A stretch of 64,000 nt of DNA from Achromobacter deleyi. Lineage in GTDB: Bacteria; Pseudomonadota; Gammaproteobacteria; Burkholderiales; Burkholderiaceae_B. This document shows, piece by piece, positions 1 to 64,000 of this stretch. Below the pieces are notes generated by a model. It searched no databases. It saw only the letters and a program-made list of their open reading frames with translations, and was not told where the DNA came from. Location of the stretch: NCBI RefSeq assembly GCF_016127315.1, contig NZ_CP065997.1, forward strand, positions 992,001 to 1,056,000, in the 5' to 3' direction. Made by a program: the position numbers and the translations under genes. Positions within the stretch are counted from its first letter, which is position 1. Every line of letters starts with the position of its first letter.

Positions 1-509
1 GCGACGTCGAGCCGGTCCGCCCGCGCAGCCTGTGCCGCCATGATACGCCGGATGGCTGAGTCCGTCAGCCCGCTGCGCGACTGCACGCGGGCCACCTGGG
101 TGTCGGGATCGCAATCGACCACGCAGATGCGGTCGACACGGTCGCGCCAGCGCCCGATCGACTCGACCAGCAACGGCACCACGAACACCAGATACGCGCC
201 GCGCGCGGCCTCGGCCTGGCGTTCGGTTTCGTGGCCGATGGCCGGGTGCAGGATGGCTTCCAGGCGCAGGCGGACCTGCGGATCGGCGAACGCGCGCTCG
301 CGCATCCAGTCGCGGTCCAGGGCGCCGGCCGGCGTCAGCGCGTCGGGCCCGAATTCGCGTTCGATGGCGGGCATCGCGGCGCCGCCGGCCGCGGTCAGCG
401 CGCGCGCGATCTCGTCGGTATCGACCACCGACGCGCCCCATTCGCCCAGCATGTCGGCCACGCGCGATTTGCCCGAGCCGATGCCCCCTGTCAGACCGAT
501 CTTGAACAT
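1..509 (-). CDS. coaE: Dephospho-CoA kinase, 3' end beyond the window
   Basis: Phosphorylates the 3'-hydroxyl of dephospho-CoA, the last step of coenzyme A synthesis, in the cytoplasm. The frame reads from an ATG at 509 to the left edge without a stop, giving about 169 residues of a usual 200. The P-loop GGIGSGKS is at residues 8-15, followed by the family's VVDTDEIAR segment near residue 30 that leads into the CoA-binding region. Only the C-terminal helices are missing. It lies about 90 bp downstream of pilD on the same strand, the pilD-coaE pairing usual in beta- and gammaproteobacteria. Identification is secure; the C-terminus cannot be seen. Confidence 0.93.
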   Translation of the reverse strand, partial: MFKIGLTGGIGSGKSRVADMLGEWGASVVDTDEIARALTAAGGAAMPAIEREFGPDALTPAGALDRDWMRERAFADPQVRLRLEAILHPAIGHETERQAEAARGAYLVFVVPLLVESIGRWRDRVDRICVVDCDPDTQVARVQSRSGLTDSAIRRIMAAQAARADRLDV

Positions 510-598
510 GTTCGTCCTTCGTTTGCGGCGCGGCCCAGGCCGCCCCGCCGCGCCATCCGGCACGGGCCGCCGCGGGCAGCGCGCGCGCGATCAACCAT

Positions 599-1453
599 TC
601 AATGCAGCAACCATCCCAGGCCCTGCTCGCCGCCCAGCAGCAGCACGGCCACGCCCGCCAGCGCCAGGTACGGGCCGAACGGCAGCGCCTGGCCGCGGCT
701 GGCCCGGCCGCTGAGCGTCAGGGCGCCGCCCACCACCACGCCGACCACCGACGCGCCCAGCAGCAGCATCGGCAAGGCGCCGACGCCGAACCAGGCCCCC
801 AGCGCCGCCAGCAGCTTGAAATCGCCGTAGCCCATGCCTTCGCGGCCGGTCAGCAGGCGGAATGCATGAAAGATAACCCACAGGAACAGGTAGCCGGCCA
901 CCGCGCCCACCACCGCCATCGACAGCGGCGTGAAGGCGTCGAACAGATTCACCAGCAGGCCGGCCCAGGCCAGCGGCAGCGTAATCGCGTCCGGCAGCAG
1001 GGTCGATTCCAGGTCGATCCAGGCCAGCGCCACCAGCGCCGCCGACAGTCCCATGGCGCACAACGCGATGGGCGTGGCGCCGAAACGCCAGGCACAGGCG
1101 GCGAACAGGATGCAGGTGATCGACTCGATGGCGGGGTAGCGCCAGCCGATCGGGGCGCCGCACGCGGCGCAGCGGCCGCGCAGCGCCAGCCAGCCCAGCA
1201 GCGGCAGGCGGCGCCAGCCAGTCACCGGCGCCTCGCAGCTCGGGCAATGCGCGGCCGGCGTCAGCAGGCCGGCGTCCGTCGCCGGCCGGGCATGGCCCGC
1301 CGCCTCCTGGCACTGCGCCTGCCACTCGCGTTCCATCATGCGCGGCAGGCGGTAGGTCACCCGCGTCAGCCAGCCGCCGACCAGCAGGCCGGCCAGCGCG
1401 GCCAGCGCGATGAACGCCGCCAGCGGCACCGGTAGGACATGCCACAGCGTCAT
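599..1453 (-). CDS. pilD: Prepilin peptidase / N-methyltransferase (A24 family)
   Basis: Inner-membrane aspartyl protease that cleaves type IV prepilin or type II secretion pseudopilin leaders and methylates the new N-terminus. The protein is 284 aa. The cytoplasmic domain carries the paired zinc motifs CPSC (70-73) and CAAC (95-98). The two catalytic aspartates are in WIDLES (Asp147) and GMGYGD (Asp211), and seven to eight hydrophobic helices follow the family layout. The frame stays open upstream to 1561, but that extension is Pro/Arg-rich and non-membrane; the ATG at 1453 puts the first transmembrane helix at the N-terminus. The domain before the first CxxC lacks the usual acidic Cys-containing insert detail but is otherwise typical. 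No pilin genes are in the window. Confidence 0.93.
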   Translation of the reverse strand: MTLWHVLPVPLAAFIALAALAGLLVGGWLTRVTYRLPRMMEREWQAQCQEAAGHARPATDAGLLTPAAHCPSCEAPVTGWRRLPLLGWLALRGRCAACGAPIGWRYPAIESITCILFAACAWRFGATPIALCAMGLSAALVALAWIDLESTLLPDAITLPLAWAGLLVNLFDAFTPLSMAVVGAVAGYLFLWVIFHAFRLLTGREGMGYGDFKLLAALGAWFGVGALPMLLLGASVVGVVVGGALTLSGRASRGQALPFGPYLALAGVAVLLLGGEQGLGWLLH

Positions 1454-1646
1454 GCGCGCCCCCGCGACGCGAGCCGCCGCGCCGGCGGACGAGCGCCAGC
1501 GGCAGGGCGGCGGGCGGGCTGGCGGGAGCCGTGTCGTAATTTGTGCATAAAGTGCCGGCAACGCCTTTCAGGATGAGGGGGAACGTATCGAATCTTCGCA
1601 TAAGTGCGTAAAATCGGAGACAGACTCAACTTACGGATCAGCTGCC

Positions 1647-2420
1647 ATGGCCGCGCGCGTCGAAATCCTTACCCGCCCCCGCAAACTCAGCATGATGGGG
1701 CTGCTGCTAGCGGGCACGGTGCTAGGTGCCGCGGGTTGCGCCCAGCAACGCACCGAAGGCTATTACGATCCCCCGGTCGAAAGCACCGTCACCGACGCCC
1801 AGTACCAGGGTTCCGGCGCCGGCTACCGCACCGTGCTGCGGGCCCCGTCGCAGGTGCAGATCGCGCTCAAGCCCGACCAGAAAAAGACCCCGACCCAGGC
1901 CGCCGCGGCCCAGGGCGCCACCACCGAGGACGGCCAGCCCGTGCCGGAAGGCGCGGACAGCGGCGCCAGCGCCGGTTCGGCCGGCGCGGCGCCCGTCCCG
2001 GCGCCCGCCGCCACGCAGAGCGCCACCGCCAACAGCCTGGTGCCGCAGCCGCAGACCTACATGGGCACCCTGCCGTGTTTCTCGCCCGCCATGCAGTGCA
2101 CGGCGCAGCGCGTCACCCTGACCCTGGCGCCCAACGGTCGCTGGCGCGGCCGCACCGCCTACCTGGAAAATGATCCCCAGAAGGCCGCGCCGATCGTCGA
2201 ACAAGGCTGCTGGGACGCCACCGACGAGCGCCCGCCGCGCGTCATGCTGCTCGACAGCAAGGGCAACATGCGGGTCGAATTCGTGGTTGCCGCCAACAAC
2301 GTGCTGCGCGTGCGCTCCATCGGCGGCCAGACGCCCAACCTGAACTACAACCTGACCCGCCAGCCGGACCTGGATCCGATCGACGAGCTGGCCAAGGCCC
2401 AGGCGCCTCAGTGCCCCTGA
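1647..2420 (+). CDS. NlpE-like lipoprotein
   Basis: Predicted envelope lipoprotein of 257 aa. A positively charged start is followed by a hydrophobic stretch (MGLLLAGTVLGAAGC) ending in a lipobox-like Cys at about residue 31. A low-complexity Ala/Pro/Thr linker (about 75-130) leads to a C-terminal domain opening YMGTLPCFSPAMQC and continuing with VTLTLAPNGRWRG. That opening resembles the start of NlpE/copper-resistance lipoprotein domains (tyxGtLPCxxC), although here the second Cys is seven residues after the first and not three. An internal ATG at 1689 would also keep the signal peptide. It is monocistronic, divergent from pilD, and ends in a strong terminator. Its role is not established; envelope stress or surface sensing is inference from the domain only. 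Confidence 0.7.
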   Translation: MAARVEILTRPRKLSMMGLLLAGTVLGAAGCAQQRTEGYYDPPVESTVTDAQYQGSGAGYRTVLRAPSQVQIALKPDQKKTPTQAAAAQGATTEDGQPVPEGADSGASAGSAGAAPVPAPAATQSATANSLVPQPQTYMGTLPCFSPAMQCTAQRVTLTLAPNGRWRGRTAYLENDPQKAAPIVEQGCWDATDERPPRVMLLDSKGNMRVEFVVAANNVLRVRSIGGQTPNLNYNLTRQPDLDPIDELAKAQAPQCP

Positions 2421-2464
2421 GCCTGGCGGGCCGGGCATGACCCCGGCCTGACCCTCCCCCCGCA

Positions 2465-2503
2465 GGGCCTGCCGGATGACGCATCCGCCAGGCCCTTGTT
2501 TTT
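2465..2503 (+). terminator. Rho-independent terminator of the NlpE-like gene
   Basis: Arms GGGCCTG/CAGGCCC extend through GGATG/CATCC with a CC/GC internal mismatch around an ACG loop (2465-2495). A T-rich tail TTGTTTTT follows on the + strand. It is the clearest intrinsic terminator in the first 10 kb and faces the right way for the gene ending at 2420. Confidence 0.85.
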
Positions 2504-2550
2504 GGGGCAGCGCGCTGCGCGGCAAGACAGCCCATGCGCGGCCGATCAAC

Positions 2551-2573
2551 ACAAAAGTAAGTGCCTACTTACT
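2551..2573 (-). terminator. Weak terminator-like hairpin of the LuxR-type gene
   Basis: A perfect 7-bp stem, AGTAAGT and ACTTACT around GCCT (2556-2573), overlaps the stop codon of the LuxR-type gene. On the minus strand it is followed by TTTTGTGTT. The AT-rich stem is weak, but the position and the U-rich tail fit an intrinsic terminator. Confidence 0.4.
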
Positions 2574-2990
2574 CCAATACCCTTTATTGATAAGCGCCGC
2601 GCAACAATCCGCGAGGATGACATCGACCCGCTCCGCCCGCAGCGCATAGCGCGCGTCTGGCGCGGGTGTGTCCAAAGCGGGGTGGGCGGGTTCGGGCCGG
2701 GACTCGGCCGGCGCCGCCGCGCCCGGCCCGCACGGCAGCGGCGCCCCCAGCACGGGCGACACGCCCAACTGCCCGTATGCGCACAGCCGGCAGGCCAGCT
2801 GCATGGCGTTGCGAACGCCCAGCTTGGCGAAGATCCGGGCGCGATGGGCCTCGGCGGTGCGCAGGGAAATGTCCAGGTCGATGGCGATGACCTTGTTGGG
2901 ACGACCGGCCGCGACATAGGCGACGATCTGGCGCTCGCGCGGCGTCAGGGTGGACAGGAGGCAATCGAGGTCGGCGCGGGGAACGTGCAT
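2565..2990 (-). CDS. Solo LuxR-type (GerE/FixJ-like) HTH regulator
   Basis: Putative DNA-binding regulator of 141 aa from the ATG at 2990; an in-frame ATG at 3047 would add 19 residues. The HTH begins LTPRERQIVAYVAAG and includes SLRTAEAHRARIFAKLG, the FixJ/NarL recognition-helix pattern. No receiver or autoinducer domain precedes it, so it is a stand-alone effector domain. The C-terminal 60 residues are Pro/Ala-rich and match nothing I recognise. An 8-bp inverted repeat lies 8 nt before the chosen ATG. It is downstream of panC on the same strand, but the repeat suggests its own control. Target genes are unknown. Confidence 0.75.
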   Translation of the reverse strand: MHVPRADLDCLLSTLTPRERQIVAYVAAGRPNKVIAIDLDISLRTAEAHRARIFAKLGVRNAMQLACRLCAYGQLGVSPVLGAPLPCGPGAAAPAESRPEPAHPALDTPAPDARYALRAERVDVILADCCAALINKGYWSK

Positions 2991-2997
2991 GGAACGG

Positions 2998-3020
2998 CTC
3001 TGCAATGAAGACTTGCAGAG
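2998..3020. promoter_or_regulatory. Inverted repeat at the LuxR-type gene start
   Basis: Perfect arms CTCTGCAA (2998-3005) and TTGCAGAG (3013-3020) are separated by 7 bp. The centre-to-centre geometry of about 15 bp fits a dimeric HTH operator, and autoregulation is plausible. It could instead act as an mRNA hairpin in front of the start codon. Confidence 0.45.
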
Positions 3021-3108
3021 AGTCTGCCCCGCCCCCGGCGGCGGCATAAGCTGGCAATTTTGCCAGGGGGTGCGCGGCCCGGACGGAGCGGGCCGCGGCG
3101 CGACCGGC

Positions 3109-4897
<1,789 letters not shown>

Positions 4898-4913
4898 GGT
4901 TGCCGCAACAGTA

Positions 4914-5102
4914 TCAGTCGGCCTGATACACGTACGGCTTTTGCGGCACGCGGGCGGCGCGGAAGCCTTCCAGCAGTTCCGCGTCCTGCGGTTTGTCCCA
5001 GAGACGGGCGCGGCCTTCACGCTGGCGCTCTTCGGTGCCAGGGTGCGACTGCTTGAAGTCTTTCAGGAACTGGGTGATCTCGGATTCGTAGTTGGTCGCC
5101 AT
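4914..5102 (-). CDS. DUF3460 family small protein
   Basis: Small protein of 62 aa, of unknown function, typical of the betaproteobacterial DUF3460 family. It is highly charged, with the segment TQFLKDFKQSHP near the N-terminus and GRARLWDKPQD in the middle, and has no signal peptide or membrane helix. It starts at ATG 5102 and is the first gene of the run leading to scpA and panC. The conserved linkage suggests co-expression and not a known joint function. Confidence 0.85.
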   Translation of the reverse strand: MATNYESEITQFLKDFKQSHPGTEERQREGRARLWDKPQDAELLEGFRAARVPQKPYVYQAD

Positions 5103-5200
5103 GGCACCAATTTCAGTGGGTTTCGGATGCCGCCAGTTTACTGCACCCGGGGCCGGGGCCCGGCGTTACAATCTTCCGGGTCCCACCGCCCCCCTCCGCC

Positions 5201-6641
5201 ATGTCCGCCGAATCCGCAGCCGCAGCCAATCCCGCTCCTCCCTCAACCCCGGACGCGGTACGCGCGGCACGCATGATTCCCTTCATCGTCGGCTGCGCGC
5301 TGTTCATGCAGATGCTGGACGCGACCGTGGTGGCGACCGCCCTGCCGGCCATGGCCCGGGCCCTGGGATCGACCCCGGTGCGGCTGAACGTGGCCATCAC
5401 CTCCTACCTGCTGTCGGTGGCCGTGTTCGTGCCGGTCAGCGGCTGGGCCGCCGACCGCTACGGCGCCCGCCGCGTCTTCATCGCCGCCATCGGCCTGTTC
5501 ACCCTCAGCTCCGTGGCCTGTGCCCTGTCGCAAGACCTGCCGCAGCTGGTCATCGCCCGCATCGTGCAGGGCATGGCCGGGGCCATGATGGTGCCGGTGG
5601 GCCGCATCATCCTGCTGCGCACCGTGCCCAAGCAGGACCTGCTCAAGGCCATGTCGTTCCTGTCGATCCCGGCGCTGCTGGGGCCGGTGATCGGGCCGCC
5701 GCTGGGCGGCTTCATGGTCACCTACATGTCGTGGCACTGGATCTTCCTGATCAACATCCCCATCGGCGTGCTCGGCATCGCGCTGGTGCTGCGCTACGTG
5801 GCCGAGATCAAGGAAGAGACGGCGCCGCGCCTGGACTGGCTGGGCTTTTTGCTCAGCGCCGTGTGCCTGGCCGCCCTGGTCAGCGGCTTCGAGGCCATCG
5901 GCCGCGACGTAATGCCGCTGCCGCTGCTGCTGGGCCTGATCGCCGTGGGCGCCCTCTGCGGCCTGCTGTACGGCTGGCACGCGCGCCGCATCGATTACGC
6001 GATCATCGACCTGTCGCTGATGCGCATCCCCACGTTCGCCATCTCGACGCTGGGCGGCAACCTGTGCCGCTTCGCGGTGGGCGCCACGCCCTTCCTGCTG
6101 GCCATGCTGCTGCAGGTGGGCTTCGGCCTGTCGCCGTTCTCGGCCGGCCTGATCACCTTCGCCAGCGCCGCCGGCGCGCTGCTGATGAAGTTCGTGGCCA
6201 CCCCGATCGTCAGGCATTTCGGCTTTCGCCGCGTGCTGACCGTGAACGCGGTGCTGACCGGCGCCTTCATCATGGTCTGCGCCACCTTCACGTCGGCCAC
6301 GCCGGTCTGGCTGCTGATCGCCATCCTGCTGATCGGCGGCTTCTTCCGCTCGCTGCAGTTCACCGGCGTAAATACGCTAACCTATGCCGACATTCCCCCG
6401 GCCAAGATGAGCCGCGCCAGCAGCTTCGCCGCCATGGCGCAGCAGCTCGGCATCAGCCTGGGCGTGGGCGTGGCCGCGGTGACCCTGAACATCAGCATGA
6501 CCCTGCGCGGGGCCGAGACGCTGGCGGTGGGCGACGTGATCGCCGGCTTCATCGTCATCGGCCTGCTGTGCGCGGCTTCGGTCTTCTCCTTTAGACGCCT
6601 CGATCCGCTGGCCGGGGCACACCTGAACGGCGCCAAAAACA

Positions 6642-6655
<14 letters not shown>
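5201..6655 (+). CDS. MFS multidrug exporter, DHA2/EmrB type
   Basis: Inner-membrane proton-coupled drug exporter of 484 aa, with about 14 hydrophobic segments as expected for the EmrB/QacA family. Motif C is seen as [13 protein letters not shown], and the loop [13 protein letters not shown] matches the MFS motif A. The N-terminus holds [14 protein letters not shown], the DHA2 motif D1 region. No membrane-fusion partner (emrA-like) or regulator is adjacent, so the substrate cannot be assigned. The last 14 bp overlap glpK, implying translational coupling between two genes with no obvious shared role. Confidence 0.88.
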
Positions 6656-8165
<1,510 letters not shown>

Positions 8166-8175
8166 TCGGCGGCCG

Positions 8176-8193
8176 GGCGGTCCCGCGACCGCC
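8176..8193. terminator. GC-rich hairpin between convergent genes
   Basis: Stem GGCGGTC/GACCGCC with a CCGC loop lies between glpK and the convergent membrane-protein gene. There is no U-tract on either strand, so at best it is a partial or Rho-assisted terminator. Confidence 0.3.
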
Positions 8194-8213
8194 TCGCCCG
8201 CCTCAGTGGCGGC

Positions 8214-8771
8214 TCACGGCCGCCGCCCCTGCGCCTGCATCACCCGCAACGCCACGCGATAGCCGGCGAACACATAGAACGCATTGCTGTTCATCAGCAG
8301 CCACGCGCCGGCGCCGCCCAGCAGCGCGACCACCGGGCCGACCGCGCGCATGTCGCCCTGCGACCACGCGATCAACCCCAGTCCGCCCGCGGCGGCCAAT
8401 GTCAGCGCGGTGCGCTTGAGCAGCACCAACCCCAGGCTGTAGCCGCCCATGAAGGCCACCACGCCGATCGCCAGCACCAGGGCCGTGACGGCGCAGGCCA
8501 GCACCAGCGCGAAGGCCGCCAGGGCCGGGCCGGCCGGGCGCAGCAGCAGGCTCAACAGGCCGATGCCGACGCCGATGCCGCCGACCATCGTCAGCACCGC
8601 CAGCGCCAGCGGCGACCACAGCCCCGGCGGCGCGGCGCGCGCATCCATCTCGGCGACGAAGCGGTGCATGGCCGCCGACGCATCCGGCGCGCCCGCCGCT
8701 TCGCGCAGCGCCGCCTCCAGCCGGCGGCATTGCGCGATCAGCGCATTCAGCCCGGGGCCGGACGGCGCCAT
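8214..8771 (-). CDS. Uncharacterised membrane protein coupled to the LysR gene
   Basis: Inner-membrane protein of 185 aa that I cannot assign to a family. A soluble, probably helical N-terminus (ALIAQCRRLEAALREAAG) precedes four or five hydrophobic stretches from about residue 50, including WSPLALAVLTMVGGIGVGIG and VGPVVALLGGAGAWLLM. The start ATG shares its A with the TGA of the upstream LysR gene (TGATG), so translation is coupled. The coupling suggests a membrane partner of the regulator or a leftover of a transport function; nothing in the sequence decides. The gene is convergent with glpK. Confidence 0.65.
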   Translation of the reverse strand: MAPSGPGLNALIAQCRRLEAALREAAGAPDASAAMHRFVAEMDARAAPPGLWSPLALAVLTMVGGIGVGIGLLSLLLRPAGPALAAFALVLACAVTALVLAIGVVAFMGGYSLGLVLLKRTALTLAAAGGLGLIAWSQGDMRAVGPVVALLGGAGAWLLMNSNAFYVFAGYRVALRVMQAQGRRP

Positions 8772-9706
8772 CACAGTCTCGTCACGCCCGGGGCGTGTTC
8801 GGCCACCGTGTTGCGCAGCGCGGCCATCGCCTCCTGCACGGCGGTGGGCCGGAAGGCATCCTCGCGCCAGTACATGGCCACCGAGCCGAAGCCCGACAGC
8901 CGCACCGGGATGATGCGCATCGCCTTCATCTGCGTGAAGCGCAGCGCGGCGCGATGCGAGGCCACGCCGATCATGTCGCTGTTGTTGATCAGGGTGAGGT
9001 TGATGGTGACTGAATTGGATTCGACGTGGTCGGCCGGCGGCGCCTGGCCGGCCGCGGCCAGCGCGGCGTCGACCGCGTTGCGGATCGGCGTGCCCTTGGG
9101 CCACAGGATCCAGCGGTACGACAGCAGCTCTGGCCAGCCCGGCTGCTCCCGCGCGAACAGCGGATGGCGCGGCCGCGCCACCAGGTGGATCGGCTCCAGG
9201 TACAGCGCTTCGAAGCGGATCGCCGGGTCATGGTGCTCGGGCGCCGAGCGGCCCACCACGATGTCCAGGTCGCCCTGCGCCAGTTGCGCCAGCAGGCGGT
9301 CGGTGGTGCCTTCCACCAGTTTCACGCGGGCCTGCGGCATGCGTTCGAGCAGCTTCATCACCGCCAGCGGCACGGTGTCCGACGCCGACGCGCCCGAGGC
9401 GCCGATCACCACCCGGCCGCCGCCGCCCTCGCGCAGCGCGGCCATGTCGGCGCTGGCGCGGTCCAGCTGCGCCTCGACCCGCTGCGCGTGCGCGATCAGC
9501 ACGTCGCCGTGCGGCGTCGGCCGCAGGCCGCGGGCATGGCGCTCGAACAGCGGCAGGCCGATGTCGTCTTCCAGATCCTTCAGCCATTTCGACAACCCCG
9601 GCTGGGTCGTGTTGAGCATCGCGGCCGAATGGCTGATGTTGCGGGTCTGGGCCAGGCTGAGGAGCATTTTCAGGTTGCGCAGGCGCAACCGGTGAGTCCA
9701 GTCCAT
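8771..9706 (-). CDS. LysR-type regulator of the gentisate operon
   Basis: Transcription factor of 311 aa, divergent from the gentisate dioxygenase gene and so its probable activator. The N-terminal winged HTH reads LAQTRNISHSAAMLNTTQPGLSKWLKDLE, followed by LFERHARGLRPTPHG. The effector domain starts near residue 85 (VVIGASGASASDTVPL). An ATG at 9730 is in frame, but AGAGGG sits correctly before the ATG at 9706 and no such site precedes 9730, so 9706 is preferred. A long inverted repeat lies immediately upstream. The inducer is presumably an aromatic acid (inference from the operon). Confidence 0.88.
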   Translation of the reverse strand: MDWTHRLRLRNLKMLLSLAQTRNISHSAAMLNTTQPGLSKWLKDLEDDIGLPLFERHARGLRPTPHGDVLIAHAQRVEAQLDRASADMAALREGGGGRVVIGASGASASDTVPLAVMKLLERMPQARVKLVEGTTDRLLAQLAQGDLDIVVGRSAPEHHDPAIRFEALYLEPIHLVARPRHPLFAREQPGWPELLSYRWILWPKGTPIRNAVDAALAAAGQAPPADHVESNSVTINLTLINNSDMIGVASHRAALRFTQMKAMRIIPVRLSGFGSVAMYWREDAFRPTAVQEAMAALRNTVAEHAPGVTRL

Positions 9707-9722
9707 GGGGCCCTCTTGTCTC

Positions 9723-9750
9723 TTATCCATATGGTTATTGGTATGGATAA
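9723..9750. promoter_or_regulatory. Candidate LysR operator between lysR and the gentisate operon
   Basis: Perfect 9-bp arms TTATCCATA (9723-9731) and TATGGATAA (9742-9750) with a 10-bp spacer that includes a nested CCATATGG. It fits the LysR recognition pattern of an interrupted dyad in the divergent promoter region. The flanking right side is the only AT-rich stretch nearby (9747-9777) and probably carries the promoter for the dioxygenase operon. Confidence 0.6.
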
Positions 9751-9874
9751 TAAGATAATTTCATTTCAAAACACATAGCTCGTTCCGCATAATCGTCTCC
9801 ATATCGTGACCCGCCGCGCCCGCCGCGACGGGCCAACAGAAGCCGGCCCCGACGCCGGCCCCCAGGAGACAGAC

Positions 9875-10927
9875 ATGCCCGACGGTCCCCCCCCCGGCGC
9901 GGATCGCGCCGCCTATTACGCGCGCATCGCCCAGAAGCACATGGCCCCGCTGTGGGAGTCGCTGCACAACCTGGTGCCGCGCCAGCCCGCGCCGCGCTGC
10001 GTGCCGGCGATCTGGAGATACGACGACGTGCGCGACGACGTGCTGGCCTCTGGCTCGCTCATCACCGCCGAGGAAGCGGTGCGGCGCGTGCTGATCCTGG
10101 AGAACCCGGGCCTGCCCGGCCAGGCCAGCATCACGCAGAGCCTGTACGCCGGCCTGCAACTGATCCTGCCGGGCGAGATCGCGCCCAGCCATCGCCACAC
10201 CCAGTCGGCCCTGCGCTTCATCGTCGAAGGCCGCGGCGCCTACACCGCCGTCAACGGCGAGCGCACCACCATGCATCCGGGCGACTTCATCATCACGCCG
10301 TCCTGGACCTGGCACGACCACGGCAACGCCGAGGCCGTCGATGGCGGCGAACCGGTGGTCTGGCTCGACGGCCTGGACATCCCGCTGCTGCGCTTCCTGG
10401 ATGCCGGCTTCGCCGAGAACTATCCGTCCGCCACCCAGCCCGTCACGCGGCCGGAAGGCGACAGCATGGCGCGCTACGGCCACAACATGGCGCCGGTGCG
10501 CCACCGCGCCGCCAGCGGCACCTCGCCGATCTTCAACTATCCCTATGAGCGCAGCCGCGAGGCGCTGGACGCGCTCTACCGCCACGGCGAGCTAGACCCG
10601 TGGGACGGCGTCAAGCTGCGCTACCTGAATCCGGCCACCGGCGGCTACCCCATGCCGACCATGGCCACCTTCATGCAGCTGCTGCCGGCCGGCTTCCAGG
10701 GCAAGGCCTATCGCAGCACCGACTCCACCGTCTACAGCGTGGTGGAGGGCCGCGGCATCGCCCGCATCGGCGACGCCGAATTCCACTTCGGCCCGCGCGA
10801 CGTGTTCGTGGCGCCGTCGTGGCTGCCGGTGCAGCTGGCGGCGCTGGAAGACGCCACCCTGTTCAGCTATTCCGACCGCCCGGTGCAGGACGCGCTGGGC
10901 CTGTGGCGCGAAGAACGCATCGCCTGA
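9875..10927 (+). CDS. Gentisate 1,2-dioxygenase
   Basis: Ring-cleaving Fe(II) bicupin enzyme that opens gentisate to maleylpyruvate. From the ATG at 9875 (strong CAGGAGACAG ribosome-binding site) it is 350 aa. The N-terminal cupin has the metal-binding HRH at residues 106-108 and the partner histidine in WHDHG (147/149). The second, non-catalytic cupin spans about 255-345 ([15 protein letters not shown]). The frame extends upstream to 9806, but that leader overlaps the promoter region. It is first in an operon with fumarylpyruvate hydrolase and maleylpyruvate isomerase, which supports gentisate over 1-hydroxy-2-naphthoate or salicylate as substrate. Confidence 0.92.
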
Positions 10928-10986
10928 CGCGGGCGGGCCGCCGCGCCCGCCCTCCCCCTTTCCGTTCCGCCTTCAAAGGTTGATTC

Positions 10987-11685
10987 ATGTCTTACGTGTT
11001 TGCTCCCGCCGACCCCGTCGCCGTGCCCGTCGCCGGCAGCCAGGACCGCTTTCCCGTGCGCCGCGTCTATTGCGTTGGCCGCAACTACGCCGCCCACGCC
11101 CGCGAGATGGGCTTCGATCCCGACCGCGAACCGCCGTTCTTCTTCTGCAAGCCGGCCGACGCCGTGGTGCCGGTGGCGCAGGACGCCACGCTGACGCTGC
11201 CCTACCCGCCCGAGACCGCCAACTTCCACTATGAAATCGAGCTGGTGGCGGCCATCGGCAAGGGCGGCGCCAACATCGCGGTCGAGGCCGCGCTGGAACA
11301 CGTGTGGGGCTACGCCGTCGGCCTGGACATGACGCGCCGCGACCTGCAGATGAAGATGCGCGAGGCCGGCCGTCCCTGGGAACTGGGCAAGGCCTTCGAC
11401 CAGAGCGCGCCCATCGGCCCGCTGCTGCCCGCCGCGCAGGCCGGCGATATCCACCGCGCCGGCATCTGGCTGCAGGTCAACGGCGCCGACAAGCAGCGCA
11501 GCGACGTCGGCCAGCTGATCTGGTCGGTGGCCGAGACCATAGCCTACCTGTCGCGCTACTTCCGCCTGGAAGCCGGCGACCTGATCTATACCGGCACGCC
11601 CGAGGGCGTGGGCCCCGTGACGCGCGGCGACAAGCTGGTCGGCGGCGTCGACGGCCTGGGCACGCTCAGCGTGCAGATCGCCTGA
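10987..11685 (+). CDS. Fumarylpyruvate hydrolase (FAH family)
   Basis: Hydrolyses fumarylpyruvate to fumarate and pyruvate, the last step of the gentisate route. The protein is 232 aa, the short FAH type resembling NagK of the naphthalene/gentisate pathway. The acidic metal-binding residues lie in FHYEIELVAAIG, with a downstream aspartate in GYAVGLDMTRRDLQ, and the C-terminal GDLIYTGTPEGVGPV is a family signature. It sits 59 bp after the dioxygenase and 12 bp before the isomerase. Sequence alone would allow another short FAH hydrolase; context makes fumarylpyruvate the best substrate. Confidence 0.88.
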   Translation: MSYVFAPADPVAVPVAGSQDRFPVRRVYCVGRNYAAHAREMGFDPDREPPFFFCKPADAVVPVAQDATLTLPYPPETANFHYEIELVAAIGKGGANIAVEAALEHVWGYAVGLDMTRRDLQMKMREAGRPWELGKAFDQSAPIGPLLPAAQAGDIHRAGIWLQVNGADKQRSDVGQLIWSVAETIAYLSRYFRLEAGDLIYTGTPEGVGPVTRGDKLVGGVDGLGTLSVQIA

Positions 11686-11697
11686 GGAACCGCATTC

Positions 11698-12336
11698 ATG
11701 CAACTGCACAGCTTCTTCAACAGCTCCACCTCGTACCGCGTGCGCATCGCGCTGGCGCTCAAGGGCCTGCCGTTCGATATCGTGCCGGTGAACCTGCGCA
11801 AGCAGGAACAGCGCGCCGCCGACTACGTGGCGCAGAACCCGTCGGCCGGCGTGCCGCTGCTGACGGAAGGCGATTTCCAGCTGTCGCAATCGCTCGCCAT
11901 CATCGACTACCTGGACGCCACGCATCCCGAGCCGCGCCTGATCCCGGCCGCGCCCCGCGACCGCGCCCGCGTGCTGGAACTGTCCAACGCCATCGCCTGC
12001 GACATCCACCCGGTCAACAACATGCGCATCCTGCGCTACCTGCAGGAAGAACTGGCCGCCACCGAGGCGCAGAAGAACGCCTGGTACCACCACTGGATCC
12101 GCGAAGGCCTGACCGCGGTCGAGACCCTGCTGGTCCGCCACGGCCAAGGCGCCTATTGCTTCGGCGACGCGCCGACGCTGGCCGACTGCTGCCTGGTGCC
12201 GCAGGTGGCCAACGCCCAGCGCATGGGCTGCGACCTGACGGCCTACCCGCGCCTGACGGGCGTGTACGAACACTGCGTCGCGCAGCCCGCGTTCCAGCAG
12301 GCCGCGCCCAGCAACCAACCGGACTACATCAAGTGA
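11698..12336 (+). CDS. Maleylpyruvate (maleylacetoacetate) isomerase, zeta GST
   Basis: Glutathione-dependent cis-trans isomerase converting maleylpyruvate to fumarylpyruvate. The protein is 212 aa. The zeta-class active-site motif is SSTSYRVRIAL at residues 9-19, followed by QNPSAGVPLL (cis-Pro region) and QSLAIIDYLD (glutathione binding). The C-terminal all-helical domain runs from about residue 90 and includes HPVNNMRILRYL. It overlaps the following GTG-start gene by 4 bp. The operon context favours maleylpyruvate over the tyrosine-pathway substrate maleylacetoacetate. Confidence 0.9.
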   Translation: MQLHSFFNSSTSYRVRIALALKGLPFDIVPVNLRKQEQRAADYVAQNPSAGVPLLTEGDFQLSQSLAIIDYLDATHPEPRLIPAAPRDRARVLELSNAIACDIHPVNNMRILRYLQEELAATEAQKNAWYHHWIREGLTAVETLLVRHGQGAYCFGDAPTLADCCLVPQVANAQRMGCDLTAYPRLTGVYEHCVAQPAFQQAAPSNQPDYIK

Positions 12337-12731
12337 CCACGCAAGCTTCCCCGGGCCAGGAGCCCGACACCCTGGGCGCGCCGCTGCGCGAATACACCGA
12401 CCCGGCCTACCGCCCGCTGTGCGCCAACCTGGCCGAGGTGCGCGCCAACATCGACCGCCTGGACGACGAGATCGTGCGCCTGATGGCCGAGCGCGCCATG
12501 TACGTGAAGGACGCCGCGCGCTTCAAGCGCGACGCCTTCCAGGTCAGCGCGCCAGCGCGCCAGGCCGAGGTGTTCGAGAAGGTGCGGCGCCTGGCCGAGC
12601 GCCACGACCAGGGCTTCGAGAACCTGGACCAGGTGGTGGACGCGGCCTACCGCGCCATGGTGGCGGCCTTCATCGCCAACGAACAGACCTATTTCAACAA
12701 CATGAAGATCGCGGGAGACAAGCATGCATAA
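12333..12731 (+). CDS. PchB-like chorismate mutase-fold protein
   Basis: AroQ-fold protein of 132 aa from GTG 12333, which overlaps the isomerase stop. The core starts at about residue 30: VRANIDRLDDEIV (36-48) and YVKDAARFK (57-65) resemble isochorismate pyruvate lyase PchB (IDxxDxxIV and YVKxAxRFK), including the lysine at the position of the catalytic mobile-loop Lys. Members either rearrange chorismate to prephenate or split isochorismate into salicylate and pyruvate. A 29-residue N-terminal extension has no known motif. No isochorismate synthase is near, so the reaction is unassigned. It overlaps the next gene by 8 bp, showing tight co-translation. Confidence 0.8.
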   Translation: MTTQASPGQEPDTLGAPLREYTDPAYRPLCANLAEVRANIDRLDDEIVRLMAERAMYVKDAARFKRDAFQVSAPARQAEVFEKVRRLAERHDQGFENLDQVVDAAYRAMVAAFIANEQTYFNNMKIAGDKHA

Positions 12732-13728
12732 GCCCTCAACCCTGGCGCGGGCGCGCGGCATCGCGGCGCGCGCGCTGGCCTTGGGACTGGTCGCGCTGGC
12801 GCCGCTGGGCGCGGCGCAGGCCGCCGACGCCTGGCCGTCGCAGCCGCTCAAGGCGCTGGTGCCGTTCGGCCCGGGCTCCAGCCCCGACCAGGTGGCGCGC
12901 ATCGTCGGCGAGAAGGCCGGCGCCATCCTCGGCCAGACCGTGGTGGTGGAAAACAAGCCGGGCGCCAGCGGCAACATCGGCACCTTCGCCATCGCCAACG
13001 CCAAGCCCGACGGCTATACCTTCGGCGTCTCGATCACCGGCCCGCTGGTGAACAACACGCTGCTGTTCGACAAGCTGCCCTACGCGCCCGCCACCGACCT
13101 GTCGCCGCTGACGCTGGCGGTGCACCAGCCCAACGTGCTGGTGGTGCCGGCCAAGGCCGGTATCGACAACATTGGCCAGTTGCTCGAAGCGCTCAAGCAG
13201 AACCCGGACAAGTACAACTTCCCCTCGCCCGGCGCCGGCACCGTCTCGCACCTGGCCGTGGAACTGCTGCTGCAACGGATCGGCGCGCGCGCCACGCACG
13301 TGCCGTATCCGTCGTCGCCGGCCGCGCTGACCTCGCTGCTGTCGGGCGACACGCAGTTCGCCGCGCTGCCGCCGATCGCCGTCATGAGCATGGTCAAGGA
13401 CGGCCGCCTGAAGGCGCTGGCCGTGACCTCGTCCAAGCGTTCCACGCTGCTGCCCGAGATCCCCACGCTGGCTGAAGTCGGCGTGCCCGGCATCGAGGGT
13501 TCGGCCTGGATCGGTTTCGTGATTTCGTCCAAGGTGCCCGCCGACATCCAGAAGAAGCTGTCGGACGCGCTGATCCAGGCGATCCGCGACCCCGAGGTGG
13601 TCAAGCGCCTGCAGGCGCAGTTCATGGACCCGGTGGGCAGCACCCCGGCCGAGTTCCGCGCCTACATGGACGATGAGCTCAAGCGCTGGGAACCCCTCAT
13701 CACCAAGCTCGGCATCAAGGGCCAATAA
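12724..13728 (+). CDS. Bug-type periplasmic receptor (TTT family)
   Basis: Periplasmic solute-binding protein of 334 aa from the Bug/TctC family expanded in Alcaligenaceae. A signal peptide spans about residues 1-36 (LALGLVALAPLGAAQAADA). The mature part begins WPSQPLKALVPFGPGSSPDQVAR and contains VVVENKPGASGNIG, the ligand-loop signature. No TctA or TctB membrane subunits accompany it, so it may feed a shared transporter or act as a sensor. The location suggests an aromatic acid ligand (inference). Confidence 0.9.
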   Translation: MHKPSTLARARGIAARALALGLVALAPLGAAQAADAWPSQPLKALVPFGPGSSPDQVARIVGEKAGAILGQTVVVENKPGASGNIGTFAIANAKPDGYTFGVSITGPLVNNTLLFDKLPYAPATDLSPLTLAVHQPNVLVVPAKAGIDNIGQLLEALKQNPDKYNFPSPGAGTVSHLAVELLLQRIGARATHVPYPSSPAALTSLLSGDTQFAALPPIAVMSMVKDGRLKALAVTSSKRSTLLPEIPTLAEVGVPGIEGSAWIGFVISSKVPADIQKKLSDALIQAIRDPEVVKRLQAQFMDPVGSTPAEFRAYMDDELKRWEPLITKLGIKGQ

Positions 13729-13808
13729 GCCGGCCCATGAACGGGCGCCCCGGCGCCCGGCATTTCGCAACACCAGACGCAGTCCGCAAGACAAGCAAGG
13801 AGACAAGC

Positions 13809-15161
13809 ATGACCCTCACCGAACCCGCCCGCCAGGTGCCGCTCTACGGCGAATACGACGTCGTCGTGCTGGGCGGCGGCCCCGCCGGCATCCTGGCCGC
13901 GGCCAGCGCCGCCCGCAACGGCGCCAGCGTGCTGCTGGTGGAACGCTATGGCTTTCTCGGCGGCATGGGCACGGCGGCGGGCGTCTCCAACTTCTGCGGA
14001 CTGCACGCCAACATCCGCGGCACCATCCGCCAGGTCGTGCATGGCATGACGGACGACCTGCTGGACCGCATGCGCGCGCTGGACGGCCTGAACGACCCGC
14101 ACCTGATCCTGGGCAAGATCCACGCCCAGGCCTACGACATCGCCGCCTTCAAGTGCGCCGCCGACGGCATGGTGCAGGACAGCGGCGCGCGGATCCTGTT
14201 CCATGCGCTGGCCACCGGCCTGGCGCGCGACGCCGCCGGCAATGTCGACGCGCTGTTCCTGGAAACCAAGTCCGGCCGCTGCGCGGTGCGCGGCAAGGTC
14301 TTCATCGACTGCTCCGGCGACGCCGACATCGCGCAATGGGGCGGCCTGCCGTTCGAGAAGGGCGACGCGCACGGCCACATGCTCTATCCCACGCTGATGT
14401 TCAAGGTCGGCAATGTCGACGGCGCCCGCGCCCAGGAGGCCTGGAAGACCATTCCGCAGCTGATGGACCAGGCCGCCGCCAGCGGCGAATTCACCTTCCC
14501 GCGGCGCGGCGCCATCGTGCGGCCGCAAAAGCATGACTACGAGTGGCGCGTCAACGTCACCCAGCTGGCCAACGCCGATGGCAGCGCGGCCGACGGCACC
14601 GACGCCGCCTCGCTCTCGGCCGGCGAGCTGGAAGGCCGCCGCCAGATCACCGAATACCTGAAGTTCCTGCGCGCCAAGGTGCCGGGATTCGAGAATGCCT
14701 ACGTGCTCGACATCGCGCCGCAGCTGGGCATCCGCGAGACCCGCCGCATCGTCGGCGAAGCCATGCTGACCAAGGACGACGTGCTGGGCTGCGCCGACTT
14801 CGAGGACAGCATCGGCGTCAATGGCTGGCCGCTGGAGATGCACACCGCCGGCGACGTGCAATGGATGTGGCCGCCGATTCCCGAATCGCGCGGCTACAAC
14901 CAGCTGCCGTTCCGCATGATGGTGCCGCGCCGCGGCCCCGGCGTGGCCGGCAACGTGCTGGTGGCCGGACGCTGCGCCTCGATGACGCACGAGGGCCAGT
15001 CGGCCGCCCGCGTCAGCGGCAGCTGCTTCGTCATGGGCGAGGCCGCCGGCACTGCCTCGGCGCTGGCGCTGCGCGCCGGCATCGCGCCGGCCGACCTGCC
15101 GGTCGCCACCCTGCAGGCGCAGCTGCAGCGGCAAGGCGCCTTCCTCGGCGGCCACGACTGA
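13809..15161 (+). CDS. FAD-dependent oxidoreductase of unknown substrate
   Basis: Flavoprotein of 450 aa of the FAD_oxidored type. It starts at ATG 13809 behind AAGGAGACAAGC. The Rossmann motif GGGPAGILAAASAARNG lies at about residues 22-38, a second FAD contact is FIDCSGDADIAQWGG (around 170), and the C-terminal GNVLVAGRCASMTHEGQ closes the FAD site. It has no signal peptide. It is not the aromatic-ring hydroxylase type of its downstream neighbour. Position between the gentisate genes and the 3-hydroxybenzoate monooxygenase suggests a peripheral oxidation feeding the pathway, but the substrate cannot be read from the sequence. Confidence 0.8.
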   Translation: MTLTEPARQVPLYGEYDVVVLGGGPAGILAAASAARNGASVLLVERYGFLGGMGTAAGVSNFCGLHANIRGTIRQVVHGMTDDLLDRMRALDGLNDPHLILGKIHAQAYDIAAFKCAADGMVQDSGARILFHALATGLARDAAGNVDALFLETKSGRCAVRGKVFIDCSGDADIAQWGGLPFEKGDAHGHMLYPTLMFKVGNVDGARAQEAWKTIPQLMDQAAASGEFTFPRRGAIVRPQKHDYEWRVNVTQLANADGSAADGTDAASLSAGELEGRRQITEYLKFLRAKVPGFENAYVLDIAPQLGIRETRRIVGEAMLTKDDVLGCADFEDSIGVNGWPLEMHTAGDVQWMWPPIPESRGYNQLPFRMMVPRRGPGVAGNVLVAGRCASMTHEGQSAARVSGSCFVMGEAAGTASALALRAGIAPADLPVATLQAQLQRQGAFLGGHD

Positions 15162-15180
15162 ACATGCAAGGAATCCAGGA

Positions 15181-16404
15181 ATGAACGCAACACCGGCAGT
15201 AAAGGGCGCGCCCCAATCCGTGATCGTGGTGGGCGGCGGCATCGGCGGCCTGGCCGCGGCGCTGGCGCTGACGCGCCAGGGCATCGCGGTGCAGTTGCTG
15301 GAGCAGGCCGCGCACATCGGCGAGATCGGCGCCGGCATCCAGCTCGGCCCCAACGCCTTCGCCGCGCTCGACGCGCTGGGCGTGGGCGCCACGGCGCGCC
15401 AGCGCGCGGTCTTCACCGACCACATCATCATGATGGACGCGGTCGATGCGCGCGAAGTGGTGCGCATCGACACCGGCGCCGCCTTCCGCGAGCGTTTCGG
15501 CGGCCCCTACGCCGTGATCCACCGCGCCGACATCCACCTGTCGATCCTGGAAGCGGTGCAGCAGAACCCGCTGATCCGCTTTCGCACCTCGACGCAGATC
15601 GCCAGCGTCGCGCAGGACGGCAGGCGCGTGGAGGTCACCGACACCGAAGGCAACCGCTACCAGGCCGACGCGGTGATCGGCGCCGACGGCGTCAAGTCCG
15701 TGATCCGCGAACACCTGATCGGCGATCCGCCGCGCGTGACCGGCCACGTGGTCTACCGCGCCGTAGTCGAGCGCGACAACATGCCCGAGGAGCTGCGCAT
15801 CAACGCGCCGGTGCTGTGGGCCGGCCCGCACTGCCACCTGGTGCACTACCCGCTGCGCGGCGGCCAGCAATACAACCTGGTGGTGACCTTCCACAGCCGC
15901 GAGCAGGAACAATGGGGCGTGCGCGAAGGCAGCAAGGAGGAAGTGCTGTCGTACTTCCAGGGCATCCATCCTCGCCCGCACCAGATGCTCGACCGCCCCA
16001 CCTCATGGAAGCGCTGGGCCACGGCCGACCGCGAACCGGTCGAGCAGTGGGGCCAGGGCCGCCTGACCATCCTGGGCGACGCCGCCCACCCCATGACCCA
16101 GTACATGGCCCAGGGCGCCTGCATGGCGCTGGAAGACGCGGTGACGCTGGGCGAAGCGGTCAAGCGCTGCGACCACGACCTGCAAGCCGCCTTCCGCCTG
16201 TACGAATCGGTGCGCATCCCGCGCAGCGCGCGCGTGGTCTGGTCGACCCGCGAAATGGGCAGGCTCTATCACGCGCGCGGTGTCGAACGCACCGTGCGCA
16301 ACATGCTGTGGACCGGCCGCGGCCAGTCCCAGTTCTACGACGCGCTGCAGTGGCTCTACGGCTGGAAGGTGGAGAACTGTCTCGCGGGACCCATCCAGCC
16401 ATAA
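15181..16404 (+). CDS. 3-hydroxybenzoate 6-monooxygenase-like flavoprotein
   Basis: Class A FAD/NAD(P)H aromatic hydroxylase of 407 aa, expected to convert 3-hydroxybenzoate to gentisate. Three fingerprints are in place: VVGGGIGGLAAALAL (GxGxxG, about 17-31), VIGADGVKSVIREHL (DG motif, about 165) and TILGDAAHPMTQYMAQG (GD motif, about 297). It starts 19 bp after the FAD oxidoreductase. Salicylate 1-hydroxylase paralogues share the fold, but linkage to gentisate dioxygenase favours 6-hydroxylation. The exact ring position remains context-based inference. Confidence 0.83.
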   Translation: MNATPAVKGAPQSVIVVGGGIGGLAAALALTRQGIAVQLLEQAAHIGEIGAGIQLGPNAFAALDALGVGATARQRAVFTDHIIMMDAVDAREVVRIDTGAAFRERFGGPYAVIHRADIHLSILEAVQQNPLIRFRTSTQIASVAQDGRRVEVTDTEGNRYQADAVIGADGVKSVIREHLIGDPPRVTGHVVYRAVVERDNMPEELRINAPVLWAGPHCHLVHYPLRGGQQYNLVVTFHSREQEQWGVREGSKEEVLSYFQGIHPRPHQMLDRPTSWKRWATADREPVEQWGQGRLTILGDAAHPMTQYMAQGACMALEDAVTLGEAVKRCDHDLQAAFRLYESVRIPRSARVVWSTREMGRLYHARGVERTVRNMLWTGRGQSQFYDALQWLYGWKVENCLAGPIQP

Positions 16405-16431
16405 AAAAAGCAGGCACAGGAGGAGACAACC

Positions 16432-17607
16432 ATGACGACACGCATCACCCGCGGCGGCGCCGCGCTGCTGCTGGCACTGGCCGCCGGCGGCGTCCAGGCC
16501 CAGCAGAAACCCGTGGACATCGGCTTCATCGGCACGCTGTCGACCCCCGCCGGCTACATCGGCGAGGACGAACGCGACGCCTTCATGCTGGCGGTCAAGG
16601 AAGGCGGCGGCAAGCTCGGCGGCGTGCCGGTCAATGTGCGAGTCGAGGACGACGCGCTCAAGCCGGCCAACGCCAAGCAGATCGCCGACAAGATGGTGCA
16701 GGGCGGCGTGCGCCTGTTCACGGGCGTCAATTTCTCCAACGTCATGGCGGCGGTCGGGCCGACGGTGCTCAACGCCGGCGGCTTCTACGTCAGCCTGAAC
16801 GCCGGCCCCTCCAACTACGCCGGCAAGGCCTGCAACCCGAACTACTTCGCCGTTGCCTTCCAGAACGACTCGTACGCCGACACCGCCGGCATCGCCGCCA
16901 ATGAGCTGGGCGCCAAGCGCGTCGTCGTCATGGCGCCCAACTACCAGGCCGGCCGCGACGCGGTCGCCGGCTTCAAGCGCACCTACAAGGGCGAGATCGC
17001 CGAAGAGATCTACACCAAGCTGGAACAGGCCGACTTCTCGGTCGAGCTGGCGCGCATCCGCTCGCTCAACCCGGACGCCATCTTCCAGTTCCACCCGGGC
17101 GGCGCCGGCATCAACCTGACCAAGCAGTACGCCAACTCCGGCCTGGCCGACAAGATCAAGATGATCACGCCCATCTACTCGATGGACGAGCGCATGCTGG
17201 CCGCCACCGGCACCGCCGGCAAGGGCTTCTACCTGAGTTCGCTGTGGAGCGCGGACCTGGACAACCCGCAGAACAGGCATTTCGTCGAGGCCTTCACCAA
17301 GGCCTACAACCGCGCGCCCACCGCCTACGCGGCGCAGGCCTATGACACCGCCAACCTGATCGCGTCGGGCCTGAAGGCGGTGGACGGCGACATCACCGGC
17401 AAGGCCGACGCCTTCCGCGACGCGCTGCGCCGCGCCGACTTCCCCAGCGTGCGCGGCAAGTTCAAGTTCGGCCCCAACCAGCATCCGGTGCAGGACTGGT
17501 ACCTGCTGCACATCGAGGCCGGCGCGGACGGCAAGCTGGTCTACAAGAACCTCAAGGTCATCGCCCGCGACCACACCGACGTGCACGCGGCCGACTGCAA
17601 GATGTAG
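16432..17607 (+). CDS. ABC transporter substrate-binding protein, LivK-like
   Basis: Periplasmic type I binding protein of 391 aa. The signal peptide is the first 24 residues (ALLLALAAGGVQA then QQKP). The mature chain begins VDIGFIGTLSTPAGYIGEDERDAF and has the two-lobed layout of branched-chain amino acid or aromatic-acid receptors, with FTGVNFSNVMAAVGP in the first lobe and MDERMLAATGTAGKGFY in the second. No LivHMGF genes follow, so it is a receptor without its permease. The ribosome-binding site is AGGAGGAGAC. An aromatic ligand is plausible given the operon. Confidence 0.85.
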   Translation: MTTRITRGGAALLLALAAGGVQAQQKPVDIGFIGTLSTPAGYIGEDERDAFMLAVKEGGGKLGGVPVNVRVEDDALKPANAKQIADKMVQGGVRLFTGVNFSNVMAAVGPTVLNAGGFYVSLNAGPSNYAGKACNPNYFAVAFQNDSYADTAGIAANELGAKRVVVMAPNYQAGRDAVAGFKRTYKGEIAEEIYTKLEQADFSVELARIRSLNPDAIFQFHPGGAGINLTKQYANSGLADKIKMITPIYSMDERMLAATGTAGKGFYLSSLWSADLDNPQNRHFVEAFTKAYNRAPTAYAAQAYDTANLIASGLKAVDGDITGKADAFRDALRRADFPSVRGKFKFGPNQHPVQDWYLLHIEAGADGKLVYKNLKVIARDHTDVHAADCKM

Positions 17608-17648
17608 AAAGTCGCCAGACGGGCATGGGATCGGTTAAAACCCTTCCC

Positions 17649-18008
17649 ATGCCTGACGCCCAAGCCGCATCCTGGAAACACCTGCCCGCGCCGAAGAAGC
17701 GCGCCGCGCTGCCCTTTGACGCCACCTACACAGCCGACCAGTACGCGCGGCTGCGCCAGGGGCGCATCCCCGCGGAGATGGAAGACAAGTGGTTCATCTA
17801 TCTCGACGATGGCGTGCTGCGCTTTCATCGCAGCTGGACCGGCATCTGGATCTACGCGCTGCGGCTGGAAGCCGCGGGCGACCAGTGGCGCGCGCATGAC
17901 GCCTGGGTCAACCGCGAGGCCGACCAGTACGGCTGCACCGACCTGGACACCGACCGCAAGCTGCTGGCGCGGCTGGTGGACGGCCTGCTGGCCGCGCCGC
18001 GCGAATGA
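17649..18008 (+). CDS. Conserved hypothetical protein with MEDKWF and HRSWTG motifs
   Basis: Cytoplasmic protein of 119 aa from ATG 17649; an ATG at 17625 would add eight residues and neither has a convincing ribosome-binding site. The core reads MEDKWFIYLDDGVLRFHRSWTG, split here by an aromatic-rich beta-strand pattern, followed by WIYALRL and an acidic helical C-terminus. I have the impression of a small conserved family carrying this core, but I can name no function. It follows the gentisate operon by 41 bp and may be a read-through passenger. Confidence 0.65.
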   Translation: MPDAQAASWKHLPAPKKRAALPFDATYTADQYARLRQGRIPAEMEDKWFIYLDDGVLRFHRSWTGIWIYALRLEAAGDQWRAHDAWVNREADQYGCTDLDTDRKLLARLVDGLLAAPRE

Positions 18009-18028
18009 TCGAACGGCGGAAATGAAGC

Positions 18029-18122
18029 GGGCGGCGTATCCGTCGGGCGGCGTATCCGTCGGGCGGCGCATCCGTCGGGCGGCGCATCCGTCGGGCGCCG
18101 TGATCGCGCCGCCCGACGGATA
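18029..18122. repeat. 16-bp tandem repeat, four copies, plus one inverted copy
   Basis: Four adjacent copies of GGGCGGCGYATCCGTC occupy 18029-18092; copies 1-2 have T and copies 3-4 have C at the variable position. A fifth copy in inverse orientation is at 18107-18122. Copy four and the inverted copy can pair over 12 bp (18086-18097 with 18110-18121) around a 12-nt loop. There is no coding potential and no U-tract. It fills the gap between convergent transcripts and may act as a transcription barrier. Confidence 0.85.
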
Positions 18123-18175
18123 GGGCGGCGCCGGGCCCGGTGCGTTCCAGCCGGAACACACCAGGCGCGCGAGCC

Positions 18176-19192
18176 TCAGTTCAGGCTGGCGCCGGAGATC
18201 TTGACGATCTCCTGGTACTTGGCCTTTTCGTTCTTGACGAACTCGGCGAAGGCTTCGGGCGTCATCGGCGCCGCTTCCGAACCCATCGTCAGCAGGCGTT
18301 GCTTGACGTCGGGCTGCTGCATCGCTTCCGAGTAGGCCTTGTTCAGCTTGGCCACGATCGGCGCGGGCGTGCCGCCGGTCGTGAAGACGCCGAACCAGGT
18401 GCCCAGGTCGAAGCCCTTGATGCCCGATTCTTCCACCGTCGGCACGTCGGCCAGCAGCGACGAGCGCTGGGCGGTGGTCACGGCCAGCGCCTTGACCTTG
18501 CCGTCCTTGATCAGCGGCGCCGAGGCCGCCAGGTTGTCGAACATGAAGTCCGACTGGCCCGACAGCAACGCCAGCTGCGCCGGCGCGGCGCCCTGGTAGG
18601 GGATGTGCTCGACGTTGATGCCGGCGCGCGCCTTGAGCAGTTCGCCCGACAGGTGGCCGGCGCTGCCGTTGCCGCCCGAACCGTAGTTCAGCTTGCCCGG
18701 GTTCTTCTTGGCGTAGTCGATCAGGTCGGCCAGCTTCTCGATCTTGTTCTTGGTGGCGAATTCGACGTTCATCACCAGCACGTTCGGCACCGACGCCACG
18801 ATGGTGACCGGGGCGAAGTCCTTCACCGGGTCATAGGGCAGGTTGGCGAACAGCCAGGGGTTGATGGCGTGGGTCGCGACGGCGCCCATCACCAGCGTGT
18901 AGCCGTCGGCCGGGGCCTTGGCCACCAGATCGGCGCCGATGTTGCCGCCGGCGCCCGAGCGGTTTTCCACCACCACGGGCTGGCCGAGCGAGCCGCGCAC
19001 CTTCTCGGCCAGCATGCGGGCCATGGTGTCGAGCGGGCCGCCGGGCGGGTAAGGCACCACGAAGCGCAGCGGCTTGGTGGGGAAGTCGGTGGCCTGGGCC
19101 AGCGCGGGCGCGCCGAAGGACAGCGTGGCGGCCAGGGCCGCGGCGCCGCCCAGCAGGACGCGGCGCATGGCGCCACGGGGGGTCGGTTTCAT
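18176..19192 (-). CDS. Bug-type periplasmic receptor (TTT family)
   Basis: Periplasmic receptor of 338 aa. The signal peptide is MRRVLLGGAAALAATLSF with cleavage after about residue 33 (GAPALA/QA). The mature start TDFPTKPLRFVVPYPPGGPLD and VVVENRSGAGGNIGADLVAKA are classic Bug elements. GAGGAG sits 5 nt before the ATG at 19192. It is a single gene with its own leader, unrelated in position to TctAB. The Bug fold normally binds carboxylates through two bridging waters; the ligand here is unknown. Confidence 0.9.
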   Translation of the reverse strand: MKPTPRGAMRRVLLGGAAALAATLSFGAPALAQATDFPTKPLRFVVPYPPGGPLDTMARMLAEKVRGSLGQPVVVENRSGAGGNIGADLVAKAPADGYTLVMGAVATHAINPWLFANLPYDPVKDFAPVTIVASVPNVLVMNVEFATKNKIEKLADLIDYAKKNPGKLNYGSGGNGSAGHLSGELLKARAGINVEHIPYQGAAPAQLALLSGQSDFMFDNLAASAPLIKDGKVKALAVTTAQRSSLLADVPTVEESGIKGFDLGTWFGVFTTGGTPAPIVAKLNKAYSEAMQQPDVKQRLLTMGSEAAPMTPEAFAEFVKNEKAKYQEIVKISGASLN

Positions 19193-19392
19193 CTCGTTTG
19201 CTCCTCTCATTGCATCAATGGCGGTCGGTAGCATACCGCAGTGGCATGAACGCCGTAACAAAGGGATACCAGGAGAACCGGGCGCTTTTCCCCGGACCGG
19301 CCGCCCGTTCCCGGGCCGATGCGGGCGGCAGGAGGCCTTGCCGGGCCCGCTGGAATCGGCCGAAATCCGGGGCGCCCCGCCACGCAAGCGCC

Positions 19393-19425
19393 AAAGAAAA
19401 AACGCCTTCCGGGTGAAGGCGTTTT
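19393..19425 (-). terminator. Intrinsic terminator of the aapJQMP operon
   Basis: Perfect 11-bp stem AAAACGCCTTC (19399-19409) with GAAGGCGTTTT (19415-19425) around CGGGT. On the minus strand it is followed by TTTTTTCTTT. It lies 37 bp beyond the aapP stop. Confidence 0.85.
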
Positions 19426-19461
19426 CACGCTGGGCGCATAGGCGGGCAGGCCCGCCCGGCC

Positions 19462-20202
<741 letters not shown>

Positions 20203-20262
20203 GCCTGTACTCCCGTAAATATCGCGTTGCGGGCCCGCCCCAGGCGGACCCGCGGCAAGGTT

Positions 20263-21366
20263 CTATCGTGCGTGACCGGTGGCCAGGCGTTTTTCCAGCG
20301 CCTGGCTGTATTTGGACATGGAGAAGCAGAAGACGAAGTAGATCAGCGAGATGAACAGATACGCCTCCACCCCGAATCCGCGCCATGCCGCGTCGGACAA
20401 GGCCGCCTTGGCCGCCAGCGTCAGGTCGAAGATGCCGATGATCACCACCAGCGAGGTGTCCTTGAACAGCGCGATGAAGATGCTGACCAGCGGCGGGATC
20501 ACGATCTTGAGCGCCTGCGGCAGGATGATCTTGCGCATCTGCTGCCAGTAGTTCAGGCCGAGCGAGTCGGCGCCTTCGTACTGGCCCTTGGGGATCGCCT
20601 GCAGGCCGCCGCGCACCGTCTCGGCGATGTACGCGGCCGCGAACATGATGATCGCGATCTGCGCGCGCAGCAGCTTGTCGATGGAGAAGCCCTCGGGCAG
20701 GAACAGCGGCAGCATCACCGACGACATGAACAGCAGGCTGATCAGCGGCACGCCGCGGATCAGCTCGATGTACACGACGCACAGCGCCTTGATGGCCGGC
20801 ATCTTCGAGCGCCGGCCCAGGGCCAGCAGCACGCCGATCGGGAAGGCGAAGGCGATGCCGAACGTCGACAGGATCAGCGTCAGCGGCAGGCCGCCCCAGC
20901 GCGCGTTCTCGACGTAGGTCAGGCCGAGCACGCCGCCCCACATCAGGATCGCCACGGCGGTCAGGCCGACGGTCCAGATGATGGCGAGCTTCCAGTTCCA
21001 GAAACGGCGGATGCCGCTGCACACGATCACCGCGACCAGGATGATGGTCGCGATCAGCGGCCGCCATTGCTCGTCGAACGGATAGGTGCCGAACAGGATC
21101 AGCCGGTGCTTCTCGATGATGAAGGCCCAGCAGGCCCCGCCCACCGAGGCGCGGCATTCCTGCGCGTTGGCGGCGGTGTAGTTGGCCTTGATGAAGGCCC
21201 ATTCCACCAGCGCCGGCACCGACATCAGCAGGAACCACGCCACCAGCACCGTGATCAGGATGTTCAGCGGCGAGGAGAACAGGCGCGAGCGCACCCACGC
21301 CCACGCGCCGACATGGGTCTTGGGCGGCGGCAGCCCTTCGCTGGGGATATGCGTAGTGCTGCTCAT
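20263..21366 (-). CDS. aapM: General L-amino acid ABC transporter permease AapM
   Basis: Inner-membrane permease of 367 aa. The N-terminal region (about 1-100) is a long extension typical of AapM, then a membrane core with helices and the EAA loop at AIPKGQYEGADSLGLNYWQQMRKIILPQA, which docks the ATPase. The ATG at 21366 begins 1 bp after the aapQ stop. An upstream in-frame ATG at 21387 lies inside aapQ and is less likely. Two permeases of unequal sequence form the heterodimeric channel. Confidence 0.92.
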   Translation of the reverse strand: MSSTTHIPSEGLPPPKTHVGAWAWVRSRLFSSPLNILITVLVAWFLLMSVPALVEWAFIKANYTAANAQECRASVGGACWAFIIEKHRLILFGTYPFDEQWRPLIATIILVAVIVCSGIRRFWNWKLAIIWTVGLTAVAILMWGGVLGLTYVENARWGGLPLTLILSTFGIAFAFPIGVLLALGRRSKMPAIKALCVVYIELIRGVPLISLLFMSSVMLPLFLPEGFSIDKLLRAQIAIIMFAAAYIAETVRGGLQAIPKGQYEGADSLGLNYWQQMRKIILPQALKIVIPPLVSIFIALFKDTSLVVIIGIFDLTLAAKAALSDAAWRGFGVEAYLFISLIYFVFCFSMSKYSQALEKRLATGHAR

Positions 21367-21367
21367 A

Positions 21368-22558
21368 TCAACGCTCCACCAGCGCAATGCGCTTGTTGTA
21401 CCAGTTCATGAAGATCGAGATCGACAGGCTGACCGTGAGGTACGCGCCCATGATGATGAGAATGCCCTCGATGGCCTGCCCGGTCTGGTTCAGCGTGGTG
21501 TTGACCACCGACACGATGTCCGGATAGCCGATGGCCACGGCCAGCGAGCTGTTCTTGGTGAGGTTGAGGAACTGGCTGGTCATCGGCGGGATGATGACGC
21601 GCAGCGCCTGCGGCAGCACCACCAGGCGCAGCACCTGCTTGCGGCGCAGGCCCAGCGCGCCGGCGGCTTCCCACTGGCCGGCATTGACCGCCTGGATGCC
21701 CGAGCGCACCACTTCGGCGATGAAGGCCGAGGTGTAGATCACCAGGCCCGCCAGCAGCGCGGCGAATTCCGGCGACAGCGTCAGGCCGCCGCTGAAGTTG
21801 AAGCCCTTCAGTTCCGGCATGTCCAGCGTCAGCGAAGCGCCGCTGACCAGCCAGCCCACTACCGGCAGGCCGATCAACAGGCCGATGGCGGCGCGGCCCA
21901 GCGGGAACACGTGGCCGGTGGCTTCCTGGCGCTTCTTGCCCCAGTGGCCCAGGAACAGGATGGCGACGATGGCCAGGCCGAGGCCGGCCAGCATCCAGTC
22001 GAGCGAGTTGCCTTCCAGCGCCGGCACCTTCAGGCCACGGTTGGAGATGAACACGCCCGGCAGCGGGTTGTGCGCCTGGCGCGGGCCCGGCATGTTCTCG
22101 GTGATGAGCGCATACCAGAAGAACAGCTGCAGCAGCAGCGGCACGTTGCGCATCACTTCGACGTAGACCGAGGTGATCTTGGCGACGAGCCAGTTCTTGG
22201 ACAGCCGGCCGACGCCGATCAGCGTGCCGAGGATGGTCGCCAGCACGATGCCGAGCACGGCCACGCGCAGCGTGTTGAGCAGGCCCACCCAGATGGCGCG
22301 GCCATAGGTGTCGGCGGGGGTATAGGCGATGGGCGTTTCACCGATGGCGAAGCCGGCCTCGCGTTGAAGGAAACCGAAGCCCGTGGCGATGTTGCGCACG
22401 GACAGGTTGTGAAGCGTGTTTGAAACCAGGAACCACACCGCCGTGGCAACGGCGGCCAGTGCTATCACTTGATAGACCACGGCGCGCACGCCGGGATCGT
22501 TCCAGTTCAGACGCCGGGGGGGTGCCGAAATCGGGGCGTTTTTATTGGGAGTCGTCAT
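21368..22558 (-). CDS. aapQ: General L-amino acid ABC transporter permease AapQ
   Basis: Inner-membrane permease of 396 aa, the larger member of the pair. An N-terminal transmembrane helix (about 25-47, VIALAAVATAVWFLVSNTL) is followed by a periplasmic segment and the permease core. The EAA loop is AVNAGQWEAAGALGLRRKQVLRLVVLPQA near residue 310. The length and the periplasmic insertion distinguish AapQ from ordinary GltJ/GltK permeases. It is separated from aapJ by 126 bp that contain a strong stem-loop. Confidence 0.92.
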   Translation of the reverse strand: MTTPNKNAPISAPPRRLNWNDPGVRAVVYQVIALAAVATAVWFLVSNTLHNLSVRNIATGFGFLQREAGFAIGETPIAYTPADTYGRAIWVGLLNTLRVAVLGIVLATILGTLIGVGRLSKNWLVAKITSVYVEVMRNVPLLLQLFFWYALITENMPGPRQAHNPLPGVFISNRGLKVPALEGNSLDWMLAGLGLAIVAILFLGHWGKKRQEATGHVFPLGRAAIGLLIGLPVVGWLVSGASLTLDMPELKGFNFSGGLTLSPEFAALLAGLVIYTSAFIAEVVRSGIQAVNAGQWEAAGALGLRRKQVLRLVVLPQALRVIIPPMTSQFLNLTKNSSLAVAIGYPDIVSVVNTTLNQTGQAIEGILIIMGAYLTVSLSISIFMNWYNKRIALVER

Positions 22559-22644
22559 GAATGAATCTACAGAAGTCGGACACCGGGCGGCTGGGCCCGA
22601 AAGACCGCGCCGCCCACTCCTGCCGCCCGCTCGAAGGCGGGCTA

Positions 22645-22671
22645 GGCATGGCGCCGCGAGGGCGCCATGCC
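22645..22671 (-). promoter_or_regulatory. Intercistronic stem-loop between aapJ and aapQ
   Basis: Perfect 11-bp arms GGCATGGCGCC (22645-22655) and GGCGCCATGCC (22661-22671) around GCGAG. No U-tract follows on the minus strand. Position just after the receptor gene fits an mRNA-stabilising or attenuating hairpin that keeps receptor in excess over permeases. Confidence 0.6.
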
Positions 22672-22684
22672 GGGCAGCCGTGTG

Positions 22685-23701
22685 TTAGCGCACCGGCCAG
22701 CCGTACATCAAGCCACCTTGCTTATAGCTGGCGTTCAGGCCGCGGTCCAGCTTCATCGCGCTGCTCTTGCCGAGCGTGGCTTCGAAGCTTTCGCCGTAGT
22801 TGCCGACCTGCTTGATGATGTTGTAGGCCCACTTGTCGTCCACGCCCAGGTTCTTGCCCATGCCCGGGGTCACGCCCAGGATGCGCTGGATGTTGGGGTT
22901 GGTGCTCTTGGTCATTTCATCGACGTTGGCCTTGGTGATGCCGTATTCCTCGGCTTCCAGCATCGCGTTCAGCGACCAGCGGACCACGTTGAACCATTGC
23001 TCGTCGCCCTGGCGCACCATGGGGCCCAGCGGCTCCTTGGAGAAGTCTTCCGGCAGGATGATGAACTTGTCCGGATTCTCCAGCGTGGTGCGGGTCGAGG
23101 CCAGCTGCGACTTGTCGGTCGTGAAGGCGTCGCAACGGCCGGCCGAGAAGGCGCGGATGATTTCGTCGTACTTGTCGATCACGACGGGCTTGAATTCGAT
23201 CTTCTGGCCACGGAACCAGTCGGCCAGGTTCAACTCGGTGGTGGTACCGGGCTGCACGCAGATGGTGGCGCCGTTCAGTTCCTTGGCGCTCTTGACGTTC
23301 AGGTCCTTCGAGACCATGACGCCCTGGCTGTCGTAGTAGTTCACGCCCACGCCGATCAGGCCCAGGGTGGTGTCGCGCGTCAGCGTGACGGTGGTGTTGC
23401 GGGTCAGCACGTCGATTTCGCCCGACTGCAGGGCGGTGAAGCGCTGCTGCGTGTTCAGCGGCGTGACCTTGAACTTGCTGGCGTCGCCGAACATGGTGGC
23501 GGCGACGGCGCGGCACAGGTCCACGTCCAGGCCCTTGTATTCACCCTTGCTGTCCGCGATCGAGAAGCCCGGGATGCCGGTCGAAACGCCGCATTGGACA
23601 AACCCTTTCTTCTTGACGTTATCGAAGGTCGCACCTGCATTGGCAGCCGCGGACGCAGCGAACAGGGCGGTGCCAATGGCAGCGAGTTTCAGTACTTTCA
23701 T
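22685..23701 (-). CDS. aapJ: General L-amino acid-binding periplasmic protein
   Basis: Receptor subunit of 338 aa. The start is ATG 23701, with GGAGATCACG before it; the frame stays open to 23827 but the added 42 residues are not signal-like. Signal peptide MKVLKLAAIGTALFAASAAANA, mature start GATFDNVKKKGFVQCG. Family motifs include GVSTGIPGFSIADSKGEYKG and LTRNTTVTLTRDT. AapJ proteins bind many L-amino acids. It is the promoter-proximal gene of the operon, divergent from ftsE. Confidence 0.94.
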   Translation of the reverse strand: MKVLKLAAIGTALFAASAAANAGATFDNVKKKGFVQCGVSTGIPGFSIADSKGEYKGLDVDLCRAVAATMFGDASKFKVTPLNTQQRFTALQSGEIDVLTRNTTVTLTRDTTLGLIGVGVNYYDSQGVMVSKDLNVKSAKELNGATICVQPGTTTELNLADWFRGQKIEFKPVVIDKYDEIIRAFSAGRCDAFTTDKSQLASTRTTLENPDKFIILPEDFSKEPLGPMVRQGDEQWFNVVRWSLNAMLEAEEYGITKANVDEMTKSTNPNIQRILGVTPGMGKNLGVDDKWAYNIIKQVGNYGESFEATLGKSSAMKLDRGLNASYKQGGLMYGWPVR

Positions 23702-23863
23702 CGTGATCTCCGTAGGGGTGTAGCGAAGCCGAACGCAAGGCCGGGGTTGGGCTTTACGCATGGGGCGGATGGTAGCGTCCGCAAAGCGGCCTCCGCATCC
23801 GGGAATTCCCTTGAAATATAGGGACACTGGATGAAATCAAACGGGGTTTTGCGATAAAAACGG

Positions 23864-23893
23864 GGACACATTTTCGTTCGAAAAAACGTGTCC
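23864..23893. repeat. REP-like nested dyad between aapJ and ftsE
   Basis: Outer arms GGACAC (23864-23869) and GTGTCC (23888-23893) enclose TTTTCG/CGAAAA around TT. The preceding GG makes a GGGGACAC end, and other GGGACA/TGTCCC words occur nearby (23821 and 23979). The form recalls REP or miniature palindromic elements. No transposase lies in the window. The rest of the 316-bp gap (23702-24017) shows no gene; promoters of both divergent operons must be here. Confidence 0.4.
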
Positions 23894-24017
23894 GCCCGGT
23901 CACTTTTGCGCGGGGCCGGCCGTCACATCAAGACACTTTTTCCCGCGAGGCCCTGGCGCGGTTTTAGGCCAGCTTACTGTCCCCGAGTTAATATTGCGGC
24001 TTCATCCGACAGCCGCC

Positions 24018-24731
24018 ATGATCGAATTCCAGCACGTATTCAAATCGTATGGCCGCGGCCGCAATATCCTGGCCGACATCAACTTCCGCGTGAGCGCGGG
24101 AGAGTTCGTTTTCGTGTCCGGGCCATCCGGCGCCGGCAAGTCGACCCTGCTCAAGCTGATCGGCGGGCTCGAGCCCGCCAGCCGCGGCTCGATCCAGGTC
24201 AACGGCCAGCGGCTCGACAAGCTGCCCGCCCGCGCCCGGCCCTACCTGCGCCGCGCCGTCGGCGTGATCCTGCAGGACACGCACCTGCTGTTCGATCGCA
24301 GCGCGTTTGAAAACGTGATGCTGCCCCTGGCGGTCACCGGCCATCCCGGCGACTCGGCCGCTGCCCGCGCCCGCGCCGCGCTGGACAAGGTCGGCCTGTC
24401 GGGCAAGGAAGATCTCAACCCCATCGAGCTGTCGGGCGGCGAGCAGCAGCGCCTGGCGATCGCGCGCGCCATCGTCAACCGGCCCGCCATCCTGATCGCC
24501 GACGAACCCACCGCCAACCTCGACCACGACAACGCGCAGCGCATCATGAATGTGTTCCGCGACTTCAACCGCGTCGGCGTCACCACGCTGATCGCCTCGC
24601 ACGACCAGGAACTCATGGCGCGCTACGCCACCCGCACCCTGCGCATCGACCCCGGCAAGTTCGCCGACTCGCACGGCGCCGCCACGCCCCCGGCCGACGC
24701 CGGCCACGGCAACGCCGGAGAACCGGCATGA
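24018..24731 (+). CDS. ftsE: Cell division ATP-binding protein FtsE
   Basis: ATPase of the FtsEX complex that controls peptidoglycan amidases at the division septum. From ATG 24018 it is 237 aa; the frame begins at 23994 but the extra eight residues lack a ribosome-binding site. It opens MIEFQHVFKSYGRGR. Walker A GPSGAGKST is near residue 36, with the FtsE-type VILQDTHLLFDRSAFENV, signature LSGGEQQR and Walker B ILIADEPTANLD. A Gly/His/Pro-rich tail follows residue 220. It overlaps ftsX by 4 bp. Confidence 0.95.
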   Translation: MIEFQHVFKSYGRGRNILADINFRVSAGEFVFVSGPSGAGKSTLLKLIGGLEPASRGSIQVNGQRLDKLPARARPYLRRAVGVILQDTHLLFDRSAFENVMLPLAVTGHPGDSAAARARAALDKVGLSGKEDLNPIELSGGEQQRLAIARAIVNRPAILIADEPTANLDHDNAQRIMNVFRDFNRVGVTTLIASHDQELMARYATRTLRIDPGKFADSHGAATPPADAGHGNAGEPA

Positions 24732-25636
24732 ACGCCTGGCTGCGGCAGCATCGCTATGCGCTCATGGTCACCCTGCGCCGGCTGGTCAAGCAGCCGTTCT
24801 CGTCGCTCGCCAACCTGCTGGTGATGGCGCTGGCGCTGGCCCTGCCGCTGCTGGGCAGCGCCATCCTGGTGTCGGTGCAGCCGGTGGCGCGGCAGATGTC
24901 GGTCACCCCCGAAGTCACCGTCTTCCTGCGGGTCGACGCGCCGGCTGGCGCCGCCGCCGACATCGCCAAGCGCATCCAGGGCGAGTACGCCAACGACGTG
25001 CGCGCGGTGCGCGTGGTCGGTCGCGACGACGCCCTGGCCGACCTGCGCGCCAACCCCGCCTGGCAGCAGGCGCTGGCCGTGCTGCCAGGCAACCCCCTGC
25101 CCGACGCGGTGGTGGTGACCCTGTCCGAAGGCGAAGACCTGGCCGGCCGCGCCGACAAGCTGGCGCAGGCCTGGAAACAATGGAACCAGGTGGACCTGGT
25201 GCAACTGGACAGCGCCTGGGTCCAGCGGCTGGAGGCCATCCTGCGCTTCGCCCGCATCGGCCTGGGCTTCCTGGCCGCCTGCGTGGCGGTGGTGGTGCTG
25301 GCCACGGTGTTCAACACCGTGCGCATGCAGGCCCTGTCGCAGCGCGAGGAAATCGCGGTGGCGCGGCTGGTGGGCGCCACCGAGTCGTTCGTGCGGCGGC
25401 CGTTCCTGTATCTGGGCGCGCTGTCCGGCGCCCTGGCCTCGCTGCTGGCCATTGGCGTGGCGGCGGTGGCGCTGTCGCCGCTGAACAACGCCCTGCTCGG
25501 CCTGGCCCGCAGCTATGGGGCGGAATTCGCCCTGCATCTGCCCGGCGCCCCCGCGTTGCTGGCAGCCATCGTCGCCTCGGCCGCCCTGGGCGCGTTGTCG
25601 GCCCGCTGGTCCGTGACCCGCAGCACGCGCTTCTAA
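24728..25636 (+). CDS. ftsX: Cell division protein FtsX
   Basis: Membrane partner of FtsE, 302 aa. A cytoplasmic N-terminus of about 25 residues leads into the first helix (LANLLVMALALALPLLGSAIL). A periplasmic loop of about 110 residues follows (VTPEVTVFLRVDAPAG...), then three C-terminal helices with the FtsX-domain motif LSQREEIAVARLVGATESFVRRPFL split between them. Topology of four helices is standard. Two stem-loops without U-tracts follow the stop codon. Confidence 0.94.
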   Translation: MNAWLRQHRYALMVTLRRLVKQPFSSLANLLVMALALALPLLGSAILVSVQPVARQMSVTPEVTVFLRVDAPAGAAADIAKRIQGEYANDVRAVRVVGRDDALADLRANPAWQQALAVLPGNPLPDAVVVTLSEGEDLAGRADKLAQAWKQWNQVDLVQLDSAWVQRLEAILRFARIGLGFLAACVAVVVLATVFNTVRMQALSQREEIAVARLVGATESFVRRPFLYLGALSGALASLLAIGVAAVALSPLNNALLGLARSYGAEFALHLPGAPALLAAIVASAALGALSARWSVTRSTRF

Positions 25637-26002
25637 GCCGGCGTATAGCCCCCCTTCTTCCCCGTGATCCGGGGAACGGCCCCGCCCGACCCTGGTTAGG
25701 ATGGAAGCACCATCCTGGCCATGGCCGCGCGCGGACCGGCCGCCGGGGTGCGTCAGTCCCGTGTCACGGGCTGTGCCGGCGCCGCAAGACGCCCAGGAAT
25801 CCAGCCGGATGGCCCCCATGCCGGGCAAACGGCCATATTTATCAGGGACATAACAAAGTTGCGGTTACACAGGTTTTCCCCCTATTACGGGCCAGATGTG
25901 CAAGAATAAAGCGACATCTTTCCTCATATTTTGAAACGTTTACCGTCCCACCGAGCGCCGCCTTCGTGTCCCAATCGTTGTTCTTGCCCTTGATTCCGTT
26001 CC
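25637..26002 (+). other. 366-bp intergenic region between ftsX and cheD
   Basis: Two perfect 7-bp stem-loops follow ftsX: TTCCCCG/CGGGGAA (25658-25676) and AGGATGG/CCATCCT (25698-25716); neither has a U-tract. The distal half (about 25840-25990) is the most AT-rich DNA nearby and should contain the cheD promoter, but I could not match it convincingly to a sigma-70 or sigma-28 consensus. No small gene is apparent. Confidence 0.5.
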
Positions 26003-26803
26003 ATGGTCGCCCGTCTTGAAGCCCGTGCGACGCGCCATTACTTCGATAGCGCGTTCCAGTCTCAGGCGGTGAAGGTACTCCCCAACGAGTACTACGTCAC
26101 CGACGAAGACATCATGATCTCGACCGTGCTCGGGTCGTGCGTGGCCGCCTGCATCCACGATCCCGTCACCGGCGTGGGCGGCATGAACCACTTCATGCTG
26201 CCCGAGGGCGACATGCAGTCGCCCGCCTCGGCCACCATGCGCTATGGCGCCTTCGCCATGGAAGTCCTGATCAACGAACTGCTCAAGGCCGGCGCGTCGC
26301 GCGACCGCCTCGAGGCCAAGGTGTTCGGCGGCGGCGCGGTGCTCTCCGCCATGCAGCAGATGAACATCGGCGAACGCAACGGCCAGTTCGTGCTGAACTA
26401 CCTGCGCACGGAAGGCATTCCGGTCAAGGCGCAGGACCTGGGCGACGTGCATGCGCGCCGCATCAACTACTTCCCGCGCGATGGCCGCGTGATGGTCCGC
26501 AAGATGGCGCCGCACCACCAGCGCGCCGAAGAGATCATCGCCAAGCGCGAACAGGCCGCCGCCGAAAGCGTGCAGGCCAAGACCCACAGCCCGCCGCGGG
26601 TCGAACGCTTCGCGCGGCCCGGCGTGGAACGCTTTGACCGCCCCGCCGCCCGTCCGGGCGTGGAACGTTTCGATCGCCCCGGCGTCGAGCGTTTCGACCG
26701 GCCGGGAGTCGAACGCTTCGACCGTCCCGCCACGCGTCCCGGCGTGGAACGCTTCGACAGCGGCGTCACCCGCCGCCGCAAGCCGGAAACCGCGGGCAGC
26801 TGA
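26003..26803 (+). CDS. cheD: CheD deamidase with repetitive C-terminal tail
   Basis: Chemoreceptor glutamine deamidase, 266 aa compared with 160-200 for most CheD. The catalytic domain fills residues about 20-180: Cys46 in [11 protein letters not shown] and His63 in [12 protein letters not shown], with the threonine expected later. Residues 200-252 are six copies of VERF(D/A), mostly in the phrase [10 protein letters not shown], giving a basic, disordered tail. No che or flagellar genes are adjacent, so the gene is isolated from its system. The start ATG 26003 is the only sensible one. The repeats are DNA-diverged (mixed codons), which argues for selection at protein level. Confidence 0.9.
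26600..26758 (+). repeat. VERFD repeats at the CheD C-terminus
   Basis: Six in-frame VERF units at codons 200-252, separated by 3 or 7 residues; the spacers are RPG, RPAARPG and RPATRPG. Codons for the same residues vary (GTCGAACGC, GTGGAACGT, GTCGAGCGT), so the array is old or selected at protein level. Confidence 0.9.
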
Positions 26804-26816
26804 GCCCGCCGCCGCG

Positions 26817-27773
26817 TCAGCAGCCGAAGCTGGCGCGGTACTGGCTGGGCGACACGCCCAGCCGCCGCTGGAACACCTCGCGCAGGTGCCGCGCATCACG
26901 GAAGCCGCAATCAAACGCCACGGTCTTGAGCGGCGCCGACGCGCGCTCCAGCCGCGCGCGGGCCGCATCCACCCGGACGCTTTCGACGAAATCCGCCGGC
27001 GTGACGCCCGCATCCCGCAGGAACACCCGAGAGAAGTTGCGGCGGCTCATGTTGGCCACCGCCGCCAGCGCGTCCACGCCGAGGTCGTCGGCCAGATGCC
27101 CCAGCACGTACTGCTGCACCTGCGCCACCGCCGAGGTCTCCTCGACGAAGGGCGTGAGGAACGGGCTGAACTGCGATTGCCCGCCGGCGCGCTGCATGAA
27201 CACCACCAGCCGCTTGGCCACGTTCAATGCCACCTCCGGCCCGTGGTCCTGCGCCACCAGGTACAGCGCCAGGTCGATGCCGGCGGTCACCCCCGCCGAC
27301 GTGTGCAGGCGGCCGTCCTGCGCGTACAGGCGGTCGGTCTCGACCCGCAGGTCCGGATAGCGCGCCGCCAGCGCCGGCGCATCGTTCCAGTGGGTGGTGA
27401 CCATGGCGCCCGCGGGCAGGCCGGCGCGCGCCAGCAGGAAGACGCCATTGCAGATCGACCCATAGCGCTCGGCCCGCGCGCAGGCCGCGCGCAGCCAGGC
27501 CAGCGCCTCGTCCGATTCCCGCGCCGCCGGCAGGCCCGGGCCGCCGGCGGCCAGCAGCAGGTCGGGCGCGTCCGCGACCTCGGCGTAGTGGCGCTGCGGC
27601 GTCAGCAGCATGCCGTTGGAACAGGGCACCGCGCCGCGCGTCAGGCCGATCAGTTCCATCCGGTACTGGCGCGCGGGCAGCAGGAAGCGGTTGGCCTCGG
27701 CGAACACGTCCAGCGGTCCGCTGACGTCCAGCGACTGCACGCCGGGAAACACGAGGATGGCGACGGATTTCAT
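26817..27773 (-). CDS. GlxA-family AraC-type regulator
   Basis: Regulator of 318 aa combining an N-terminal DJ-1/PfpI amidotransferase-like domain (about 1-190) with a C-terminal AraC HTH (about 215-315). The pseudo-catalytic cysteine is Cys108 in GSICNGVFLLARAG, and THWNDAPAL follows. The HTH pair is seen at MSRRNFSRVFLRDAGVTP and FDCGFRDARHLREVFQRRLG. Family members often respond to quaternary amines or amino acids. It is divergent from the M24 peptidase gene, with a direct repeat in between, so that gene is the likely target. Confidence 0.88.
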   Translation of the reverse strand: MKSVAILVFPGVQSLDVSGPLDVFAEANRFLLPARQYRMELIGLTRGAVPCSNGMLLTPQRHYAEVADAPDLLLAAGGPGLPAARESDEALAWLRAACARAERYGSICNGVFLLARAGLPAGAMVTTHWNDAPALAARYPDLRVETDRLYAQDGRLHTSAGVTAGIDLALYLVAQDHGPEVALNVAKRLVVFMQRAGGQSQFSPFLTPFVEETSAVAQVQQYVLGHLADDLGVDALAAVANMSRRNFSRVFLRDAGVTPADFVESVRVDAARARLERASAPLKTVAFDCGFRDARHLREVFQRRLGVSPSQYRASFGC

Positions 27774-27910
27774 GGGATCGGAGGGCGAGAGGGTGGACGC
27801 GGCGCGACCGGACGCGGCCGCCGCGGCGACGGCCGCCTAGGCAACCATGCCGCCGCCAGACGCTACCTTAGCCCAAGCCTTCCAGCCTGCCGATCCCCCG
27901 CGCCAGGCGT

Positions 27911-27943
27911 GGCCGCAAACCGTGCCACGGCGGCCGCAAACCG
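27911..27943. promoter_or_regulatory. Direct repeat, candidate AraC-type operator
   Basis: GGCCGCAAACCG occurs at 27911-27922 and 27932-27943, exactly 21 bp apart, two helical turns. This is the usual geometry for AraC-family half-sites. The 305-bp divergent gap (27774-28078) is otherwise GC-rich with no gene visible. Confidence 0.5.
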
Positions 27944-28078
27944 CCGCCCTCCCGGGCCTTGGCCGCCGGATGCGCCATGCTGGCCGGAATCCGTCCCGCG
28001 CGGCGCTGGCCCGTGGCCGGGCGTCCGCGCAGACTGCCTTGCATCGCCCTCCGGGCTCGCCACGCAAGGAAACGCATC

Positions 28079-28768
28079 ATGCAAACGCCCGCCTCCGACC
28101 CCAGCGAACGCGTCGGTCCCGCCTTTTCCGTCGACGGCATGCTGCTGGCCCGCAACAAGACGCGCCAGGCCATCGAGGACATCGCCGCGCGCATCCGCCC
28201 CGGCATGATCGAGGAAGACGCCGTCGCCATGGCCAAGCAGACCCTGATCGACGCCGGCCTGGCGCTCAGCTGGCACCCCACCCGCGTGCGCTTCGGCGCC
28301 AACACCATGAAGGCCATGCGCCAGGCGTCCGCGCCCGGCGTGGCGCTGGGCGAACACGACATCTTCTTTCTCGATATCGCCCCGCGCCTGGACGCCTGGG
28401 AAGGCGATGGCGGCAAGAGCTACGTGGTGGGCGACGACCCCGGGCAGGCGCGCTGCGCGCGCGACGCCGAGGCGCTGTTCCACGACGTGCGCGGCGTCTG
28501 GCTGCGCGAACAGCTGAGCGGGCAGGCGCTATACGCCTACGCCGACCGCCAGGCGCGCGCCATGGGCTGGGAACTGAATTTCGACCTGCCCGGCCACCGC
28601 GTGTCCGACTTCCCGCACGCGGCGATCCACACCGGCTCGCTCGCCGACCTGGCGATCAGCCCGTCGGCGATGCGCTGGATCCTGGAGATCCACCTGCGCG
28701 ATCCGCAGGGCCGCTACGGCGCGTTCTTCGAGGACATGCTGCTGGACGACGCGCACTATCCGGCGTGA
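28079..28768 (+). CDS. M24-family metallopeptidase-like protein
   Basis: Pita-bread fold protein of 229 aa, about the size of the catalytic domain alone without the N-terminal domain of aminopeptidase P. Probable metal ligands can all be pointed to: Asp in FFLDIAPRLD, Asp in EGDGGKSY, His in LPGHRVSDFPHA, Glu in WILEIHL and Glu in AFFEDML. The substrate could be an X-Pro peptide or a small creatinase-type molecule. Start ATG 28079 follows AAGGAAACGC. It is divergent from the GlxA-type regulator. Confidence 0.78.
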   Translation: MQTPASDPSERVGPAFSVDGMLLARNKTRQAIEDIAARIRPGMIEEDAVAMAKQTLIDAGLALSWHPTRVRFGANTMKAMRQASAPGVALGEHDIFFLDIAPRLDAWEGDGGKSYVVGDDPGQARCARDAEALFHDVRGVWLREQLSGQALYAYADRQARAMGWELNFDLPGHRVSDFPHAAIHTGSLADLAISPSAMRWILEIHLRDPQGRYGAFFEDMLLDDAHYPA

Positions 28769-28843
28769 AGGCCGCGCGGAGCGCCGGCGCGCAGGGCGGC
28801 CGGCCCCTCCAGCGGACCCGGCGGCCGCCCCGCGCCGCCCCCG

Positions 28844-31800
28844 CTACGCCGCCCGCACGCCCCCGATCGACACCACGTTGGCGCTGAAGTCCTTGAGCAG
28901 GGCCTCGCGCCGCGCGGCGGCCTTTTCCATGGCCGCCTCCTTCACGTGGCCATAGCCGCGGATCTCTTCCGGCACGCTGGCCAGCGCCACCGCGCGGTCG
29001 AGGTTGCCGCGGTTGAGCTTGGACAGGATCGCGGTCAGCGTTTCGCGGTACTCGCGCGCCAGCTCGCGCTCGGCGCGGCGTTCGCGGGTGTAGCCGAACG
29101 GGTCCAGCCGCGTGCCGCGCAGGCGCTTGCAGCGCGCCAGCAGGCGAAACACCCGCAGCATGCCGGGGCCGTAGGCCTTCTTGACCAGGTGGCCGTCCGG
29201 GCCGCGGCGCGCGAACAGCGGCGGCGCCAGGTGGAAGCGCAGCTTCCAGTCGCCCTCGAACTGCTCGCCGATGCGCTTGAGGAATTCGCCGTCGGTGTAC
29301 AGCCGCGCCACCTCGTATTCGTCCTTGTAGGCCAGCAGCTTGAAGTAGTAGCGCGCCACCGCCAGCGCCAGGCGCTGGGTGCCGGTGGCCTCGTGCTCGG
29401 CGTGCGCCACCTTGTCCACCAGGTCGGTGTACTGCCTGGCGTAGGCCGCGTCCTGGTACTGCGTCAGGAACGCGCGGCGCGTCTCGACCAGGCGCTCCAG
29501 TTCGCCGGCCGGCTTCTTCAGTTCCACCACCGGGCTGGCCGCGCGCGGACGGCGGATCTCGATGATGCCCTCCGGGTGCGCCGGCGCGCCGCCATTGGCC
29601 AAGAGGCGCGTGACGCCGGCCAGGTCATGCGCGGCGCGGCGTCCCCAGGCGAAGGCGGCCAGGTTGTTGGGCACCTGCTGGCCGTTCAGTTCGATGGCGC
29701 GCAGCAACGACTCGCGCGACAGCGGCAGCCAGCCCTTCTGGTAGGCGTAGCCCATCATCAGCGGGTTGGAATAGATGGCGTCGCCCAGCAGGCCCACGGC
29801 CAGCGCCGACGCATCCACGGTGTGCAGGTTGTCCTTGCCACAGGCGGCCTGCAGGTCGGCCGTCAGGTTGGCGCCCGGCAGCGTCCAGTCGGGGTTGGTC
29901 ACGAATGCCGCGGTGGGCGCGGTGTCGCTGTTGAGCAGCGCGCGCGAGCGGCCCGGGCGCAGCCGCGCCATGGCGTCGGCGCTGGTCGCCACCACCAGGT
30001 CGCCGGCCAGCATCAGGTCGGCCTCGCCCATCGCCACGCGCGTATTCATCAAGTGGTCCGGCGTCTGCGCCAGCACCACGTGCGAATAGACCGCGCCGCC
30101 CTTCTGCGCCAGGCCGGCCATGTCCAACACCGAACAGCCCTTGCCTTCCAGGTGCGCGGCCATGCCCAGCAGCTGGCCGATGGTGACCACGCCGGTGCCG
30201 CCCACGCCGGCGATGAACACGCCATAGGCCTGCGCCAGCGCCGGCAACGCCGGTTGCGGCACCTCGTCGTCGACCGCGCCTTCCGGCGCCAGCGCGCGCG
30301 GCTTCCTGAGCTTGCCGCCTTCCACCGTGACGAAGCTGGGGCAGAAGCCCTTCAGACAGGAGAAGTCCTTGTTGCAGCTGGACTGGTTGATGGCGCGCTT
30401 GCGGCCGAACTCGGTCTCCAGCGGCTCCACCGACAGGCAGTGCGATTTCTGCGAACAGTCGCCGCAGCCTTCGCACACGCGTTCGTTGATGACCACGCGC
30501 CGCGCCGGGTCGGGATAGGCGCCGCGCTTGCGGCGGCGGCGCTTCTCGGTGGCACAGGTCTGGTCATAGATCAGCACCGACACGCCGGGGTGTTCGCGCA
30601 ATTCGCGCATCACCGCGTCCAGCTCGTCGCGGTGTTTCACCGGCACGCCCGGCGCCATGCCGGCCATGCCCTGGTACTTTTCCGGCTCGTCGGTCACCAC
30701 CACGATCCTGTCGATGCCCTCGGCCGCCACCTGGCGGCTGATCATCGGCACGCTGATGGGGCCATCCACCGGCTGCCCGCCGGTCATGGCCACCGCGTCG
30801 TTGAACAGGATCTTGTAGGTGATCGGCGCCTTGGCCGCCACCGCCGCGCGGATCGCCAGCAGGCCCGAATGGAAGTAGGTGCCGTCGCCGAGGTTGGCGA
30901 ACACGTGCTTCTCTTCGGTGAACGGCGCCTGCCCCAGCCACGGCACGCCCTCGCCGCCCATCTGCGTGTAGACCTGGGTATTGCGGCCCATCCAGGTCAC
31001 CATGTAGTGGCAGCCGATGCCGGCCATGCCGCGCGAGCCGTCCGGCACCCGCGTCGAGGTATTGTGCGGACAGCCCGAACAGAACCACGGCTTGCGGTCC
31101 TCCACCACGCGCGGCCGCGCCAGCGCCTGTTCGCGGCCGGCAATGAAGGCCAGCCGCGCCTCGATGCCGGCGCGCACGTCCGCCGGCAGCTCGAAGCGCA
31201 GCAGGCGCGCGGCGATGGCCTTGGCCACCATCGCCGGCGAAAACTCGTAGTGCGCCGGCAGCAGCCAGTTGCCCTGCGGCACCGACCACTCGCCGCCGTC
31301 CTTGTCGTCGAACTTGCCGACCACGCGCGGGATCTTCTTGCCGCTGCCGATCCAGCTGAACAGTTCTTCCTTCAACTGGTATTCCAGCACCTGGCGCTTT
31401 TCCTCGACCACCAGGATCTCGTCCAGGCCGTCGGCGAATTGCGCCATGCCGGTGGATTCCAGCGGCCACACCATGCCGACCTTGAACAGCCGCAGGCCGA
31501 TGCGCTGGCACACCGCCTCGCTCAGCCCCAGGTCGGACAGCGCCTGGCGCGTGTCCAGGTAGGCCTTGCCCGAGGTCATGATGCCGAAGCGCGCGTCGCG
31601 CGCCGGCACCTGCCACAGCTCGCGGTTCAGATTGTTGGCGCGGGCGTAGGCCAGCGCCGCGTACAGCTTGTAGTCCAGCAGCCGCGCCTCCTGCTGCAGG
31701 GGCGTGTCCGGGATGCGGATGTTCAGGCCGTCCGGCGGCAGCTGGAAATCCCCGGGCAGCACGATCCGCACGCGGTACGGATCCACGTCCACCGAGGCCG

Positions 31801-32455
31801 ACACCTCGACGATGTCGGTGATGCATTTCATGCCGACCCAGACCCCGGCATAGCGGCTCATGGCCCAGCCGTGCAGGCCGTAGTCCAGCACCTCCTGCAC
31901 GCTCGACGGGAACAGCGCCGGGATCATGCAGGCCTTGAGGATGTGGTCGCTCTGATGCGGCAGCGTCGACGACTTGGCCGGATGGTCGTCGCCGGCCACC
32001 ACCAGCACGCCGCCATGCGGCGAGGTGCCGGCGGCGTTGGCATGCTTGAACACGTCGCCGCAGCGGTCCACGCCCGGCCCCTTGCCGTACCACATGCCGA
32101 ACACGCCGTCGTACCTGGCGCCGGGAAACAGATTGACCTGCTGCGTGCCCCACACCGCGGTGGCCGCCAGATCCTCGTTGATGCCCGGCTGGAACTCGAC
32201 GTGGTGCGCCTTCAGGTACTTGGCCGCCTTCCACATGTTCTGGTCGACCCCGCCCAGCGGCGAGCCCCGGTAGCCCGACACGAACCCGGCCGTGTTCAGC
32301 CCGGCGCGCAGGTCGCGCAGCCGCTGCATCATCGGCAGGCGCACCAGGGCATGGATGCCGCTCATCCAGGCGCGGCCGCTTTCCAGGGTGTATTTGTCGT
32401 CCAGCTGGACGGATTCGAGCGCCGCGCGCAGCGCGGGCGTGAGGGGGGCATTCAT
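28844..32455 (-). CDS. Indolepyruvate ferredoxin oxidoreductase, fused subunits
   Basis: Large cytoplasmic 2-oxoacid oxidoreductase (1203 aa from ATG 32455) that converts aryl pyruvates to aryl-acetyl-CoA with a low-potential acceptor. Order: N-terminal pyrimidine-binding domain (GYRGSPLGGVDQ near residue 60); a Cys-rich CSGCPHNTSTR; the thiamine-diphosphate domain (ANLGDGTYFHSGL and FNDAVAMTGGQP); an iron-sulfur segment with CEGCGDCSQKSHC; then the gamma domain (GVGGTGVVTIGQLLG) and a C-terminal region ending near GYGHVKEAAMEKAA. The single-chain form is typical of aerobic proteobacteria. The frame extends to 32518 but there is no good start. Confidence 0.92.
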   Translation of the reverse strand: MNAPLTPALRAALESVQLDDKYTLESGRAWMSGIHALVRLPMMQRLRDLRAGLNTAGFVSGYRGSPLGGVDQNMWKAAKYLKAHHVEFQPGINEDLAATAVWGTQQVNLFPGARYDGVFGMWYGKGPGVDRCGDVFKHANAAGTSPHGGVLVVAGDDHPAKSSTLPHQSDHILKACMIPALFPSSVQEVLDYGLHGWAMSRYAGVWVGMKCITDIVEVSASVDVDPYRVRIVLPGDFQLPPDGLNIRIPDTPLQQEARLLDYKLYAALAYARANNLNRELWQVPARDARFGIMTSGKAYLDTRQALSDLGLSEAVCQRIGLRLFKVGMVWPLESTGMAQFADGLDEILVVEEKRQVLEYQLKEELFSWIGSGKKIPRVVGKFDDKDGGEWSVPQGNWLLPAHYEFSPAMVAKAIAARLLRFELPADVRAGIEARLAFIAGREQALARPRVVEDRKPWFCSGCPHNTSTRVPDGSRGMAGIGCHYMVTWMGRNTQVYTQMGGEGVPWLGQAPFTEEKHVFANLGDGTYFHSGLLAIRAAVAAKAPITYKILFNDAVAMTGGQPVDGPISVPMISRQVAAEGIDRIVVVTDEPEKYQGMAGMAPGVPVKHRDELDAVMRELREHPGVSVLIYDQTCATEKRRRRKRGAYPDPARRVVINERVCEGCGDCSQKSHCLSVEPLETEFGRKRAINQSSCNKDFSCLKGFCPSFVTVEGGKLRKPRALAPEGAVDDEVPQPALPALAQAYGVFIAGVGGTGVVTIGQLLGMAAHLEGKGCSVLDMAGLAQKGGAVYSHVVLAQTPDHLMNTRVAMGEADLMLAGDLVVATSADAMARLRPGRSRALLNSDTAPTAAFVTNPDWTLPGANLTADLQAACGKDNLHTVDASALAVGLLGDAIYSNPLMMGYAYQKGWLPLSRESLLRAIELNGQQVPNNLAAFAWGRRAAHDLAGVTRLLANGGAPAHPEGIIEIRRPRAASPVVELKKPAGELERLVETRRAFLTQYQDAAYARQYTDLVDKVAHAEHEATGTQRLALAVARYYFKLLAYKDEYEVARLYTDGEFLKRIGEQFEGDWKLRFHLAPPLFARRGPDGHLVKKAYGPGMLRVFRLLARCKRLRGTRLDPFGYTRERRAERELAREYRETLTAILSKLNRGNLDRAVALASVPEEIRGYGHVKEAAMEKAAARREALLKDFSANVVSIGGVRAA

Positions 32456-32625
32456 GTCTACTCCGAGGGTCGTGGAACGCCCGCGGCAGCCAACGCACCA
32501 CGCCCTCTTGAAGCGCATGCGGGCAAGCGGCGGGAGGTGAATTCCGGGCGCTCGATGCGCCTCTGTCCTACGGTTGTAACCGCTCGCCCCACCCCCGGCA
32601 ATAGGGCGATGCGATAATTGCGGGC

Positions 32626-33693
32626 ATGGACTTCGCCCCTCGCATCGTCGCCTGGCAACGCCAGCACGGCCGCCACGATCTTCCCTGGCAAAACACCCGG
32701 GATCCCTACCGCATCTGGCTCTCCGAGATCATGCTGCAGCAGACGCAGGTGGCCACGGTGATCCCCTACTACGAACGCTTCCTGCAACGCTTCCCCGACG
32801 TCGCCGCGCTGGCCGCCGCCGCCCAGGAAGACGTGATGCCCTACTGGGCCGGCCTGGGTTACTACGCCCGCGCCCGCAACCTGCACCGCTGCGCCCAGGA
32901 AATCGCGCGCGACTGGAACGGCCGCTTCCCGCCCACCGCCGAAGCCATCGCCACCCTGCCCGGCATCGGCCGCTCGACCGCCGCCGCCATCGCCGCCTTC
33001 GCCTACGGCGAGCGCTCGCCGATTCTCGACGGCAACGTCAAGCGCGTCTTCACCCGCCAATTCGGCATCGCCGGCGACCCCGCCAAGCGCGAGATCGAAC
33101 AGCGCCTGTGGGCCCTGGCCGACGCCCAGGTCGAGGCCGCGCCCGACCTGGACATGGCCGCCTACACGCAAGGCCTGATGGACCTGGGCGCCACCCTCTG
33201 TACCCGCGGCAAGCCGGCCTGTGAGCGCTGCCCGGTCGCCGACACCTGCGTCGCCAGGCGCGAAGGCCGCCAGGCCGAACTGCCTACGCCCAAGGCGCGC
33301 AAGGCGATTCCGGAACGCGAGACCGCGATGCTGGTGCTGCAATGGCGCGGCGCCTATCTGCTGCAGCAACGGCCCGAACCGGGCATCTGGGGCGGGCTGT
33401 GGAGCCTGCCGGAATTCGACGTGGCCGGCGACCCCGGCGCCGCGTCGCGGGCCCTGGGGCTGGAGCCGGAACGGCACAGCGCCCTGGCGGCGTTCTCGCA
33501 TACCTTCACGCACTACCGGCTGCATGTCCGGCCCTGGTGGGTCGAGGTGCGCGCGGCCAGCCTGCGCGACGGCCATCCGCCCACGCGCTGGGTCGCGCCC
33601 GACGACCTGGCGGCCACGGCGCTGCCGGCGCCGGTGAAGAAGCTGCTGCTGGGACTGGCGCAGGCCAACGCGGCGCACGGCACGCTGTTCTGA
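32626..33693 (+). CDS. mutY: A/G-specific adenine glycosylase
   Basis: Base-excision repair enzyme removing adenine opposite 8-oxoguanine. The protein is 355 aa. The catalytic Glu is in LSEIMLQQTQV (about residue 37), the helix-hairpin-helix is LPGIGRSTAAAIAAFAYG, and the catalytic Asp follows in ILDGNVKRVF. The [4Fe-4S] loop is CTRGKPACERCPVADTC. The C-terminal NUDIX-like domain that reads 8-oxoG is present from about residue 230 (LQQRPEPGIWGGLWSLPEF). Complete and typical. Confidence 0.95.
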   Translation: MDFAPRIVAWQRQHGRHDLPWQNTRDPYRIWLSEIMLQQTQVATVIPYYERFLQRFPDVAALAAAAQEDVMPYWAGLGYYARARNLHRCAQEIARDWNGRFPPTAEAIATLPGIGRSTAAAIAAFAYGERSPILDGNVKRVFTRQFGIAGDPAKREIEQRLWALADAQVEAAPDLDMAAYTQGLMDLGATLCTRGKPACERCPVADTCVARREGRQAELPTPKARKAIPERETAMLVLQWRGAYLLQQRPEPGIWGGLWSLPEFDVAGDPGAASRALGLEPERHSALAAFSHTFTHYRLHVRPWWVEVRAASLRDGHPPTRWVAPDDLAATALPAPVKKLLLGLAQANAAHGTLF

Positions 33694-33742
33694 GCGCCGC
33701 CCGCGCCCGCCGCGCGCTTGCCGGCCGCTGCCGGCAGGCTTT

Positions 33743-33766
33743 CCCGGCTGAGCAGCCCTAGCCGGG
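33743..33766. terminator. Weak hairpin between mutY and tetR
   Basis: CCCGGCT/AGCCGGG pair across a 10-nt loop, overlapping the stop of the convergent TetR gene. There is no U-tract; assigned with low confidence. Confidence 0.25.
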
Positions 33767-34480
33767 CTCGCGGTCCGCCGGCGCGTCCGGCAGGACCAGC
33801 TTCTCCAGGTAGGCCAGGTCTTCGCGCAGCAGGCGCAGCGATTCGCTCACGTCGGGGCTGCGCGGCCGCCGCGCCTCGTCGCGCAGCAGTGAACGCACCG
33901 CCATGTCCGCCATGATGGCCGACACCTCGGCGCGACTGAGCCGGCCGTCAGGCTTGTACCACCAGGCCGACCAGTTGCACATGCCGATCAGGCTGACCGC
34001 CGCGATGTGCGGATCCACCATCCGGAACTGGCCGTCCCGCACCCCTTTCTCGATGACCGCGCTGAAGTTTTCCAGCAGGCTGCGCCGCGCCGCCTGCAGC
34101 GCCGCGCGCTGCTTGGGGGTCATGTCGCCCTCGGTGCGGTCGGCCACGCGGAATTCCGCCGGACGCGACAGGATCAGGTCGGCGTGCCGGGCCACCAGGG
34201 CCCCCAGCGCCTGCACCGGATCCAGATCGTCGCGGGCCACGGTTTCGCCGGCCAGCTTGCGCGCCGTGTTCAGGACTTCCTCGGTCAAGGCCCGCAGGAT
34301 CGCGTCCTTGCTCTTGAAGTAGTAATAGACCGCGGTGCGGCTCAAGCCCAGGGTCTCGGCGATGTCCTGGATGCTGGTGCCGCCGGTGCCGCGCTCGATG
34401 AACAGCGTCGCCGCGGCATCGAGTATGGCGCTGCGCAGCGCTTCGCCCTTCAGGGTTCCCTTGGTGCTTGGTTCGGTCAC
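33758..34480 (-). CDS. TetR-family repressor of the salicylyl-CoA-like operon
   Basis: Repressor of 240 aa with a GTG start at 34480, behind GAAGGAA. The HTH domain reads IFERGTGGTSIQDIAETLGLSR-like (residues about 28-50) and continues AVYYYFKSKDAILRAL. The ligand domain is residues 65-215, with a charged tail. It is divergent from the hydrolase-ligase operon, and a near-perfect promoter overlapped by a 22-bp palindrome lies between them. The ligand is likely an aryl-CoA or the aromatic acid (inference). Confidence 0.87.
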   Translation of the reverse strand: MTEPSTKGTLKGEALRSAILDAAATLFIERGTGGTSIQDIAETLGLSRTAVYYYFKSKDAILRALTEEVLNTARKLAGETVARDDLDPVQALGALVARHADLILSRPAEFRVADRTEGDMTPKQRAALQAARRSLLENFSAVIEKGVRDGQFRMVDPHIAAVSLIGMCNWSAWWYKPDGRLSRAEVSAIMADMAVRSLLRDEARRPRSPDVSESLRLLREDLAYLEKLVLPDAPADREPG

Positions 34481-34614
34481 GGTTGCGGTTTTCCTTCAAA
34501 GGCCGCCCAACACGGCTCGGGCGAATTATGTCATCCGCGAGATCGTCGGCTCCCCGCCAGCGGGGTCCGCACGATGCGGGCATCTGCCCGATTTGACCAC
34601 AGTGTCAGTTTTTC

Positions 34615-34636
34615 GACTTTGATTGACATCAAAGTC
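34615..34636. promoter_or_regulatory. TetR operator palindrome
   Basis: Perfect 9-bp arms GACTTTGAT (34615-34623) and ATCAAAGTC (34628-34636) around TGAC. It is AT-rich in a GC-rich genome and overlaps the -35 box, so binding would block RNA polymerase. Confidence 0.75.
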
Positions 34637-34651
34637 AAATATTTGTCTAAT
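34623..34651 (+). promoter_or_regulatory. Sigma-70 promoter of the hydrolase-ligase operon
   Basis: -35 TTGACA (34623-34628), 17-bp spacer, -10 TCTAAT (34646-34651), one mismatch to TATAAT. Transcription should start near 34658, about 35 nt before the ATG, with AAGGAGA as ribosome-binding site. Confidence 0.75.
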
Positions 34652-34693
34652 CTGACGAAACCAGCCCCGCAACGACTATCCAAGGAGACGGAT

Positions 34694-35953
34694 ATGACGT
34701 CCGGCACCCCATCGAGCCAGGTCACCGCCGGCTTTCTGAATACCGACTGGAACCCGCGCGACCTGCCGCCGGGCGCCACCACCCGCAATACCGTCCTGCG
34801 CACCGCCGACGGCGCGGCCACCTCCGGATCGCTCTACCTGCCCGCGGGGCCGCGCCCCGACACCGTGGTCTGCGTCATGCACCCGCGCGAATTCATGGCT
34901 TGCCACTACCTGATCCCCGACATCGTCGCGGCGGGCTGCGCGGCCTGGTCGCAAGGCGCCCGCTCGGTCGGCAACGACCTGCGGCTGGAACACGAAGCCG
35001 CCCTGCAGGACGTGGCGGCGGGCCTGCGCCACCTGCGCGAGCAAGGGTTCAGGCACATCATCCTGCTGGGCAATTCCGGCGGCGCCGGGCTGTACGCCTT
35101 CTATGCCCACCAGGCCGGCCTGCCGCCGTCGCAACGGCTGGCGCGCACGCCCGGCGGCAAGCGCAGCGGACTGGCGGACCTGGACATGCCCGCGATCCAC
35201 GGCATGGTCCTGGTCGGCCCGCACCCCGGCCAGGGCGCGCTGCTGCTCAACGCCATCGACCCCTCCGTCGCCGACGAAAACGACGCGCTGTCGGTGGCGC
35301 CGGAACTGGATCCGCTGGCTCCCGCCAACGGCTATCGGCCCGGCGGCCAGGCCCGCTATGCACCCGACTTCGTCGAGCGCTACCGCGCCGCGCAGCGCCA
35401 GCGCGTGGCGCGACTGGACGCCCTGGCGCGGCGGATGATCGACGACCGCATGCAGGCGCGCGCGGCGCTCAAGGAGCAGGCCGCGCCCACCCCCGAACTG
35501 CGGCGCCAGGCGGCCCACACGCCCGTGCTGGTGGTCTGGCGCACCGATGCGGACCTGCGCTGCCTGGACCTGACGCTGGATCCTTCCGACCGCCACCCCG
35601 GGTCGCTGTGGGGCAAGGATCCCTACGCCTCGAACTACGGCGCGGTGGGCTTCGCGCGCTTCTGCACGCCGGAAAGCTGGCTGTCCACCTGGTCCGGCCT
35701 GTCGTCCAACGCCAGCCTGGCGCGCACCGCGCAGGGCATCGTCCAACCCACCCTGGTCATCGAATACACCGGCGACCAGGCCTGCTTTCCCGCCGACGTG
35801 CGCGCCATCCACGACGCGATTCCCGCGGCGGACAAGACCCACCTGCGCATCCGCGGCGACCACCATGGCCGCGCGCTCGCCGACGGCGAGGAGCCCGGCC
35901 GCTATGCCGCCGGCCGCGAGCTGGCGGCCTGGCTGCGCGCGCGCTTCCTGTAA
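34694..35953 (+). CDS. Alpha/beta hydrolase of unknown substrate
   Basis: Hydrolase of 419 aa, first gene of the TetR-controlled operon. The nucleophile elbow is GNSGGAG with Ser128, the likely acid is Asp in YTGDQACFP and the likely base is His in IRGDHHGRAL near the C-terminus, so the triad seems complete. There is no signal peptide, so it acts in the cytoplasm. A central insertion (about residues 150-290) is longer than in small esterases. Because the operon seems to end in gentisate, an aromatic ester, lactone or thioester substrate is possible; this is inference. Confidence 0.75.
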   Translation: MTSGTPSSQVTAGFLNTDWNPRDLPPGATTRNTVLRTADGAATSGSLYLPAGPRPDTVVCVMHPREFMACHYLIPDIVAAGCAAWSQGARSVGNDLRLEHEAALQDVAAGLRHLREQGFRHIILLGNSGGAGLYAFYAHQAGLPPSQRLARTPGGKRSGLADLDMPAIHGMVLVGPHPGQGALLLNAIDPSVADENDALSVAPELDPLAPANGYRPGGQARYAPDFVERYRAAQRQRVARLDALARRMIDDRMQARAALKEQAAPTPELRRQAAHTPVLVVWRTDADLRCLDLTLDPSDRHPGSLWGKDPYASNYGAVGFARFCTPESWLSTWSGLSSNASLARTAQGIVQPTLVIEYTGDQACFPADVRAIHDAIPAADKTHLRIRGDHHGRALADGEEPGRYAAGRELAAWLRARFL

Positions 35954-35976
35954 TCGAACCTTCCCCGGAGCCCACC

Positions 35977-36870
35977 ATGACCTCCCCCGCTTCCTCTCCG
36001 CTGCGCCTGCACGGCGTGGACCACACCGCCCGGCCCACCTGGCGCCTGCGCGAAACGGTGCATTTCTACCGTGACGTCCTCGGCCTGCCGCTGGTGCACG
36101 TCATCTCGGCGCGCGGCTGGGGCCCCGCGACGCACCCCGATTTCCTGCACTTCTTTTTCGACAGCGGGCGCGGCAGCACCATCGCCTTCTTCTACTACCT
36201 GGGCGCCGAGGAACCGCCGGCCATGCAAGGCCGCGCCGCGATGCGGCCGCTGCCCGAGGACCACGTCTCCGACGCCACCCACACCGCCTGGCTGGTGGAA
36301 AGCGAGGCCGAACTGCATGCCTGGAAACAGAAGCTGCAGGACGCCGGCCTGGACGTCTCGGTCGAGACCCGCCACGAGGTGATCGAGTCGATCTACGTGC
36401 GCGACCCGAACGGCTACTTCATCGAATTCACCCGCAAGCTGCGCCCGCTGGCCGGCATCGACGCGACCGACGCCGCGCTGACGCTGCAGGCCGCCATGCA
36501 GGCCGAGGCAGAAGCCGAATCCCGCGGCGGGCGTATCGAACACGTGGACGACATCTGGGCGCGCAAGGCGGCGCTGCTGGAGGCAAGCCTGGCGCCGGTC
36601 CCGGCGCGTGACGCGGCTGGCCTGCGGATCTTCGTGCCGCGGGTCGAGGAATTCTCGCCGTTGATCGCCGACGCCTCGCGCCGCGACGACTGCGCCGTGG
36701 TGCCCTACGACGAATTCGACTGCATCGTGGCCGACGGCCCGCTGGAATTCCGCCGCAAGACGCTGGGCCTGAAGCCGGCCGTCTGGTATGGCCTGTTCAC
36801 GGGCGGCGTGCGAGGCGAGATCGAGGTGTTCGACCGCGATCGCGTGCAGATCGCGCCGGCAGGCCGCTAG
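35977..36870 (+). CDS. VOC (glyoxalase/dioxygenase fold) protein with extra C-terminal domain
   Basis: Protein of 297 aa. The N-terminal half (about 8-150) is a vicinal-oxygen-chelate unit: HGVDHTARPTWRLRETVHFYRDVLGLPL and IYVRDPNGYFIEFTRKL, with His and Glu in the usual metal positions. The C-terminal half (about 165-297) matches nothing I recognise; it contains VPYDEFDCIVADGPLEF and GVRGEIEVFDRDRV. It may be a dioxygenase, isomerase or lyase. It sits 23 bp after the hydrolase and 23 bp before the ligase, so it belongs to the operon. Confidence 0.72.
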   Translation: MTSPASSPLRLHGVDHTARPTWRLRETVHFYRDVLGLPLVHVISARGWGPATHPDFLHFFFDSGRGSTIAFFYYLGAEEPPAMQGRAAMRPLPEDHVSDATHTAWLVESEAELHAWKQKLQDAGLDVSVETRHEVIESIYVRDPNGYFIEFTRKLRPLAGIDATDAALTLQAAMQAEAEAESRGGRIEHVDDIWARKAALLEASLAPVPARDAAGLRIFVPRVEEFSPLIADASRRDDCAVVPYDEFDCIVADGPLEFRRKTLGLKPAVWYGLFTGGVRGEIEVFDRDRVQIAPAGR

Positions 36871-36893
36871 CGCCGCGCCAGGAGGAGACAAGC

Positions 36894-38573
36894 ATGCGAG
36901 ACATACGCAACCCCATAGAGGGCGTGACCTACCATCCCGAGGACCGTGCCCGGCGCTATTTCGCCAGCGGCGCCTGGGAGCGCCGCAGCGTCGGCGACGC
37001 GCTGCGCGCCACCGCGCGGCGCTGCCCGGCGCGCACCGCGCTGATCACCGACGAAGGCAGCCTGAGCTTCCAGGAGCTGGACGAACGCAGCGAACGGCTC
37101 GGCGCCGCCCTGTTGCGGCTGGGGCTGGCCCCCGGCGACCGCGCCATCTTCCAGATGGGCACCACGCTGGAAACCGCCGTGGCGCTGCTGGCCTGCTACA
37201 AGGCCGGCATCGTGCCCGTCTGCACGCTGCCGCAGCACCGCGAACTGGAGATCGGCCAACTGGCGCGGCAGACGCGGGCGCGCGGCTACTTCGTGCAGGC
37301 CGACTTCGGCAGTTTCGACCTGACCGCGTTCGCCGCCGCCAGGGTGGCGGCCAGCGACTCGCTGGCGCACCTGGTCATCGCCCGCGGCGCCGGCGGCGCG
37401 CACGCCGGCCTGCAGTCGCTGATCGATAGCATGCCGCTGGAGGACGCCCGCGTCCTGCTGCAACGCCGGGGCCCGGGCTGTGAAGACGTGCTGAGCTTCC
37501 AGCTGTCGGGCGGCACCACCGGCATGCCCAAGATCATTCCGCGCTTCCACGCCGAATATCTCGGGCATTCACTTGCCTGCGCAAGCCGCTACGGCATGGA
37601 GGAATCGGAGCGCATCATCTGGTCGCTGCCGCTGCTGCACAACGCCGCGCAGGTCTACGTGCTGATTCCCGTGATCGCCATGGGCGTGTCGGCCGTGCTG
37701 ATGCCGCGCGTGGACGTGCCGCGCATGCTGGCGCTGATCGAGCGGCACGGCGTCACCCGCGCCATGTCGATCGGGCCCATCGCCCCGCAGATCATGGCCT
37801 ACGACCGGCTGTCCGAGCATGACCTGGGTTCGCTGCGCCTGTTCATCACCATGAGCGCGGCCGAACGGCTGGAAGCGCACCTGGGCGTGCCGTGCTCCAA
37901 CCTGTTCGGCATCACCGAGGGGCTGCTGCTCGGCTCGCCGGCGACCGCGTCCGCGCAGGCCCGCCATCACACCCAGGGCTGGTCCGGCTGCCCCGACGAC
38001 GAGATACGGCTGCTGCGCCCCGGCACCGAAGACCCGGCCGCGGCGGGGGAAATGGGCGAGCTGTGCTTTCGCGGTCCGGCCACGCTGCCGGGATTCTTCG
38101 ACGCGCCCGAGGCCAATGCCACGGCCTTCACGTCCGATGGCTTCTACCGCAGCGGCGACATGATGACCGCGCGCGTCGTCGACGGGCAGACCTGCTACAC
38201 GTTCGAGGGCCGCCTGCGCGACAACATCAATCGGGGCGGCGAGAAGATCGGTTGCGAGGAAGTCGAGGCGCAGGTCGGCGCCCATCCCGCCGTCGCCGAG
38301 GCCAAGCTGGTGGCGATGCCCGATCCCTACTACGGCGAGAAAGGCTGCGTGTTCGTCATCCTGCGGCCCGGCCACGCCGCGCCCACGGTGCGGGAACTGG
38401 CGGACTTCCTGGCCGGCCGCGGACTCGCCAAATACAAGTGCCCCGAACGCATCGAGCAGATCGAGGCCTTTCCCGTCACCAAGGTGGGCAAGCTGGACAA
38501 GGCCGCCCTGCGCCGCACCGTGGCCGACCTGTTGAACCAGGAGGCCGCGCAGGCCGAAGGAGAACCGCAATGA
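36894..38573 (+). CDS. Aryl-acid CoA ligase (salicylyl/benzoyl-type, ANL superfamily)
   Basis: Adenylates an aryl carboxylate and probably transfers it to CoA. The protein is 559 aa. The AMP loop is QLSGGTTGMPKIIPR (about 200-214), A5 motif NLFGITEGLLLG, A7 region FYRSGDMMT, hinge GRLRDNINRGGEKI and the A10 lysine in VTKVGKLDK. The layout resembles DhbE/EntE aryl ligases and salicylate-CoA ligases. The next two genes, thioesterase and hydroxylase, overlap by 4 bp each, making an obligate unit that supports an aryl-CoA product. Confidence 0.88.
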   Translation: MRDIRNPIEGVTYHPEDRARRYFASGAWERRSVGDALRATARRCPARTALITDEGSLSFQELDERSERLGAALLRLGLAPGDRAIFQMGTTLETAVALLACYKAGIVPVCTLPQHRELEIGQLARQTRARGYFVQADFGSFDLTAFAAARVAASDSLAHLVIARGAGGAHAGLQSLIDSMPLEDARVLLQRRGPGCEDVLSFQLSGGTTGMPKIIPRFHAEYLGHSLACASRYGMEESERIIWSLPLLHNAAQVYVLIPVIAMGVSAVLMPRVDVPRMLALIERHGVTRAMSIGPIAPQIMAYDRLSEHDLGSLRLFITMSAAERLEAHLGVPCSNLFGITEGLLLGSPATASAQARHHTQGWSGCPDDEIRLLRPGTEDPAAAGEMGELCFRGPATLPGFFDAPEANATAFTSDGFYRSGDMMTARVVDGQTCYTFEGRLRDNINRGGEKIGCEEVEAQVGAHPAVAEAKLVAMPDPYYGEKGCVFVILRPGHAAPTVRELADFLAGRGLAKYKCPERIEQIEAFPVTKVGKLDKAALRRTVADLLNQEAAQAEGEPQ

Positions 38574-39043
38574 CCAGCACCGAATACGTCGTCAGCGACA
38601 CCCCGTTCGTGGTGCGGCGCCGGGTCAAATGGGGCGATTGCGATCCCGCCGGCGTGGTCTACACCGTGACCTTCGGCGAGTACGTGCTTTCGGCCGCCGA
38701 ACTCTTCTATGGCCGCCTGTTCGGCGGCACGCCGCAGCGCATCAAGGACGAGCACGGCTTCGGCACCCCGACCCGCGCGCTGTCGTTCGACTTCCAGGCC
38801 TCGCTGTGGCCGGATGAGGAATTCGACATGCTCGTCACGGTGCAGGAGGTGCGCACCCGCACCTACACCCTGCGCGTCCACGGCACCGCGCGCGGCGCGC
38901 CCGCCTTCGACGCCGTCCTGACCCCGATCTGCGTGGCGCGCGGCGAACGGCGCGCGATCGCCGTGCCGGGCGCGCTGCGCGACGCCTTGTTGTCTTATCA
39001 GGCCTGCACCCAGGCCGCCACCAGCGGGAGCGCTGAATCATGA
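38570..39043 (+). CDS. Hotdog-fold acyl-CoA thioesterase (4HBT family)
   Basis: Thioesterase of 157 aa. The N-terminal VKWGDCDPAGVVYTVTFGEYV is the 4-hydroxybenzoyl-CoA thioesterase motif, with the catalytic Asp in the WGDCDPAG loop. It overlaps the ligase stop and the hydroxylase start by 4 bp each (ATGA). Placed with aryl-CoA enzymes, it would release the free aromatic acid, gentisate if the hydroxylase is 5-specific. It is cytoplasmic. Confidence 0.85.
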   Translation: MTSTEYVVSDTPFVVRRRVKWGDCDPAGVVYTVTFGEYVLSAAELFYGRLFGGTPQRIKDEHGFGTPTRALSFDFQASLWPDEEFDMLVTVQEVRTRTYTLRVHGTARGAPAFDAVLTPICVARGERRAIAVPGALRDALLSYQACTQAATSGSAES

Positions 39044-40179
39044 AAATCGCCGTCATCGGCGCCGGCCCCGCCGGCCTGTACTTTTCCCTGCTCGCCAAGA
39101 AACACGATCCACGCCACGAGATCACGGTCTACGAACAGAACCCGCAAGGCGCCACCTACGGCTGGGGCGTGGTGTTCTCGGACATCGGCCTGGCGTTCCT
39201 GCGCGAAGCGGATCCGGACTTCTTCGGCCGCTTCGTGGCCCACCACGAACGCTGCGACTACATGGAGATCGTGCATCGCGGCACCCGGGTCCAGGTCCAG
39301 GGCAACCCCTTCTCGCGCACGTCCCGCATCGACATGCTGGCGGTGCTGGAACGCGCCTGCCTGGAGGCCGGCGTGCGGATTCGCCACCAGCAGCGCGTCG
39401 ACGACGTGGCGAGGCTGGCGGCCGAGGTCGACATGCTGGTCGCGGCCGATGGCAGCAACAGCGCGGTGCGCAAGCAGTACGCCGACCAGTTCCGCCCGGC
39501 GTTCGAGCGCCGCCGCAACAAGTTCGCCTGGTACGGCACGCGCCAGCGCTTCCACCCGGTGTCCCTGATCTTCCGCGAGGCCGAGCACGGCATCTTCATC
39601 GCCCACAGCTACCAGTACAGCAAGGACCTGAGCACCTTCCTGGTGGAGGTGGATCCGGACAGCTGGCGCCGCGCCGGCCTGGACACGGCCAGCGAGGAGG
39701 ACAGCCGGCGCTATTGCGCGCGGGTGTTCGGCGACGATCTCGGCGCCAACGACCTGCTGGGCAACCGCTCGCTCTGGTTCGAAGCGAACATCGTGCGCAA
39801 TGAGCGCTGGTCGCACGAGAACATCGTGCTGCTGGGCGACGCGCTGCGCACGGTGCACTTTTCGCTGGGCTCGGGCACGCGCATGGCGATGCAGGACGCG
39901 ATCGCGCTGCACCAGGGCCTGCTGCGCCACCCCGGCGACGCGCGCGCGGCCTTCGCGGAATTCGAGACGCTGCGGCGGCCGGCCTCGTCCAGCTTCCAGG
40001 CCGCCGCGGGACGCAGCCTGGACTGGTACGAAAACGTGGCCGCCAAGATGCACCTGGACCCCGTCGCGTTCGCCTACGACTACATGCGGCGCACCGGCCA
40101 GGTCAGCCACGACGACCTGCGCCAGCGCGATCCGGCGTTCGCCGCCGCCTACGAGACCCGCCATGCCGTAGCGGCATAG
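39040..40179 (+). CDS. Salicylyl-CoA 5-hydroxylase-like FAD monooxygenase
   Basis: Flavin hydroxylase of 379 aa. FAD motif IGAGPAGLYFSLLAKK (6-21), WGVVFSDIGLAFLR (about 46-59), DMLVAADGSNSAVR and VLLGDALRTVHFSLGSG. The N-terminal half and WGVVFSD element match the monooxygenase half of 2-aminobenzoyl-CoA monooxygenase/reductase and the single-domain salicylyl-CoA 5-hydroxylases (SdgC type). The reductase half of the former is absent, favouring the latter. It would convert salicylyl-CoA to gentisyl-CoA. Identification is from motifs and context, not a search. Confidence 0.8.
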   Translation: MKIAVIGAGPAGLYFSLLAKKHDPRHEITVYEQNPQGATYGWGVVFSDIGLAFLREADPDFFGRFVAHHERCDYMEIVHRGTRVQVQGNPFSRTSRIDMLAVLERACLEAGVRIRHQQRVDDVARLAAEVDMLVAADGSNSAVRKQYADQFRPAFERRRNKFAWYGTRQRFHPVSLIFREAEHGIFIAHSYQYSKDLSTFLVEVDPDSWRRAGLDTASEEDSRRYCARVFGDDLGANDLLGNRSLWFEANIVRNERWSHENIVLLGDALRTVHFSLGSGTRMAMQDAIALHQGLLRHPGDARAAFAEFETLRRPASSSFQAAAGRSLDWYENVAAKMHLDPVAFAYDYMRRTGQVSHDDLRQRDPAFAAAYETRHAVAA

Positions 40180-40203
40180 CCATCCGAGGAACCAGGAGGA
40201 GAC

Positions 40204-41190
40204 ATGAAAAACAATATCCGCTTTGCCATCACCACCGCCGTGGCCATGGCCGCATTGACCTGTGCCGCGGCCCAGGCCCAGTCCGGCGCGTTTCCCGAAC
40301 GGCCGGTGCGCATGGTGCTGCCCTATTCCGTCGGCAGCGGCCCCGACGCGGTCGCCCGCATGGTCGGCGAACAACTGACGGCGGCGTGGAAGCAACCCGT
40401 CATCGTCGAGAACAAGCCCGGCGCCAACGGCTGGCTGGCCATCGGCGACGTCAAGCGCGCCGGCCGCGACGGCTACTCGCTCGCCATCGTCGACAACACC
40501 CACATGACCTTGCAGCCGCACCTGTACCGCAGCCTGCCGTTCGATCCGGTGGCCGACTTCGCCCCGGCCGCGCCGATCTATCACACCCACTTCTTCATCG
40601 TCGTCGGCGCCGGATCGCCCTGGAACAAGGTCAGCGACCTGGTCGAAGCGGCGCGGGCGCAGCCAGGCAAGCTGACCTATGGCACCTGGGGCATGGGCAG
40701 CGTGGCGCACGTCGGCACCGCCATGCTGCAGGACGCCACGCGCACCACCATGACGCACGTGCCGTTCAAGGACCTGGCCCAGCTCTACACGGCGGTCGCG
40801 AACGGCGAGGTCGACTGGGCCTTCGGCACGGCGGCGACGGTGCAGAATCTGTATCAGGCCAAACGGGTCAAGCTGCTGGCGCTGGCCGCCCCGGCGCGCC
40901 TGGCGTCGTACCCGGACGTGCCGACCGTGACCGAGAGCGGCGGGCCGGCGGACTTCGAACTGAAGACCTGGGTGGCGGCCTTCGCCCCCAAGGGCACGCC
41001 CGACGCGGTCCTGCAACGCATCAACGCCGGCATCGCCGCGGCCGTGCGCTCGCCGGCGGTGGCCAAGCGCTTCGAGACCTTCGGCTTCCAGGCCTGGCCG
41101 GCCGACGCGGCCGAACTGGTGCGGGCCCGCGAGGCGGATTCGGAACGTTTCGCCACGGTGGTCAGGAAGGCCGATATCTCGCTGGACTGA
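40204..41190 (+). CDS. Bug-type periplasmic receptor (TTT family)
   Basis: Periplasmic receptor of 328 aa, last gene of the TetR-controlled operon. Signal peptide FAITTAVAMAALTCAAAQA, cleavage near residue 23. The mature start is QSGAFPERPVRMVLPYSVGSGPDAVARM and the loop VIVENKPGANGWLAIGDV shows the Bug signature. The ribosome-binding site is AGGAGGAGAC. No membrane subunits accompany it. Co-expression suggests it binds the aromatic acid that feeds the ligase. Confidence 0.9.
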   Translation: MKNNIRFAITTAVAMAALTCAAAQAQSGAFPERPVRMVLPYSVGSGPDAVARMVGEQLTAAWKQPVIVENKPGANGWLAIGDVKRAGRDGYSLAIVDNTHMTLQPHLYRSLPFDPVADFAPAAPIYHTHFFIVVGAGSPWNKVSDLVEAARAQPGKLTYGTWGMGSVAHVGTAMLQDATRTTMTHVPFKDLAQLYTAVANGEVDWAFGTAATVQNLYQAKRVKLLALAAPARLASYPDVPTVTESGGPADFELKTWVAAFAPKGTPDAVLQRINAGIAAAVRSPAVAKRFETFGFQAWPADAAELVRAREADSERFATVVRKADISLD

Positions 41191-41217
41191 CGCGCGGCGA
41201 CGGCGGGCGGGGCGGCC

Positions 41218-42045
41218 TCAGTCCTGCCCGCCGCCGTCCAGCAGCATCACCAGTTTCAGGTCCAGGTGCGTCGCCAGGCGGAACGTGATCTGCTGGAAGG
41301 CCATGCGGCCGCGCCGCGGATGCGCGAACTCGCGCAGGCCGCCCTCGCGCTCGACCACCGCGTGCCGGTTCCACCAATGCGCGAACACCGGGCTCTGCCG
41401 GTTCAGCAGATCGATCAGCGCCAGCACCGCCGGCTCGTCCAGATGCGCGCCCGCGTCCGCCCGGAACTCGGCCACCACGCGCCGCGCCCGCTGCTCCCAG
41501 TCCACCACCAGCTCGCGCGCCGCCGAATCCAGGAAGATGTAGCGCAGCAGGTTCGGCTCGGGATCCCGGGCCGGCCAGTCGTCGAACAGCTCGCGCAGCG
41601 GTTCATTACAGGCCAGCACGTTCCAGGCCCGGTCCAGCACGTAGGCCGGCGCGGTGATGGCGTCCACGCACTCGCGCAGCGAACCCGGCGCGCCCAGCGC
41701 GTCATCGCGCGCATGCTGCGGGTCGGCGCAATCGGCCAGGTCGAACAGATAGGCCCGCTCGGCCCGCGCCAGCTGCAGCACCCCCGCGATGCGCGACCAC
41801 ACCGACGGCGACACCGACACCTCGCGCCCCTGCTCGATCCAGGTGTACCAGGTGACGCTGATGCCGCACAGCTGCGCCACCTCTTCGCGCCGCAGTCCGG
41901 GCGTGCGGCGGCGCATGCCTTCGGGCAGGCCGGCCATCTGCGGCGTGATGCGCGAGCGGGCGCTGCGTACGAATTCGCCCAGCGCCTGGCGGCGCAGGCG
42001 GGAGCCTTCGTGGCCGGCGGCGCCGGCTTGGGGGGAAGTGTTCAT
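41218..42045 (-). CDS. XRE-type regulator with MmyB-like ligand domain
   Basis: Regulator of 275 aa. The N-terminal HTH is at about residues 20-90 (RTPGLRREEVAQLCGISVTWYTWIEQGR cut by the recognition helix), the signature of the MmyB/MLTR family. The C-terminal half (about 115-270) is a PAS-like ligand-binding domain: APAYVLDRAWNVLACN and EPNLLRYIFLD. It is divergent from the amidase gene, so that is the likely target. It is convergent with the Bug gene. Confidence 0.88.
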   Translation of the reverse strand: MNTSPQAGAAGHEGSRLRRQALGEFVRSARSRITPQMAGLPEGMRRRTPGLRREEVAQLCGISVTWYTWIEQGREVSVSPSVWSRIAGVLQLARAERAYLFDLADCADPQHARDDALGAPGSLRECVDAITAPAYVLDRAWNVLACNEPLRELFDDWPARDPEPNLLRYIFLDSAARELVVDWEQRARRVVAEFRADAGAHLDEPAVLALIDLLNRQSPVFAHWWNRHAVVEREGGLREFAHPRRGRMAFQQITFRLATHLDLKLVMLLDGGGQD

Positions 42046-43704
<1,659 letters not shown>

Positions 43705-43711
43705 CGCGCGT

Positions 43712-45274
43712 TCAGGCGGCGTCCACGCGCATGGCGGCCAGAGTGGCCTCCAGCGCGCCGGCCACGCCCAGCGTGCGCAGCGACTGCGCCGCCTGCGCCA
43801 CCTCGCGCACGAAGCGCTCGTCCCCGCCCAGGTCGCCGAACACCGCGGCCAGGGCCGTCATCTCGCGCGCCCAGGCCAGCGCGGCGGCCGGTCCCGGCGG
43901 CGCGGCGCGAGCCGCCTCTTCGGCCTGCGCCAGCCGCTGCGCCAGGGTATCGGCTAGCGGGTCCTCTATCGGAAAGCGCCGCCCCGCCTGGTCGACGCCG
44001 CGCAGGAAATGCAGCCAGCCCGCCAGCGCCAGCGCCAGTCCGGTGATCGGCTGGTCCGCCGCCAGCCGCGCCCGCAGCGTGCCCAGCAGGCGCTGCGGCA
44101 TCTTCTGCGAACCGTCCATGGCGATCTGCCGCGTCTGGTGCCGCAGCGCCGGGTTGGCGTAGCGTTGCAGCAGCCGCTCCTGGTAGGCCGCCAGGTCCAG
44201 CCCGGGCAGCGCGGGCAGGGTCGGCGCGATCTCGGTGCGCATCAGGTCGGCCAGGTAACGCCGCAGCGCTGGCTGGGCCACCGCCTGGTCCACCGTGGCC
44301 CAGCCCGCCATCACCGACAGGTACGCCAGCGCCGAATGCGCGCCATTCACCATGCGCAGCTTGAGCGTCTCGAACGGCGCCGCCTGCGTGGCGAAGCGCG
44401 CCCCGCCCGCGGCCCAGTCCGGCCGGCCGGCGGCGAAATGATCTTCCACCACCCATTCCAGGAATGGCTCGGCCTGCACCGGCCAGGCATCCGTCATGCC
44501 CAGCGCCTGCGCCACCGCCGCGCGGTCCTCGTCGGTGGTGCGCGGCACGATGCGGTCCACCATCGAGCATGGGAAGGTGCAGGCCTGGCCGATCCATTCG
44601 GCCAGCCGCGCGTCGACCTGTTCCGCGAACGCCAGCACCAGACCGCGCAGCAGATGGCCGTTGCTCGGCAGGTTGTCCAGCGACAGCAGCGTCACCGGCC
44701 CCAGTCCCGCCGCGCGGCGCCGCTGCAGGCCCCACACCAGGAAACCGATGGTGCTGCGCGGCGCCAGCGGCTGGCCCAGATCGTGAACGATATCGGGATG
44801 CGCCAGGTTCAGTGCGCCGCTGGCCGGATCGTGGCAATAGCCTTTCTCGGTCACGGTCAGACTGACGATGCGCGTGTACGGACTGGCGATGCGCGCCAGC
44901 ACCGCCTGCGGATCCTCGGGCGCCACCAGCGTCTCCAGCAGGCAGCCGATCACGGCCAGCTGCTGTTGCGGCCGGCCGTCGGCGTCGGCGCTGCGCAGCG
45001 CCAGCGTATACAGCCCGTCCTGCGGCGCCAGCGCGTCGCGGGTGTCGGCCTGCCGCAGCGACACGCCGCAGATGCCCCAGCGCGGGTCGCCGCTGGCATG
45101 GAGGGCCGCTTCATTGACCGCCGCCAGGTGGCCACGCGCGAACGCGCCCAGCCCCAGGTGCACGATGCCGGCGCGCAAGGCGCCACGGTCATAGGCCGGC
45201 CGCGCCACGCCGGGAGCCAGGGCCTGCAGGCGCGCCGGATGCAGCCTGACGGCCGCGGGCGCTACCAGTTCCAT
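43712..45274 (-). CDS. uxuB: D-mannonate oxidoreductase / fructuronate reductase
   Basis: NAD-dependent long-chain polyol dehydrogenase of 520 aa that interconverts D-fructuronate and D-mannonate. Motifs: [11 protein letters not shown] (NAD binding, about 38-48), [27 protein letters not shown] and [15 protein letters not shown] with the active-site Lys, Asn and His. The frame remains open far upstream through the dehydratase gene in another phase; the ATG at 45274, overlapping that gene's end by 13 bp, is correct. Last gene of the sugar-acid operon. Mannitol dehydrogenase is the alternative by family; context decides. Confidence 0.85.
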
Positions 45275-46476
45275 AACGTGCCGTCCTGCTGCAGCCGGTT
45301 CACCGGCAGGTAGGCGCGCTTGTACGGATACTTGGCGGCCAGCTTCTCGTCGATGTCGACGCCGTGGCCCGGCACGTCGCCCGGATACAGCATGCCCTGC
45401 GAGAAGGTGTAGGCGTGCGGAAACACCGCGTCCGTCTCCTCGGTGTGGCGCATGTATTCCTGGATGCCGAAGTTCGGCACCCACAGGTCGAAGTGCAGCG
45501 CCGCGCCCATGCACACCGGCGACAGGTCGGTGGCGCCATGGCAGCCGGTGCGCACCTGGTACAGCGAGGCCAGATCGGCGATGCGGCGCAGGTGGGTGAT
45601 GCCGCCGGCGTGCACCACCGTGGTTCGGATGTAGTCGATCAGCTGGTTCTGCACCAGGTCCTTGCAGTCCCAGATCGAATTGAAGATCTCGCCCACCGCC
45701 AGCGGCGTGGTGGTGTGCTGGCGGATCAGGCGGAAGGCCTCCTGGTTCTCGGCCGGCGTGGCGTCCTCCATCCAGAACAGGTTGTACGGCTCCAGCGACT
45801 TGCCCAGTCGGCCGGCCTCGATCGGCGTCAGGCGGTGGTGCACGTCGTGCAGCAGGTGATGCTCGAAGCCGAGCTTTTCGCGGATGCGCTCGAACAGCTT
45901 GGGCGTGTGCTGCAGGTACTTCTCGGTGGACCAGTCGTGCTCGCTCGGCAGGTCGGCGTCGGCGGGTTCGTAGAACAGGTTGCCGCGGCCCACGCCGTAG
46001 ACCTTGTCCAGCCCCGGCACGCCGCTCTGCGCGCGAATGGCGCGGTAGCCCATGTCGGCGTAGCGCAGCACTTCGTCGACGGTGTGCTCGATGTCGCTGC
46101 CGTTGGCGTGGCCGTAGACCATGACGCCGGTGCGGCTCTTGCCGCCCAGCAGTTGGTACAGCGGCAAGCCGGCGGCCTTGGCCTTCAGGTCCCACAGCGC
46201 GGTGTCGACCGCGGCGATGGCGGTCATCGTGACCGGGCCGCGGCGCCAGTAGGCGCCCTTGTACAGGTACTGCCAGATATCCTCGATCTGGTGCGCGTCG
46301 CGGCCGATCAGGCAAGGCACCACGTGTTCGGTCAGGTAGGCCGCCACGGCCAGCTCGCGCCCGTTCAGGGTGGCGTCGCCGATGCCGGTCAGGCCCTGGT
46401 CGGTCTCGATCTTCAGGGTCACGAAATTGCGGCCCGGCGAACAAACAATGACGCGTGCGTTCGTAATTTTCATCAT
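45262..46476 (-). CDS. manD: D-mannonate dehydratase, enolase superfamily (ManD/RspA)
   Basis: Dehydrates D-mannonate to 2-keto-3-deoxygluconate using Mg2+. The protein is 404 aa. The N-terminal capping domain reads [20 protein letters not shown]. The barrel metal ligands are Asp in LLHDVHHRL, Glu in [12 protein letters not shown] and Glu in LAVGEIFNS; the DVHHR histidine and YGHANG tyrosine fit ManD catalytic positions. Two adjacent ATGs (46476, 46473) are possible starts. The family includes high- and low-activity members, and sequence alone does not separate them; the operon context supports a real catabolic role. Confidence 0.88.
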
Positions 46477-46501
46477 GGATTCCGTGAAAACGGGAGGGTG
46501 T

Positions 46502-47368
46502 TCAGCCTTCCCAGCCCAGGTGGCTGAGGAAGTCGCGGGTACGGGCGACCTGCGGGTTGTCGAAAATCTGCGCGGGCGGGCCCTGTTCCAGGATGGCGCC
46601 GTTCTCGAACACCACCACCCAGTTGGCCACGCGCCGCGCGAAACTCATTTCATGCGTGACGACGATCATGGTCATGCCTTCCTGCGCCAGCTTCTTCATG
46701 ACGTTCAGCACTTCGCCCACGGTCTCGGGGTCGAGCGCCGAGGTCGGCTCGTCGAACAGCATCACTTCCGGCTCCATCGCCAGCGCGCGGGCAATGGCCA
46801 CGCGCTGCTGCTGGCCGCCGGACAGGTTGGCGGGAAAGTTGCCGGCCTTGTTGGCCAGGCCGACCTTCTCCAGCAGCGCCATGGCGCGGGCCCGCGCCTG
46901 TTCCGGCGCCATGCCGAGCACGGTGATCGGCCCCATGGCGACGTTGTCCAGCGCCGACTTGTGCGGAAACAGCTCGAAGCTCTGGAACACCATGCCCATG
47001 CGCTGGCGCACCTTGCGCACTTCCGACTCGGCCTCCGGCACCGCCACGCCGTCCAGCAGCACGCGGCCGCCGTCGATCTTCTCCAGCGCGTTGGTGCAGC
47101 GCAGGAGCGTGGACTTGCCCGAGCCCGACGGGCCGATCAGGCACATCACCTCGCCCTTGTTGACCTGCAGCGAGACGTCGTTCAACGCCACGAAATCGCC
47201 GTAGACCTTGCGCACGTGCTCGTACAGCAGCACCGGCGGCTGATCGGCGCCCTTACGGGCGGCAGCCATTGCTGCGGCGGCCGTCGCTGCGGCAGCCGTT
47301 GCTGCGGCAGCCGTTGCTGTGGCAGCCACCGCCCCATTGGCCTTGCCGGCCACTTGTTCCAGGATCAT
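46502..47368 (-). CDS. ABC transporter ATPase, polar amino acid (PAAT) type
   Basis: Importer ATPase of 288 aa. An unusual Ala-rich N-terminal extension (about residues 13-36, runs of AAAAT) precedes the domain starting [14 protein letters not shown]. Walker [20 protein letters not shown] (Q-loop), LSGGQQQR and [12 protein letters not shown] follow. The start ATG 47368 has AAGGAG 8 nt upstream overlapping the permease stop, so the extension seems translated; a second ATG at 47269 would skip it. It works with the two permeases upstream. PAAT ATPases usually serve amino acids; here the neighbours are sugar-acid enzymes. Confidence 0.87.
47271..47330 (-). repeat. 15-bp tandem repeat in the ATPase N-terminus
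   Basis: Four copies of GCTGCGGCRGCCGTY on the + strand (47271, 47286, 47301, 47316), preceded by a partial copy at 47256. The unit is a multiple of three, so gain or loss adds or removes five residues (AATAA-type) without a frameshift. Confidence 0.85.
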
Positions 47369-47373
47369 CTCGT

Positions 47374-48033
47374 TCACTCCTTGACTCCGTATTTGCGGTG
47401 GATCCAGTCGACCAGCTTGGCCTGCGGATAGCCCATCAGCCAATAGATCACCGCCATCGCGGTCAGCATTTCCAGCACGCGGAAGCTCTGCGCGCGCACC
47501 TGCATCGAGGCGTAGGCCAGCTCGCTGACGGCGATCACCGACACCAGCGAGGTGTCCTTGAACAGCGAGATCCAGGTGCTGGCCAGCACCGGCAGGATGC
47601 GCCGCGCCGCCTGCGGCACCAGCACCTTGAACATGGCCTGGCGGCGCGACATGCCCATCGCCAGCGCGGCCTCCATCTGGCCCTTGCGGATCGAATTGAT
47701 GCCGGCGCGGAAGGTCTCGGAGTTGTAGGCCGACACGTTCAGCACCAACGCCACCAGCGCCGTCGTCACCGCCGAGAACTGCACGTCCAGCGCCATCGGC
47801 ATCACGTAGAACGCCCAATAGATCACCAGGATCAGCGGCAGGTTGCGGAAGAACTCGACGATCGCCACCGCGACGCCGTTGGCCACGCGGTTCGACGACA
47901 GCCGCATCAGCGCCAGCACCATGCCGCCCGGCACCGCCAGCGCCATCGTCACCACCGTCAGCATCACGGTCATGGCCGCGCCCTGCAGCAGCACCTGGCG
48001 CGAGTCCCAGATAATTCCCCAGTCCAGATTCAT
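47374..48033 (-). CDS. ABC permease, PAAT type (first of two)
   Basis: Inner-membrane permease of 219 aa with about five helices. The EAA loop is SIRKGQMEAALAMGMSRRQAMFKVLVPQAARR. It begins MNLDWGIIWDSRQVLLQGAAMTV at ATG 48033, overlapping the other permease by 4 bp (ATGA). Homologous to GltJ/GltK/HisM type. It pairs with the next permease as a heterodimer, served by the ATPase downstream. Confidence 0.88.
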   Translation of the reverse strand: MNLDWGIIWDSRQVLLQGAAMTVMLTVVTMALAVPGGMVLALMRLSSNRVANGVAVAIVEFFRNLPLILVIYWAFYVMPMALDVQFSAVTTALVALVLNVSAYNSETFRAGINSIRKGQMEAALAMGMSRRQAMFKVLVPQAARRILPVLASTWISLFKDTSLVSVIAVSELAYASMQVRAQSFRVLEMLTAMAVIYWLMGYPQAKLVDWIHRKYGVKE

Positions 48034-48695
48034 GAGCGCCCCAGGTGTGCGTAACGTTGGTACAGCCGGTCCACGCCGCGCGTCACCGGGAACAGGATCA
48101 CGAAGTACGCCACGATCACCGCGGTGAACACCTCGATCGGCCGGTAGCTCTGCCCGGCGATCGTCTCGGCCTTGTGCATCAGCTCGGGCACCGCGATCAC
48201 GGTGGCGATGGCGGTGTCCTTGATCGCCACCGTCAGCACCGAGCCGAAGGCCGGCAGCATGCGGATGGTGGCCTGCGGCAGGATGATCTTGCGCAGCGCC
48301 TGGGCCCGCGACATGCCGAGCGCCAGGCCGGCGCGCATCTGCCCCGGCCGCACCGACTCGATGCCGGCGCGGATCACCTCGGCCGAATAGGCCGCGATGT
48401 GCAGCGTCAACGCCACCAGCGCCGCCCAGAACGGCGCGAAGGTCACGCCGGCCAGCAGCGGGAAGGCGAAGTAGATCCACACCAGCACCACCAGCACCGG
48501 GATGGCGCGCATGCTGTCGATGTAGAACACCAGCAGCACCCGCAGCCAACGCGGCCCGTACAGGCGCAGCAGCGCGATCACCAGGCCCAGCAGGATGCTG
48601 GACACCGCCGTGACGGCACTGAGCGCCACCGTGATGCCCAGGCCGCTGGCGAAGAAACGCCAGTTATCGACGATGGGGGAAAAATCGAAATCCAT
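48030..48695 (-). CDS. ABC permease, PAAT type (second of two)
   Basis: Inner-membrane permease of 221 aa with five predicted helices, beginning MDFDFSPIVDNWRFFASGLGITVAL. The EAA loop is SVRPGQMRAGLALGMSRAQALRKIILPQA. GGAGATTCC precedes its ATG. Clearly paralogous to its partner and not identical, as in PAAT transporters with two permease genes. It follows the dehydrogenase gene by 33 bp in the same operon. Confidence 0.88.
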   Translation of the reverse strand: MDFDFSPIVDNWRFFASGLGITVALSAVTAVSSILLGLVIALLRLYGPRWLRVLLVFYIDSMRAIPVLVVLVWIYFAFPLLAGVTFAPFWAALVALTLHIAAYSAEVIRAGIESVRPGQMRAGLALGMSRAQALRKIILPQATIRMLPAFGSVLTVAIKDTAIATVIAVPELMHKAETIAGQSYRPIEVFTAVIVAYFVILFPVTRGVDRLYQRYAHLGRS

Positions 48696-48728
48696 GGAAT
48701 CTCCGTGCCGACACGAGCCCGGGCGGGC

Positions 48729-49766
48729 TCAGAACGTCACCATCACTTTCATGGCCTGGCGCCGGTCGGCCGCCAGCGCGAAGGCCTCGTGCGCCTGGCG
48801 CGCCGGCACCGCCGCCGTCAGCAGCGGCGCGACGTCCACCAGGCCGCGGCCCAGGTAGTCCACCGCCCAGGCGTATTCATCGACGAAGCGGAAGCTGCCG
48901 ACGACGTTCAGGCTCTTGACCATGATCTGGTTGAACGGGCACTGCTCGCTGCTGCCATTCAGCGTGCCGACCGTGACGATGGTGCCGCGCGGCCGCGTGG
49001 CGCGGATGCAGTTGGCCAGCCCGGCGTAGTTGCCGGAAGCCTCGAAGCACACATCGACCGTGCCCTTGCCCGCCGCCAGCTCGTCCAGCGCGGCCGGCTC
49101 GGCGGCGGCGTTGATGGTGCGCGTGGCGCCGACCTTGGCGCAGGTGGCCAGGGTCTGGTCGACGATGTCGACCACGATGACGTGGCTGGCGCCGGCCAGG
49201 CGCGCCGCCATCAGCACCAGCGCGCCGATCGGCCCGGCGCCCACCACCATCACCGTCTTGCCCAGCAACGATCCGGCGCTGCGCACCGCGTGCAACGCCA
49301 CCGCCAGCGGCTCGCCGAAGGCGGCCAGCTCGAACGACAGGCTGTCGGGCACCGGCACGCACTGTTTTTCCTGCACCACCACCTGCTCGCGCATCGCGCC
49401 CTGCATGTGCGGATAGCGGCTGGCGCTGCCGAAGAAGAACACCGCCTCGCAGTGGTTGGAATCGCCCTGGCGGCAGTAGCGGCACACGCCGCAGGTGCGC
49501 GCCGGATCCAGCGCCACGCGGTCGCCCGGCTTGACGGCGGTGACCCCCGAACCGACCTCCAGCACCTGGCCCGAGGCCTCGTGGCCGGGCGTCAGCGGTT
49601 CGCGGATGACGAAATCGCCGACCCGGCCGTGGCGGTAGTAATGCAGGTCCGAACCGCAGATGCCGACCGCCTTGACGCCGACGCGCACTTGCGTCGGGCC
49701 CAGCGGCTCGGGCGCCTGCTCGACCAGCCGCAGGTCTTCGGCCCCATGGATTGCGCAATTGAGCAT
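48729..49766 (-). CDS. Zinc alcohol dehydrogenase, L-gulonate/L-idonate 5-dehydrogenase type
   Basis: Medium-chain Zn dehydrogenase of 345 aa. Catalytic zinc ligands: Cys in AVGICGSDLHYY and the GHEASG motif; structural zinc: CGVCRYCRQGDSNHC. The NAD site is VVGAGPIGALVL. RspB-like enzymes oxidise L-gulonate to D-fructuronate and idonate enzymes act on L-idonate; the downstream fructuronate/mannonate enzymes favour L-gulonate. It is cytoplasmic and sits between the receptors and the permeases. Confidence 0.8.
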   Translation of the reverse strand: MLNCAIHGAEDLRLVEQAPEPLGPTQVRVGVKAVGICGSDLHYYRHGRVGDFVIREPLTPGHEASGQVLEVGSGVTAVKPGDRVALDPARTCGVCRYCRQGDSNHCEAVFFFGSASRYPHMQGAMREQVVVQEKQCVPVPDSLSFELAAFGEPLAVALHAVRSAGSLLGKTVMVVGAGPIGALVLMAARLAGASHVIVVDIVDQTLATCAKVGATRTINAAAEPAALDELAAGKGTVDVCFEASGNYAGLANCIRATRPRGTIVTVGTLNGSSEQCPFNQIMVKSLNVVGSFRFVDEYAWAVDYLGRGLVDVAPLLTAAVPARQAHEAFALAADRRQAMKVMVTF

Positions 49767-49778
49767 GGTGTGTCCGCC

Positions 49779-50612
49779 TTACTTCAGGGTCTGGGTCATG
49801 CGGCGCTCTTCGGCCACCAGTTCGGGATGCATGCGCGCTTCCACCTTGCGCAGCCACTCCAGGTACACCGGCTGGTTCTTGGCCACGCCCATGCCCGCGT
49901 CGATCGCGAAGATCTTGCTGTCCTGGCAGTCGTTTTCCTTGGGGAACACGGCCAGGCCCTTGACCTTCCTGCTGATGTTGGGCCACAGCATGCGGTTCAG
50001 CGGCGCCACGTCGGAGCGGCCCGCCAGCACTTCCTCGATCGGCGCCACCGAGCCCGAGTTGGTCACGCCGCGCAGCTTGGCCTTGGGAAAGTTCTCCAGC
50101 ACCAGCGGCTCTTCGCCGGCGCCCGAGAAATACGCCATGGTGATGCCGGGCTGGTTGAAGTCCTCGACCTTGGTGGCGTTGGTGAACTTGGGGTTGGACG
50201 CCAGGCCGAACATGCAGACGCTGGTGTTCGAGAAGGTGACGAAGTCGATGATCTTGGCGCGCTCGGCGTTCTGGTTCAGCGGCCCGATCATGATGTCCAT
50301 CTGGTTGGCGATCAGCGCCGGCACCTTGGTTTCGTGGCTGACCTGCACCGGCACGATCTTCACGTCCAGCAGGCGCGCGAATTCCTTGCCCAGCAGCCAG
50401 GACGAGCCCATCCAGGGTTCGCCCGAGCCGGTGGTGTTCTGCACCAGCCACGGCGGGTTGTTGACCACGCCCACGCGCAGCACGCCGGCCTTGCGGATGG
50501 CGTCGATGCGCGGGCTCTCGCCGGGCGCGGGCGGCGTCTGCGCCTGGGCGGTGGCGGCGCCGGCCAGCAGCAGGGCGGCGGCGGCGAAGCGGGAAAGGAA
50601 GGACGGTTGCAT
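49779..50612 (-). CDS. Periplasmic receptor, PAAT family (copy 1)
   Basis: Solute-binding protein of 277 aa with a signal peptide (FAAAALLLAGAATAQA). The mature chain has VLRVGVVNNPPWLVQN, the start of lobe one, and VSHETKVPALIANQMDIMIG (domain linker region). It is paralogous to the receptor upstream in the operon, sharing RIDAIRKAG, SHETKVP, and PIEE at matching positions. Two receptors for one permease pair may widen the ligand range. A hexonate or hexuronate ligand is inferred from the enzymes. Confidence 0.85.
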   Translation of the reverse strand: MQPSFLSRFAAAALLLAGAATAQAQTPPAPGESPRIDAIRKAGVLRVGVVNNPPWLVQNTTGSGEPWMGSSWLLGKEFARLLDVKIVPVQVSHETKVPALIANQMDIMIGPLNQNAERAKIIDFVTFSNTSVCMFGLASNPKFTNATKVEDFNQPGITMAYFSGAGEEPLVLENFPKAKLRGVTNSGSVAPIEEVLAGRSDVAPLNRMLWPNISRKVKGLAVFPKENDCQDSKIFAIDAGMGVAKNQPVYLEWLRKVEARMHPELVAEERRMTQTLK

Positions 50613-50742
50613 TGCGGTCTCCTTGGAGGGAAGCCCGGCGGCGGACGCCGGATGCGGACGCGCGAGGCCGCGGGCAGTCGCCCGGGCCGCGCGCCTTGCG
50701 CGTGGTCGGAAAATCCAGGGGGTGGGAAAAGGCCGGTGCGGC

Positions 50743-51609
50743 CTACGGGGTCTGTTCGATGATGCGCATTTCGTCGGCGTCCAGGCGCGTCTTCATGCCG
50801 GCGGCCACCTGCCGCAGCCAGGCCAGGTATTCGGGTTGGTTCTTGTCGATCGCCAGGCCCACCGGCGAGGCCTTTTCGGTGCTCTGCTGGCAGTTGGCCT
50901 CGGCGGGCAGCACGGCCAGACCGCGCACCTTGCGGCTCAGGCCGACCCAGGGCACGCGGTTGATCGGCGCCGCGTCGGCGCGCTTGGCCATGATTTCCTC
51001 GATCGGCGCGGTGGCGCCCGAGTTGGCCACGGCGCGCAGCGTCGCGTTGGGAAAGCGCTGCTTGACCCAGGCCTCCTCGGCGCCGCCGGTGAAATAGGCG
51101 ATGGTGACGCCGGGCCGGTTCAGGTCATCGACCGACTTGGCCGCGGCCACCTTGGCATTCGACGCCAGGCCGAACAGGCAGACGCTGGTGGACGAATACA
51201 GCACGAAGTCGACCACTTTCAGGCGCTCCGGCGTCTCGGCCAGCGGGCTGATGGTCATGTCGACCTGATTGGCCGCCAGCACCGGCACCTTGGTCTCGTG
51301 CGAGACCTGCACCGGCGTCAGCTTCACGCCCAGCAGGCGGGCGTATTCCTTGGCCAGCAGCCAGGCCGGACCGCTCCAGCCCTCGCCGCCCTTGCCGGAC
51401 ACGTCCTGCAGCAGCCAAGGCGCGTTCTGCAGCACGCCGACGCGCAGCTCGCCCGCCTTGCGGATCGCATCGATGCGCGCGCTCTGGCCCGCCGCGGGCG
51501 CTTCCTGCGCTATCGCCGGCGCCGCCAGCGCATAGGCCGCCAGCGCGCACGCCGACAGCATCGCCGCCGCCCTGTGCCAGGCGCGGCTCCCCTTGTTCCT
51601 TTGCTGCAT
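50743..51609 (-). CDS. Periplasmic receptor, PAAT family (copy 2)
   Basis: Solute-binding protein of 288 aa with a signal peptide (MLSACALAAYALAAPAIA). Matching stretches with copy 1 include ARIDAIRKAGELRVGVLQNAPWLLQ and VSHETKVPVLAANQVDMTI. It differs most in the second lobe (EANCQQSTEKASPVG). CAGGAGACAAC precedes its ATG. The 130 bp between the two copies are GC-rich and hold no gene. A tandem duplication with divergence is the simplest explanation. Confidence 0.85.
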   Translation of the reverse strand: MQQRNKGSRAWHRAAAMLSACALAAYALAAPAIAQEAPAAGQSARIDAIRKAGELRVGVLQNAPWLLQDVSGKGGEGWSGPAWLLAKEYARLLGVKLTPVQVSHETKVPVLAANQVDMTISPLAETPERLKVVDFVLYSSTSVCLFGLASNAKVAAAKSVDDLNRPGVTIAYFTGGAEEAWVKQRFPNATLRAVANSGATAPIEEIMAKRADAAPINRVPWVGLSRKVRGLAVLPAEANCQQSTEKASPVGLAIDKNQPEYLAWLRQVAAGMKTRLDADEMRIIEQTP

Positions 51610-51692
51610 CCTGTTGTCTCCTGATGTGTGTCGCCCGGTTCCGGGGCGCGGTATCTTCCGCGCTCTGCCGGGGGCCGCCTGCCGGTACTACG

Positions 51693-52421
51693 TCAACGCC
51701 ACCCCTGCGCGAATTCGCCGATCACGCGTTCGAGGTGATTGCGCATGGCCTGCCGCGCGCCGTCCGCATCGCGCGCCACCAGCGCGCTGAAGATGCGCTG
51801 ATGGTCTTCCTGCGAAGCCTGGCGCAATTCCTGCGTATGGAAATGCTGTTCGATCTTTTCCCAGATGGGCCCTTGCGCCTGGTCCCACATCGCCGTCACG
51901 GTGCCCAGCAGCACGCTGTTGCCGGTGGACTGCGCGATGTACAGGTGGAAACGGCGGTCGGCCTCCTGGTTTTCTTCCTTGTGCATCATCTGCTCGCGCA
52001 TGGTGGTCAGCGCCTCGAAGATGCGATCCAGGTCGGCATCGTTGCGGGTGCTGGCCGCCAGCGCGGCGATTTCCGATTCGACCAGGCAGCGCGCGCGCAG
52101 CAGCTCGAACGGCCCGGCGCCCGGCTCCTGCGCGGCCGGCAGCCGCGCCACGCCCGGGCGCGGTTCACAGACATAGATGCCCGAGCCGCCGCGCACTTCC
52201 ACCACGCCCTGCAGTTCCAGCGCGATGATGGCCTCGCGCAGCGAGGTGCGGCTGACGTCGAAGCGCTCGGCCAGCGCGCGCTCGGCCGGCAGGCGCTTGC
52301 CCACCGCGAACTCGCCCTGCGCCACCAGCGCCTGGATCTGCGCGGCCAGCCGCAGGTAGGCGCGGTCGGCCACCGGCTTGCCGGCGGGTTCTTCGGGCTT
52401 GGGAATCAGTTGTAGTGTCAT
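51693..52421 (-). CDS. GntR/FadR-family regulator of the sugar-acid operon
   Basis: Repressor of 242 aa. The N-terminal winged HTH reads LPAERALAERFDVSRTSLREAI and continues LELQGVVEVRGGSGIYV. The C-terminal FCD domain (about 95-230) has the metal/ligand residues typical of FadR/UxuR types (RRFHLYIAQSTGN; HQRIFSALVARD). A frame extension to 52445 would need a TTG start; ATG 52421 is preferred. TGGTTTACCA operators lie within 100 bp upstream. It is the first gene of the operon it probably controls. Confidence 0.88.
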   Translation of the reverse strand: MTLQLIPKPEEPAGKPVADRAYLRLAAQIQALVAQGEFAVGKRLPAERALAERFDVSRTSLREAIIALELQGVVEVRGGSGIYVCEPRPGVARLPAAQEPGAGPFELLRARCLVESEIAALAASTRNDADLDRIFEALTTMREQMMHKEENQEADRRFHLYIAQSTGNSVLLGTVTAMWDQAQGPIWEKIEQHFHTQELRQASQEDHQRIFSALVARDADGARQAMRNHLERVIGEFAQGWR

Positions 52422-52433
52422 GTCGGTTGAAAG

Positions 52434-52505
52434 TGGTTGGACCAAATATTATGTGGTTTACCAATTTGTCGCATCATGGTTTACCACTATCCATTTGGTA
52501 AACCG
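52434..52505. promoter_or_regulatory. Cluster of GntR/FadR-type operators
   Basis: TGGTTTACCA occurs at 52454-52463 and 52477-52486, an inverted TGGTAAACCG at 52496-52505, and a variant TGGTTGGACCA at 52434-52444. The TGGTNNACCA form is the FadR/UxuR type. Multiple sites over the promoter suggest cooperative repression. Confidence 0.7.
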
Positions 52506-52510
52506 TCCGA

Positions 52511-52550
52511 ATAAAACAAAGCGCCGCGCCGGACGAGCCGGGGCGGCGCT
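52511..52550 (-). terminator. Intrinsic terminator of metH
   Basis: On the minus strand AGCGCCGC pairs with GCGGCGCT and CCGG with CCGG around CTCGT (52520-52550), followed by TTTGTTTTAT. It lies 62 bp past the metH stop and before the GntR operators. Confidence 0.85.
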
Positions 52551-52611
52551 GGGGTGGCGCTGGGGTGGCGCTGGAATGCCGGGCGGGCCCGGCGCGGCGG
52601 CGCGGGCCGCC

Positions 52612-56385
<3,774 letters not shown>

Positions 56386-56524
56386 GTTCAGGTCCGAAGG
56401 GAGGGGTTGGGCAACGAAAGCGGCCGCGCAAATGTCGCTAAAAAGCGATAAAGGCCGAAAAATCAACCCCTGATCGTAACAAAACAGGCCCTGTTTCGCC
56501 CTGCGGTGATACAGTTTCGGCCCC

Positions 56525-56730
56525 GAACCGGTGCTTTCGGCGCACTGGGACAGGCAAGAACGCAACACTTGCCGGTCCGCGCGCGAAAGGTAAACGGGAA
56601 ACAGGAAGACATCCGCCCCGCCGCCCACAAGGCCGGCCGGCCCGGACATCCAGCCTGTGCTGCCCCCGCAACGGTCCCCATGCGCGCGATGCGCCCATGG
56701 CAGCCCGATACCGGCCAGTTCGATCGCCAG
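56525..56730 (+). promoter_or_regulatory. Cobalamin riboswitch upstream of the TonB receptor
   Basis: The core elements are CGGTGCTTTCGGCGCA near 56529, ACGGGAAACAGG near 56596, GTGCTGCCCCCGCAACGGT (56657-56675) and a B12 box CAGCCCGATACCGGCC (56701-56716). This order and spacing fit the adenosylcobalamin aptamer. GACCT near 56798 could pair with AGGTC near 56822 and so hide the GAGG ribosome-binding site; this switch detail is inference. Boundaries are approximate. Confidence 0.88.
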
Positions 56731-56832
56731 GACGCCCGTCCGGCGCCCGCTCCCAGGAGGCGCGGCGTGGCCCGGGTTTCCTCCCCATCGTGATTGACCT
56801 GCGGGGTCGCGGGTCGCATCGAGGTCTTGTAG

Positions 56833-58869
56833 ATGAAATCCCGCTCCATCCGGCGCTACGCCGGCGCCCTGCTCTGCTCCGCCCCGGCCCTGTCCGCCGC
56901 CCAGCAAGCCGCCACCCCCGCCCCCGAACTCGACAGCATCACCGTCACCGCCCAGCGCGTGCCGACGGATGGCCGCACGCTGCCCGTGTCGATCTCGGTC
57001 ATCACCGCCGAAGACATCGCCGCCAGCAGCGCCCGCACCATGCAGGACCTGCTGTCGACGCAGGCCGGCATCCACTTGATCAACAACTCAGGCTCGGCCG
57101 ACGGCGCCATGGTCGACCTGCGCGGCTTCGGCGTGACCGGCGCCAGCAACACGCTGATCATGATCGACGGCGTCAAGCAGAACCCCAACGACCTGTCCGC
57201 CCCCAACTTGGGCGTGGTGCCCCTGGACCAGGTCGAGCGCGTCGAAATCGTGCGCGGCAGCGGTTCGGTGCAATACGGCGGCGGCGCCACCGGCGGCGTG
57301 ATCAACATCATCACCCGCAAGGACTTCGCCAAGGAGCCGGTCACGGCCCGCGCCACCGCCACTTTCGGCAGCTACGGCCTGCGCCAGTACGACGCCGCCG
57401 TGGCGCTGAACAACCAGAAGGTCGGGGTCGACGCCTACATGCAATCGCTGCACAGCGATGGCTACCGCGACAACAACGCCGAAACCCGTGAGGGCGGCGG
57501 CGGCGGCATCACTTTCCGCCATGCCGACGGCTCGATCCGCCTGTACGGCAACACCACCACGCAGCGCCTGGAACTGCCCGGCCCGCGCCAGATCAATCCG
57601 CTCACCGGCCTGAACCAGTACCAGGACGACCGCCGCGGCGCCAAGAACGACGCCGACTTCATCAAGTCCACGTCGACCACCATCGGCCTGCAGCTCGAAC
57701 AGGCGCTGGGCGTCGGCACGCTCTACGCCGACCTGGCCAGCCGCAACAAGAAACTGCACGGCCTGACCTACGCCGCGCCCAGCATGTTCGACAACGGTGG
57801 CGACACGCTGCGCGACCAGAAGCTGGTGGAAAACAGCGCCAGCCTGCGCTACCGCCTGCCGATCACCGGCGGCCACAGCGTCATCCTCGGCGCCGATGCG
57901 CTCGAATCCAGGAGCACGGTAACGCAAGACGCCTACTACGACCCGATCCAATCCAAGATGCAATCGCGCCAGCATCAATACGGGCTGTTCGCCGAAGGCC
58001 AGATCCGCGCCACCGAAAGCACCAACATCACCATGGGCGTGCGCCGCCAGTACGCCTCGGACAAGCTGGAAATCCTGTCCGGTACCGGCGGCAATCCGTC
58101 GGACAGCGGCCACCACCTGACCGCCTGGCAGTTGGGCGTGCGCCAGGACCTGAGCAGCGGTTTCGGCGTGTACGGCAAGGTCGGCCGCAGCTTCCGCCTG
58201 GCCAACAGCGACGAATTGCTGTGGGTGCAGAATCCGCTGGCGCCCCAAACCTCCACCGACAAGGAACTGGGCGTGACCTGGCAATCGGAACGCAGCAGCG
58301 CCCGCCTGTCGTGGTTCCGCTATGACCTGACCAACGAAATCCAGTACAACCCGCTGGCCGACATGTTCGGCGCCAACGTCAACCTGGATCCGACCCGCCG
58401 CCAAGGCATCGAACTGGAAGGCCATCATGAGATCGTCCGCGGCGTGACGCTGGATGCCAACCTGACCTGGATGGAAGCGCAGTTCCGCTCGGGCACCTAC
58501 AACGGCGTCGACCTGGCCGGCAAGACCGTGCCGATGGCGCCGAAGTGGCTGGCCAATGCCGGCGTGACCTGGCGCCCCACCGACGCGTTCCTGTGGAACG
58601 TGGCCGCGCAATACGTCGGCAAGTCGCGCCTGGACAACGACCAGGCCAACGAGTTCGACAAGCAGCTGGACGCCTACGTGCTGTTCAACACCAAGGTCGC
58701 GTACAAGTTCACCCGCAACATCGAAGGCGCGGTGGGCGTGAACAACATCCTGGACCGCAAGTACGCCACCTACGGCATCCGCAGCGGCAGCCTGGGCGAA
58801 ACGGGCCCGTACAACCTGTACCCCGCGCCCGGCCGCAACTTCTACGCATCCCTCACGGTGCGTTACTAA
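56833..58869 (+). CDS. TonB-dependent outer-membrane receptor, probably for cobalamin
   Basis: Outer-membrane barrel of 678 aa. A short signal peptide ends in AQQAA, a TonB box-like [10 protein letters not shown] follows near residue 34, and a plug domain (about 40-165) contains [11 protein letters not shown] and [23 protein letters not shown]. The barrel covers the remainder and ends in a C-terminal aromatic (ASLTVRY), as usual for Bam-inserted proteins. The cobalamin riboswitch in the leader strongly suggests corrinoid transport, though the plug is not close to classic BtuB by eye. Confidence 0.87.
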
Positions 58870-58923
58870 GCGGCGATCCGATATAGTCGGCGTTCCTCCA
58901 CGCCGACCGTATCGAGCCACCGC

Positions 58924-59856
58924 ATGACGTTCGTCCGCGCCCTTCCGTTCGCCGTCCTGGGGCTGCTGTGCGCCCCGGGGCCGGCGGCCGCCGACACCTC
59001 GGCCAAGACGCCAGCCGCGACCTCGGTCGAAACCCCGGCGGCGATCCACGCGCGCGACGATCGCGGCCGCGACGTGACCCTGGCCGCCCCGGCGCGGCGC
59101 GCGGTCACCCTGGCGCCGCACGCCACCGAGCTGGTCTACGCGGCCGGCGCCGGCGCCTACCTGGTGGCCACCATCCGCGGCAGCGACTATCCGCCCGCCG
59201 CCCGCGCCCTGCCGGTCATCGGCGACGGCACCCAACCCGATCCCGAACGCGTGGCCGCCACCCGGCCCGACCTGGTCATCGCCTGGCAACCGTCCGCCGC
59301 CGCGCCGCTGGCGCGCGTCATGGACAAGCTGGGCGTGGCGGTCTACTACAGCGATCCGCAGACGCTGGCGGCCATTCCCGACGCGGTCGAGCGCCTGGGC
59401 GTGCTGTTCGGCACCGAGGCGCAGGCCGGCCCCGCCGCCCGGGCCCTGCGCGCGCGGCTCGACGCGCTGGCCGCGCGCTACGCCGGCCGCGCGCCGGTGC
59501 GGGTCTTCGTGCAGGCGGGCCTGGACCCCATCTACACCCTGAACCACGCCAGCATCGTCAGCGACGCGCTGCGCCTGTGCGGCGGCGTCAACGTGTTCGG
59601 CGACGCCCCCGTGGTGGCGCCGCAGGTCGGCCTGGAAAGCGTGCTGGCGGCGCGCCCCGATGCGGTGCTGGCCGGCGTCTCCGCGCCCGCCGACACCGCC
59701 CGCAACCTGGCCGCCTGGCGCGCCATGGGCCTGCCCGCCGCGCAGGCCGGCCACGTCTACGGCATCGATGCCGACGCGCTCTACCGCCCGGGTCCACGCC
59801 TGGTCGACGCGGCCGAGCAGCTGTGCGCGGACCTGGACCGGCTGCGCCAGCCCTAG
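58924..59856 (+). CDS. btuF: Periplasmic cobalamin-binding protein (BtuF-like)
   Basis: Helical-backbone metal receptor of 310 aa. Signal peptide MTFVRALPFAVLGLLCAPGPAAA. The lobes are linked by a long helix, with RRAVTLAPHATELVYAAGAGAYLVA in lobe one and the DPERVAATRPDLVIAW segment. It begins 54 bp after the TonB receptor stop and is likely co-transcribed, and so under the same riboswitch. BtuC and BtuD are not in the window. A siderophore ligand is the alternative by fold. Confidence 0.85.
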   Translation: MTFVRALPFAVLGLLCAPGPAAADTSAKTPAATSVETPAAIHARDDRGRDVTLAAPARRAVTLAPHATELVYAAGAGAYLVATIRGSDYPPAARALPVIGDGTQPDPERVAATRPDLVIAWQPSAAAPLARVMDKLGVAVYYSDPQTLAAIPDAVERLGVLFGTEAQAGPAARALRARLDALAARYAGRAPVRVFVQAGLDPIYTLNHASIVSDALRLCGGVNVFGDAPVVAPQVGLESVLAARPDAVLAGVSAPADTARNLAAWRAMGLPAAQAGHVYGIDADALYRPGPRLVDAAEQLCADLDRLRQP

Positions 59857-60031
59857 GCGTCCCGACAGGCGCGCTCTCGCCCCGCGCCGCCGGGGCCGTC
59901 CGGGATGCCCCTGTCCGCAACCCGGTCATTCGCGCGCCCCATGGCTGCGCGGCAAGCGCGATTTCTGGAACGCCGCGGCGGCGCCACGGGGACTGACACG
60001 CCGCCCCGTGCTTTATGATTCGGCTAACCGT

Positions 60032-60047
60032 GATCAACCCGTTGATC
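60032..60047. promoter_or_regulatory. Perfect palindrome upstream of thiG
   Basis: GATCAAC and GTTGATC flank CC, 64 bp before the thiG ATG. It may be an operator or a short hairpin in the leader. The gap between btuF and thiG (59857-60110) holds no gene and no recognisable thiamine-pyrophosphate aptamer. Confidence 0.4.
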
Positions 60048-60110
60048 CGCCCGATGTTCAGCCAGCCCCCGCGGGTCCCGCAGCGCGCGCCCGCTCTTTG
60101 ACACACCGCC

Positions 60111-60911
60111 ATGACCACTCAAGACACTCTCACCATCGCCGGCCGCGCCTACTCGTCGCGCCTGCTCGTCGGCACCGGCAAGTACAAGGATTTCGACCAG
60201 ACCCGCGCCGCGCTGGACGCCAGCGGCACGGAGATCGTCACGGTCGCCATCCGCCGCACCAACATCGGCCAGAACCCGGGCGAGCCCAACCTGCTCGACT
60301 ACGTGCCGATGTCCAAGTTCACGCTGCTGCCCAACACCGCCGGCTGCTACTCGGCCGACGACGCCGTGCGCACGCTGCGCCTGGCGCGCGAGCTGCTGGA
60401 CGGCCACGCCCTGGTCAAGCTGGAAGTGCTGGGCGATCCGCACACGCTGTTCCCCAACATGCCCGAAACCCTCAAGGCCACCAAGACGCTGGTCGACGAG
60501 GGCTTCCAGGTCATGGTCTATTGCACCGACGATCCCATCCAGTGCCGCATGCTCGAAGACATGGGCGCCGTGGCCGTGATGCCGCTGGCCTCGCTGATCG
60601 GCTCCGGCATGGGCATCCTGAACCCCTGGAACCTGCGCCTGATCATCGACCAGGCCCGCGTGCCGGTGGTGGTGGACGCCGGCGTGGGCACCGCCTCGGA
60701 CGCCGCCATCGCCATGGAACTGGGCTGCGACGCCGTGCTGATGAACACCGCCATCGCCGCCGCGCGCGACCCGGTGCTGATGGCCAGCGCCATGAAGAAG
60801 GGCGTCGAGGCCGGCCGCGAGGCCTTCCTGGCCGGCCGCATGCCCAAGAAGCTCTACAGCGGCGCGCCCAGCTCGCCCACCGAAGGCCTGATCACCGGCG
60901 GCGCCAAATGA
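60111..60911 (+). CDS. thiG: Thiazole synthase
   Basis: Forms the thiazole ring of thiamine from deoxyxylulose phosphate, dehydroglycine and ThiS-thiocarboxylate. The protein is 266 aa. The Schiff-base lysine is in [10 protein letters not shown] (about residue 104). The phosphate site is [29 protein letters not shown], split in the family between two loops. The start region [20 protein letters not shown] is conserved. ThiS and ThiO/ThiH genes are not next to it. It overlaps thiD by 4 bp. Confidence 0.95.
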
Positions 60912-61750
60912 GCAGCCGCCAAGCGGCCGCCAGCGGCCGTCCCATCCCCAACGCGCTGACCATCGCCGGCGTCGACCCGTCCGGCGGCGCCGGCATCCTG
61001 GCCGACGTCAAGGCCATGAGCGCCCTGGGCGCCTACGGCTGCGCCGTCATCGCCGCGCTCACCGCCCAGAACACCCAGGGCGTCACCGGCATCTCGCCGG
61101 TGCCGCCGGCCTTCGTCGGCCAGCAGATCGACACCCTGTTCGCCGACGTGCGCATCGACGCCGTCAAGATCGGCATGCTGGGCCAGCAGCCGGTGATCCA
61201 GGTGGTGGCCGAGAAGCTGGCCAAGTGGAACCCGGCCCACGTGGTGCTGGACCCGGTCATGGTGGCCAAGAGCGGCGACCTGCTGCTCGAGCGCGACGCC
61301 GTCGGCGCCATGCGCGAGGCCCTGCTGCCGCAGGCCACGCTGCTGACCCCCAACCTGCCCGAGGCCGGCGTGCTGCTGGAAGAGCGCCCGGTGGAGACGG
61401 TCAAGGAAATGCGGCGCGTGGCCGAACGCCTGCGCAACAAGATGGCGCACTCGGGCCAGCGCTGGGTCATGGTCAAGGGCGGCCACCTGCCCGGCAACGA
61501 CACCATCGACCTGCTGCACGACGGCGACCGCATGATCGAACTGCCCGGCCACCGCATCGAGACCGCCAACACCCACGGCACCGGCTGCACCCTGTCGGCC
61601 GCCCTGGCCGCCCTGCTGCCGCAGGTCGAGGACGTGCCCGAGGCGGCGCGCCGCGCCAAGGCCTACCTGACCGAGGCCATCCGCCACGCCGAGCGCCTGT
61701 CGGTCGGCTCCGGCCACGGCCCGGTGCACCACTTCCACGCCTGGTGGTGA
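60908..61750 (+). CDS. thiD: Hydroxymethylpyrimidine (phosphate) kinase
   Basis: Phosphorylates hydroxymethylpyrimidine and its phosphate, providing the pyrimidine half of thiamine. The protein is 280 aa, ribokinase-like. Motifs: [15 protein letters not shown] (about 18-32), [20 protein letters not shown] and the anion hole [17 protein letters not shown] His-rich C-terminus is visible (VHHFHAWW). ATG 60908 overlaps the thiG stop. It has no C-terminal ThiE fusion. Confidence 0.94.
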
Positions 61751-61867
61751 GCCCGGCGGGCGGGTCCGATTTCCCGTCTGTAACCAGTCGGTCCGCCCCG
61801 CCGCGTCACAGGACGCTACGAATCGGTACAATGGTCAGCTGATTCCTCCGCTTTTTTCCTGACCGTC

Positions 61868-62548
61868 ATGAACGCTTCGACCCTGCCCGACGTAGAACAA
61901 GCCCGCTTCAACATGGTGGAACAGCAGATCCGCCCGTGGGACGTCCTGGACGCCAACGTGCTGCAAGCGCTGTTCGATGTGCGCCGCGAACAGTTCGTTC
62001 CGCCGGCGCTGCGCGCCCTGGCGTTTTCCGACCTGGAACTGCCGCTGGAAATCAACGCGGTCAACACCCGCCAGACCATGCTCGCCCCCAAGGTCGAAGC
62101 CCGCCTGGCCCAGGAACTGCAACTGAGCAAGTCCGACTGTGTGCTGGAAATCGGCACCGGCTCCGGCTACCAGGCCGCGCTGCTGGGCTACCTGGCGCAA
62201 CAGGTCACCTCGGTCGAGATCGACAGCCGCCTGGTCACGTTCGCGCAGCAGAACCTGCAGATGAACAACGTCACCAACGTCAAGGTCGAGACCGGCGACG
62301 GCCGCAACGGCTGGGGCTCCACCGAATACGACGCGATCCTGGTGACCGGCTCGGTGCCGGTCGTGCCGGACGCGCTCAAGTACCAATTGCGCGTCGGCGG
62401 CCGCCTGGTCGTCGTCGTCGGCCAGGCCCCCGTCATGACGGCCTGTCGCATCACCCGCACCACCGCCGCCAGCTTCGAGACCGTCAATCTGTTCGAAACG
62501 GTCATCAAGCCCCTGCGCGGCGCCACGGTGTCGCAGTTCAAGTTCTGA
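61868..62548 (+). CDS. Protein-L-isoaspartate O-methyltransferase family protein
   Basis: SAM-dependent methyltransferase of 226 aa. Motif I is VLEIGTGSGYQAALLG (about 96-111), preceded by NTRQTMLAPKVEARL, the PIMT substrate-binding loop region, and followed by VTSVEIDSRLV. Position just before tolC, with about 104 bp between, is typical of this betaproteobacterial branch. It differs from canonical Pcm of the surE-rpoS region, so repair of isoaspartate is likely and not certain. Confidence 0.85.
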   Translation: MNASTLPDVEQARFNMVEQQIRPWDVLDANVLQALFDVRREQFVPPALRALAFSDLELPLEINAVNTRQTMLAPKVEARLAQELQLSKSDCVLEIGTGSGYQAALLGYLAQQVTSVEIDSRLVTFAQQNLQMNNVTNVKVETGDGRNGWGSTEYDAILVTGSVPVVPDALKYQLRVGGRLVVVVGQAPVMTACRITRTTAASFETVNLFETVIKPLRGATVSQFKF

Positions 62549-62652
62549 GTCCCGCCGGCGGCGGCCACGCGGCCCCGCCCTTGCGGCCCGCCTGCGCGGG
62601 CCGGCAACCGGACCCCGACTCCCTGGAGCAACACCCCACCACCTGACAGATC

Positions 62653-63984
62653 ATGCGCGTCCGACTGCTTACGGCTTTACTGGTTTTTACCTCCGCCGCA
62701 AGTGTCGGCCCGTCTGTCGCGTGCGCGCAGAATCTGTTGCAGGTGTGGCAGTCCGCCCTCGGCAACGACCCCATCTATGCCTCGGCCCGCGCCAACTACC
62801 GCGCCGGCCTGGAAAAGGAACCGCAGGCGCGCGCCCTGCTGCTGCCCGAAGTCTCGGCCGGCGTCGGCGGCGCCTACCAGGAAACCCGCAGCACCCGCGG
62901 CCTGAACATGGCCTACAGCGGCGGCCGCGGCGTCTGGGACCTGGCGCTGACCCAGCCGCTGTTCGACTGGGGCCGCTGGCAGAACTACGAGCAGTCCAAG
63001 CTCATCGTCGCCGACGTCGAAGTGCAGTTGCAGCAGGCCTACCAGGACTTGCTGCTGCGCGTGGCCGACGCCTATTTCAACGTGCTGTACGCCCAGGACA
63101 CCCTGGCCGCGACCGAGGCCGAGAAAGCCGCCGTGGCCGGCCAGCTGGAGTCCGCCAAGCGCAATTTCGAGCTGGGCAACGCCACCATCACCGACACCTA
63201 CGAGGCGCAGGCGCGCTACGACCTGGTGGTGGCCCAGGAACTGCGCCTGCAGAACGACCTGGACGTGCGCCGCGACGAGCTGGCCAAGATCATCGGCGGC
63301 CCGCCCGGCGCGCTGGCCGAGCTGCCGCAGGGCGTGCAGCTGCCCGCGCCGCAGCCGGCCCGCGTGACCGACTGGAGCAACCAGGCCGAATCGTCCAGCC
63401 TGGACGTCTTGCGCGCCCAGCTGCTGACCCGCATCGCCGGACGCCAGATCCAGATCGCCAAGAGCGGCCACTACCCCACCCTGAACCTGCGCGCCACCAG
63501 CGGCAGCGCCAGCGACGCGGTGATGCGCAACGCCGCGCCGGGCAAGCCGATCGACAGCACCATCGGCGTGGTGCTGTCGATTCCGTTGTATTCGGGCGGC
63601 GGGGTGTCCTCGCAGGTCACCGAGAAGGTGCAGCTCGAACAGAAGGCCCGCTACGATTTCGAGGCGGCGCGGCGCCAGGCGGTACAGGCCGCGCGCCAGT
63701 ACTACACCGGCGTCACCAGCGGCCTGGCGCGCATCCAGGCGCTCGAGGCCGGCGAGAAATCCAGCCGCGCCGCGGTCGAGGCCAACCGCACCGGCTACGA
63801 AGTGGGCGTGCGCATCAACCTGGACGTGCTCAACGCCCAGCAGCAGCTCTATGCCACCCAGCGCGACCTGGCGCTGGCGCGCTACAGCACGGTGCTGTCC
63901 GGGCTGCGTCTGAAGGCCACCAGCGGCATCCTGGCCGAGTCCGACCTGGACGCCATCAACCGGCTGCTGCGCGAGCCGCGCTGA
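62653..63984 (+). CDS. tolC: TolC-family outer-membrane channel
   Basis: Trimeric outer-membrane and periplasmic tunnel for type I secretion and drug efflux. The protein is 443 aa, with a signal peptide cleaved near residue 26 (VACAQN). The duplicated OEP architecture is visible: DPIYASARANYRAGLEKEPQARALLLPEV in repeat one, and LDVLRAQLLTRIAGRQIQIAKSGHYPTLN in repeat two, each split by long coiled-coil helices. The C-terminal LNAQQQLYATQRDLALARY is typical. No efflux pump genes are adjacent in view. Confidence 0.92.
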   Translation: MRVRLLTALLVFTSAASVGPSVACAQNLLQVWQSALGNDPIYASARANYRAGLEKEPQARALLLPEVSAGVGGAYQETRSTRGLNMAYSGGRGVWDLALTQPLFDWGRWQNYEQSKLIVADVEVQLQQAYQDLLLRVADAYFNVLYAQDTLAATEAEKAAVAGQLESAKRNFELGNATITDTYEAQARYDLVVAQELRLQNDLDVRRDELAKIIGGPPGALAELPQGVQLPAPQPARVTDWSNQAESSSLDVLRAQLLTRIAGRQIQIAKSGHYPTLNLRATSGSASDAVMRNAAPGKPIDSTIGVVLSIPLYSGGGVSSQVTEKVQLEQKARYDFEAARRQAVQAARQYYTGVTSGLARIQALEAGEKSSRAAVEANRTGYEVGVRINLDVLNAQQQLYATQRDLALARYSTVLSGLRLKATSGILAESDLDAINRLLREPR

Positions 63985-64000
63985 CCGCCAACGCGGTCAG

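Follow-up and report, generated by a model that had tools for sequence, protein, structure and literature searches.

The window, that is, the whole stretch of 64,000 nucleotides of Achromobacter deleyi DNA analysed here, contains two operons, one with a LysR-type and one with a TetR-type regulator, and the gene content shows that both are real, as originally predicted. The first (operon A) follows a LysR regulator gene on the reverse strand (8771–9730; domain search). Its genes, all on the forward strand, encode a cupin-type gentisate 1,2-dioxygenase (GDO; 9875–10927; TIGR02272, 574 bits against a cut-off of 442), an FAA hydrolase that is probably a fumarylpyruvate hydrolase (10987–11685; PF01557), a GST-type maleylpyruvate/maleylacetoacetate isomerase (11698–12336; TIGR01262, 282 bits, cut-off 171), a chorismate-mutase-type (CM_2, PF01817), isochorismate-lyase-like protein (~12333–12731, start codon approximate; 63 bits with NF005475, below its cut-off of 126), a TctC-type periplasmic receptor (12724–13728; domain search), an FAD-dependent oxidoreductase (13809–15161; PF12831, 373 bits), a 3-hydroxybenzoate 6-monooxygenase (15181–16404; NF006021, 734 bits, cut-off 459) and an ABC-type periplasmic binding protein (16432–17607; Peripla_BP_6, domain search). 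GDO and the 6-monooxygenase exceed their NCBIfam cut-offs, bearing out the prediction of a 3-hydroxybenzoate 6-hydroxylase together with gentisate breakdown genes, and we favour a separate 3-hydroxybenzoate/gentisate route under its own regulator.

Operon B, also on the forward strand, begins with an alpha/beta hydrolase (ABH; 34694–35953, 419 aa) that has no Pfam family above cut-off. It continues with a VOC protein (35974–36870, 298 aa; PF00903), an EntE/PchD-like aryl-acid AMP/CoA ligase (36894–38573; assigned from its family and nearest solved relatives), a hot-dog thioesterase (38570–39043; 4HBT_2, 42.8 bits against a cut-off of 25.5), a single-component flavoprotein hydroxylase resembling salicylyl-CoA 5-hydroxylase (39040–40179, 379 aa) and a second TctC-type periplasmic receptor (40204–41190; PF03401). 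Family searches thus confirmed the predicted ligase, thioesterase and hydroxylase. The earlier gene lists, correct as to the LysR and TetR genes, left out the ABH and VOC genes of this operon and were silent on the CM_2 gene, the receptor at 12724–13728 and the PF12831 oxidoreductase of operon A.

The TetR-family regulator gene (33758–34480, reverse strand; TetR_N and TetR_C_24) is divergent from operon B. A palindrome, TTGAC-N6-GTCAA, at 34623–34638 is probably the TetR operator; it occurs once in the window against 0.02 expected, precedes ABH at 13 of 14 close loci (twice, 30 bp apart, in six of these 13) and is found at 34 of 79 wider loci. Genome-wide it has five places, a count within background, none of them at operon A. 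Its position in the window only before operon B is consistent with the separate regulation that had been proposed, and makes it a candidate regulator site for testing the pathway set out below.

The VOC protein has an extradiol-type domain (residues ~6–157) and a C-terminal domain (~208–298). His17, His103, His134, Tyr141 and Glu151 are invariant in an alignment of 40 sequences and the extradiol signature is present in all 55 full-length copies; from the motif, we take His17, His103 and Glu151 to be the 2-His-1-Glu triad, with His134 and Tyr141 in the second shell. Structure comparison of the predicted model (pLDDT 90.6) finds a fold like that of solved type I extradiol members, and in the ~90-residue C-terminal domain the fold of the MmoB/DmpM effectors, which are otherwise known from diiron monooxygenases. 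A Pfam search gave no PF02406 (MmoB/DmpM) match for this domain of the window protein; of five stand-alone relatives, one scored 12.9 bits with PF02406 against a threshold of 25. The nearest solved sequence relative, 9u42, is named a glyoxalase, and in fold comparison an epimerase shares first place with the dioxygenases; both observations count against a ring-cleavage function. The likeness to type I (VOC) extradiol dioxygenases, including MhqO (3oaj) and 2,6-dichlorohydroquinone dioxygenase (4huz), lies in fold and conserved residues, whereas the operon B protein differs from them in its own MmoB/DmpM-like domain and in scores that fall far short of the thresholds for the catechol 2,3-dioxygenase (TIGR03211, 19.6 bits against 320) and biphenyl-2,3-diol dioxygenase (TIGR03213, 23.0 against 366) models; fosfomycin-resistance transferase models score slightly higher at 28.6 bits, also below cut-off. 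In ABH, Ser129 (in GNSGG), Asp362, His391 and His392 (numbered from 34691) are invariant in 42 sequences. Judged by its extradiol residues, the VOC protein is a candidate ring-cleavage enzyme of operon B, with ABH a candidate hydrolase of the cleavage product, and the claim that this operon has no ring-cleavage enzymes is probably wrong. In the mhqPOD cluster of Paenibacillus, proposed to act on lignin biphenyl, MhqO is a ring-cleavage dioxygenase beside other mhq genes; unlike operon B, the cluster is described in the abstract of that work (PMC12673573) without mention of a CoA ligase or a flavoprotein hydroxylase.

We examined 80 related loci, defined as the neighbourhoods found with ABH. 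The VOC gene is present in 77, the ligase in 77, the hydroxylase in 74, a thioesterase match in 56 and a TetR match in 71, so that VOC and ABH are kept as strictly as ligase and hydroxylase. A maleate-isomerase gene was seen in 50 of the loci and in none of the other 30; the copy at locus L138 is close to the solved 4fq7 (E 1.4e-81, residues 4–249), and the linked gene thus appears to encode a maleate cis-trans isomerase relative. All 50 carrier genomes examined have a maleate isomerase, but the enzyme is frequent even where the module is missing: 21 of the 31 genus members that are non-carriers have it. The source genome has none within operon B; the sole one found there (C1:1173450-1174184) is unlinked. 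No maleate isomerase was seen in a Rhodococcus qingshengii stretch, and neither this enzyme nor an FAD monooxygenase in one from Mycobacterium avium, where an FAA hydrolase is present.

The best solved relatives of the operon B ligase are the salicylate-AMP ligase 5wm2 and PchD (7tyb), which suggests, in agreement with the original prediction, an enzyme of the salicylate-activating kind; with TIGR02275, (2,3-dihydroxybenzoyl)adenylate synthase, it scores 350 bits, below the cut-off of 723.55. The flavoprotein matches the N-terminal half of NF006101, the bifunctional salicylyl-CoA 5-hydroxylase/oxidoreductase (model positions 1–385 of 768; 389 bits, below the full-length cut-off of 1078), so that the predicted likeness to salicylyl-CoA 5-hydroxylase probably holds for the shared hydroxylase half, the reductase half being absent. 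The same genome has a bifunctional-type paralogue at another place. By family and nearest relatives, the ligase, hydroxylase and thioesterase genes of a CoA-dependent salicylate pathway stand together at 36894–40179, and salicylate, or an acid closely analogous to it, is the likeliest substrate of operon B. It is improbable, in our estimate, that the substrate is another ortho-substituted acid such as anthranilate or a hydroxypyridine carboxylate, with VOC and ABH processing an amino or aza product. This would fit the ligase pocket, in which A[AG] follows the conserved HN pair and a gap of six residues occurs, unlike in the known enzymes for salicylate and 2,3-dihydroxybenzoate, as well as the diverged HNLN pocket at two related loci (L163 and L166) and an amidase gene (PF01425, 42256–43704) ~1 kb past operon B. 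However, no amidase or deaminase was recognised among the 11 of 33 listed recurring ORF families of the 80 loci that were read by eye (from crude ORF calling), and the HN-AG pocket recurs in a relative's GDO-containing cluster (L085), arguing for a gentisate-forming substrate. An aldehyde-dehydrogenase-like family occurs in nine of the 80 loci.

CoA-mediated salicylate catabolism has reportedly been described in Rhizobium sp. X9 by Zhou et al. (2021). SdgC of Streptomyces WA46 is a named enzyme of the CoA route (PMC6460240), which passes through a gentisyl-CoA intermediate (PMC11335346). The X9 and Sdg systems share with operon B the logic of aryl-CoA ligase, salicylyl-CoA 5-hydroxylase and thioesterase; in operon B, ABH and the VOC protein with its MmoB/DmpM-like domain are constant components, often with a linked maleate isomerase in related loci, which may set it apart.

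The original prediction made operon B dependent on operon A, with salicylate converted through salicylyl-CoA and gentisyl-CoA to gentisate for the GDO of operon A, which would leave VOC and ABH as accessories. The ligase, hydroxylase and thioesterase suit such a route. Among 150 relatives there are 20 carriers of the module (12 in the genus, 8 outside it), all with GDO, and among the 107 non-genus relatives GDO occurs in 8/8 carriers against 15/99 non-carriers (p 1.5e-6). Cluster L085 unites a ligase of the operon B type with a distant hydroxylase, an FAA hydrolase, GDO and an ORF that looks thioesterase-like by eye. Against this, VOC and ABH equal ligase and hydroxylase in conservation, a GDO-like gene is found in one of the 80 loci, and 17 of the 50 carrier genomes examined lack GDO above cut-off (33 have it), nine of these 17 having nothing above 40 bits. 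The maleate isomerase of 50/80 loci would also be superfluous for a route through GDO, isomerase and fumarylpyruvate. We therefore consider this reading unlikely, and the dependence of operon B on operon A is not upheld, given its own candidate VOC/ABH pair. The prediction itself had counted a second GDO elsewhere serving operon B as evidence against it, and this is partly borne out: a lower-scoring paralogue is present (C1:1110516-1111532), with 315.7 bits, below the cut-off. The thioesterase in 56/80 loci would release free gentisate, which counts against a self-contained route. Gentisate so formed could still reach operon A here, because GDO is present in 20/20 carriers and because on a Streptomyces chartreusis plasmid a cupin-FAH-maleylpyruvate isomerase set adjoins the module.

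An extradiol enzyme and an alpha/beta hydrolase form the classical meta-cleavage pair, and VOC and ABH might instead act upstream as extradiol enzyme and C–C or ester hydrolase, freeing an ortho-hydroxy acid from a larger precursor, with ligase and hydroxylase then making gentisate. Distant VOC/ABH pairs do occur in other settings (one by an annotated FAD-dependent oxidoreductase, one by an MBL hydrolase). We judge this quite improbable: no hydratase-aldolase set was recognised among the 11 families read by eye, the maleate isomerase suggests that a C4 maleyl compound is formed, and operon B has no candidate for oxidation of the precursor.

With its own candidate ring-opening pair, operon B may run a complete pathway alone, and we give about an even chance to its being a self-contained module for an ortho-substituted aromatic acid, with a route ending in maleate and fumarate. 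TctC would aid uptake of the acid, the ligase would form the aryl-CoA and the flavoprotein would add a hydroxyl group to it at C5, giving a hydroquinone-type (2,5-dihydroxy) thioester. VOC would then open the ring adjacent to the carbon that bears the carboxyl group; its substrate would be either the thioester or, after thioesterase action, the free acid. The MmoB/DmpM-like domain of VOC may have a gating or coupling role in this step. ABH would split the cis (maleyl) product directly into maleate and a C3 unit, and maleate isomerase, from the unlinked gene in the source genome, would convert maleate to fumarate. Computation shows the gene content, the conservation of genes and residues, the similarity of folds and the linkage with maleate isomerase in relatives, whereas the substrates, the reactions, their sequence and what the effector-like domain does are inferred. 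More tentatively, and somewhat doubtfully, we suggest the specific chemistry in which a VOC-fold dioxygenase, with or beside an MmoB/DmpM-like effector, opens 2,5-dihydroxybenzoyl-CoA and the Pfam-less ABH yields maleate directly. The likeness to the gentisate pathway would be the ring opening of 2,5-dihydroxybenzoate; operon A has a cupin dioxygenase, isomerisation to fumarylpyruvate and an FAA hydrolase for it, whereas operon B lacks all three.

The module is carried by Beta-, Gamma- and Alphaproteobacteria and by Actinomycetota, and where names were given its VOC and ABH proteins are annotated as hypothetical or generic. If the proposal is true, the VOC/ABH route would parallel the gentisate pathway at the level of the CoA thioester, and two proteins would gain a function: a widespread hydrolase that has no Pfam family, and a VOC protein bearing an effector-like domain. 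Bacteria whose annotation has them reach gentisate via salicylyl-CoA, and those judged to lack a salicylate route for want of GDO, may then own a complete alternative with different ring-opening chemistry.

The TetR-flanked operon (operon B, 33758–41190) consists of a divergent TetR gene followed by genes for an alpha/beta hydrolase (ABH, 34694–35953), a protein with an extradiol-type domain and a MmoB/DmpM-like C-terminal domain (VOC, 35974–36870), an aryl ligase, a 4HBT_2 thioesterase, a flavoprotein hydroxylase and a TctC receptor. The original prediction had the gene content largely right, leaving out ABH and VOC, and had stated that the operon holds no ring-cleavage enzyme. That statement probably does not hold, as the residue set of VOC agrees with the three-ligand extradiol type and makes it a candidate for such an enzyme. 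The best fold match of VOC is to methylmalonyl-CoA epimerase, and the solved protein closest to it in sequence carries the name glyoxalase. A role as CoA epimerase or glyoxalase is nevertheless disfavoured, because of the three extradiol ligands and because the position of the fourth glyoxalase ligand is presumably aromatic, judging from an alignment read by eye. The residue alignment and the count of extradiol signatures were drawn from 55 copies without an internal stop and with >80% coverage, compared with a count of 77 in the loci, and split VOC genes are under-represented in them. In the model search, VOC missed the cut-offs of the known dioxygenase models, and the Pfam search gave no membership for its C-terminal domain. 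ABH matched no Pfam family above cut-off, and a profile search against solved structures gave nothing useful for it (best E 0.019).

Of the solved enzymes, those nearest to the ligase are the salicylate-AMP ligase 5wm2 (327.6 bits) and PchD 7tyb (309.2 bits), with the 2,3-dihydroxybenzoate ligases scoring behind both, and its acid pocket retains the HN pair. The pair is followed by A[AG] in the ligases listed from operon B-type gene sets (modules), except for those of loci L163 and L166, and the ligase of the window is six residues short at the VGG loop compared with the salicylate-AMP ligase, PchD and the 2,3-dihydroxybenzoate enzymes; for these two reasons, salicylate is no more than a candidate for its acid. 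With 389 bits (model cut-off 1078), the hydroxylase aligns to the first half of the bifunctional salicylyl-CoA 5-hydroxylase model. The hydroxylase half of a protein of the bifunctional salicylyl-CoA 5-hydroxylase/oxidoreductase type also lies ~33 kb before the window (C1:957407–958585 of the genome contig), in a frame of 799 codons; it shares 40% identity with the hydroxylase of operon B, and 42 of 43 genus members have matches of its type. Close to operon B are an amidase gene (PF01425, 42256–43704), ~1 kb past its end and adjoining an HTH_31/MLTR_LBD regulator, and an ORF of 1224 residues (28844–32518), which by eye we take to resemble a fused indolepyruvate ferredoxin oxidoreductase.

In all 15 relatives with a hydroxylase of 66% identity or more, the genes for ABH, VOC, ligase and hydroxylase stand together. 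Scanning genome contigs by ABH alignment gave 185 relatives; the best 80 of these, partly from the same genomes as the hydroxylase-based set and some cut by contig ends, contain VOC and the ligase in 77 cases each, the hydroxylase in 74, TetR in 71 and the thioesterase in 56, where only matches of >50% coverage with stated identity floors are counted. A gene for maleate isomerase is present in 50 of these best 80 loci, and the copy at one of them (L138) matches the solved maleate cis-trans isomerase 4fq7 with E 1.4e-81. A match resembling gentisate 1,2-dioxygenase (GDO) was found in only one of the same 80 (L164, 38% identity) and an FAA-hydrolase match likewise in one (L118). A further 20 loci have more distant hydroxylases; 7 of them hold ABH and VOC, and none has GDO over the stretch examined. 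One cluster (L085) has a ligase (50%) sharing the HN-AG motif with the module ligases, a hydroxylase (39%), an FAA hydrolase, a GDO (516 bits) and an ORF that looks thioesterase-like by eye, with no family match, and it contains neither ABH nor VOC. The simplest reading is that VOC and ABH replace GDO and FAA hydrolase. In another locus (L086), ~10 kb separate a GDO (61%) from a distant hydroxylase (40%), and the ligase match is weak.

There are two exceptions on plasmids. In Streptomyces chartreusis, a few kilobases that include transposases separate the module from genes for a cupin, an FAA hydrolase and a maleylpyruvate isomerase, and in Mycobacterium avium, genes for ABH, an AMP-binding protein and a thioesterase have an acyl-CoA dehydrogenase gene and an FAA hydrolase gene next to them, in a stretch that contains no FAD monooxygenase. 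A rearranged module, in the order ABH–ligase–VOC–hydroxylase–thioesterase and with hydroxylases about 40% identical, is found in five other genus members (L181, L184, L185, L188 and L189). L163 and L166 resemble these loci, and from the differing pocket motif their ligase perhaps serves another acid. Distant VOC/ABH pairs on plasmids of Bosea and Variovorax SRS16 (L195, L197) have other settings, one by an MBL hydrolase and one by an FAD-dependent oxidoreductase and a DUF2783 gene, which suggests that the pair is a reusable unit.

The original prediction, which finds partial support, was that operon B supplies gentisate to the LysR-flanked operon (operon A, 8771–17607). The latter has a divergent LysR gene, then GDO (9875–10927), FAA hydrolase, GST-type isomerase, chorismate-mutase-type protein, TctC receptor, PF12831 FAD oxidoreductase, 3-hydroxybenzoate 6-monooxygenase and periplasmic binding protein. 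GDO (TIGR02272, 574 bits against a cut-off of 442), the isomerase (TIGR01262, 282 against 171) and the monooxygenase (NF006021, 734 against 459) all score above their cut-offs. This is an ordinary 3-hydroxybenzoate/gentisate operon plus an insert (12333–15161) of the chorismate-mutase-type, TctC and PF12831 genes. When sought in 12 loci, 5 of them from the same genus, the insert was found in 4 of these 5 (L198–L201) and in L202 and L208, and was missing from L206, of the same genus, and from L204, L205 and L209. In L203 the oxidoreductase is missing, with TctC and a chorismate-mutase-like match of 38% present, and L207 has the oxidoreductase (60%) and TctC (48%) separate from the dioxygenase genes. 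The operon A GDO is present in 43 of 43 genus members examined, including this genome of 6.99 Mb in one contig, of which the window spans C1:992001–1056000 and which has a second GDO-like paralogue under the cut-off of 442 (C1:1110516–1111532, 315.7 bits) with an FAA hydrolase and a periplasmic binding protein nearby.

In 50 module-carrying genomes that we picked from the best 80 of the 185 loci, GDO is above cut-off in 33; of the remaining 17, 8 have a paralogue alone (149–428 bits) and 9 nothing >40 bits. That operon B depends strictly on operon A is rejected on account of these 17; the link may be facultative, the pairing of the operons being possible but not required. A maleate isomerase relative (E <1e-30) is present in all 50. 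The discordance between isomerase and GDO is thus 17 to 0 (p = 1.5e-5), or 9 to 0 (p = 0.004) with a lenient GDO limit, p values that are weakened by draft assemblies, our choice of genomes and shared ancestry, and to which cluster-linked isomerases contribute. Against the reading of operon B as self-contained counts a survey of 150 relatives, in which GDO is present in 12 of 12 carriers within the genus and 8 of 8 outside it (of 23 genomes listed, G081, G092 and G141, which have only distant hydrolases of 130 bits or less, are not counted as carriers; one carrier, G007, has the rearranged module alone). Outside the genus, GDO (at least 51% identity) is tied to the module (8/8 carriers, 15/99 non-carriers, p 1.5e-6) as strongly as is maleate isomerase (8/8 and 14/99, p 9.8e-7). 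Within the genus, maleate isomerase is also found in 21 of 31 non-carriers, which counts against that reading too, and both enzymes may merely accompany aromatic-degrading generalists. The sole maleate isomerase found in the genome studied is unlinked (C1:1173450–1174184).

The two operons look independently controlled, as originally predicted. The TetR-type palindrome TTGAC-N6-GTCAA occurs once in the window (0.02 expected), at 34623–34638 between TetR and ABH, and none was found at operon A in a search of window and whole genome for shared regulation. Of 14 close loci, 13 have it 5' of ABH, 6 of them as a pair spaced 30 bp apart; in a wider set, only 34 of 79 loci have it. The case for it rests on the window and on this conservation, since its 5 places genome-wide are within background (a reversed control pattern gave 10 matches per strand against 5).

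Passages of PMC11335346, PMC6460240 and PMC13215587 state that salicylate is converted to gentisate through CoA thioesters, and PMC516016 describes a hot-dog fold gentisyl-CoA thioesterase; passages of PMC6449761 and PMC8292978 do not treat this CoA route. A gene annotated as sdgC is reported to be induced by salicylate in one Massilia strain (PMC13215587), and Alcaligenes aquatilis is reported not to grow on salicylate with an SdgC homologue present (PMC6460240), which calls for caution in inferring salicylate from homology. We found no description of the operon B gene set in the literature searched, to which most subscription journals are external, so that it may have been published.

On the favoured reading, that operon B is self-contained, a salicylate-type acid would be converted to the aryl-CoA and hydroxylated at C5, VOC would open the ring beside the carboxyl carbon, ABH would hydrolyse the ring-opened product directly to maleate and a C3 unit, and maleate would be isomerised to fumarate. 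A thioester is slightly favoured over the free acid as the candidate substrate of VOC, because 10 of the 50 maleate-isomerase loci (from the best 80 of 185), the six Cupriavidus loci included, lack a detected thioesterase. The unit of VOC, effector and hydrolase is of greater interest than the pairing of the two operons.
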